A stretch of DNA of 34,051 nucleotides from Natronohydrobacter sp. Its GTDB lineage: Bacteria; Pseudomonadota; Alphaproteobacteria; Rhodobacterales; Rhodobacteraceae. Position 1 is the first letter of the stretch, and each line of letters begins with the position of its first letter. This document shows positions 1 to 34,051 of this stretch, one piece after another. A program made the translations under genes and the position numbers. Under the pieces are notes generated by a model, which worked only from the letters and a program-made list of their open reading frames with translations, was not told where the DNA came from and did no database searches. Location of the stretch: positions 1 to 34,051 of the forward strand of contig JAFIEL010000258.1 of assembly GCA_020832585.1 (NCBI GenBank). Direction: 5' to 3'.

Positions 1-371
1 GCATTGGCCTCGGGGATCTGGCGCGCGACCGCCATCATCAGCGAAATCGCGTGTTCTGCTGTGGTGACGGAATTGCCGAAAGGCGTGTTCATCACGATCA
101 CGCCCTTTTTGGACGCTGCCGGAATATCGACATTGTCCACACCGATCCCGGCGCGGCCCACAACTTTCAGATTGGTTGCGGCTGCCAGAACCTTGTCCGT
201 GACCTTGGTGTTCGAGCGGATGGCCAGACCGTCAAATTCGCCGATCATGTCGAGCAGACGTTCCTTGTCCTTGCCGAGTTTCGGCTCGAAAGTGACATCG
301 ATGCCGCGGTCGCGGAAAATCTGGACAGCGGTTTCGGAAAGGGCGTCAGAGACGAGAACCTTGGGTGCCAT
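1..371 (-). CDS. serA: D-3-phosphoglycerate dehydrogenase, 5' part only
   Basis: This is the N-terminal 123 residues of SerA, which oxidises 3-phosphoglycerate to 3-phosphohydroxypyruvate with NAD+, the first step of serine synthesis in the cytoplasm. The protein starts MAPKVLVSDALSE and contains VGRAGIGVDNVDIPAA and NTPFGNSVTTAEHAISL, which are signature stretches of the substrate-binding half of D-2-hydroxyacid dehydrogenases. The gene runs off the left edge of the window, so the NAD-binding and ACT-type regulatory domains cannot be seen. The ATG is preceded on the minus strand by GAAGGAG, a strong ribosome binding site. It lies downstream of serC on the same strand, separated by about 96 bp that hold a large inverted repeat. 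Identity is firm from both sequence and neighbours. Confidence 0.95.
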   Translation of the reverse strand, partial: MAPKVLVSDALSETAVQIFRDRGIDVTFEPKLGKDKERLLDMIGEFDGLAIRSNTKVTDKVLAAATNLKVVGRAGIGVDNVDIPAASKKGVIVMNTPFGNSVTTAEHAISLMMAVARQIPEAN

Positions 372-394
372 GAATGTGGCTCCTTCATGTGAGG

Positions 395-461
395 GAAGGT
401 GCGTGCCGAGCACGCACCCTACGAGAGGGGGGGTAGGGTGCGTGCTTGTGCACGCACCTTC
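395..461. repeat. Large inverted repeat between serC and serA
   Basis: Arms at 395-422 and 433-461 are near-perfect reverse complements (GAAGGTGCGTGC...GCACGCACCCTAC against its mirror), separated by a G-rich 10-nt loop. Each arm is itself partly self-complementary (GGTGCGTGC/GCACGCACC), so a cruciform or nested hairpins could form. It follows the serC stop within 10 nt. It may be a terminator or attenuator without a clear U tract, or a copy of a dispersed intergenic palindrome; the window holds only this copy. Confidence 0.75.
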
Positions 462-467
462 GATTGA

Positions 468-1625
468 TCAGGCCGCGTCGGCCAGGGCGGCGCGTTCCGC
501 GTGATAGGCCCAGTCGAGCCAGTCCATCAGCGCGGCCACATCCGACGTTTCAACCGTGGCCCCGCACCAGATGCGCAGGCCCGCAGGCGCATCACGATAC
601 GCCCCGATATCAAAGGCCACGCCTTCTTTCTCCAGCCGCTTGGCCACGGCCTTGGCGAAGGCTGCGCCATCGGTGATCGCGGGATCGGTGAATTTCAGGC
701 ACACGCTGGTATTCGACGCCGTGGCTGGATCTTCGGCCAGATTGGCGATCCAGTCATGTGCGGCGCAGAACTCTGCAATCACGGCTGCATTGGCCTCGGA
801 CCGCGCGATCAGCGCGTCAAGCCCGCCGATCCGGCGTGCCCAGTCCAGCGCCACCAGATAATCCTCGACCGCGAGCATCGAGGGGGTGTTGATCGTCTCG
901 CCCTTGAAAATGCCCTCGATCAGTTTGCCGCCCTTGGTCATGCGGAAAATCTTCGGCATGGGCCATTCAGGCGTGTAGCTTTCCAGCCGCTCCACCGCGC
1001 GGGGCGACAGGATCAGGATGCCATGCGCCGCCTCGCCGCCCATCACCTTCTGCCAGGAGAATGTCGTCACATCCAGCTTGTCCCAAGGCAGGTCCATCGC
1101 AAAGGCCGCCGAGGTCGCATCGCAGATCGTCAGCCCCGCGCGGTCATCGGGGATCATGTCGCCATTGGGCATCCGCACGCCCGATGTGGTGCCATTCCAT
1201 GTGAACACCACATCCGTGTCATAATCAATCGCGGCCATGTCGACGATATGGCCATAATCGGCGGTGCGCACATCCGCATCGAGTTTCAGCTGCTTGACCG
1301 CATCTGTCACCCAGCCCGCGCCGAAGCTTTCCCAGGCGACCATCGTCACCTTGCGCGCGCCCAGTAGCGACCACATCGCCATCTCGACAGCACCGGTATC
1401 CGACGCCGGGACGATCCCGATACGGTAGTCGCTCGGCACGCCAAGGATTTCGCGAGTGCCTTCGATCGCGGCCAGAAGCTTGTTCTTGCCCACAGCCGCG
1501 CGGTGCGACCGCCCAAGGGGCGCATCAGCCAGCAAATTGAGTGAAAAATCGGGGATCTTGGCGCAGGGGCCAGAAGAAAAGCGCGGATTTGCCGGGCGCT
1601 TGGCCGGTTGTGCAGGTCCAGACAT
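468..1625 (-). CDS. serC: Phosphoserine aminotransferase SerC
   Basis: The 385-residue protein is a PLP-dependent class V aminotransferase that converts 3-phosphohydroxypyruvate and glutamate to phosphoserine, the second step of serine synthesis. The N-terminus has [13 protein letters not shown] and the RSHR stretch of the alphaproteobacterial form. The PLP lysine is in [14 protein letters not shown]. The C-terminal half has [16 protein letters not shown] and [11 protein letters not shown]. The ATG at 1625 is preceded by GGAAGGA. serA lies downstream on the same strand and serB is divergent upstream, so three serine-pathway genes are clustered. Length and motifs match the family. Confidence 0.96.
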
Positions 1626-1796
1626 GGTATCCTTCCAGATATGTGCCCTTCGTTGGGGAAGGGTGTCCCGCTGTTGGCATTACGCCCCGTTCCTGACTGG
1701 CGCAAGTCCGATAATTGCTCTAGAGCGCCGCTTGAGCATGCAAAAACGACGCAGCCTGTTCACCATCGGAAACTTGCCCAGAGGACCGCCCGGAAA
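1626..1796. promoter_or_regulatory. Divergent control region serC/serB
   Basis: These 171 bp separate the divergently transcribed serC and serB starts and must hold both promoters. The stretch around 1710-1750 is the least GC-rich part. I see no riboswitch-like or leader-peptide structure, and no -10/-35 pair that I would assign with confidence. Confidence 0.45.
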
Positions 1797-2678
1797 ATGT
1801 ATGTCGCCACGCTTCTGACCAACCCTGCCACCCCGAAGCTTGACGCCGCGACCGTGGAAGCGCTCCGCAATGCCTGGGGCGGCGGTTCAGCAATCTGGCT
1901 CAATCCCGGCATTGCAGCGGAGTTTTCCTTGCATGTCCTGCCTGACACTCTCTGGCAGGTCTGGGACGACATGCAGGCGCTGGGCATCGATCTGGCGGTC
2001 CAGCCCGCTGAGGGGCGGCGCAAGAAGATGCTGCTTGCCGATATGGACAGCACCATGATCGGGCAGGAATGTATTGACGAACTGGCCGATGAAGCGGGCG
2101 TCGGGGAATATGTTGCGGGCATCACCGCGCGCGCGATGAATGGCGAGCTGGATTTCGAATCGGCGCTGCGCGAACGTGTGGGGCTGCTCAAGGGGCTGGA
2201 TGCGGGCGTAATCGCCAAGGTTCTTGCCACGCGCATCAGTTTCACCCCCGGCGGGCGTGAATTGATTGCCACGATGAAGGCCGAAGGGGGCTATGCGGCG
2301 CTGGTCTCGGGCGGGTTCACGGCGTTTACGGGCCATGTCGCGCAAGCCCTCGGGTTCGATGAACACCGCGCCAATACGCTGCACATCGAGAACGGCCAAC
2401 TGACTGGCACTGTGGCCGAACCGATCCTCGGGCGCGAGGCCAAAGTCGCGGCGCTGGACGAGATCAGCGCGCGACTGGGGATCACACCGCAGGATGTGAT
2501 GGCCGTGGGCGACGGGGCGAATGATCTGGGCATGCTGGGCCGCGCCGGGGCAGGGGTTGCGCTGCATGCGAAACCCTCGGTCGCGGCGCAATGCGATCTG
2601 CGCATCAATCATGGCGATCTGACGGCGCTGCTCTATCTACAAGGCTACAGCATCGATCAATTTGTCAGCACGGTCTGA
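1797..2678 (+). CDS. serB: Phosphoserine phosphatase SerB
   Basis: The 293-residue HAD-superfamily hydrolase removes phosphate from phosphoserine, the last step of serine synthesis. HAD motif I is LLADMDSTMIGQECIDEL, motif II is in ALVSGGFTAF, and motif IV is in MAVGDGANDLGMLGRAG. The roughly 75 residues before motif I form the N-terminal ACT-like extension common in proteobacterial SerB. The ATG at 1797 begins MYVATLLTNP; longer in-frame starts upstream read into unrelated-looking sequence. It is divergent from serC, completing a serA-serC//serB cluster. Confidence 0.95.
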   Translation: MYVATLLTNPATPKLDAATVEALRNAWGGGSAIWLNPGIAAEFSLHVLPDTLWQVWDDMQALGIDLAVQPAEGRRKKMLLADMDSTMIGQECIDELADEAGVGEYVAGITARAMNGELDFESALRERVGLLKGLDAGVIAKVLATRISFTPGGRELIATMKAEGGYAALVSGGFTAFTGHVAQALGFDEHRANTLHIENGQLTGTVAEPILGREAKVAALDEISARLGITPQDVMAVGDGANDLGMLGRAGAGVALHAKPSVAAQCDLRINHGDLTALLYLQGYSIDQFVSTV

Positions 2679-2757
2679 GCGCTGAACCGGCATTGGCTGG
2701 AACCGGCGCGACCTATATGCGATGCTGGCGCCAGACATCGCTTGTGAAGGACCGCCC

Positions 2758-3921
2758 ATGCCCATCAAGAACCGCTTTGCCGAACTCCTGCCCGAAATCA
2801 CCGCATGGCGGCAGGATTTCCACGCCCATCCTGAACTGATGTTCGATTGCCACCGCACGGCCGGGGTTGTCGCGGAGAAGCTGCGCGAATTCGGCTGTGA
2901 TGAGGTGGTTGAAGGCATCGGGCGCACAGGCGTTGTCGGGGTGATCAAGGGTCGCAGCACCGCATCTGGCCGTGTCGTGGGGCTGCGCGCAGATATGGAC
3001 GCGCTGCCCATCCATGAAGCTACTGGCCTTGACTATGCCTCGAAAGAAGCGGGCAAGATGCACGCTTGCGGGCATGACGGCCACACGGCCATGCTGCTGG
3101 GGGCTGCGAAATATCTGGCCGAGACGCGCAATTTCGATGGCACGGTCGTTGTGATCTTCCAGCCCGCCGAAGAGGGCGGCGGCGGTGGCGATGTCATGTG
3201 CCGCGAAGGGCTGATGGCGCGATTCGGCATTGATGAAGTCTACGGCATGCACAACTGGCCCGGCGTGCCGGAAGGGACTTTCGCCATTCGTCCGGGGCCG
3301 TTTTTCGCCGCCACCGACCAGTTCGAAATCGCGGTCGAGGGGCGCGGTGGCCATGCTGCGAAGCCGCATCACTGTATCGATACCACACTGGTTGCGGCGC
3401 ATCTGGTCGTGGCGCTGCAAAGCATCGTCAGCCGTAATGCCGATCCGACGCAGGAAGTTGTGGTCTCGGTCACGTCTTTTGTCACGGAAAGCCAGGCCTT
3501 CAACGTGATCCCGCAGCATGTCACCCTGCGCGGCACAGTGCGCACGCTGAGCGACGAGATGCGCGGATTGGCGGAAACCCGGCTCAAGGCTATCGCCGAA
3601 CATGCCGGGGCCATGTTCGGGGCCGAGGCGCGGGTCGATTACCGCCGGGGCTATCCGGTCATGGTCAATTCCGAGGTTGAGACCGAATACGCCAGCCACG
3701 CGGCACGGGCGGTTTCAGGCGATTGCGCGACCGCACCGCTGGTCATGGGCGGCGAGGATTTCGCCTATATGCTGAACGAGCGTCCGGGGGCCTATATCCT
3801 TGTCGGCAATGGCGACACGGCAGACGTCCACCACCCGCATTACAATTTCAACGATGCGATCATTCCCGCCGGGTGCAGTTTCTGGGTGGAACTGGCCGAA
3901 CAGCGGCTCTCTGCAGCGTGA
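2758..3921 (+). CDS. M20-family amidohydrolase (HipO/AbgB-like)
   Basis: The 387-residue protein belongs to the M20D metallopeptidase/aminoacylase group (hippurate hydrolase, N-acyl amino acid amidohydrolase), which hydrolyses N-acyl amino acids with a di-metal centre. Visible motifs are LRADMDALPIHE, KMHACGHDGHTAMLLG with metal-binding His residues, QPAEEGGGGG with the catalytic Glu, MHNWPG, and MGGEDFAYML near the C-terminus. The start MPIKNRF at 2758 is preceded by GAAGGA; an upstream in-frame ATG at 2722 has no clear ribosome binding site. It follows serB by about 80 bp and ends in a strong terminator. The substrate cannot be inferred. Confidence 0.92.
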   Translation: MPIKNRFAELLPEITAWRQDFHAHPELMFDCHRTAGVVAEKLREFGCDEVVEGIGRTGVVGVIKGRSTASGRVVGLRADMDALPIHEATGLDYASKEAGKMHACGHDGHTAMLLGAAKYLAETRNFDGTVVVIFQPAEEGGGGGDVMCREGLMARFGIDEVYGMHNWPGVPEGTFAIRPGPFFAATDQFEIAVEGRGGHAAKPHHCIDTTLVAAHLVVALQSIVSRNADPTQEVVVSVTSFVTESQAFNVIPQHVTLRGTVRTLSDEMRGLAETRLKAIAEHAGAMFGAEARVDYRRGYPVMVNSEVETEYASHAARAVSGDCATAPLVMGGEDFAYMLNERPGAYILVGNGDTADVHHPHYNFNDAIIPAGCSFWVELAEQRLSAA

Positions 3922-3930
3922 CCCCATGCA

Positions 3931-3957
3931 AAAAGCCCCGGCAATGCCGGGGCTTTT
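3931..3957. terminator. Bidirectional rho-independent terminator
   Basis: A 12-bp perfect stem AAAAGCCCCGGC/GCCGGGGCTTTT with an AAT loop lies 9 nt after the amidohydrolase stop. The A run on one side and T run on the other make it usable from both strands. It would end both the plus-strand amidohydrolase and the convergent lipoprotein gene. Confidence 0.93.
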
Positions 3958-3975
3958 CTCGATAAGACGATGCAA

Positions 3976-4248
3976 TCAGGGGCAGGGTGCCTCGTAATAG
4001 GTGCCATCGCCGCGCGCGTAAGCGCAACGCCCGGTCTGGGTATTCTGCGCCAGCAACGTGCCCGCCGCTGCACCGGCGACTGTGCCGATGATCGTCCAGT
4101 TGGTGTTCGCGCCCAGCAGGTTTGCCACCGCAAGTCCACCGGCCGCGCCAGCCACGCCGCCGACGACACTGCGCTCGGTCTGGGTCATCTGGCATCCTGC
4201 CACTACAAGCACCGCCGCCATCAGGCCCGCTGAAATCAGTTTTGTCAT
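3976..4248 (-). CDS. Small glycine-zipper lipoprotein
   Basis: The 90-residue protein has a lipoprotein signal: MTKLISAGLMAAVLVVAGC, with the lipobox VAGC placing the lipidated Cys at residue 19. It is followed by two glycine-zipper stretches (GGVAGAAGGLAVANLLG and GTVAGAAAGTLLA), typical of small outer-membrane or periplasmic lipoproteins of the 17-kDa-antigen/OmpA-like glycine-zipper type. The C-terminus holds two Cys (GRCAYARGDG, EAPCP) that could form a disulphide. The start at 4248 is chosen because AAAGGACAAG precedes it and the signal peptide begins there. No specific function can be given; an envelope role is inferred. Confidence 0.85.
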   Translation of the reverse strand: MTKLISAGLMAAVLVVAGCQMTQTERSVVGGVAGAAGGLAVANLLGANTNWTIIGTVAGAAAGTLLAQNTQTGRCAYARGDGTYYEAPCP

Positions 4249-4410
4249 GTCTTGTCCTTTCCAGAGTGTTTGAATCACACCATCACACTACTCTAGCAGA
4301 TTCCTGTCGGGTGTCATCCGCCACGGTTTCGGTGGGCGAAACTCCACTTATCACTCAACATTTACTTCGGGCGACATTACTGCATCCCGTCAGGAAAACA
4401 GCCGCAGTGC

Positions 4411-5067
4411 CTATCCCTTGAACTGCAGCGAGAGGCGCAGGGCAGAGCGATCGTGCACAATGCTCAGTCTGCAACGCTGCGCCGCAACTTCGGATATCGC
4501 AAGGGCGAAGTGAATACGGGCCGATGTGATCGGTGCGTCCGAGTGCCCCAGCGCAAGCGCGGACCAAAGCTCGTCCTCGATCTTGAGCCGCTCTGACATG
4601 CCGACAAGGGTCAGCCCCCCCTCACAGTCCTCTATACGGATTTCTCCGCCCCATGGCAGCGCGGTTTCAAGGCACATGATCAGCAGGAAGGCCAGTTTAA
4701 CCCTGCGCCGCGATAGTTCGACACGACTGTTCCAGCAGATGGACTGTTTCTGCAGCTTGTCGATTGCAGTTATAACAGAGTTGATCTCTGCCTGCGACAT
4801 GCCCTGTTCATCAGAGACCGCGCCGAAGGTGATGCGGTAGAACCGCAGCCGCGTCATCGCGCTCTGGATGCTTTCGGCAATCAGGTCCATTTCTGGACCG
4901 TGGCTGATCTGCCCCATGTTCAACAGTTCCAGCCCGTTCCCGATCGCGCCCATGGGGCTGACCAGATCATGACAAATCCGCGAGGCCACCAGCGCGGACA
5001 GGTCTGGCCCGTCGTTTGGCGTTTGATCTGTCTCGCGTCCAACGCTATGGAATGAAGAATGAGCCAT
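4411..5067 (-). CDS. chpT: Histidine phosphotransferase ChpT
   Basis: The 218-residue protein resembles ChpT, the phosphotransferase that passes phosphate from the CckA kinase to CtrA and CpdR in the alphaproteobacterial cell-cycle and motility relay. The dimerisation/phosphoacceptor helix reads ALVASRICHDLVSPMGAIGN, with the likely phospho-His at residue 33. The rest resembles a degenerate kinase ATPase domain without the usual N and G boxes, as in ChpT. The start MAHSSFHS at 5067 is preferred over 5130, which would reach deep into the divergent DUF3553 gene. Even so, the two starts overlap by 9 nt. Confidence 0.85.
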   Translation of the reverse strand: MAHSSFHSVGRETDQTPNDGPDLSALVASRICHDLVSPMGAIGNGLELLNMGQISHGPEMDLIAESIQSAMTRLRFYRITFGAVSDEQGMSQAEINSVITAIDKLQKQSICWNSRVELSRRRVKLAFLLIMCLETALPWGGEIRIEDCEGGLTLVGMSERLKIEDELWSALALGHSDAPITSARIHFALAISEVAAQRCRLSIVHDRSALRLSLQFKG

Positions 5068-5241
5068 CTTGTTCTTGCCCCCGGAATGTTCGTGCGACAC
5101 CCTCAGCACCCCGAATGGGGCGTCGGGCAAGTGCAGTCGCGGGTTAACGCCACTGTGACTGTCACATTCCCTGATGCGGGTAAAAAGGTCATTAATGCCT
5201 CATCGGTTGCTTTGATCCTTGTGTTTGAAACCGACCTATAG
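5059..5241 (+). CDS. DUF3553 family protein
   Basis: The 60-residue protein has the conserved pattern LAPGMFVRHPQHPEWGVGQVQS followed by a beta-rich TVTVTFPDAGKKVI segment. This matches the short DUF3553 family, a small beta-barrel-like fold found widely in Rhodobacterales and resembling the CarD/RapA-type N-terminal fold. The molecular role is not established. Its ATG at 5059 lies inside the 5' end of divergent chpT, so each promoter must lie within the other gene. The family usually begins about six residues before PGM, which supports this start. Confidence 0.8.
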   Translation: MSHLVLAPGMFVRHPQHPEWGVGQVQSRVNATVTVTFPDAGKKVINASSVALILVFETDL

Positions 5242-5337
5242 GCTCACACAACCCATGATTGCAAACAAGTCGCTTTCTGGAAACACTGTGTTTTTTGCTG
5301 ACATGACGCTGGCCGACAACGCATCAAGCAGGACAAA

Positions 5338-6153
5338 ATGAGCATTGAACCATCTGCATTCGCCGGGCAGGGCAGTTGTTCAGGCTCGTTCGAGGTCAGA
5401 CTTGCACACTCTGCCGCAGATCTGCGCGCGGCGCAGCGCCTGCGTTACCGGGTGTTTGTCGAGGAAATGGGCGGAGATGGGCCCTTGGTCGATCATGCGC
5501 AAAAACTGGAATGTGACGCGCTCGATCCGGTGTTCGACCATTTGCTTCTGGTCGACAAGAGCCGCGATCCCGCAGCCGAGGCGCATGTGATCGGGGCTTA
5601 CAGATTGCTGCCTGACACGCGTCTTGCAGCCGCAGGGCGTTTCTACTGTGATGCCGAGTTCGACCTTGCTCCCCTGCACCGTTCCGGGCGGCGATTGTTG
5701 GAATTGGGCAGATCCTGCATCGATCCTGCGCATCGCGGGGGGGTCGGAATGTTGCAGATGTGGCAGGGGCTTGCGGAGTATGTTGTGCAACACGACATCG
5801 GGATCCTGTTTGGTGCCGCCAGTTTTCCCGGCACGGACCCGGCTGTATTCGCGCAATCCCTGGCCTGCCTGCATCACCTGCACCTTGCGCCTGAGCATTT
5901 GCGCGTGCGTGCAACCCAGACGAATGGCTACAGACCGCTGCCGCAAGCCGAACTTGACCGCAAGCACGCCATGCGCGAGATGCCACCGCTGATTCGCGCC
6001 TATCTGCGGCTTGGGGGCATGGTGGGCGAAGGGGTGTTCATCGATAAGGATTTCCGCACCACCGATGTCTGCATCATCCTCGACACGGCGCATCTGACCG
6101 CGCAGGCCCGCAGCCTTGCGGCACGCAACCTGACCGTCACGCCGCAGTCATGA
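5338..6153 (+). CDS. olsB: L-ornithine N-alpha-acyltransferase OlsB
   Basis: The 271-residue GNAT-fold enzyme transfers a 3-hydroxyacyl chain from acyl-ACP to ornithine, forming lyso-ornithine lipid, the first step of ornithine-lipid synthesis. Signature stretches are LRYRVFVEEM near residue 40, VDHAQKLECDALDPVFDHLLLVD, and ELGRSCIDPAHRGG followed by GILFGAASFPGTDP. Its stop overlaps the start of olsA by 4 nt (ATGA), so translation is coupled and the two-step pathway is complete here. The start at 5338 gives a normal family length. Ornithine lipids are phosphorus-free membrane lipids, often induced under phosphate limitation; I see no Pho box that I would call. Confidence 0.92.
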   Translation: MSIEPSAFAGQGSCSGSFEVRLAHSAADLRAAQRLRYRVFVEEMGGDGPLVDHAQKLECDALDPVFDHLLLVDKSRDPAAEAHVIGAYRLLPDTRLAAAGRFYCDAEFDLAPLHRSGRRLLELGRSCIDPAHRGGVGMLQMWQGLAEYVVQHDIGILFGAASFPGTDPAVFAQSLACLHHLHLAPEHLRVRATQTNGYRPLPQAELDRKHAMREMPPLIRAYLRLGGMVGEGVFIDKDFRTTDVCIILDTAHLTAQARSLAARNLTVTPQS

Positions 6154-6968
6154 CCTGGTACTCGGAAGAGCGACCGCCACAGCGCAGCATCCCCCCCGCC
6201 CGCTGGCCCCGCGTGGGCCTGCGCCTCTGTCTGATGGCCGTGGTGATCTTTGGGGGATTGGCGCTGCATATGGCCCTGCGCCTGATCGAGCGCCCGCTTT
6301 TCGGGACAGCCCGGCCCCTGACCGCGCCGCTGACCCAGACAGTCTGCCGCGCTACACTGCTCATCCTGCGATTGAGCGTCGCGGTCGAAGGCCAACCGGC
6401 AACAGGACGCGCCGCCCTTGTGGCCAATCACAGTTCCTGGCTGGATATTTTTGTGCTTAACAGCGCAACGCAGGTCTATTTCGTGTCCAAGGCCGAAGTG
6501 GCCGACTGGCCCGGCATCGGCTGGCTGGCGCGGGCGACCGGAACCGTTTTCATCCGCCGTGATCGGCGCGAGGCCGCGCAGCACAAATCCATGCTCGAAT
6601 CCCGCCTGCAGGACGGGCACCGCCTGCTGCTCTTTCCCGAAGGCACCAGTTCCGACGGGTTGCGTGTGCTGCCCTTCAAGACCACCTTGTTTCAGGCATT
6701 TCTGACCCCCGATCTGCGCGAAATCCTGCAGGTTCAGCCTGTCAGCGTCACTTACACTGTGCCTCAGGGCGCAGACCCGCGCGCGCTGGGCTGGTGGGGG
6801 AATATGGATTTCGGCAGCCATCTGTTGCAGGTGCTGGCCATGCGGCGCGCCGGACAGGTGCGGCTTGTCTTTCACTCGCCCTTGCGCGTGGCGGACCTGC
6901 CCGAGCGCAAGGCGCTGGCGCTGGCCTGCGAACAGGCCGTGCGCGCAGGGTTCAGTCCGCAAGCCTAG
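6150..6968 (+). CDS. olsA: Lyso-ornithine lipid O-acyltransferase OlsA (PlsC family)
   Basis: The 272-residue member of the 1-acyl-glycerol-3-phosphate acyltransferase family probably acylates lyso-ornithine lipid to ornithine lipid. A membrane segment lies at about residues 23-46. The catalytic HX4D motif is NHSSWLD (H94, D99) and the substrate motif is LFPEGTSSDG at 161-170. It overlaps olsB by ATGA. Its stop overlaps the convergent ThiE-like gene stop by 4 nt, so the two transcription units meet with no spacer. The olsB partner favours OlsA over a general PlsC. Confidence 0.9.
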   Translation: MTWYSEERPPQRSIPPARWPRVGLRLCLMAVVIFGGLALHMALRLIERPLFGTARPLTAPLTQTVCRATLLILRLSVAVEGQPATGRAALVANHSSWLDIFVLNSATQVYFVSKAEVADWPGIGWLARATGTVFIRRDRREAAQHKSMLESRLQDGHRLLLFPEGTSSDGLRVLPFKTTLFQAFLTPDLREILQVQPVSVTYTVPQGADPRALGWWGNMDFGSHLLQVLAMRRAGQVRLVFHSPLRVADLPERKALALACEQAVRAGFSPQA

Positions 6969-7582
6969 CGCAGCGGGGCTGTCAGTTCCCGCAGCGCGGC
7001 CAAGGGGTCTTCTTGCGACCAGATCTCCTCTCCGATCGCCAGAAAATCGACCACAGGTGCCAGGCTCTCGACCAGATCGCGGCTCAGCGCGCCTTCGGCC
7101 ACCACTGGCAATTCTATCATTGCCGACCACCATTCGAAGATCTCGCGCGGGGCCACCTGCCCATCGCCCAGTGCCTGCGCGCCGACCGGGCCGAAACTGA
7201 CATAATCTGCGCCCGCCTCGCCCGCGGTGATCCCGTCATGGCGCAGAGTCCCGCACCAGGACCCGATGATCGCATCTTGCCCCATGCTCTCGCGCAGCTT
7301 GCGGATGCGCGCATGGGCACCCTGCAGATGTACCCCGTCCAGACCCAGCCGCTCGACCATAAGCACATGATCCGCAATCACCAGCGGAATATCCCGCGCA
7401 TGGGCAATCTCGCGCAGCGCGTCCCCCGTGCGCAGGATTGCGTCCTCGTCCTGACTGGCCAGCGCCAGCCGCAGGCAGGCAATCTCGGCCCCGTCCAGCA
7501 CGCGCGCCAGCCTGTCGGGAAAAACCGCAAGGTCGATCACGGGCGGGGTAATCAGGTATAGCTGGGGAACATCCGCGCTCAT
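6965..7582 (-). CDS. Thiamine phosphate synthase family protein (ThiE-like)
   Basis: The 205-residue protein is a TIM-barrel of the ThiE/TenI family. It begins PQLYLITPP and has LVIADHVLMVERLGLDGVHLQG, which aligns with the ThiE phosphate/Mg region, and ADYVSFGPVGAQALGDG, matching the (D)YxxxGPxxxT region with the usual Thr replaced. True ThiE couples the hydroxymethylpyrimidine and thiazole phosphates. No thiamine gene is adjacent and no TPP riboswitch is visible upstream, so a divergent paralogue such as TenI is possible. The start at 7582 begins MSADVPQLYLI. Confidence 0.78.
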   Translation of the reverse strand: MSADVPQLYLITPPVIDLAVFPDRLARVLDGAEIACLRLALASQDEDAILRTGDALREIAHARDIPLVIADHVLMVERLGLDGVHLQGAHARIRKLRESMGQDAIIGSWCGTLRHDGITAGEAGADYVSFGPVGAQALGDGQVAPREIFEWWSAMIELPVVAEGALSRDLVESLAPVVDFLAIGEEIWSQEDPLAALRELTAPLR

Positions 7583-7674
7583 GAGGCACCTCTTCGGGGA
7601 AACTGGGCTCTCTTACCCCCGCGACAGATGGGAAACAAGCGGCCCTGCGCTTGCAGCAGGGTGCTGTGGGCGCT

Positions 7675-8472
7675 ATGGCAGGGCAGTTTCCGACAGCAGC
7701 CACCAGAGCGCCGATGACCCCCAAGGATGACGAGCTTTTTGATGCGCCCACCCCCGTCATGGTGCTGGTGCGCCCACAGATGGGCGAGAATATCGGCGCA
7801 GCCGCCCGCGCGATGCTGAATTTCGGCTGCGCGCGGATGCGGCTTGTCGCGCCCCGCGACGGTTGGCCCAACCCGAAGGCCACGGCCATGGCCTCGGGGG
7901 CCTCGCCCGTTCTGGAGCGCGCGGGCGTGTTCGACACGCTGCCGCAGGCCATCGGCGATTGCGATTATGTCTATGCGACCACAGCGCGGGGGCGGGGGCT
8001 GACCAAGCCTGTGCTGACACCCGAACGCGCGATGCAGCAAGCGCGTGTTCTCGCGGCTGAAGGCAAACGCGTGGCGGTGCTGTTCGGCCCGGAACGCGCG
8101 GGGCTGGAAAACGAGGATGTGGCGCGCGCCAATGCGATCATTACCGTGCCGGTGAACCCGGCGTTTTATTCGCTCAATCTGGCGCAATGCGTGCTGTTGG
8201 TCGCCTATGAATATGCGCGCCTTGGCAGCGACACCCCGCCCGAGGTGCTGGCCATGGCCGGGACCGATTTCGCGACATCTATCGAGCGCGAGAAGCTGGG
8301 CGATCATTTCGAGGACCGGCTTGCGGAAGCGGGCTTTTTCCACCCGCCTGAGAAAGCGCAGGCCATGCGTCTGAACCTGCGCAACATGTGGGCGCGGCTG
8401 CATCTGACCCGCGCAGATGTGCAGACCCTGCACGGGATGTTGCGCCAGATCCTCCGGGGGCAGGGGCGCTGA
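7675..8472 (+). CDS. trmJ: tRNA/rRNA methyltransferase TrmJ (SPOUT class)
   Basis: The roughly 265-residue SpoU/TrmH-family enzyme is expected to 2'-O-methylate the wobble-adjacent position 32 of tRNAs. The SPOUT motifs are VMVLVRPQMGENIGAAARAMLNFG (motif 1), VAVLFGPERAGLENEDV (motif 2) and VPVNPAFYSLNLAQCVLLVAYEYAR (motif 3, the trefoil-knot SAM site). The C-terminal extension with MRLNLRNMWARLHLTRADVQTL is typical of TrmJ. The start is uncertain: 7651, 7675 and 7714 are all in frame and none has a strong ribosome binding site. The stop overlaps the next gene start by one base (TGATG). Confidence 0.88.
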   Translation: MAGQFPTAATRAPMTPKDDELFDAPTPVMVLVRPQMGENIGAAARAMLNFGCARMRLVAPRDGWPNPKATAMASGASPVLERAGVFDTLPQAIGDCDYVYATTARGRGLTKPVLTPERAMQQARVLAAEGKRVAVLFGPERAGLENEDVARANAIITVPVNPAFYSLNLAQCVLLVAYEYARLGSDTPPEVLAMAGTDFATSIEREKLGDHFEDRLAEAGFFHPPEKAQAMRLNLRNMWARLHLTRADVQTLHGMLRQILRGQGR

Positions 8473-9218
8473 TGCTGGCCGCCCTGCGCCGCCTTGCCTT
8501 TGCATTGGTGGCGCTGGCGGTCCTTGGTGGCGCGGCGCTTGGCTTTGCCTATCCGCTTCTGCCCGCAGCCCTCTGCCCGGCCTGTTTCGGCTTGCAGGCT
8601 CTGGACAACGGGATTGTCGTTCAAGGCGGCACCAGCCGCGCGCGGCAGACCGAACTGGCAGACCTGACCGCGCAGGCCGAAGCCCATGTCGCCGCAGAAC
8701 TCGGCCCCATCGGGATCGCCTATCGCGCAATCTTCTGCTCTGACCCCGACTGCGCTGCCCGACTTCGTGTGCAGGGTGCCGCAGGGCTGACGATCTCGAC
8801 CCCCTTCGGGACTGTCGTCTATATCGCGCCGCATGGCGCCAGCCAGGAAATCCTGCGCCATGAACTGGCCCATGTCGTGATCCATCACCGCGCCGGGCTG
8901 ATGGCCACACTGAACGGACGTCTGCCCGCCTGGCTGGACGAAGGGCTTGCCGTGATCGTCTCGGATGATCCCGCCCATCTGCGCGCGGGCGACAGTGTGG
9001 CGCGCTGCGCAGCCCCGCCGGTGCGGCTGGTCGCAAACCCGTTCGACTTCGCCCGCGCCGCCGCCCTTGACCCCGGCATCTACACCCGCTCCGCCTGCGC
9101 GGCCTTGCACCTTGAGGCGCAGCTCGGGGGACGCGCCGCGCTGCTCTCCGCCATAGACAGCCTGCGCGACGGGGCAATCCTGCCTGATCTGGATCTGACC
9201 GCCGCGCAAGCAGACTGA
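8472..9218 (+). CDS. Membrane-anchored HExxH metallopeptidase candidate
   Basis: I do not recognise a named family. The 248-residue protein has an N-terminal hydrophobic segment (about residues 7-32) that would act as a signal anchor, so the rest is probably periplasmic. A zinc-peptidase motif H130-E-L-A-H134 is followed 23 residues later by WLDEGLA with E157. This HExxH...E spacing is that of gluzincins and of a truncated M1-like peptidase_MA fold. Cys35/Cys38 and Cys89/Cys94 may form disulphides. It is translationally linked to trmJ (TGATG). The substrate is unknown, and no partner suggests one. Confidence 0.72.
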   Translation: MLAALRRLAFALVALAVLGGAALGFAYPLLPAALCPACFGLQALDNGIVVQGGTSRARQTELADLTAQAEAHVAAELGPIGIAYRAIFCSDPDCAARLRVQGAAGLTISTPFGTVVYIAPHGASQEILRHELAHVVIHHRAGLMATLNGRLPAWLDEGLAVIVSDDPAHLRAGDSVARCAAPPVRLVANPFDFARAAALDPGIYTRSACAALHLEAQLGGRAALLSAIDSLRDGAILPDLDLTAAQAD

Positions 9219-9299
9219 GCCCGCCCTGCGACAGAGCACGCGCTTGCACGCAGGCCCCGCAAGCACTAGCTTGCGCGCCAGAACGACAAGGAGCGCCAG

Positions 9300-10454
9300 A
9301 TGGCCAAGAACCGCGCGATTTTCGAAGAGGTCAGCGAGACCAGATCCGCAAAACCCCAGCCCACGACCGGCGGCATTGACCGCCATCCCAAAGGCGCGCG
9401 GGGCGCGATCCGGCTCTGGCTCATGTCGCTTTTCGCGCTCGTTTGCGTGATGATCGTGGTGGGGGGCATGACACGGCTGACCGATAGCGGTCTGTCGATC
9501 ACCGAATGGCGGCCTGTCACCGGGGCAATCCCGCCGCTCAGCCATGAAATGTGGCTGGAGGAATTCGAGAAATACCGCCAGATCGACCAATACCAGATCG
9601 TCAATCGCGGCATGAGCCTTGATGAATTCAAGGTCATCTACTGGTGGGAATGGGGCCATCGCCAGCTTGGCCGCGTGATCGGGCTGGTCTGGGGCGTGGG
9701 TTTCCTGTTTTTCTGGCTGACCAAACGCATCCCGACCGGCTGGACGCCACGTCTGCTGGGTCTGGGGGCCTTGGGCGGGCTGCAAGGCGCGATCGGCTGG
9801 TGGATGGTGGCGTCGGGCCTGAATGAGGGCATGACGGCGGTTGCGTCCTACCGCCTGGCCACGCATCTGGGTCTGGCCTTCGTGATCCTTGGGCTGATCG
9901 CGTGGTACACGTTCCTGCTCAACCGCCCCGAATCCGATCTGATCGCGGCGCGGCGCGCGCGCGAGGGCAAGCTCTATTCCATGTCCACCGGGCTGATGCA
10001 TTTCGCCTTTCTGCAAATCCTGCTCGGCGCGCTGGTTGCAGGCATTGACGCCGGGCGCGGCTATACCGATTGGCCGCTGATGAATGGCGTGTTCCTGCCG
10101 CCGGAACTGTTCGCCATGCAGCCGGTCTGGGTCAATTTCTTCGAGAACCCCGCCACGACCCAATTCATCCACCGCAAGGCAGGCTATTTGCTGGCGATTT
10201 TCGCGGCGGTTGTCTGGTTGCGGGGGCGCAAGTCCAGCCATAGCGCGACGCGCACGGCCTATCACGCGATGATCTTGGCCATGCTCGCGCAGATCGCGCT
10301 GGGCATTGTGACAGTCCTTTATGGCGCACCGTGGCAACTGGGGATCGCGCATCAGGCGACCGCCGTACTGCTATGGGTGCTGATCATCCGCGCACGACAT
10401 CTGGCCCAATACCCGCGCTTCGACAGCCTGCGCGGACAGGGGACACGCGCATGA
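9300..10454 (+). CDS. ctaA: Heme A synthase CtaA (COX15 type)
   Basis: The 384-residue, eight-helix membrane protein oxidises the C8 methyl of heme O to the formyl group of heme A, needed for aa3-type cytochrome oxidase. The first helix with VVGGMTRLTDSGLSITEWRPVTGAIPPL is a strong family signature. Conserved heme-ligating His lie in WEWGHRQLGR, ATHLGLAF, QFIHRKAGY and GIAHQATAV. The length fits the longer alphaproteobacterial/mitochondrial form. The ATG at 9300 is preceded by AAGGAG. The end overlaps the next gene by ATGA. Confidence 0.96.
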   Translation: MAKNRAIFEEVSETRSAKPQPTTGGIDRHPKGARGAIRLWLMSLFALVCVMIVVGGMTRLTDSGLSITEWRPVTGAIPPLSHEMWLEEFEKYRQIDQYQIVNRGMSLDEFKVIYWWEWGHRQLGRVIGLVWGVGFLFFWLTKRIPTGWTPRLLGLGALGGLQGAIGWWMVASGLNEGMTAVASYRLATHLGLAFVILGLIAWYTFLLNRPESDLIAARRAREGKLYSMSTGLMHFAFLQILLGALVAGIDAGRGYTDWPLMNGVFLPPELFAMQPVWVNFFENPATTQFIHRKAGYLLAIFAAVVWLRGRKSSHSATRTAYHAMILAMLAQIALGIVTVLYGAPWQLGIAHQATAVLLWVLIIRARHLAQYPRFDSLRGQGTRA

Positions 10455-11920
10455 GTGCCTATCTCGATCTGATGAATTTCGCCCGCCAGACCGAAGCGCT
10501 GGCGCAGGTTTCGGGGCGGCTCGGCTGGGACCAACAAACCGTGATGCCGCGCGGATCAAACGCGCAGCGGTCCGAGGAAATGGCTGCGATCGAGGACGTG
10601 CTGCACGCCCGCCGCACGGATCCGCGCCTTGGTGACTGGCTGGACACTGCCGAAGCCCCGGACGAGACTGCAGCCGCCAATTTGCGCGAATTGCGCCGAT
10701 CTTACGCACGCAACACCAAGGTTCCGGCGCGACTGGCCTCAGAACTCGCGCGGATCACCCCACTGGCGCAATCGGCCTGGGAAGATGCGCGCGAAAAGGG
10801 CGATGTCGCGGCCTTCCTGCCTTGGCTGAAACAGATGATCGCGCTGCGGCGCGAGGAAGGGCAGGCCATTGCCGCCGGGGGTGACGCCTATGATGCGCTG
10901 ATGGCCGATTACGAGCCGGAAACCGACAGCGCGACTGTGGCCGAAACCTTCGCCCAGATGCGCCCGCGATTGGTGGCGCTGCGCGATGCGATCCTTGGCG
11001 CGGATACACCGCCCGCGCTGAGCGGCCATTTCCCGCAAGACGGCCAGATGCGCCTCTCGCGCGATCTGGCGCAGCGGTTCGGCTATGACCTGATGCGCGG
11101 ACGGATTGATCTGGCGGTGCATCCGTTTTCATCCGGGTCGGGGCAGGATGTGCGCATTACGACCCGCGTGGCCGAAGATGACCCGTTCAACTGCCTCTAT
11201 TCCACCCTGCACGAAGTGGGCCACGGCGCCTATGAACAGGGCGTGGATGCGGCCCATTTGCTGACCCCCATCGGGCAAGGGGCGTCCATGGGCGTGCATG
11301 AAAGCCAGAGCCGCATCTACGAGAACCAGCTTGGCCGTTCGCCCGCGTTTTGCCACTGGCTTTACGGCGCAATGGTGCAGGAATTCGGCCCGCTTTCGCT
11401 GCCCGATGCCGACAGCTTCTATGCCGCGGTCAATCGCGTCACCCGCGGCTATATCCGCACCGAGGCCGATGAGGTGCAATATAACCTGCATATCATGCTG
11501 CGCTTCGATCTGGAACGCGCGCTGATCGGCGGCACCCTCGCACCCGAGGATCTGGAAGAGGCATGGAACACCCGCTTTGAAGCCGATTTCGGCTATCCCG
11601 TCGACAAGCCCGCCAATGGTGTGTTGCAGGATGTGCATTGGGCGGTGGGTCTGTTTGGGTATTTCCCGACCTATGCGCTGGGCAATCTCTATGCAGGCTG
11701 TCTGCATCAGGCGCTGCGGCAGGATCTGCCTGATCTCGACACGCATCTGCGTGCAGGCGACCTGCGGCCCGCGACGGACTGGCTGCGCGAGAGGTTGCAG
11801 CGTTTCGGTGCCCTGCGCACGCCACGCGACACGATCCGGGCAGCTTGCGGGGCTGAGCCGGATGCAGAGCCATTGCTTGACTATCTCGAGGCCAAATTCC
11901 GCGCGCTCTACCGGCTCTGA
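10451..11920 (+). CDS. M32 metallocarboxypeptidase (Taq carboxypeptidase type)
   Basis: The 489-residue cytoplasmic zinc carboxypeptidase of family M32 removes C-terminal residues from peptides. The active-site motif is H254-E-V-G-H258 (TLHEVGHGAYEQG), the third ligand Glu284 lies in HESQSRIYENQLGRS, and the family stretches RTEADEVQYNLHIMLRFDLER and GILQDVHW-like NGVLQDVHWAVGLFGYFPTY are present. The N-terminus carries the usual LGWDQQTVMP. The start MSAYLDLM overlaps the ctaA stop by 4 nt. Its 3' end overlaps the convergent histidine kinase by 13 bp. Confidence 0.94.
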   Translation: MSAYLDLMNFARQTEALAQVSGRLGWDQQTVMPRGSNAQRSEEMAAIEDVLHARRTDPRLGDWLDTAEAPDETAAANLRELRRSYARNTKVPARLASELARITPLAQSAWEDAREKGDVAAFLPWLKQMIALRREEGQAIAAGGDAYDALMADYEPETDSATVAETFAQMRPRLVALRDAILGADTPPALSGHFPQDGQMRLSRDLAQRFGYDLMRGRIDLAVHPFSSGSGQDVRITTRVAEDDPFNCLYSTLHEVGHGAYEQGVDAAHLLTPIGQGASMGVHESQSRIYENQLGRSPAFCHWLYGAMVQEFGPLSLPDADSFYAAVNRVTRGYIRTEADEVQYNLHIMLRFDLERALIGGTLAPEDLEEAWNTRFEADFGYPVDKPANGVLQDVHWAVGLFGYFPTYALGNLYAGCLHQALRQDLPDLDTHLRAGDLRPATDWLRERLQRFGALRTPRDTIRAACGAEPDAEPLLDYLEAKFRALYRL

Positions 11921-13251
11921 TCTGCCTGCTGCAGTGGCAGGCGAAGTATCGCGCACAAACCGCCAAGCGATGCGCTCTCGTCCAGTGTGAAGCTGCCGCC
12001 ATGCGCGCGCGCAGCATCCGCGACGATCGCCAGACCCAGCCCCATTCCGCCACTGTCGGAATTGCGCGCCTCGTCCAGCCGCACGAAAGGATCGCAGGCC
12101 CGCGCGCGATCTTCGGGCGCGATCCCCGGCCCGTCATCCTCGACCCGAAGCTCGATCCCCGCAGGCGTCAGACGGCGGCTGACCTCGGCCTTGCTGCCAT
12201 GGCGCAAGGCATTGCTGATCAGGTTGTCCAGCGCACGGCCCAGCGAACCGGCCTTGACCATCACCGGTGGCAAGGCAGGCGGGGGCAGGGACAGGCTGAC
12301 CTGATGCCCGGCGGACCGGTAGCGCGCCACAAGATCGGCGATCACCTGATCCAGATCACACGCCTCAAGATGCTCAGTCATCTGCCCGCGTGTGTAATCC
12401 AGAAACCGCTCCAGCCGGGCTTCCAGATCGAGGATTTCTATTTCCAAAGCTGCGCGGTCCTCGCTGTCGTCCATCATCGACAGGATCAGCCGCATCCGCG
12501 TCAGTGGCGTGCGCATGTCATGGCTCACACCCGACAGCATGATCTGCTGTTGCGCCCGCTGCCGCTCCAGCCGGTTGCGCATGTCGATGAAGGCATGCGC
12601 CGCCGCCCGTACCTCGCGTGCCCCCGAGGCCCGCAGCGCCACCCGCTCGCCGCGCCCATACGCTTCTGCAGCCGCCCCCAGCCGACGAATCGGTCGGATC
12701 TGCAGCCGCAGGAACTGAAACGCGATCAAGGTCATCAGAACAGAGGCCAGAAACACGATCACCAGCAACTGATGCGGATTAGACGTGGTCAGCAACCTGC
12801 GCGGCAGCGTCAGTTCCAGCACGCCATGGCGGGTATCCAGCCAAAGACGGACACTCCCCTCGTCGCGTGCCAGGTCGGCAGCAAGCAAGGTTGGCAATCG
12901 ATCCTGCATCGTGCGCACGATCTCGCCTCCTGCCAGATCGAGTGCATGTCGCCGCGCGACGCTTTCGGGCAGGGTGGCATCAAGGCTCAGCCCGATCTGC
13001 AGCGCCGCGATCGTATCGGCCAGATCCGCCAACACGGGATCCGGGGCCGGACTTGCGTCAAGCCGCGCGATCAGCACCTGCAGCACCGCAGCCGTGTTGG
13101 TGCTGAGCTGCGTCGTCACCCGTTCGTAATGGCGCTGGATGAACACCACCGACAGCACGATCTGGATCACGATGATCGGCATGATCAGGATCAGGACCGC
13201 GCGCCCGTAAAAACTCGCCGGAAAGAAGGTCTTGAGCTTGCGCTTCATCAT
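11908..13251 (-). CDS. EnvZ-like sensor histidine kinase
   Basis: The roughly 447-residue inner-membrane kinase has a transmembrane helix near the N-terminus (AVLILIMPIIVIQIVLSVVF), a periplasmic sensor region of about 130 residues, and a second helix (LLVIVFLASVLMTLIAFQFL). A HAMP domain follows, then the H box SGVSHDMRTPLTRMRL, the N box LDNLISNALRHG, G1 VEDDGPGI and G2 GGMGLGLAIV. This is the EnvZ/OmpR class. No response regulator gene is next to it, so its partner is elsewhere. The start is taken at the MMKRKLK pair at 13251; an in-frame start at 13320 would add 23 residues. Confidence 0.88.
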   Translation of the reverse strand: MMKRKLKTFFPASFYGRAVLILIMPIIVIQIVLSVVFIQRHYERVTTQLSTNTAAVLQVLIARLDASPAPDPVLADLADTIAALQIGLSLDATLPESVARRHALDLAGGEIVRTMQDRLPTLLAADLARDEGSVRLWLDTRHGVLELTLPRRLLTTSNPHQLLVIVFLASVLMTLIAFQFLRLQIRPIRRLGAAAEAYGRGERVALRASGAREVRAAAHAFIDMRNRLERQRAQQQIMLSGVSHDMRTPLTRMRLILSMMDDSEDRAALEIEILDLEARLERFLDYTRGQMTEHLEACDLDQVIADLVARYRSAGHQVSLSLPPPALPPVMVKAGSLGRALDNLISNALRHGSKAEVSRRLTPAGIELRVEDDGPGIAPEDRARACDPFVRLDEARNSDSGGMGLGLAIVADAARAHGGSFTLDESASLGGLCAILRLPLQQADQSR

Positions 13252-13345
13252 GACTGCACGATAGGCAATGGACGATGCGCTCACAAGCGCAAGAAAGCGG
13301 GGCTGTGCCTGTGCCTGCAATGGCCCGCCGATCCGGGGGCTTTGA

Positions 13346-14236
13346 ATGACATCTGTGATCCGTCTCGAACCCGATCTGCGTCTGATCCGCGCGAATAACC
13401 CCTCGCCGCTGACCGGTGAAGGGACGAACAGCTATCTTCTGGGCGACCGGGAGCTTTGCGTGATCGACCCCGGCCCCGAGGACGCGACCCATCTGAACGC
13501 CCTGCTGCAAGCAATCGGCGCGACAGGGGAGTTGCGCGCGATTCTGGTCACGCATGCGCATCTGGACCATTCCCCGCTGGCGCGCAGGCTGAACCAGGCA
13601 ACAGGCGCGCCGGTCATGGCTTTTGGCGATGCGCGGGCAGGACGATCTGCGCGCATGACCCGCCTTGCTGAAACGGGGCTTGTTGGCGGCGGCGAAGGAG
13701 TCGATGACCTGTTTCAACCGGATCATTGCCTGCGCGACGATGAGATCGTGCACTTGGGCGAGGACCGGATCAGGGCCATCTGGACACCGGGCCATTTCGG
13801 CAATCATCTCAGCTTTGCATGGCGCGGGGCGGTGTTCAGCGGCGATCATGTCATGGGCTGGTCAAGCACGCTCGTCTCGCCGCCAGACGGCGATCTGGCT
13901 GCCTATATGCAGGCGCTCGACCGGCTGGAAGTCGAGCAGGCAAGAGTGCTGTATCCCGGTCACGGAGCGCCTGTTCTCGATCCTGCGCATCGGATCGGCG
14001 AATTGCGCGCACATCGCCTGCAACGCGAAGCGCAGATCCTCGCGGCCTTGCACCAGGGTCCGCGCTCAGTTGCGCAGCTTGTGGCAGCGATTTACCGCAA
14101 TATTGCCCCGGTGCTGCACAGGGCCGCCGGGCGCAACGTGTTGGCGCATCTCATTGATCTGCAAGGGCGCGGGGTGGTCGTTGCGACACCGGAACTGGGC
14201 GCTGACGCAACCTTTGGCTTGGCGGAGGAGAGTTAG
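13346..14236 (+). CDS. MBL-fold metallo-hydrolase (LACTB2-like)
   Basis: The 296-residue metallo-beta-lactamase-fold hydrolase carries the metal motif THAHLDH (H70, H72, D74, H75), further ligand His in TPGHFGNHLSF, the metal Asp in FSGDHVMGWSS and a late His in LYPGHGAPV. The C-terminal 70 residues form a winged-helix-like region (RSVAQLVAAIYRNIAPVLHRAAGRNVLAHLIDLQGRG), the arrangement of the LACTB2/CPSF-related group. Substrates for bacterial members are not settled. It is divergent from the histidine kinase and is the last gene before tRNA-Asn. Confidence 0.88.
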   Translation: MTSVIRLEPDLRLIRANNPSPLTGEGTNSYLLGDRELCVIDPGPEDATHLNALLQAIGATGELRAILVTHAHLDHSPLARRLNQATGAPVMAFGDARAGRSARMTRLAETGLVGGGEGVDDLFQPDHCLRDDEIVHLGEDRIRAIWTPGHFGNHLSFAWRGAVFSGDHVMGWSSTLVSPPDGDLAAYMQALDRLEVEQARVLYPGHGAPVLDPAHRIGELRAHRLQREAQILAALHQGPRSVAQLVAAIYRNIAPVLHRAAGRNVLAHLIDLQGRGVVVATPELGADATFGLAEES

Positions 14237-14297
14237 TCGAAAACTGCCAAATCAGTCTGGACGCCGTCAGAATCCCTTGCTATAGACCCCGGCATGG

Positions 14298-14372
14298 TCC
14301 GGCGTAGCTCAGCGGTAGAGCAGTTGACTGTTAATCAATTGGTCGTAGGTTCGATCCCTACCGCCGGAGCCA
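14298..14372 (+). tRNA. tRNA-Asn (anticodon GTT)
   Basis: The acceptor stem TCCGGCG pairs with CGCCGGA, followed by G73 and an encoded CCA. The D-loop contains AGCTCAGCGGTAGAG, the anticodon loop CTGTTAA gives GTT, and the T arm is GGTTCGATCCC. The 3' two thirds double as attL of the integrated element, which keeps the tRNA intact. Its natural terminator now appears to lie beyond attR. A possible -10 element (TATAGA) is at 14281-14286. Confidence 0.97.
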
Positions 14373-14376
14373 AAAA
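14326..14376 (+). other. attL, 51-bp core within tRNA-Asn
   Basis: This 51-nt segment runs from the anticodon stem through the T arm, acceptor stem, CCA and a short A run. It is identical to 28105-28155. Crossover by the tyrosine integrase within it restores a complete tRNA, as is usual for tRNA-targeting elements. Confidence 0.93.
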
Positions 14377-14562
14377 ACTCAGCAAAAGAAATGCGTTATG
14401 GACGGGCCCGTCTGGGCTCGTGTAGCTGAGCACAGTATAGGCACAGAATTCGGTCCAAGAAATGTGGCTCACGGCACGACTCGAAGTTTCCCGTTCCCGT
14501 TCCGTCCGCCGTGCGCTACATTGGGTAAGACCCCAACGAGAACACAAGATGTAGTCGCCAGC

Positions 14563-15663
14563 ATGAGCCTGAACTTCGTAGACCTATTTTCTTGCGGTGG
14601 CGGCATGTCCACTGGCTTCGCCGGACTTGGGCACCGCTCCATCGGGGCCGTCGACCTCGAGGTGGCAAAGCCCAGTCACGGGACCGGAGCCACCTCCTGC
14701 AACGACACCTACGAACGGAACCTCGGGCTGCGTCCCATGTCCGCTGACCTTGCCGTGACGGGGCCAGACGAGGTGGCAGGGCACTTCGGTTTCGGCGCCG
14801 GGGACGTTGACGTGCTTATCTCGTGTGCGCCGTGCACGGGCTTCAGTCAGAAGCAGAGTCGCAATCACGTTTTGGACGACGGCAGAAATAGCCTCGTCGC
14901 CAGGGCCGCCGTCTTCGCCGAGGCCTGGCGTCCACGATACGTGGTCATCGAGAACGTCAAGGAACTGCTGCGCGGGCGGCACAAGCACCACTTCCAGGGC
15001 CTACATCGCGGCCTGACGGACCTTGGCTACGAGGTCTTCGCCGAGATACACGATCTGAAGGACTTCGGCCTGCCTCAGAGCCGCATCCGCTCTCTAATCG
15101 TGGCCAAGCTCGGCGGCACCTTCCACCTAGAACTGCCTAGAGCTGCCCCGCGTACCGTCCGTGACGCGATCGGTCACCTCCCTCCCGTTATCGCTGGCGA
15201 GGCGCACCCCGACGACCCAATGCACGTCTGCCCTCGTATCAGCGGCCACTCGCTGGCTCGGATGCAGGCGATCCCCAAGGACGGGGGCAGCTGGACGGAC
15301 CTGACCGAGGAGCAGGCGCACCTGCGCATCCCGAGCATGAACGTGGAGAAGCCGGGCTCGTTCCCGGACGTATACGGGCGTCTCGCCTGGGATCGCCCTG
15401 CGCCCACGATCACCCGCGAGTGCAGCCATCCTGGTAACGGCCGCTACAGCCACCCTGAGCAGGACCGGCTTCTGACCGTGCGGGAGATGGCCCTCCTTCA
15501 GGGCTTCCCGCCCGACTACCACTTCGAGGGTTCGCTGTCATTCAAGTACCGGCAAATTGGTGACGCGGTCCCGCCCATGATCGCCCAGATGATAGCCAAG
15601 GCCATAACCGAGGACGCCGAAGGCCGCGTCGCGACGCCGAGCCAGTTGCGTTTCGCCGTCTAG
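14563..15663 (+). CDS. C5-cytosine DNA methyltransferase
   Basis: The 366-residue protein has the ordered motifs of C5-MTases: motif I NFVDLFSCGGGMSTGF, motif IV SCAPCTGFSQKQSRN with catalytic Cys (PCTGFS rather than the common PCQxFS), motif VI VVIENVKELL, motif VIII GLPQSRIRSLIVAK, and motifs IX-X LTVREMALLQGFP and YRQIGDAVPP. The start MSLNFVDLF at 14563 is preferred because the longer frame from 14398 adds 55 residues of low-quality sequence. The gene is convergent with the putative restriction enzyme, overlapping by 4 bp. It is co-directional with tRNA-Asn 190 bp upstream, with no terminator seen between. Recognition specificity cannot be read from the sequence. Confidence 0.93.
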   Translation: MSLNFVDLFSCGGGMSTGFAGLGHRSIGAVDLEVAKPSHGTGATSCNDTYERNLGLRPMSADLAVTGPDEVAGHFGFGAGDVDVLISCAPCTGFSQKQSRNHVLDDGRNSLVARAAVFAEAWRPRYVVIENVKELLRGRHKHHFQGLHRGLTDLGYEVFAEIHDLKDFGLPQSRIRSLIVAKLGGTFHLELPRAAPRTVRDAIGHLPPVIAGEAHPDDPMHVCPRISGHSLARMQAIPKDGGSWTDLTEEQAHLRIPSMNVEKPGSFPDVYGRLAWDRPAPTITRECSHPGNGRYSHPEQDRLLTVREMALLQGFPPDYHFEGSLSFKYRQIGDAVPPMIAQMIAKAITEDAEGRVATPSQLRFAV

Positions 15664-16427
15664 CCGGGACGACCCAGCTCCCACCAAGCGTGCAGCGGGC
15701 ACAGATCGACGTCCAGACCCGAAACCGTCACCTTCTCGACACTCCCGTCCAAGACCAGGCGGAATGCCCGGCGACCGTTCATCATGACGTTGGCACCCGT
15801 ACCACCCGCCTTCGTTAGCGGGCCGAAGTCGTCTGGCTCCAGGTGCGCAACCATCGCAAGGACGTCCTTCGGTATCTCCCTCAGATCGTATCGCACACGT
15901 CGCTGGTCCCCATAGCTCCGAAGGATGAAGATACGCTCGTACTCCTCAAGATGGGACAACACCCGACGCCTGACCTGTTCAGGGGCGTCAGCGTGGCTGC
16001 CTAGGTCCCTGATCCAGCGGGCCTCCATCAGCTTGGATATTGTGATCTTCTTCGGGTTGAGCCCGGCTGCCGCTTCTGTCTTGAGTGAGTAAGCGTGCCC
16101 ATCGACTTCCAGGTCCGCTCCACGGTTCACCATGCTACCGGTTAGGCTGGCGTCACGGCCCGAGCGCTTGAACGAGTGCTCCAAGATGTGCTCGAAGTTC
16201 TCCTTCTTGAGCGCGACGCCACTGGACGCGTGATGTGCGGCGAGCCTCGTCGAAAAGTACTCAAAGGCGTCCGCGTCCAGGAAGTCGACGCGCAGGTGCT
16301 CCCGCTCCTGCTCCTCAGCAAACTTGGCTATGATCCCGGTCAGCACTTCCACCTGAATAGGCGTGAGGCCACGCAACGCCGCGACCGCCTGCTCGATGTC
16401 CTGTCGCTTCCCAGCCTCGTCTGCCAT
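15660..16427 (-). CDS. Putative type II restriction endonuclease
   Basis: The 255-residue protein has no family I can name with certainty. Its centre reads GSMVNRGADLEVDGHAYSLKTEAAAGLNPKKITISKLMEARW. The spacing D...(S)LKTE resembles the PD-(D/E)XK nuclease core, with Asp of ADLEVDG and Lys-Thr-Glu as candidates. The ISKLMEARWI stretch is similar in style to type II enzymes that act on unmodified DNA. It is convergent with a C5-methyltransferase and their stop codons overlap, the geometry of many type II systems. The start at 16427 (MADEAGKRQ) is chosen; an ATG at 16439 would add four residues. The functional call rests mainly on context. Confidence 0.68.
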   Translation of the reverse strand: MADEAGKRQDIEQAVAALRGLTPIQVEVLTGIIAKFAEEQEREHLRVDFLDADAFEYFSTRLAAHHASSGVALKKENFEHILEHSFKRSGRDASLTGSMVNRGADLEVDGHAYSLKTEAAAGLNPKKITISKLMEARWIRDLGSHADAPEQVRRRVLSHLEEYERIFILRSYGDQRRVRYDLREIPKDVLAMVAHLEPDDFGPLTKAGGTGANVMMNGRRAFRLVLDGSVEKVTVSGLDVDLCPLHAWWELGRPG

Positions 16428-16509
16428 ACAGCCCGCCAAACCATTGAGTGTGGCGGACTATCTGGGATTGGCCTCTGCTGGTCAAGCAAATGGTTGAGGC
16501 TGCCGTTGG

Positions 16510-17043
16510 TCAGGTCTTGGCCCTCTTGCGGAGCGGCACGTCCACGCCCTTCTTACGCAGTGTCGCGGCGACAGAGGCGACCGAGCGGGTCGTCGTGTTC
16601 GCGCCGGGGAACTCGGCCACGACCCTCTCCACAATCTCCTGGTAGCCGAGGTCCGGGTCCATGAGGAGCTCGCCGACCAGAGCGCCGATGGTGGGACGGC
16701 GGCCTGCGGCCGTCTCGGTCGTGCCGTCTGCTTCGTGGTCTGTCGGTTCGGCTTCCTCGGTGGCATCCGGCTTGTGCGTGTCAGCTCGATCCGCGCCGAG
16801 AGCCTCGATCCGGTCGATTAGCTCGATCTTCGGTCGCTTCCACGACTGGAGGGGGTCCGAACCGCGCTTGTCAGCGAGGCCGTTGTGCAGGCGAAGCAGC
16901 GCCGACACGTTCAAGGCGACGAGTTCGGCCTTGTCGGCGATGCGGCCGAACACCTTGAGCGCCTTGTTGAGGGCGCTCTCGGCTTCGGCCTCCGTGCGCC
17001 CGTTGTCGTTGAGAAGGGCTTCGAGGGCTGTGATCGTGGTCAT
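16510..17043 (-). CDS. Unknown island protein with C-terminal wHTH-like region
   Basis: The 177-residue protein is not recognised. The start MTTITALEALL at 17043 is preceded by AAGGAGATTGAGACCG. The N-terminal 80 residues are helical (NGRTEAEAESALNKALKVFGRIADKAELVAL). An acidic, low-complexity linker follows (about 100-125), then TIGALVGELLMDPDLGYQEIVERVVAEFPGANTTTRSVASVAATLRKKG and a basic tail. That last region looks like a winged-helix DNA-binding domain (inference). It lies downstream of the 71-residue gene on the same strand, separated by a palindrome. A regulatory role in the element is possible. Confidence 0.65.
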   Translation of the reverse strand: MTTITALEALLNDNGRTEAEAESALNKALKVFGRIADKAELVALNVSALLRLHNGLADKRGSDPLQSWKRPKIELIDRIEALGADRADTHKPDATEEAEPTDHEADGTTETAAGRRPTIGALVGELLMDPDLGYQEIVERVVAEFPGANTTTRSVASVAATLRKKGVDVPLRKRAKT

Positions 17044-17073
17044 CGGTCTCAATCTCCTTGGGAGGGGGTTGGT

Positions 17074-17093
17074 GACGGGCGCGGGCGCCCGTC
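17074..17093. repeat. Perfect 9-bp-arm palindrome in a gene spacer
   Basis: GACGGGCGC and GCGCCCGTC are separated by GG, in the 63-bp spacer between two minus-strand genes. There is no U tract, so it is more likely an mRNA hairpin or attenuator than a classical terminator. Confidence 0.6.
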
Positions 17094-17106
17094 GGGCCGG
17101 CATGGC

Positions 17107-17322
17107 TCAGTCGAGCATCCCTGCGACGTCGAGGGCGAAGGCAAGGTCACGCAGCATGGCCCCGTTCCCGTGTACGAGGACGCGGACGAACTCGTCGCCG
17201 TGGTCGAAGGTCGTGACGGTGTAGTCCGCACCTGCGACGAGGTCAGGCGCCCGGCGTTCGAGGACGGTTGCCACGTTCACGCGTTCGATCATCGGGACGC
17301 TGGTCTGCATCGTGTGGGTCAT
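17107..17322 (-). CDS. Small unknown island protein (71 aa)
   Basis: The start MTHTMQTSVP at 17322 is preceded by GGAGACAGACCG, a good ribosome binding site; the longer frame to 17457 lacks one. The protein has a beta-rich core (VAGADYTVTTFDHGDEFVRVLVHG) and no membrane segment or metal motif. It is the first gene of a minus-strand pair and is divergent from the 113-residue gene across a 268-bp control region that holds one 44-bp two-palindrome repeat. Function is unknown. Confidence 0.6.
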   Translation of the reverse strand: MTHTMQTSVPMIERVNVATVLERRAPDLVAGADYTVTTFDHGDEFVRVLVHGNGAMLRDLAFALDVAGMLD

Positions 17323-17529
17323 CGGTCTGTCTCCTGTCTCGGTGTGTCCGTAGGGATAGGATGTCGCGGGTGGGGCTTTCCGAGAGCGGGGAAAACGCCT
17401 GCATCCGACGACGAATTGCTTCGGCCCCGAAGCGGAAAGTCGTTGGACCACGGCCACTTAGCCACGTACTTTCTCCCACCCCCACGACAGCATCGTCTCC
17501 AGGGCGGCCAATCCCGGCTCCCTGAGAAA

Positions 17530-17573
17530 CAGCGGTGGCAGGTGCCACCCTGGCGGGACCACGGTCCCGCACA
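17530..17573 (-). repeat. 44-bp bipartite palindromic repeat, copy A
   Basis: This is one of three copies in the element. It contains two adjacent palindromes: GCGGGACC-GT-GGTCCCGC (17553-17570) and GGTGGCA-CC-TGCCACC (17534-17549), with centres about 20 bp apart. It lies 18 bp upstream of the plus-strand 113-residue gene, in the divergent promoter region. The best inference is an operator bound by two dimers on one DNA face. Confidence 0.8.
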
Positions 17574-17590
17574 GAGACGGAGACAGACAC

Positions 17591-17932
17591 ATGAGCTACA
17601 GAGTGACCTACGGCCCGGTCTACACGATCAGGGACTGCCTTGCGGACGCACAGGACGTCGCCATGACCGAGGCGCGGGCGCTGACCCGCGCCTGCGGGTT
17701 CCCCGTGACGGCGAGGGTCCATCGCCTCGGGCGCGCCGCCCGCGACGAGCTGGGCCGGGACGTGACGACAGTAGAGTTGGTCGGCAGCGCGGTGGGCGTC
17801 ATCGAGCACCGCCAGGCCCGCGTCCGCTGGGAACCTGCGGGGCGGGACCGCGTGGAACCGCTACGTCGGTACATTGGCGGCGAGGCCGTCGGCGGGCCGG
17901 TGATGATCCCGCTGCGCGGCACCGTTCGTTGA
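17591..17932 (+). CDS. Unknown island protein (113 aa)
   Basis: The start MSYRVTYGPVYTIRD at 17591 follows ACGGAGACAGACAC, a usable ribosome binding site. The protein is a soluble alpha/beta sequence with many Arg and Val, and it has no motif I recognise. Copy A of the 44-bp repeat is just upstream and probably controls it. A 12-bp-arm hairpin (17938-17978) follows the stop, before the HNH nuclease gene on the same strand. Confidence 0.62.
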   Translation: MSYRVTYGPVYTIRDCLADAQDVAMTEARALTRACGFPVTARVHRLGRAARDELGRDVTTVELVGSAVGVIEHRQARVRWEPAGRDRVEPLRRYIGGEAVGGPVMIPLRGTVR

Positions 17933-17937
17933 ACGAC

Positions 17938-17978
17938 GGCGTCCCCCGGGGGCCGTCACTGGTCCACCGGGGGACGCC
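17938..17978. repeat. 12-bp-arm inverted repeat between ORF and HNH gene
   Basis: GGCGTCCCCCGG (17938-17949) pairs perfectly with CCGGGGGACGCC (17967-17978) across a 17-nt loop. It sits between two plus-strand genes and lacks a U tract. It may separate expression of the HNH gene from the upstream gene by attenuation or mRNA processing. Confidence 0.7.
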
Positions 17979-17997
17979 CCCGATACACAATCGACAG

Positions 17998-18708
17998 ATG
18001 ACCCAGGTGACCACCCTAGAGGACCTGTTGCCCCTGCTTGAGGGTGCGACCACCGCCCGCGAGTTCGGCGCGGTCGTGATCGCCCACGTCCCGCAAAGGC
18101 CGCGGGGGCTGCGTCAGCGCCTGGCGTGCGAGGCGTGCGACGCCCTCGGTCACGACTGGACGGATGGGACCCTGCGAGACTGGTTGAAGCCAGGCCGTCA
18201 CACCGAGGAGCGGATTGGGGCCAACCGTGAGGCCGCCCGCGAGGCCAGTCGGCGCTGGCGTTCCGAGAACGCCGAGGCACACCGCGAACGCAAGCGTCGC
18301 TGGTACGAGGGGAACCCCGACTACAACACCGCCTACAAGAACTGGCGCTACGCCGAGGACCCCTCTTATGCTCTGGCACGGGCCACCCGGAGTCGCGTCC
18401 ACCACGCCCTCAAAGCCGCCGTCGGATCGCCCGGAAAGGCCCGTCCGACCATGGAGCTACTGGGCTGCTCGGCAGAGGATTATCGCTTGCACCTTGAAAG
18501 CATGTGGGAGCCGGGCATGACGTGGGAGAACTGGTCGCCGGACGGCTGGCACATCGACCACGTCCGCCCCCTCGCCTCCTTCGACCTGTCCGACCCGGGA
18601 CAGCAGGCCAAGGCTTTCCACTACACCAACACGAGGCCCCTCTGGTCGAAGGACAACCTGTCCAAGGGCAGCCTCCACGGGGGAACAAGGCACCGCCACG
18701 GTGCCTGA
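17998..18708 (+). CDS. HNH endonuclease (left paralogue)
   Basis: The 236-residue protein ends in an HNH nuclease domain: WHIDHVRPLASFDLS supplies the His-Asp-His, and FHYTNTRPLWSKDNLSKGS supplies the Asn/His metal-site residues. No CxxC zinc pairs are seen. An upstream stretch (ELLGCSAEDYRLHLESMWEPGMTW) is shared with the HNH gene at 27325-27966. The N-terminal half is Arg/Glu-rich and helical (ANREAAREASRRWRSENAEAHRERKRRWYEGN) and may bind DNA. Start is the ATG at 17998 after the hairpin. Roles to consider are a homing nuclease or an anti-helper nuclease; neither is shown by sequence alone. Confidence 0.85.
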   Translation: MTQVTTLEDLLPLLEGATTAREFGAVVIAHVPQRPRGLRQRLACEACDALGHDWTDGTLRDWLKPGRHTEERIGANREAAREASRRWRSENAEAHRERKRRWYEGNPDYNTAYKNWRYAEDPSYALARATRSRVHHALKAAVGSPGKARPTMELLGCSAEDYRLHLESMWEPGMTWENWSPDGWHIDHVRPLASFDLSDPGQQAKAFHYTNTRPLWSKDNLSKGSLHGGTRHRHGA

Positions 18709-18800
18709 GGCGGTGCCTAAAAACCGGCCCAGTTCTCAACGCCCTGAGCCGGTTAGACCTTCCACCGACACACCGCCTGATCGCAGTTCAGGGGGACGGA

Positions 18801-19259
18801 TCAGGCCGTCAGGTTCTTGCGCGCGGCCTCCAGGTCCGCCTCGGTGGGTCCGCCGGTCGCAATGGCGTGGGCGTCGTCGCGGGTGCGGAGCAGCGCCCGG
18901 CCCATCTCAGTCTGGAGCATCCTGTCGTAGGCCTTCTCGAAGGTCTCGCCGTCCGCCTGCATCGTCCTGGCCAGCTTGTCCAGCTCGGCGTCCACGGCCT
19001 GGCGATTGTCCGCGGCTGCCTTCCGCACCCCGTCGGCCGAGTTCGCCGGTTCGTTCTTCGTCATGTCGCTCTCCTTCGCTGTGGTCGCCCGTGAGGACTC
19101 GACCTCCTGTTTTAGTCTCTCGACCTCCTGGGCGAGCTCGGCGACCTCACGGGCCTCCGCCTCGTCGCGGGCCAGGCGACCCAGGGCGTCCTCCAGTTCC
19201 TTCTTGCGTGCCTCCAGCCGTGTCAGCTCGGCCGCATACCTCTGTCCGTCCCGCGTCAT
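18801..19259 (-). CDS. Coiled-coil island protein with internal start
   Basis: The 152-residue protein is nearly all helical. Residues 1-60 are a strong coiled coil (LTRLEARKKELEDALGRLARDEAEAREVAELAQEVERLKQEV). The start at 19259 overlaps the stop of the upstream coiled-coil gene (ATGA). An in-frame ATG at 19064 has a stronger ribosome binding site (GAAGGAGAGCGAC) and would give an 87-residue C-terminal product, MTKNEPANSADG onward, without the coiled coil. Both products may be made. No homologue is recognised; a structural or scaffold-like role in capsid handling is only a hypothesis. Confidence 0.66.
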   Translation of the reverse strand: MTRDGQRYAAELTRLEARKKELEDALGRLARDEAEAREVAELAQEVERLKQEVESSRATTAKESDMTKNEPANSADGVRKAAADNRQAVDAELDKLARTMQADGETFEKAYDRMLQTEMGRALLRTRDDAHAIATGGPTEADLEAARKNLTA

Positions 19260-19912
19260 CCCTCGCCCTCCAGTGCCTCGAGTTCGCGCTGCGCCTCCCG
19301 GGCCACGTTCGGCTGCGGACTCTGCGCCCTGAGCCTGAGGAGCTCGCGGTGCAGACCGTCGGCCAGCCGTCCCTCCGCGTCCGTCAGCGTGGTCGCGTGC
19401 CTCGGGCGGATAGCCGTCTCGACCCCCAGGGCGCGAGACAGTTCCAGCCCTCCGCCGGCGATCAGGACCCTGACCAGCAGGTCGTTCTGGCGGTTGGTGA
19501 CCAGGCCCCGCTCGACCGGCGAGACGTCCGCGACGGACGCGGCGGCGCCCAGGCCCTTGCGCAGGGCGTCCTGGTAGGCCGGCCAGGCAGCGGCCAGGCG
19601 GGCGACGGCGTCGTCCACGGCTGCGGCCAGTTCCCGGCGCTCGCCCGCGGCCTCGATCGCTGCCTGCACCTGGCGCGTGCGGCGCCTGCGGGCCTCGGCC
19701 TCCTCGGCGTCGGCCAGCCGGTCCTGCAGTTCCGCGACCGCAGCGTCCACGACCTCGCGGCGCTCGGCCAGGGCGGCGAGGTGGCCGCTCGGCTTCCGGC
19801 CCGCGATCATCGCCTCGCGCGCCTCGACCCGCGCGTCCTCCAGGGTCGCGTCCAGCCTCTCGCGCTCTGCGCGCAGCTCGGCGAGTCTGGCCTCCATCTG
19901 TCCTTGATCCAT
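19256..19912 (-). CDS. Long coiled-coil island protein
   Basis: The 218-residue protein is rich in Ala, Glu, Arg and Leu. Two helical coiled-coil regions occupy roughly residues 1-115 and 185-218. The segment between them (PVERGLVTNRQNDLLVRVLIAGGGLELSRALG) is less charged and may be globular. The start MDQGQMEA at 19912 is preceded by GAGAGGATTACCG. A hairpin with arms at 19935-19944 and 19961-19970 lies just upstream in the leader. It is coupled to the next gene by ATGA. Size and composition are compatible with a scaffold-type protein, such as satellite capsid-size proteins, but no sequence match is claimed. Confidence 0.66.
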   Translation of the reverse strand: MDQGQMEARLAELRAERERLDATLEDARVEAREAMIAGRKPSGHLAALAERREVVDAAVAELQDRLADAEEAEARRRRTRQVQAAIEAAGERRELAAAVDDAVARLAAAWPAYQDALRKGLGAAASVADVSPVERGLVTNRQNDLLVRVLIAGGGLELSRALGVETAIRPRHATTLTDAEGRLADGLHRELLRLRAQSPQPNVAREAQRELEALEGEG

Positions 19913-20120
19913 CGGTAATCCTCTCTCATCGGGTGTGCCGCCCGACCCCGTCGCTTAAGCCGGGCGGCACGTATGCGCGGGGGGCACCCAGAGACCCCTA
20001 CGCACCGTTGAGAAGATGCCGCGTACGTCCGCTGCGGGGGACCAGCGAGTGACGGCGCGTCGTTAAGTGCTGGTCAGCGGTGCCTGCGTCGTGGACGAGG
20101 GTTGCCCTGTCGGACACTGT
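19913..20120. promoter_or_regulatory. Leader/control region of the coiled-coil operon
   Basis: This 208-bp gap between minus-strand genes contains two inverted repeats: GTGCCGCCCG/CGGGCGGCAC (19935-19944 and 19961-19970) and GACCAGC/GCTGGTC (20040-20046 and 20069-20075). It is expected to hold the promoter of the coiled-coil pair. No coding potential is seen. Confidence 0.5.
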
Positions 20121-20576
20121 TCAGGTGACGACGTCGTCCGCCATCTGGTCCAGCAGGTCCGAGTCGATGCACTTCCTGAACTTGAAGTAATAGGGGGTGT
20201 CCCGCATCTTTGACCGGTACCAGCGGATGCACTTGGCGTTCGGGTGGGCTGCGCCCGCCGCGCGGCAGGCGACCATGACGCTGCGAACCCATCCCCGCGG
20301 GAAGTCCAGCGTGCCAGACACGAACCACGTCCCGACGACGATCCGAAGCACGTTGTCCGAGGCCCGCAGGTCGGGGCGGGGGGCGAAGCGCAGGTCCTCC
20401 AGCGCCTCGGCGACCAGCGCGTCGGCGGCCGCCTGCGTGCGGGGGTAGACGGCGGAGAGGGGAATGTCGTGGCCTTCGATCATGCGGGCACCATGCCGCA
20501 AGGGGTCGGCCGAGTAAGCCAGCGAGGGGCACGCCTGACACGGGATCAGCGGGTCCGACGACTGGAAGGGCAACAT
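20121..20576 (-). CDS. Unknown island protein (151 aa)
   Basis: The protein is not recognised. It has an N-terminal PCQAC pair, a central beta-rich VLRIVVGTWFVSGTLDFPRGWVRSVMVACRAAG and a basic, aromatic stretch KCIRWYRSKMRDTPYYFKFRKCIDSD. The cysteines do not make a recognisable zinc site. An alternative start at 20483 (MIEGHDIPL) would remove 31 residues, including PCQAC; neither start has a strong ribosome binding site. It is last in the operon with the TerS-like gene, 59 bp after the 95-residue gene. Confidence 0.58.
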   Translation of the reverse strand: MLPFQSSDPLIPCQACPSLAYSADPLRHGARMIEGHDIPLSAVYPRTQAAADALVAEALEDLRFAPRPDLRASDNVLRIVVGTWFVSGTLDFPRGWVRSVMVACRAAGAAHPNAKCIRWYRSKMRDTPYYFKFRKCIDSDLLDQMADDVVT

Positions 20577-20635
20577 CGTCAGGGGCCTAGGGCTCGGTCA
20601 TCCCGCCGAACACTGGACCTGGCACAGTGTCCCGC

Positions 20636-20923
20636 TCAGTCGTCGGCGTAGTAAGGCGTGCCCCCCACCCAGGCCAGGAGGTCGGCGCGCGTCCCCTCGT
20701 CGAGGTCGCCGCGTTCCCGGATCGACGCCATCGCCTCGTATCGCGCCGCCTCGGACGCCCAGGGGACCGGATCGTGACCAGCGCGCATCTCGGCCAAGAC
20801 GGCGTCCTCGGCCTGCAGGTACCCCAGGCAGGAGCGCATCGTGAGGTGCGTCCCGTCCGCGAAAGGCTTCACCACCACGCCGCCCGGGGTGACCAGGCAG
20901 ACGGTCATGTAGGGATCAGTCAT
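20636..20923 (-). CDS. Small unknown island protein (95 aa)
   Basis: Starts MTDPYMTVCLVTPGGVVVKPF; the ATG overlaps the end of the TerS-like gene by 8 nt, which suggests translational coupling. A beta-rich first half is followed by an acidic helical second half (AEDAVLAEMRAGHDPVPWASEAARYEAMASIRERGDLDEG). No family is recognised. The stop codon region carries TGAGCGGGAC (20629-20638), matching the first 10 bases of the 44-bp repeats. Its place after TerS suggests a packaging-related accessory, by position only. Confidence 0.6.
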   Translation of the reverse strand: MTDPYMTVCLVTPGGVVVKPFADGTHLTMRSCLGYLQAEDAVLAEMRAGHDPVPWASEAARYEAMASIRERGDLDEGTRADLLAWVGGTPYYADD

Positions 20924-21560
20924 CGGAGCGTCCCCCGGTCTCCTCAGGAGCTCCGTGAAGCACCTCGGCGTCCTCGACGTCCGAACGCCCTCGGAACGGC
21001 CCCGAGGCGACCAGGGAGCTCCGTGTGGACCCGGGGGAGCCTCCGACGAGGCGCGGCCGCCTGGGCAGCTCGTTGTGGACGTCCGTCTGGGAGTTCACGG
21101 TGACGTTGGTCTGGGCCGGGCCGTCCGCCGAGCTCATGCGCAGGGCGAGGAGCTTCGAGAGGATGCGGGAATCGACGTGGCCGGTTTCGAAGCGGTGCAC
21201 GACCTCGAAGTCCTCGTCCAGCTCGGGCTCGCCAGTGGCCGGGTCTATCACGGGCACCCACTTGCCCGTGCCCATCTCCATGGCGGTCTGGACCACGCGC
21301 TGGGTCAGCTCCTCCTCGAAGGCCGCGAGAGCTTCGTCCCACGCCTCCGCGAAGTCCGGGTTCTTCGCCCGTCGGTCGTAGAACGTGCGTCGGACCATTC
21401 CGGTCATGTTTGCGGCATACGTCACCTGGCCGAACTGCCTGAGGTGGCTCAGGAACTCCTGGCCCTTCTCGCCGTACACCTGGGCCAGCGCTGGGGCCAT
21501 CTGGCTCGGCTTGCGCGGGTCGGGCGCGGGCTTGATCCTGTTCATCCGCATGATGCTCAT
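20916..21560 (-). CDS. Terminase small subunit-like protein
   Basis: The 214-residue protein fits phage terminase small subunits. An N-terminal helix-turn-helix reads FLSHLRQFGQVTYAANMTGMVRRTFYDRRAKNPDFAEAWDEALAAFEEELTQRVVQTAMEMG, followed by DSRILSKLLALRM, the usual helical oligomerisation region, and a disordered charged C-terminus. TerS selects the DNA that TerL packages. No large terminase lies nearby, which in PICI-type satellites means the helper TerL is redirected to satellite DNA. It is in a minus-strand operon, one base after the 153-residue gene. Fold assignment is from pattern, not a search. Confidence 0.78.
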   Translation of the reverse strand: MSIMRMNRIKPAPDPRKPSQMAPALAQVYGEKGQEFLSHLRQFGQVTYAANMTGMVRRTFYDRRAKNPDFAEAWDEALAAFEEELTQRVVQTAMEMGTGKWVPVIDPATGEPELDEDFEVVHRFETGHVDSRILSKLLALRMSSADGPAQTNVTVNSQTDVHNELPRRPRLVGGSPGSTRSSLVASGPFRGRSDVEDAEVLHGAPEETGGRSDD

Positions 21561-21561
21561 C

Positions 21562-22023
21562 TCAGAGAAACTCCTCGACCTGGAAGTCCAGGGGCCTGGG
21601 CTCGACGCCTTCCCACCGGCTGCGGGGCGCGCGCCAACCGGCCCACCGAACTCCGAGCGCGTCGAGGTCGAAAGGCAGGTGGCCGTAGCACTGGCCCAGC
21701 GGCACGCCTTTGATTGCGTACCGCGGGCCCAGCCGGATTGGCATCTCGCCCAGCGGCTTGAACCGCTTCGCCGGGCATATGTAGCCGATCCACTGCCCTC
21801 TCCCTGGCAGGCTAAAGGCCAGGCAGGATTTCGGGACCATGCTGTCCATCACGAGGCCGCCCTCCTCCCACTCCAGGGGCAGCCCGTCGGACGTGCCAGC
21901 GCGGCACCGCTGTTGCGCCCGCTCGACGGCCCTGTTGTAGCTGGCGACCCACATGCGGGCTACGGCCAGGCTCATCGGACGGAGGGATGGCCGGCCGCTT
22001 GGCGGGGTGGGTAGGTAGGTCAT
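21562..22023 (-). CDS. Unknown island protein (153 aa), first in packaging operon
   Basis: Start MTYLPTPPSGRPS at 22023 follows TGAGGCCTCCG. The N-terminal half is helical (LRPMSLAVARMWVASYNRAVERAQQRCR). The second half is rich in aromatic, Gly and Pro residues (GQWIGYICPAKRFKPLGEMPIRLGPRYAIKGVPLGQCYGHLPFDLDALGVRWAGW) and looks like a compact beta domain. No family is recognised. It directly precedes the TerS-like gene and follows the probable origin region, so it may be a regulator or packaging helper; this is positional inference only. Confidence 0.6.
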   Translation of the reverse strand: MTYLPTPPSGRPSLRPMSLAVARMWVASYNRAVERAQQRCRAGTSDGLPLEWEEGGLVMDSMVPKSCLAFSLPGRGQWIGYICPAKRFKPLGEMPIRLGPRYAIKGVPLGQCYGHLPFDLDALGVRWAGWRAPRSRWEGVEPRPLDFQVEEFL

Positions 22024-22734
22024 CGGAGGCCTCACGCTGTTTCCGGCACTGTGTTTGATAAGATCGAGTTCCCCTAATCCCCTGACACGATTGCCCATCC
22101 TGCCGTCAGGTCCCCTGATTGTTTGTCAGGTGTGAGCCCTCTTGGCGGGACGGGTGGCGCGGTTCAGGTTTTGCGGGCGGCTCGCTCGTCGCTGTTCGAG
22201 GTCAAGATGCCGCCTTCCTTGGAACGAGTACGCCAGCGTTCTCACGCAGGCGCGCGATTGGCTCACGCGGGAGGGAGAGCAGACCACGGAGGGAGCCGGG
22301 CCTCGATGACGCTTCAAGCGTCATCCCTGCATCAAAGCGTCATCGTGTAACTTATTGTTTTTATTATCTTGATGGCACTGAAGACACTTAAGACGCTTAA
22401 TATCGCTTCTCGGCTCTCTGGACGTTCAGGCTGGCCGCACCGAATTCGGCGACACGAACGACCAGAGCGAGACGCAAAAAGCCACAGAACCAGAACTTAA
22501 GCGTCATCGCGCCGCAGCGTCATTTTCGCTTCCGAAACATGCGCTTAGCCGAAGGCGCTTGCATTTGGTAAGCGTCATCATGGTCCCCAAGCGTCATCGC
22601 CATCGCCGAAATGTTGCTCGCCCTGCTCGAACAAGCGGGACCCGCCGCCGAAAAACCGACATGGCGGGACCATCCGCCCGCGCCGGGCACGTGCCCGTCC
22701 GAACGGACACGGTGTGTCTGTTGCCCGTCAGTCA
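22024..22734. other. Long non-coding region: probable satellite origin
   Basis: About 710 bp without a convincing gene. From the left it holds the promoter region of the packaging operon, with CCTGAC/GTCAGG and CAGGGGA repeats (22075-22131). Next come iteron-like AAGCGTCATC repeats (22305-22598) around an AT-rich stretch (22345-22410), unusual in this GC-rich element. The replication gene ends just to the right. Iterons, an AT-rich segment and an adjacent primase-helicase gene together suggest the replication origin. Small open frames here lack ribosome binding sites and coding character. Confidence 0.7.
22305..22598. repeat. AAGCGTCATC iteron cluster
   Basis: Five exact direct copies start at 22316, 22335, 22499, 22570 and 22589, and one exact inverted copy lies at 22305-22314. 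Degenerate copies lie at 22392-22400 (inverted) and 22516-22523. The first and last pairs of direct copies are each spaced 19 nt start to start. This is the pattern of iterons bound by a replication initiator. Confidence 0.85.
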
Positions 22735-22778
22735 CAGTGGCGGCTGGGGCCTCCCTGGCGGGATCACGATCCCGCTCA
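22735..22778 (-). repeat. 44-bp bipartite palindromic repeat, copy B
   Basis: Its first palindrome is GCGGGATC-GT-GATCCCGC (22758-22775). Compared with copies A and C, both arms have changed together, which keeps the symmetry and argues for selection on the palindrome. The repeat begins with the TGA stop of the primase-helicase gene and extends toward the iteron region. 39 of 44 positions match copy C. Confidence 0.8.
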
Positions 22779-25016
22779 GTCGAACAGGTCGGAGGACCCG
22801 GAGCGTGCCTCGAACTTGGCCCTGGCGTCGCACAGGGCGGGCAGGTTCCAGGTGCGCTCGTCGCCCCTGTTTCGCGTCCCCGTGGTCAGTCCCACGAGCC
22901 GCTTCCCTTCGTTGACCAGGGCCCTGTGCGTGGCCCTCTCGCTGCGGAGCTGGTTCCGCCTGAGGAAGCGGTCGAACGCCTCCACGGTCGCGTCCTTCTC
23001 CTGTGGACCGAGCACCACCGCGCCCGTGCGCCAGTCGATTTCGTTTCCCGCCGCGTCGAAGCCGACCGGGAGCTCGCCCGAACCCAGCAGCTCGAACCAG
23101 AAGCGCGCGGCGGGCTTCATGCTCCTCAGCTTCTGGTCGGCCAGCGCCTGCGTCTGCGGTATCTCCATCGACGGGCGCCACCCCCGCAGGTCCAGGGCCA
23201 GCAGGTCGTGGACCATCCCGGCGAGGCCGCCGTCGTCCATCTGCCGTCCGAGTCGGCCGAAGTACTCGTGGTCCTGGCGTCGTCTGTCCGACACGTCCGA
23301 GACGAAGAAGCGCCTCGCGTAGGGTCCCGCCGGCACGATCCAGTCCTCGTTCGAGGCCATGGCCACGTGTACCATGTTGCGGCCCTGGGTGATGTCGCGC
23401 CCCTTGGCCTCGTAGGACAGGATTGGCTCGGTCACGAGCTGCTTGAGCACGGCCTCGCCCTCCTTGTCGCCCGGCCAGACGGCCTCGTCGGCGAACAGGA
23501 ACACGCAGTTGCGGAGGTGTGAGTTGAAGCGGCCCGCGAACTGCGAGCGGTGCGACACGGTGAGCCCGTGCTGGCCGGCGATGCGCATGAGCGCCCTGCC
23601 CAGTGTGCCCTTGCCGGTGCCCTCCTCGCCGCGGAACGCGATGGCGACCTCGGGCGTCTCCCAGGGCCTCTGGAGCATGTAGGCGATCCAGCGGAGCACG
23701 TACTCCTCCGAGGCCGCGTCGCCGTCGCAGAGGACCTCCCCGATCAGCTCGCGCATCATCGACCAGTCGCCCGGCGCGGGCTCGACGGCCCAGCCCTTCC
23801 AGAGGTTCAGCTTGCCCCAGTTATGGGGTAGCCCCTGCGGGTCCATGACGATGCCGGGGTACTTGCGGCGATGCGGGCTCGACAGCCACAGGTCCGCCCT
23901 GCTGATCCGCCTCTTTTCACCGACCTGGGCGAGGGTCTCGTCCTCGAAGTAGTGGCGAAACGCCTCGCGGCTCATCCTGGTCCAGGCGCTGCGCCCCTCG
24001 AAGATCGGGTCGGGCTCCTCCATGAAGACTTGGAACTGACCCCCGTCGAGGACGGCGCAGAACCGCTCATTCATCTCCCTCACGACGCGCGTGATCGGGT
24101 TGCCGCTGCCTTCGGGCTGCGCCCCCTCGGGCAGGTCGCCGGCCTCTATCACGTCGTCGAAGTCCTGGGCTATCCCGACCTCGCGGGTGGCGAGGTAGTC
24201 ACGGGCGATCTTCTCGACCTGAGCCCCCAGCCTGTCGCCGTACTTCTCGACGGCGAAGTCGCAGTGCTCGGCGAGGACCGAGAGCACCGAGGCGGCCGAC
24301 AGGCCGTGCGCGAGGAGCTGCCAGACCAGGGACGCGACGGCCTCCGACCGCTCGCCCGTACCGACCTGCTCCACGATGCGATCACGCAGGCGCTTTGGCA
24401 GTCCGTCGAAGTCCACCTCCGCGCCGTCGCCCCAGTCCAGCTCCACGCCGGAGGCGTCCGCGGCGCCCCCGCTCGTCCTGATGCCTGCGAAGGCCACCGG
24501 GGACAGGCGGCGTCCGTCTCGCATCCTGCCCTGTTCGAAGGCGCGGGCTAGCAGCCTGATCGACTGCGGGTTCAAGCGCACCTGACCGCCATGCGTCCTG
24601 AGCTCGCCCCCCGCCTCGCCCTCGATCGGGTCCTCGACCCGGAACTTCCAGTTCCCCACGGCGTCCGCCGCTTCGCAGCGGACCCAGACGTGACCCTTGC
24701 GCGCGAGGCCGGACGACGAGGGGGTTGTGACGGCATGTGTGTCCCCGGCCCACTCGACCGCGACCTCAGGACCGTCCCCTTCGTCGCAGTCCAGCACCAC
24801 GCAGCCGAGGGACACAGGCTGCACACCGACCGAGTTCTTCGACGAACGGCCCAGGTGCGCCAACACCTCGTCCAGCGTCGGGCGCAGCCTTGGCCACTCT
24901 GACTGGAACGCGTCTTTGCCCTTCAGCAGGACGTATGCAGGCTCCAGGCCGGTCGTACGGCAGGCGGCGTCGAACGCGCGGAGCTCCGCCGAAAGGGTTA
25001 TTGGTTTATCGGCCAT
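22776..25016 (-). CDS. PrimPol-helicase replication protein
   Basis: The 746-residue protein is a two-part replication enzyme. The N-terminal region (about 1-120) resembles archaeo-eukaryotic primase/PrimPol domains, with an Asp-x-Asp motif in VVLDCDEGDG and a later SSGLARKGHVWVR. The central part (about 420-600) is a P-loop helicase of the phage/plasmid D5-like type: Walker A RGEEGTGKGTLGRAL near residue 465, Walker B CVFLFADEAVW near 505, and VHVAMASNEDWIVPAG as sensor I. It would prime and unwind at the neighbouring iteron origin. It lies 3 bp after the 80-residue HTH gene. The start MADKPITLSAE at 25016 is well placed. Confidence 0.87.
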   Translation of the reverse strand: MADKPITLSAELRAFDAACRTTGLEPAYVLLKGKDAFQSEWPRLRPTLDEVLAHLGRSSKNSVGVQPVSLGCVVLDCDEGDGPEVAVEWAGDTHAVTTPSSSGLARKGHVWVRCEAADAVGNWKFRVEDPIEGEAGGELRTHGGQVRLNPQSIRLLARAFEQGRMRDGRRLSPVAFAGIRTSGGAADASGVELDWGDGAEVDFDGLPKRLRDRIVEQVGTGERSEAVASLVWQLLAHGLSAASVLSVLAEHCDFAVEKYGDRLGAQVEKIARDYLATREVGIAQDFDDVIEAGDLPEGAQPEGSGNPITRVVREMNERFCAVLDGGQFQVFMEEPDPIFEGRSAWTRMSREAFRHYFEDETLAQVGEKRRISRADLWLSSPHRRKYPGIVMDPQGLPHNWGKLNLWKGWAVEPAPGDWSMMRELIGEVLCDGDAASEEYVLRWIAYMLQRPWETPEVAIAFRGEEGTGKGTLGRALMRIAGQHGLTVSHRSQFAGRFNSHLRNCVFLFADEAVWPGDKEGEAVLKQLVTEPILSYEAKGRDITQGRNMVHVAMASNEDWIVPAGPYARRFFVSDVSDRRRQDHEYFGRLGRQMDDGGLAGMVHDLLALDLRGWRPSMEIPQTQALADQKLRSMKPAARFWFELLGSGELPVGFDAAGNEIDWRTGAVVLGPQEKDATVEAFDRFLRRNQLRSERATHRALVNEGKRLVGLTTGTRNRGDERTWNLPALCDARAKFEARSGSSDLFD

Positions 25017-25019
25017 GGC

Positions 25020-25262
25020 TCAGCCCCGCCGACCTGCGACGTACTCCTCGACGGCGGCACGCGGGTAGAAGACCTCGCGACCCACCTTCACGAACTCGGG
25101 TCCCGCGTTCTCGTTCCCCCTCCTGCGGCGCGAACGATAGACGGCCAGCACCGTCTCGGGGTGGCCTGTCATCCGGCTGGCTTGCTCGGGTGTCAGTAAG
25201 CCGAGGTCAGCGAACGAGGGCGTGACAGGGGCCGATGGCGCGGCATACTCAGGGTCAGTCAT
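25020..25262 (-). CDS. Small HTH protein (MerR/excisionase-like)
   Basis: The 80-residue protein reads LLTPEQASRMTGHPETVLAVYRSRRRRGNENAGPEFVKVGREVFYPRAAVEEYVAG. This is the winged helix-turn-helix of AlpA/excisionase-like DNA-binding proteins (helix_turn_helix_17 type). The start at 25262 follows GGAAGACCC. It is directly upstream of the primase-helicase and downstream of copy C of the 44-bp repeat, which makes it a candidate replication co-factor or regulator that binds one of the element repeats. Confidence 0.75.
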   Translation of the reverse strand: MTDPEYAAPSAPVTPSFADLGLLTPEQASRMTGHPETVLAVYRSRRRRGNENAGPEFVKVGREVFYPRAAVEEYVAGRRG

Positions 25263-25534
25263 GGGTCTTCCTTTCTCGTAGGGCGGATCATCGAGCCGAC
25301 GTCGGGGGCGGTCCGACGTCGGCTTGCACTCCTCGAACAATGCCGCGGCGCCGTGTCGGCGTAAGCCAACGTGGGTCGCAGCGTCGTCCAACGCTGGCAG
25401 TATACCCGGCCGGGGCCGTGCCTGCATACCAACGAATCGTGGGGGGCTGTGCCCACGACGCGGGCCAGGCCGGACACGTCCGCGCGTCTGAGCGGGACCG
25501 TGGTCGCGCCAGGGTGGCCCCGGCCGCCACTGTG
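25263..25534. promoter_or_regulatory. Control region of the replication operon
   Basis: These 272 bp lie upstream of the HTH/primase-helicase operon on the minus strand and contain copy C of the 44-bp repeat. No coding potential is seen. The operon promoter is expected here, and copy C would place a regulator about 225 bp upstream of the HTH start codon. Confidence 0.5.
25489..25532 (+). repeat. 44-bp bipartite palindromic repeat, copy C
   Basis: Opposite in orientation to copies A and B. The first palindrome is GCGGGACC-GT-GGTCGCGC (one arm mismatch, 25492-25509) and the second is GGTGGCC-CC-GGCCGCC. It matches copy B at 39 of 44 and copy A at 38 of 44 positions by eye. Confidence 0.8.
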
Positions 25535-25918
25535 TCAGCGGGCGGCGATCCGGCGCGCCAGGTCCACTAGGAGGTCGTCCTCCCAGAAGTCCGCGTTGCT
25601 CCGCGGGGAGGCCAGCGCCTCGTCCGCCCACCCGAGGCGGACGGTGTAGCGCACGGGCACCGGGCCGCGCGGCAGCTCCTCCCGGACGATACCCATCGGG
25701 AACCGGCCGGTCCGCCTCGCGAGCATCGACAGGCAGGCGTCGTCGTGTCCGTTGAAGCCGACGCGGGCACAGGCCTCGACGATTGCGTCCACGGGGTCCA
25801 TGGCGATCAGGTCCGGGACCGTGTCGAGCAGCGCCTCGGCCAGGGCCTTGCGCTCCTCCTCGTTCGAGTAGTCGGGGTCGGGCTCGCGGGTCTGCTGGAA
25901 CACCCTAACGCGGCTCAT
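25535..25918 (-). CDS. Unknown island protein (127 aa)
   Basis: Start MSRVRVFQQTREP overlaps the stop of the AlpA-like gene (ATGA), giving a coupled pair. The protein is soluble and acidic-helical in the first half (SNEEERKALAEALLDTVPDLIAMDPVDAIVEACARVGFNGHDDACLSMLARRTG), followed by a short beta region and NADFWEDDLLVDLARRIAAR. No family is recognised. Coupling to an AlpA-like regulator suggests a role in control or excision of the element. Confidence 0.64.
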   Translation of the reverse strand: MSRVRVFQQTREPDPDYSNEEERKALAEALLDTVPDLIAMDPVDAIVEACARVGFNGHDDACLSMLARRTGRFPMGIVREELPRGPVPVRYTVRLGWADEALASPRSNADFWEDDLLVDLARRIAAR

Positions 25919-26100
25919 GCGGCACCCGCGGTCAGGAAGGCGTCCAGGTCCTCGCGGTGGTAGCGCACGATCCGGCCCACCGTGCGGTAGCGCGGCCCGG
26001 CGCCTGCCGTCCTCCAGTTGCGCATGGTGCCGGGCGAGACGCTCAGGTAAGCGGCGGCCTGTTCGGTGGTCATCCAGGGTGACCGGGGGTCGTGGTGCAT
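25915..26100 (-). CDS. AlpA-family excisionase/regulator
   Basis: The 61-residue protein is almost entirely a helix_turn_helix_17/AlpA domain: WMTTEQAAAYLSVSPGTMRNWRTAGAGPRYRTVGRIVRYHREDLDAFL. Such proteins act as excisionases or activators of integrase genes in P4-like and PICI-type satellites. The start at 26100 follows GCGAGGAGACACCC, a strong ribosome binding site. It is next to the integrase gene and overlaps the 127-residue gene by ATGA. Confidence 0.86.
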   Translation of the reverse strand: MHHDPRSPWMTTEQAAAYLSVSPGTMRNWRTAGAGPRYRTVGRIVRYHREDLDAFLTAGAA

Positions 26101-26165
26101 GGGTGTCTCCTCGCAGCGGATGCGAGCAGATTACGCCGGATGACGCCGCCGCGCACACCAGCATG

Positions 26166-27338
26166 TCAGCCCGCACGCGCCCGCCTTCCGTCCAGCACCA
26201 CGACCTCGGCGGACCCGCCCGGCTCGGCCTCCCGCAGGACCAGGTCCTCGAGGGCCTGGGCGTGCGGGCGCAGCGCCTCGACGAGGTGGGCCTGGTGCAC
26301 GTACCCGCCCGAGGCCCCGGGCAGCCGCTGCCCCAGCAGTAGCGCCCCCTCCGCGTAGGGGACGCCGGCCGCGATCATCATCGTCCTGGCGTGGTGGCGC
26401 AGCGCGTGGGGCGACGGCACCCCGCCCCGCTTGGGCTCGGCGATGTGTCCGGTGGCCGACCCCGGCGACGGCCAGAGCCACGGCGAGTTTAGCGGCGCGT
26501 CCTCGTCCAGCCTCGCCCGCAGGGCCGCGGTCAGCCACCGGCCGGTCGGGAACGCCCACGACCCCCCGGTCTTCATGTGGGTGAAAGTCAGGACGGCCCT
26601 CTCGGCGTCGAAGTCGGCGCGCCTCACCCCCAGCAGCGACGTGCGCCTCGCACCCGTCAGCAGGAACGCGCGCTGGAGGTCTCGCATCACCGGGGACATG
26701 GCGCTTGTGACCGACCAGAACCCGGCCACGTCCATCTCGCCCACCTTCCGCCTCGGCGTGGCGGGTACGCGGATGGCGTCCACAGGGTTCGCGCCTATCG
26801 TCTCGTCGTGGCGCCGCGCCGTGTTCACAAGCGCCCGGACCGTCCGCATCACCGAGCCACCGGTGGTCTTGCCGTGGCGCCGCGTCAGCGTGTCCAGGAG
26901 GTCTCGGCAGTCCTGGCGCGTGATGTCAGCCACGGCGCGCTTCCGAAGCCGACCGAGGTAGTTGTCCATGTGATACTGGTAGTTCCGCACGGTGGCGTCG
27001 GACAGGTCACGCTCCTTGAGGTGTGCGGCCAGCGCTTGCTCCAGCGTGATCCCGCTCGACTCGGGCCCCGCGGTCGGGTCGACGCCCGACTGGATCGTGG
27101 CCATGAGCTTGCGCGCCTCGTTCCGGGCCTCGGCCAGTCTCACGTGGTCCACCCTGCCGATCTTGACCCGCACGGTGCGGACGTGCCTTTTCTGACGCCT
27201 CACGTCGCCTTGGACACAGTAAGATTTCGTCGTCTTGTGGCAGATACACATGAGGCCCTTCACCTCGGTGTCGCGGTGGATGCCGGAGCCAAGGGGCAGG
27301 TCCCGGATGCGGTTCTCGGTGAACTTAAATATCGCCAT
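26166..27338 (-). CDS. Tyrosine-type site-specific integrase
   Basis: The 390-residue phage-type integrase has an N-terminal arm-binding domain (residues 1-95), a SAM-like core-binding domain (about 95-190) and a catalytic domain. Catalytic residues are R231 (TGARRTSLLGV), K256 (HMKTGGSW), H311-x-x-R314 (HALRHHA) and Y346 (SGGYVHQA). The usual second His is replaced by Gln337 (LLLGQRLPG). It would recombine attP with the 3' end of tRNA-Asn. The start MAIFKFTENR at 27338 is chosen over 27446, which would run far into the HNH gene. The HNH stop overlaps its start by 14 nt. Confidence 0.93.
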   Translation of the reverse strand: MAIFKFTENRIRDLPLGSGIHRDTEVKGLMCICHKTTKSYCVQGDVRRQKRHVRTVRVKIGRVDHVRLAEARNEARKLMATIQSGVDPTAGPESSGITLEQALAAHLKERDLSDATVRNYQYHMDNYLGRLRKRAVADITRQDCRDLLDTLTRRHGKTTGGSVMRTVRALVNTARRHDETIGANPVDAIRVPATPRRKVGEMDVAGFWSVTSAMSPVMRDLQRAFLLTGARRTSLLGVRRADFDAERAVLTFTHMKTGGSWAFPTGRWLTAALRARLDEDAPLNSPWLWPSPGSATGHIAEPKRGGVPSPHALRHHARTMMIAAGVPYAEGALLLGQRLPGASGGYVHQAHLVEALRPHAQALEDLVLREAEPGGSAEVVVLDGRRARAG

Positions 27339-27966
27339 CGTAGCGTGCCCCCTTTGAAAAGTTGTCTTCCGCCCAGAGCGGTTGAAGGTTGGTGAAGTGG
27401 AAGCACGCTCGTTGCTGTCGGGAGTCCGAGAGGTCAAAGGATGCAACGGGGCGAATGTGGTCGACGTGCCATTCGCCGTAGTTCGCCCAGGTCATCCCCG
27501 GCTGAAACTGGGCTTCCAAATACTGGATGAGTTCCTTGGTCGAGCAACCGACGAGCGTCAGCGTTGTGTCGGATTTTGCGAGGCCGCAAAGGGCGTGGCG
27601 AAGTCTTGTGCGAAAGACGACAGCCAACTTGAAGGGAACGTCATTTTGATAACGCTCACTGGCACGAATTCGTCGACGCTCCCGTCCAGTGTTTTCATGC
27701 CATTCAGCAACCTTTTCTTTGCCACCTCGCTCGAGCCATTGCTTGCGTGTCACTCTCTGCGCCTTTACCCGACTCATCTTATGGTTTTTTGGCCACAGGT
27801 AATAGACGAGGGTCGACGAGGTTGGCGTCAGTCCAAGCCGTGAGCACGCTTCCTTAGCCAGTGAAAGATGCGTTTTCCCGGAAAGGCCGAGGGAACACAT
27901 CCTTCGGCCGAGTTCTCTTGTCGACTGGACGCCATCAAGCTCCAGCATCATTTGGTTTATATCCAT
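27325..27966 (-). CDS. HNH endonuclease (right paralogue)
   Basis: The 213-residue protein has the HNH core WHVDHIRPVASFDLS...FHFTNLQPLWAEDNFSKG, identical at about two thirds of positions to the core at 17998-18708. The shared lead-in is TLTLVGCSTKELIQYLEAQFQPGMTW. The N-terminal part differs and looks like a small DNA-binding region (GLTPTSSTLVYYLWPKNHKMSRVKAQRVTRKQW). The ATG at 27966 follows AGGACTGTGCTC; a GTG at 27984 is the alternative. It is co-transcribed with, and overlaps, the integrase gene. Base composition is less GC-rich than in the left paralogue. Confidence 0.84.
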   Translation of the reverse strand: MDINQMMLELDGVQSTRELGRRMCSLGLSGKTHLSLAKEACSRLGLTPTSSTLVYYLWPKNHKMSRVKAQRVTRKQWLERGGKEKVAEWHENTGRERRRIRASERYQNDVPFKLAVVFRTRLRHALCGLAKSDTTLTLVGCSTKELIQYLEAQFQPGMTWANYGEWHVDHIRPVASFDLSDSRQQRACFHFTNLQPLWAEDNFSKGARYDGDI

Positions 27967-28104
27967 GAGCACAGTCCTGAACACAGTGTTTGGGTTGACT
28001 TCGAGTGACGCCAGATGGCGCTACAGGACTGATTATGTATCGTTTTCAAGGGGTCGTATGCCCTGAAATGGCAGGCAATGGCGCCCGATTACAGCGCCTC
28101 CCCG

Positions 28105-28155
28105 GACTGTTAATCAATTGGTCGTAGGTTCGATCCCTACCGCCGGAGCCAAAAA
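28105..28155 (+). other. attR, truncated tRNA-Asn copy
   Basis: The 51 bp are identical to 14326-14376 but lack the 5' part of the tRNA, so this is not a functional gene. It marks the right end of the element. Confidence 0.93.
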
Positions 28156-28183
28156 TCCCCTGTAATATCAGAGGATTACGAGC

Positions 28184-28205
28184 AAGCCCCCGCAAGGGGG
28201 CTTTT
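28184..28205 (+). terminator. Rho-independent terminator after attR
   Basis: AAGCCCCC-gcaa-GGGGGCTT followed by a T run lies 28 nt after the tRNA fragment. By position it is probably the original terminator of tRNA-Asn, now 13.8 kb from the gene because of the insertion. Confidence 0.9.
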
Positions 28206-28565
28206 CTCGTTCGGGCATGAATCGCCACCGAGTCGCCACCGTGACTCGTGTTTTGCGTTAAGAAATGGCGATGTCTCTAAGCGAACTCATCCAATCATGG
28301 TTCGTTTGGTCAGTAGAATCTTAGTCAACCTTTACTTGACTCACTGTGCTTGTCGGACCATATGTAACTCGTGACTACGCATCACGTCATGCGTTCAGAT
28401 GAAACCTACCAATGCGTGAGGTATCTGAGCGCCAGAGCGTGCGTCGGGTAGCCGGAACAGCGGGAATCCGTGATCTGGCTTATCCGCAGCGGTGGTGTGA
28501 ACGAACCTGTGTAGCCAATGGTTTCTGAAGCGGCGCTATCCTATGGATCAGCGTCGCTTACCATT
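28206..28565. other. Intergenic stretch with no gene seen
   Basis: About 360 bp after the terminator with no convincing open frame. Composition is AT-richer than the core genome. Two CGCCACCG words occur near 28222-28242. The next gene ends convergently at 28566. Confidence 0.5.
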
Positions 28566-29387
28566 TTAGGCTATGTGATCGTTTGGGAACAGGTTTACAT
28601 GGCTGCGTGTCGAGACACTCTGAGTGCCGCCGTGACACGAGACGAAATTTCCTGAGATGGCTCCTTGGGCCGAGGAAACGTTGTAGTGCAACCAATCCTC
28701 AAACCTTGCTCCAAACCTGAAACGAGCGCCCGCTATGCACAAGAGGGAGTGAGGGGGGCACCCTGTTTCCGCCCGCGCATGTCTCTCGTGGCCGAGTTGA
28801 TAGTATCTCCCTCGGCCATCAATAAGATATGAATCCTGATACGAAGTAGAAGTCTTTGGTTTTTGCAACTCCCTCAGTGAGGCAATAGCTCCATCAAGGG
28901 AGTCGCCAAATCCCTTTGTTCTAATCCCATCCAAAAAAATTGCCTTCAAGTCAACAAACTTTGAAGAACTGAAATTCGAGAAGGGCAGTAGTAGAATTTT
29001 CTTGTATTGAAGTCTTGAGAAACGCTCGAAGAACACCAAGAATGATCTAAGCCCATTGTTGTATGCGGACCTTAGCAAGTTCTGGTGATTAAAATGGTCG
29101 CGCGCATTTCCGAGCGGAACAACAAAAAAGAAGGGAGAAAGAGTCGTCCCGTAGGAATTCAACCTCGAGTCCAAAATGGTTATTATGCCGTCCGCATCGG
29201 CTCCCAGATCGACGAGGTATCTTAAGAACTCATCAACCGAAGTTGGAATCGCCGACAAGACACTCACCGTTACACCAAAACTACTTGCTTTGGCTTGCGT
29301 GGCCGAGTCAATCAATGCGGCCTTCTTCTGACCAACTGTTTTCGCCAACGCCGCGTCAGGCGTAGCCACAACAATTACCAACTTCAT
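28566..29387 (-). CDS. Unknown protein, second gene of an unrecognised pair
   Basis: The 273-residue protein is not recognised. It begins with a beta-strand-like MKLVIVVATPDAA and an alpha/beta N-terminal domain (to about 140), including ADGIITILDSRLNSYG and FVVPLGNARDHF. A middle helical part follows, then a distinctive Gly/Arg/His-rich C-terminus: YLIDGRGRYYQLGHERHARAETGCPPHSLLCIAGARFRFGARFEDWLHYNVSSAQG. The conserved-looking H/C residues and RFRFGARF could form a nucleic-acid or metal site (inference). It overlaps the preceding gene by ATGA. It is notably AT-rich against its neighbours, suggesting transfer. Confidence 0.66.
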   Translation of the reverse strand: MKLVIVVATPDAALAKTVGQKKAALIDSATQAKASSFGVTVSVLSAIPTSVDEFLRYLVDLGADADGIITILDSRLNSYGTTLSPFFFVVPLGNARDHFNHQNLLRSAYNNGLRSFLVFFERFSRLQYKKILLLPFSNFSSSKFVDLKAIFLDGIRTKGFGDSLDGAIASLRELQKPKTSTSYQDSYLIDGRGRYYQLGHERHARAETGCPPHSLLCIAGARFRFGARFEDWLHYNVSSAQGAISGNFVSCHGGTQSVSTRSHVNLFPNDHIA

Positions 29388-29824
29388 TTCGAACGCAACA
29401 TTTTCGCCAAAACAAGAGACGGTATATGAAAATCCTTTAGAATATCATCGTCTAACGTGGACAAAAGTTGCAGAAAATCAGCAACAACACGCTGCGAACC
29501 TGGCCGATAAATCCGCGAACGCGATGGCATGAGAGGTGTAGTGGCTTCAGTAGAACTCTGCCCCTCTATTTCCAAGAATTCAAACGAAGATGAGGCTGGC
29601 ACGAGGCCAATCTTTGCCTTCTGGTGCGGGTGTCGAACGACACGAATATCTGGCACCGTTTCCGAAAAGGAAGCCAAGGTTTGTTCGCCGGTTGCGTCTC
29701 TGTAGTTCCTTCCAGATTCTTGTAAATCAGGCTGCACCCGAGCCAAGTAGTAGGGTTGAGATGAATCTTCCCAAACCTCTGTTGTTCGCCTTTGCAGAAA
29801 TTCTATTAGTTCTTCTTTGGTCAT
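29384..29824 (-). CDS. Unknown protein, first gene of an unrecognised pair
   Basis: The 146-residue protein starts MTKEELIEFLQRRTTEVWEDS at 29824 after AAGGGGGCCGTC; an ATG at 29839 is the alternative. A helical N-terminus is followed by a beta-rich centre (PDIRVVRHPHQKAKIGLVPASSSFEFLEIEG) and a helical C-terminus (VVADFLQLLSTLDDDILKDFHIPSLVLAKML). No family is recognised. ATGA overlap with the next gene implies a fixed-ratio pair. It follows the EcoRII-type endonuclease gene by 92 bp on the same strand. Confidence 0.66.
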   Translation of the reverse strand: MTKEELIEFLQRRTTEVWEDSSQPYYLARVQPDLQESGRNYRDATGEQTLASFSETVPDIRVVRHPHQKAKIGLVPASSSFEFLEIEGQSSTEATTPLMPSRSRIYRPGSQRVVADFLQLLSTLDDDILKDFHIPSLVLAKMLRSK

Positions 29825-29916
29825 GACGGCCCCCTTCATTATTGCCACATCTAACAATCACCGCGCCCCATTAAGGTGCGCGTCGCCTCGTTCATTTGCC
29901 TCAAGCTATCTTGCAT

Positions 29917-31149
29917 TCACTTCAGCGCCAAGACCCTGAGATCGCCCAAGAAGCTCTCAAGCGTCAGAATATCCGTTCGGATGCTCGGCGGGAACTTGGC
30001 AATCAGGGGCTCGGGCACCACAAGCTGCACATTGGCCTGCGTCATCTCGCGGAACTGTGCCTCGGATACACCCTCCTGCAAGGTCAGAAGGTGCTTCACC
30101 GGAATCCGGTCTGCCTCGTTGATCACCTGCCGCCAGCGGTCGCGGCATGTGGTCTTGGTGGCGAGCATCCGAAGCCGGGCCTCGGGAAAGCTCGGGTCAC
30201 GATAGGCGGCCTGCGAGGGGAACAGGAAATCGGGGCGTTTGCCGGGCTCCGATTGCGGCCCGTGCTGGAAATCCACACCCTCGCGGAACCGCTCCTCTAG
30301 CAGGATTTCCCGGGTGTGCAGTTCCAGCGAGCGGCCCGAGCGTGCCTTGCGCCGTTGCAGCACGGTTTGCGCACGGGCAATGAAATCGTCCAGAGTCGTG
30401 AATCCTACACGGATCGCCGGAAGCTCTATCGCCTCTTCCACGCTTCGGAAGATTTCAAACTCGCAATCGCGCCGCCGGAGAAGCCGCTTGTCGGGCGGTG
30501 TGCCATGCTCGGGCCGAAGCTCCACCGTCTTGCGCACAATGTCCGCGCCAGTCGGGAACTGTGCCAGCCATGCGGGCGGAATCTCTGACGGTTCCAGCCA
30601 ACACCGGGCGGGCCGGGCCGCAAAGGGCGGGAACAGCCCGGGTTGATCGGGGGACCACATGACAAAGCGCCCGGGTTCCACCGGCCCGAACCGCTCCTCG
30701 GCGATGTCTTCCTCTGTCTCGTGACGGCACACCCACACATGGCACCGGCTTGCCGCGCCGTTCTCGTCCAGCGGAAAGGCGAAGATCGTCAGTGCGCCCG
30801 TGCTCTCCGGGTCCAGAAGCGCCGAGGCACCGCCGCCGAAATTGGTCAGGCGGGTTTCATCCCGGCCGTTCGCCTGCCCCTCGGAACGCTTGGAATTGTA
30901 GTAGATCGCCCGGACCTGCCGCACGTCCATGTGCGAATCTACCGCCAGTTCAAACCAGTGATCGGGGTTCTTCTCGTCCGTCCGGTTGATCGCCGGGAAT
31001 ATGCGGAACAGGAACTCTTTCGGGATATAGGGGCCTGCCTGATGCGTCCGGTTGGCGAGCGTGTCATTGCCGGAAAGCCGCTTCACGCACAGGGCGATGC
31101 CAGGTGCGCAGAACTCGCCGAGCCAATCCGTCAGATCAGATACCGCCAT
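29917..31149 (-). CDS. EcoRII-type restriction endonuclease
   Basis: The 410-residue protein has the size of R.EcoRII (about 404). The C-terminal catalytic domain has the family signature RPDFLFPSQAAY (near 305) followed by LATKTTCRDRWRQVINEADRI (near 330), the PD-(D/E)XK-like core of EcoRII-C. The N-terminal 170 residues correspond to the effector-binding regulatory domain, so the protein is a full two-site enzyme and not the short C-domain form. By family it cuts CC(A/T)GG or a related site. The start MAVSDLTDW at 31149 follows AGGGGGAGCGT. It overlaps vsr by 14 nt. Confidence 0.92.
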   Translation of the reverse strand: MAVSDLTDWLGEFCAPGIALCVKRLSGNDTLANRTHQAGPYIPKEFLFRIFPAINRTDEKNPDHWFELAVDSHMDVRQVRAIYYNSKRSEGQANGRDETRLTNFGGGASALLDPESTGALTIFAFPLDENGAASRCHVWVCRHETEEDIAEERFGPVEPGRFVMWSPDQPGLFPPFAARPARCWLEPSEIPPAWLAQFPTGADIVRKTVELRPEHGTPPDKRLLRRRDCEFEIFRSVEEAIELPAIRVGFTTLDDFIARAQTVLQRRKARSGRSLELHTREILLEERFREGVDFQHGPQSEPGKRPDFLFPSQAAYRDPSFPEARLRMLATKTTCRDRWRQVINEADRIPVKHLLTLQEGVSEAQFREMTQANVQLVVPEPLIAKFPPSIRTDILTLESFLGDLRVLALK

Positions 31150-31603
31150 ACGCTCCCCCTGCAATCTCCTCGCGCGCCGTGCCATTCACGAGCCATTCCG
31201 CCGCGCGGTCAAGAACCGTCTCCGCAGGCAGCCGTCCGCGCCCCTTGAGGGCGCATTCCCAGATCGTCAACACCCGCCAGCCATCGGCCAGAAGCGCCGC
31301 CTCTGCGGCCTTGTCGCGGGCCGCGTTGCCTTCGATCTTCGCGCGCCAGAACTCTTGCCGCGTGGCGGGCAGCCGGAACAGTGGACAGGCGTGCCCGTGC
31401 CAGAAACAGCCGTGAACGAATACCGCCGCGCGGCGGCCCGGGAAAACCAGATCGGGCGAGCCCGGCAAGCGCCTGTCATGCAGCCGGAACCGGAAGCCCC
31501 GCGCATGAAGCCCCCGCCGCAGGATCATTTCCGGCCGCGTGTCCTTCCCCCGGATGCCCGCCATCATCCGGCTTCGGGTTGCGGCGTCCACAACGTCAGC
31601 CAA
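31136..31603 (-). CDS. vsr: Very short patch repair endonuclease Vsr (TTG start)
   Basis: Vsr nicks at T:G mismatches that arise when 5-methylcytosine deaminates. The core reads GSPDLVFPGRRAAVFVHGCFWHGHACPLFRLPATRQEFW, which matches the E. coli Vsr pattern with catalytic Asp and zinc-site His/Cys. The start is a TTG at 31603, giving MADVVDAATRSRMM, which lines up with the E. coli start MADVHDKATRSKNM and gives 155 residues (E. coli 156). The first ATG would cut into the conserved region. The TTG overlaps the methyltransferase stop by 8 nt, so expression is likely by coupling. Confidence 0.93.
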   Translation of the reverse strand: MADVVDAATRSRMMAGIRGKDTRPEMILRRGLHARGFRFRLHDRRLPGSPDLVFPGRRAAVFVHGCFWHGHACPLFRLPATRQEFWRAKIEGNAARDKAAEAALLADGWRVLTIWECALKGRGRLPAETVLDRAAEWLVNGTAREEIAGGAYGGI

Positions 31604-32870
31604 CGAGCGGCAGCCGCCTTTGCAGGTGCGCAGGGTCTTGTGTGGCCTCGGCCGCGATATAGGGCACCATGTGCCGCGCAACGGCTTCGATCACCGGCAC
31701 GGCAACCGAATTGCCGAACTGCTTGTAAGCCTGCGTGTCCGAAACCGGGATTTTGAAGGCCGACTCGCCGGGCTTGTCGAAGCCCATAAGCCGGGCGCAT
31801 TCGCGCGGGGTCAGGCGGCGCGGGTTCTGCCCGTCCCCCCGGTCAATCAGGATTTCGGAGCCGTCCTTGTAATAGCGGGCCGAGAGCGTGCGGGCTACGT
31901 CCCCCGGCCCGACAAGCCCGAAGCCGAAGCCGTTCCCGGCCGCCCGGTGCTTGGCGGCATAGTCTTGCAGATAGCGCCAAAGATGATCGGTCAGGATGAA
32001 CTTCGGATTCACCCGCCCCGTTGCATCGGTATAGTGCTTGTCCGGCCCCTTCTCGCTGCCGTCTTCCGGGTGAAGGATCGCCTTGAGCTTCGGCCCGTTC
32101 AAGGGCGAGGGCACGTCCAGATCGTCAAAGGTGAAATCGCATTCCTCGCGGAAACCGGCGATCAGGATGCGTTCGCGGTGTTGCGGCACATAGCCCTTCG
32201 CATTGATCACGCGCGGCGCGGGGACGTGATAACCAAGCTCGCGCAGGGTCCGCAGGATCACGGCAAAGGTGCGCCCCTTGTCGTGATTCACGAGGTTCTT
32301 CACATTCTCAAGCAGGAACGCCTTCGGCCGGTGCTCGGCGATGATCCGGGCCACATCGAAGAACAGTGTGCCTTGCGTCTCGTCCGCGAAGCCATGCGCC
32401 CGGCCGAGCGCGTTCTTCTTGGACACGCCCGCGATGCTGAAAGGCTGGCACGGGAACCCGGCAAGCAGGAGGTCGTGCGCCGGAATGTCCTTCGCTTCGA
32501 TCTTGGTTATATCCCCGTCAATCTCGTGATCGTCATTCGGAAAGTTGGCGCTATAGGTCAGCTTGGCCCAGCGATCCCATTCCGAGGTGAAGACGCACTT
32601 GCCGCCGAGCGGTTCAAAGCCCCGCCGAATCCCGCCGATTCCTGCGAAGAGGTCGATGAACCGGAAGGCGGGTTGCCCGGCTTCGGCCACGCCTTGCCCG
32701 CGCGCGAGGTCTTCCAGCACCACAAGCGCCGCCTGCCGGGGCGGTGCCTCGCCACGCTCCCAACGATAGAGGGTTGCAGGCGAGTAGCCCACGAGGGGTG
32801 CCAAGGCTTCAACCGATATGCCTGCCCGTTCGCGGAGCCGGGAGAAGTCGGAACGGGATTCATCAAGCAT
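31596..32870 (-). CDS. dcm: Dcm/M.EcoRII-like C5-cytosine methyltransferase with HTH
   Basis: The 424-residue protein begins with an XRE-type helix-turn-helix (RLRERAGISVEALAPLVGYSPATLYRWERGE), which may repress its own operon as in M.EcoRII-type enzymes. The catalytic part has motif I FRFIDLFAGIGGIRRGFE, motif IV AGFPCQPFSIAGVSKKN, motif VI AFLLENVKNL, motif VIII VPQHRERILIAG and motif X FGNSVAVPVIEAVARHM. Neighbouring vsr and an EcoRII-type nuclease predict methylation of the inner C of CCWGG. The start at 32870 follows AGAGGCACACC. It is first in the operon M-V-R. Confidence 0.94.
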   Translation of the reverse strand: MLDESRSDFSRLRERAGISVEALAPLVGYSPATLYRWERGEAPPRQAALVVLEDLARGQGVAEAGQPAFRFIDLFAGIGGIRRGFEPLGGKCVFTSEWDRWAKLTYSANFPNDDHEIDGDITKIEAKDIPAHDLLLAGFPCQPFSIAGVSKKNALGRAHGFADETQGTLFFDVARIIAEHRPKAFLLENVKNLVNHDKGRTFAVILRTLRELGYHVPAPRVINAKGYVPQHRERILIAGFREECDFTFDDLDVPSPLNGPKLKAILHPEDGSEKGPDKHYTDATGRVNPKFILTDHLWRYLQDYAAKHRAAGNGFGFGLVGPGDVARTLSARYYKDGSEILIDRGDGQNPRRLTPRECARLMGFDKPGESAFKIPVSDTQAYKQFGNSVAVPVIEAVARHMVPYIAAEATQDPAHLQRRLPLVG

Positions 32871-33118
32871 GGTGTGCCTCTGGGTCAATTTTTATCATTC
32901 TTGCAGCATCCGACACACGCGCACAAGAACAAAAACGGAATACCTCGCCCCTTGATGCCCCGTTCTGCCTAGGATCGGGTTAACGCCGCACCGGCAACGC
33001 AGCCGCGCCGATCAGTTTTCCGTTTTCGATTTTTCTGCACAGAACGAGGTGCCGGGGCTCCGCGTCCCCCGCACGCCGGGCCACAGGGGAAGGACCCTGC
33101 CGGGGCGCGGAGGGGCGG
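32871..33118. promoter_or_regulatory. Upstream region of the EcoRII-type operon
   Basis: These 248 bp between two minus-strand genes hold the promoter of the restriction-modification operon. The part near 32890-32945 is AT-richer. No exact operator or promoter can be assigned by eye. Confidence 0.4.
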
Positions 33119-33457
33119 TCAGAGCCCCCGGCCGCCCTCGCGCCCCCGCCATGCCAGATCGGCCGCCCATGCCTCGGCCAGAGCCCTGCGGCGGGCCTCG
33201 GCCTCGGGTGCATCCTTGAGCGCTGCCACCTCGGCACGCAGGGCGGCAAGCTCGGCTTGCACGGCCGCCATTTCGGCGGGGTCAATCGCGGGCATGGCGA
33301 GCGCGGGCGAGGCTGCCACGGGCTTCGGTGCGACGGTTGCCGCCTTCTTTCGACGCGGCGCGGGCGATGCCGGTTGTGCGGCCGCTCGCCGCCTCGGCCG
33401 TGCCACGGGGTCGAAAGATCGCAGATCAAACGAGGCGAGATTCGTCGGGTCGTGCAT
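33119..33457 (-). CDS. Small unknown protein with C-terminal coiled coil (112 aa)
   Basis: Start MHDPTNLASFDLRSFDPVARPRRR at 33457 follows AAGGAGAGCCCCC, a strong ribosome binding site. Residues 20-50 are basic and Pro/Ala-rich, probably disordered. Residues 58-105 form a helix with heptad character (AEMAAVQAELAALRAEVAALKDAPEAEARRRALAEAW). No family is recognised. Long open frames on both strands overlap here because of GC richness, but only this one has a good start. Confidence 0.58.
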   Translation of the reverse strand: MHDPTNLASFDLRSFDPVARPRRRAAAQPASPAPRRKKAATVAPKPVAASPALAMPAIDPAEMAAVQAELAALRAEVAALKDAPEAEARRRALAEAWAADLAWRGREGGRGL

Positions 33458-34051
33458 GGGGGCTCTCCTTCTGTGATCATCGCCGGGAAACCGGCTTGAG
33501 GTCGTGAATCGGGCGGGCGGCAGGGGCGGCCCGCATGGGCTGGAATCCGTTGGCGCGGATCGGCCGGGCCGGGTTGACCGGCACCAGATCGCAAGACGGG
33601 AAGCGCGGTGCCGGGGAACAGGAGGCGCGGCGGGTCCAAGCTGCGGCAGGGACGGCAAGCGCACGGTTTGATCCCCGGGCGGTGCGGGTGCCGGGTGAAC
33701 GGGCACGGCCGCCAGCGGGGAGCCGATGCGCCGCCGCGACACGGGCGGCCGGGCCAGTGTGCGGCCGGTTGCCCCGGCTCTGTGTGCCAAGGGTTGAAGG
33801 TCGCTCCGGGTCCCTCCTGCCGGGGGGCTCGCCCGGGGGGTGCGCGGAGCCCCGGTTCTCCACAGTTCTCGGAGTCGCCATAGCGCATCTTTTCGGGAAT
33901 TTTCCCGAGGCGGGCGAAGCCCCATCTTTTTGCCATTGGCGGCGCGTTGCGGCACAAGCCATTCATGCAGGCATCGCGGAGCCGGAAAGCCGGAAACCCC
34001 TTAACAGGTCGCTGAAATAGTCCCCGAGCCGGAACGCTGTCCCTTCATTTG
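33458..34051. other. GC-rich window end, no convincing gene
   Basis: About 590 bp in which several long frames overlap on both strands; none has a strong ribosome binding site with protein-like composition. A perfect palindrome TCGGGAA-TT-TTCCCGA lies at 33893-33908. A minus-strand frame starting MAKRWGFARLGKIPEKM near 33937 is the only one with a protein-like start, but it degenerates into Pro/Arg-rich sequence. Confidence 0.45.

What the first reader, a model, noticed from the sequence alone, without database searches (positions are those of the whole stretch)
14326..28155. A PICI-like phage satellite integrated in tRNA-Asn of a Rhodobacteraceae-type genome
Seen: a perfect 51-bp direct repeat, integrase next to attR, AlpA-like gene, PrimPol-helicase, iterons and a TerS-like gene, with no TerL, portal, capsid, tail or lysis gene in 13.8 kb. 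Known: PICIs and P4-like satellites combine int, alpA, primase-rep, ori and TerS and rely on a helper phage. Inference: this is a satellite, and most of its accessory genes are not recognised here, so the lineage may be undescribed.
Basis: partly seen in the sequence, partly recalled or inferred. Interest (0 to 1): 0.75.

Follow-up and report, generated by a model that had tools for sequence, protein, structure and literature searches.

The report
Phage satellite family in Rhodobacterales bacteria
This 13.8 kb stretch of bacterial DNA looks like a 'phage satellite', a genetic parasite that carries an anti-phage weapon and probably hitch-hikes between bacteria inside the particles of a larger virus.

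Summary
A perfect 51-bp repeat bounds a 13,779-bp island in tRNA-Asn with integrase, AlpA-type gene, primase-helicase, six iterons and terS, and no significant TerL, portal, capsid, tail or lysis gene. Three same-genus genomes show the uninterrupted site with one copy. Eight sister islands, in eight other genus labels of the same family, share the repeat word, integrase, alpA, terS and four unnamed core families in the same order; no TerL (phrog_2) hit falls inside any of the nine. Median dN/dS of core genes is 0.09-0.36, which argues against a decayed prophage. The tRNA-side end is a cargo slot: a SmaI-family restriction pair here; Shedu-, Thoeris-, CBASS- and NaeI-type genes in sisters. Iterons vary with the replication module while a block before terS stays, making that block a candidate packaging or regulatory site. 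TerS resembles, weakly, that of Roseobacter phage RDJL6, hinting at an RDJL-like helper. Islands with both ends are 13.8-15.7 kb. I judge it a PICI-like satellite lineage that I did not find described in the papers I could search. Induction, helper dependence, packaging and transfer are untested.

The parts
14298..14372 (+). tRNA-Asn (GTT), integration target; its 3' part is the first repeat copy
   Evidence: ARAGORN, Rfam RF00005
14326..14376 (+). 51-bp repeat, tRNA-side att copy
   Evidence: genus-mate alignment ends at 14376
14563..15663 (+). cargo: C5-cytosine DNA methyltransferase
   Evidence: PF00145 6.2e-46; 83% identical copy in tRNA-Leu island L067
15660..16427 (-). cargo: SmaI-family type II restriction endonuclease
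   Evidence: PF17411 2.5e-21; 74% identical copy in L067
16510..17043 (-). recurrent satellite gene of unknown function
   Evidence: phrog_37268 6.8e-9 on the longer frame 16510-17103; found in window, L039, L061, L062, L064, L097 = 6 of 9 islands; L041 and L065 are cut by contig ends, no match in L098
17107..17322 (-). small ORF, unknown
   Evidence: ORF list; no Pfam/PHROG match of the longer frame 17107-17457
17591..17932 (+). unknown ORF, shared with L062
   Evidence: 48% over 93 aa
17998..18708 (+). endonuclease VII / HNH-type ORF
   Evidence: phrog_1035 5.1e-13
18801..19259 (-). core family 18801: N-terminal coiled coil plus C-terminal helical part, with an internal in-frame ATG (codon 66) behind GGAG-N6
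   Evidence: 9 of 9 islands, only the C-part in L098; internal start in 8 of 8 with the N-part; AF2
19256..19912 (-). core family 19256: all-helical, long coiled coil
   Evidence: 9 of 9 islands; alignment; AF2
20121..20483 (-). core family 20121, unknown
   Evidence: 9 of 9 islands; alignment
20636..20923 (-). core family 20636, unknown, overlaps the end of terS
   Evidence: 9 of 9 islands; alignment
20916..21560 (-). terS, small terminase subunit
   Evidence: phrog_4044 7.7e-11; family HMM hits RDJL6 TerS at 2.6e-12
21562..22023 (-). ORF without a tblastn match in the sister islands; lies between the conserved block and terS here
   Evidence: no match at 1e-4
22035..22245 (-). conserved block before terS (CGCTGGCRTAC ... 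TGACCTCGAAC), candidate pac/cos or regulatory site, probably noncoding
   Evidence: alignments; motif scan; frame test
22305..22598 (.). iteron cluster AAGCGTCATC x6 with AT-rich stretch at 22353 and CTAAG-N4-TGTTTCGGA at 22531; probable replication origin
22776..25016 (-). primase-helicase (replication protein)
   Evidence: PF19263 2e-19, phrog_1156 8.1e-52
25020..25262 (-). small HTH-type gene next to the primase gene
   Evidence: weak HTH_17 0.0062 on the longer frame 25020-25631, below Pfam's cut-off; 9 of 9 islands
25535..25918 (-). unknown gene overlapping the end of alpA
   Evidence: homologues in L062 and L065
25915..26100 (-). AlpA/excisionase-type regulator
   Evidence: HTH_17 1.7e-14, phrog_66 2.8e-10
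26166..27338 (-). tyrosine integrase
   Evidence: phrog_1 1.2e-34 (frame 26166-27446); 77-88% identical in the 8 sister islands
27325..27966 (-). endonuclease VII/HNH-type gene between int and the second repeat, only in this island of the nine
   Evidence: phrog_1035 4.7e-12; distance 767 vs 140-141 bp
28105..28155 (+). 51-bp repeat, integrase-side att copy

Best explanation
The island is an intact member of a PICI-like phage-satellite lineage found in the bacterial family of the window's genome. SHOWN: site-specific insertion at tRNA-Asn, empty sites, a recurring core and gene order, purifying selection on the core, no TerL hit inside the islands, a variable cargo slot rich in defence genes. 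INFERRED: on infection by a helper phage the AlpA-type protein promotes excision by the integrase at the 51-bp repeat; the primase-helicase works on the adjacent iteron origin and makes multimers; satellite TerS, recognising a satellite site (best candidate the conserved block between iterons and terS), redirects the helper's large terminase so that satellite DNA enters helper particles; the four unnamed core genes after terS assist packaging, capsid choice or helper interference; the cargo defends the host against other phages. An RDJL-like virulent siphophage is my best present guess for the helper, because TerS and primase both fall in families carried by such phages; that part alone I hold at about 0.4.
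For: att repeat and tRNA; empty sites; nine islands with shared core and order; no phrog_2 hit inside any; dN/dS medians int 0.09 (28 of 28 pairs computable), TerS 0.20 (28 of 28), primase 0.20 (3 of 3), 18801 0.27 (14 of 15), 19256 0.29 (20 of 21), 20121 0.33 (15 of 21), 20636 0.36 (15 of 21); sister cargo Shedu, ThsB, DncV-like and Cap15, NaeI, four C5 methyltransferases and three Vsr among 41 proteins; lengths of the six islands with both ends 13,779, 15,410, 15,508, 14,951, 14,754 and 15,693 bp and of two tRNA-Leu relatives 15,438 and 14,633 bp; module-specific iterons beside a constant pre-terS block; TerS HMM against 1,202 six-frame ORFs of five phage or viral loci ranks the TerS of RDJL6 (2.6e-12) and RcSimone-Hastad (1.5e-9) first, then an AAT-1 ORF (2.3e-5), next 0.043; shared PHROG families with RDJL6 and RcSimone-Hastad for TerS and primase.
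Against: No expression, excision, packaging or transfer data. The helper guess is weak: tblastn of the window's TerS against 50,697 phage records finds nothing at 1e-5 and at E up to 10 its listed rows are weak, RDJL6 0.03 the best; the L067 TerS instead hits a Nitrincola phage first at 2e-3, Rhodobacter phages only at 0.1-0.2. The AAT-1 ORF is annotated there as terminase large subunit part I, although the same region carries terS names in phiH1 and PaMx28. In RDJL6 and RcSimone-Hastad terS is not next to the primase gene. The pre-terS block has no phage match except two Gordonia rows at E 0.3 and no exact-pattern match in IMG/VR; no relative of terS, 19256, 18801 or 20121 was confirmed in IMG/VR. 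Fold searches gave nothing significant. One pair of 20121 reaches dN/dS 0.98 and some pairs could not be computed. L064 has a stop in the N-part of 18801. L098 carries both repeats, but no tRNA precedes its outer copy.
Confidence: 0.82

Rival explanations
1. Decayed prophage: a former temperate phage that lost its structural genes and kept int, replication and terS.
For: terS and primase are phage-type genes; one stop in the 18801 gene of L064.
Against: Nine islands with nine genus labels share one core and order without a phrog_2 hit inside; core genes are under purifying selection; islands with both ends keep to 13.8-15.7 kb. Independent decay to one set is unlikely.
Confidence: 0.06
2. Integrative mobilizable or conjugative element, or its remnant, moved by conjugation.
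For: tRNA insertion and defence cargo are also common on such elements (established knowledge).
Against: No relaxase, coupling or secretion family in the 18 island ORFs or among the 19 Pfam families of 41 sister cargo proteins; terS in 9 of 9 islands points to packaging.
Confidence: 0.03
3. Same satellite reading, but the helper is an unsequenced temperate phage or another phage type, not an RDJL-like virulent phage.
For: Only the HTH region and the following DPxTGE segment of TerS match RDJL6, at low identity; another satellite TerS hits a Nitrincola phage first.
Against: RDJL6 and RcSimone-Hastad infect bacteria of the same order and carry both families.
Confidence: 0.5
4. The conserved block before terS is a control region of the terS operon, or a short coding stretch, rather than a packaging site.
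For: It lies directly upstream of terS in several islands; one forward frame is open over 180 nt in 5 of 9 islands.
Against: In the window an ORF separates it from terS; no frame of six is open in all nine; consensus RNA folding has an unfavourable covariation term, +0.94.
Confidence: 0.45

Closest known systems
Gram-negative phage-inducible chromosomal islands (PICIs), e.g. EcCICFT073 (PMC6092414, passages read)
   Same: integrase, alpA, primase-replicase followed by an origin, terS in some, accessory genes.
   Different: Beyond int, AlpA, primase and TerS I found no shared gene; the four core families after terS have no significant Pfam match. The text has 0 occurrences of Alphaproteobacteria or Rhodobact-. 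Induction and packaging are untested here.
PICMIs of Vibrionaceae (PMC10803314, passages read)
   Same: int, AlpA (PF12728) and a primase with DUF5906 (PF19263); marine; helper is a virulent phage.
   Different: PICMIs are sought in fis, are about one eighth of the phage genome, and 'terminase' has 0 occurrences in the main text; here the site is tRNA-Asn, the length 13.8-15.7 kb, with terS and defence cargo.
P4-like satellites (PMC8628076, listing and start of abstract only; gene content recalled)
   Same: int, AlpA-type gene, primase-helicase, tRNA insertion, defence cargo (partly recalled).
   Different: No Psu-, Delta- or Sid-named family in the scans of the 18 ORFs; terS present here, recalled as absent from P4.
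Roseobacter phage RDJL6 (Xiamenvirus)
   Same: TerS (phrog_4044) and primase (phrog_1156) families.
   Different: A 64-kb phage with TerL, capsid and tail genes; a possible helper, not a relative as an element.

Membership tests
PICI | Specific attachment site with att repeats | tested here: met
   51-bp repeat in tRNA-Asn, empty sites
PICI | int, regulator (alpA in Gram-negatives), primase-replicase and adjacent origin | tested here: met
   the origin is inferred from iterons
PICI | No own TerL or virion genes | tested here: met
   for the window; phrog_2 in nine host genomes
PICI | Genes exclusive to PICIs | tested here: inconclusive
   Pfam and PHROGs place int, AlpA, primase and TerS only in broad families; no PICI collection was at hand
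PICI | Phage-dependent induction | not testable with these tools
   needs infection experiments
PICI | Phage interference and packaging into phage-like particles | not testable with these tools
   terS and cargo are suggestive only
PICMI | Insertion in fis | tested here: not met
   tRNA-Asn site
PICMI | Integrase (PF00589), AlpA (PF12728) and DUF5906 primase | tested here: met
   PF00589 only at 0.00042, below Pfam's cut-off, but PHROG integrase 1.2e-34
Capsid-forming PICI (definition recalled) | Own capsid and packaging gene set | tested here: not met
   no significant capsid, portal or TerL family in 18 ORFs
P4-like satellite (definition recalled) | Psu/Delta/Sid genes | tested here: inconclusive
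   no such name among the hits; no P4 protein was compared directly
Decayed prophage | Relatives with the missing structural genes; relaxed selection | tested here: not met
ICE/IME | Relaxase or conjugation genes | tested here: not met

The most novel reading that the evidence does not exclude
A separate satellite family of Rhodobacterales built from two exchangeable cassettes: a replication cassette in which primase-helicase and iterons are swapped together, and a fixed packaging cassette (pre-terS block, terS and four exclusive genes) that took its terminase from RDJL-like virulent phages, holds the element near 15 kb to fit a fixed particle or a whole-number multimer of a roughly 60-kb helper genome, and makes one of its proteins in two forms from an internal start.
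Probability: 0.3. Interest if true: 0.72.

Novelty: new variant of a known kind. Interest (0 to 1): 0.5.

Why it matters
From my own knowledge, phage satellites are described mainly in Gammaproteobacteria, Firmicutes and a few Actinobacteria; my searches found no paper on them in Rhodobacterales. This lineage would extend them to an abundant marine group for which RDJL-type phages have been isolated, so helper use can be tested directly. It shows restriction, Shedu-, Thoeris- and CBASS-type genes in one slot of a mobile satellite, and the split between swapped iterons and a constant pre-terS block makes the packaging-site question testable.

Tried and rejected
IMG/VR scans with the primase (2 distant loci) and with the terS, 19256, 18801 and 20121 alignments (0 confirmed) found no close viral relatives; the scans use short peptide patterns, so this is not proof of absence. 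AlphaFold models of 19256 (pLDDT 82.5) and 18801 (77.0) are helical; Foldseek against viral structures for both and against the PDB for 19256 gave nothing at E <= 0.001, so capsid redirection by these proteins stays speculation. An RNA-leader reading of the pre-terS block was not supported by consensus folding. Rfam at gathering scores finds only the tRNA in 14200-28300. My first reading of that block as closed in one frame in L039 was wrong: a frame count shows no frame open in all nine but one open in 5 of 9.

Rows left out of the nine-island count: L043 (int 70%, alpA, primase 55%; contig ends before terS), L066/L102 (terS cut at contig end, no int seen), L067 and L068 (tRNA-Leu islands), L069 and L100 (distant, no tRNA called), L099 (terS fragment only), L044 to L048 (primase relatives without a terS match), L008 to L011 (more distant primase relatives from Bradyrhizobium and Methylobacterium). 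dN/dS sets left out L098 throughout; L097 was used only for int and terS, L064 was not used for 18801, and primase used three islands. PADLOC output for the 41 cargo proteins is cut at 25 of 151 families, all methyltransferase-type, so the other defence names rest on Pfam. The SmaI name is a family name; the cutting site is unknown.
Full report
WHAT IS THERE. The 51-bp repeat is exact and its first copy is the 3' part of tRNA-Asn. A DNA search of the draft genome (3.3 Mb, 259 contigs, 86.6% complete) finds no third copy. Between the copies I read 18 likely genes from ORF and codon-position lists, annotated with Pfam and PHROGs: a C5 methyltransferase and a SmaI-family endonuclease beside the tRNA; small unknown genes; terS; an iteron region; a primase-helicase; two HTH-type genes; an integrase; and an HNH-type gene beside the second repeat. 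The six iterons AAGCGTCATC all lie at 22305-22598, with 0.09 expected in the whole window. Weak virion-named rows are listed under the observation check.

EMPTY SITES AND FLANKS. A search with the left flank in 37 genomes of the genus label matched all 37 to some extent, some only in the tRNA. In L072/L085 (G663), L073 (G658) and L075 (G660) the left flank runs through one tRNA copy straight into sequence like the window's right flank up to 28199-28203: three uninterrupted sites. In genus-mate L082 the match (86% over 7.4 kb) ends at 14376 and what follows differs. Beyond the second repeat the window holds an AT-rich stretch and an EcoRII-type restriction-modification pair, which I treat as separate.

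A FAMILY OF ISLANDS. A genome-contig scan with the primase gave seven loci, three of them close (86-88%): Boseongicola sp. H5, an alphaproteobacterial MAG and Tropicimonas isoalkanivorans DSM 19548, the last placed by NCBI in Rhodobacterales, Roseobacteraceae. The terS protein matched 11 of 390 order genomes at 1e-5 and the terS alignment 9 of 394 family genomes at 1e-8, the own genome counted in both. A tRNA-Asn gene is called at the tRNA-side end in five of them (window, L039, L062, L064, L097). L041, L061 and L065 are cut by contig ends before that side; L098 has both repeat copies, but AT-rich DNA, not a tRNA, precedes the outer one. Int, alpA, the small HTH gene, terS, 20636, 20121, 19256 and 18801 were found in 9 of 9 (only the C-part of 18801 in L098). 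The six islands with both ends measure 13,779 to 15,693 bp. Two tRNA-Leu islands with a related terS, L067 and L068, have 56- and 58-bp repeats and measure 15,438 and 14,633 bp.

SATELLITE, NOT A WRECK. TerL (phrog_2) hits exist in 16 of 16 genomes tested, none inside an island. Forty-one cargo proteins chosen from seven sister islands gave 19 Pfam families, many of them defence-type: C5 methyltransferases (4 proteins), Vsr (3), NaeI, Shedu, Thoeris ThsB, a DncV-like synthase and Cap15. The PHROG list shows 25 of 53 families; one, matched by one protein, is named tail fiber and was not traced. Median dN/dS per core gene is 0.09-0.36; the highest single pair is 0.98, in 20121. The window's methyltransferase-endonuclease pair recurs at 83% and 74% identity in L067, at another tRNA, so cargo moves between satellite lineages.

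TWO CASSETTES. Between primase and terS the islands carry repeats of different kinds; I chose the words by eye and then counted them. Counts in the intergenic stretch, with the rest of the island in brackets: GATGACGCT 6 (0) in the window; GACGCT 7 (7), 9 (4) and 7 (11) in L039, L041 and L061, the rest being many times longer; GTTGAGC 8 (0) in L062; GTTGACG 5 (1) and 4 (2) in L064 and L065, L064 also having GTTGAGC 3 (2); GGTCAGGG 10 (2) in L097; GGGCGGAC 4 (1) in L098. The replication proteins also differ: phrog_256-type helicases behind a phrog_1156-type N-terminus in L062, L064 and L065, two separate ORFs in L097, phrog_1156 in L098. The window and L039, L041, L061 share one primase type with related but not identical repeats. 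By contrast CGCTGGCRTAC, 23-24 bases, then TGACCTCGAAC stays in front of terS in 8 of 9 islands with at most one mismatch per word; L098 has only the first word, with one mismatch. No frame of six is open over 180 nt in all nine, though one is in five, and consensus folding gives no covariation support. I infer a DNA site for TerS or for regulation.

A GENE WITH TWO STARTS. In 8 of 8 genes of family 18801 that have the N-part, an in-frame ATG is preceded by GGAG and six bases. L064 has a stop upstream of it and L098 lacks the upstream part, yet both keep the downstream part. A separately translated C-terminal protein is the simplest reading; it is not shown.

HELPER. The window's primase is about 43% identical over residues 280-741 to primases of 56-64-kb phages. 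The terS HMM from eleven satellite sequences picks the TerS of RDJL6 (2.6e-12) and RcSimone-Hastad (1.5e-9) out of 1,202 six-frame ORFs of five loci, then an AAT-1 ORF annotated as terminase large subunit part I (2.3e-5; the same region is named terS in related phages); the next is 0.043. For RDJL6 the match covers the HTH and the DPxTGE segment. In AAT-1, DoCa5, phiH1 and phiH2 the primase and terS-type matches lie 0.8-0.9 kb apart on one strand, much as in the satellites; in RDJL6 and RcSimone-Hastad they are 7 and 11 kb apart. Direct tblastn is weak. This is a hint about source, not proof of a helper.

LITERATURE. Searches of the open-access library: 'phage satellite' with Rhodobacteraceae 0 papers, 'phage satellites' with Rhodobacterales 0, with Roseobacter 1 (passages read, a different element), with Alphaproteobacteria 5 (listing), PICI with Rhodobacter 10 (listing), PICI with Alphaproteobacteria, tRNA and terminase small subunit 0, five satellite terms 8 (listing), phage-parasitizing or virion-encapsidated elements 17 (listing of 15), SatelliteFinder 12 (listing). 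Passages of PMC6092414 and PMC10803314 were read. Marine 'VEIME' satellites are known to me by recall only and may include relatives. I found no description of this lineage in what I searched; subscription papers and most preprints were not searched.

Noticed in passing
window 27325-27966: HNH/endonuclease VII-type gene placed at the start of int in this island alone: int-to-repeat distance 767 bp here, 140-141 bp in 8 of 8 sisters; looks like a free-standing homing-type endonuclease, with a same-PHROG gene at 17998-18708.
   Followed up: partly
window 17553-17570, 22758-22775, 25492-25509: Three copies of a 55-70-nt repeat built round the palindrome GCGGGAYC-N2-GRTCCCGC (one with a mismatch); the palindrome changes on both arms between two copies. 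L039, L041 and L061 seem, by eye, to have another GC-rich dyad after the primase gene.
   Followed up: partly
window 29917-32888: EcoRII-type endonuclease and C5 methyltransferase outside the second repeat, behind an AT-rich stretch with two ORFs without Pfam match: perhaps a second defence insertion. No further full or partial att copy was found in the window.
   Followed up: partly
L104 and L105 (G367, G388): Two distant satellites with a related terS share 74-80% identical chromosomal flank, each with a TerL hit about 10.7 kb from its integrase gene; no tRNA called there. The TerL may belong to a gene transfer agent cluster (inference).
   Followed up: partly
L039:17586-17660 and 17791-17865: Two tandem tRNA-Asn genes; the island adjoins the first.
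   Followed up: no
L098:505-551: The outer repeat copy is preceded by very AT-rich DNA instead of the tRNA 5' half, as if another element had inserted between tRNA and island.
   Followed up: no
L008 (Bradyrhizobium sp. BRP22): A more distant primase relative (39%) has a tRNA-Asn gene 7 kb away in the same locus; possibly a wider group of tRNA-Asn elements.
   Followed up: no
L064:6443-6895: In-frame stop in the N-terminal part of the 18801 homologue, C-terminal part open.
   Followed up: partly
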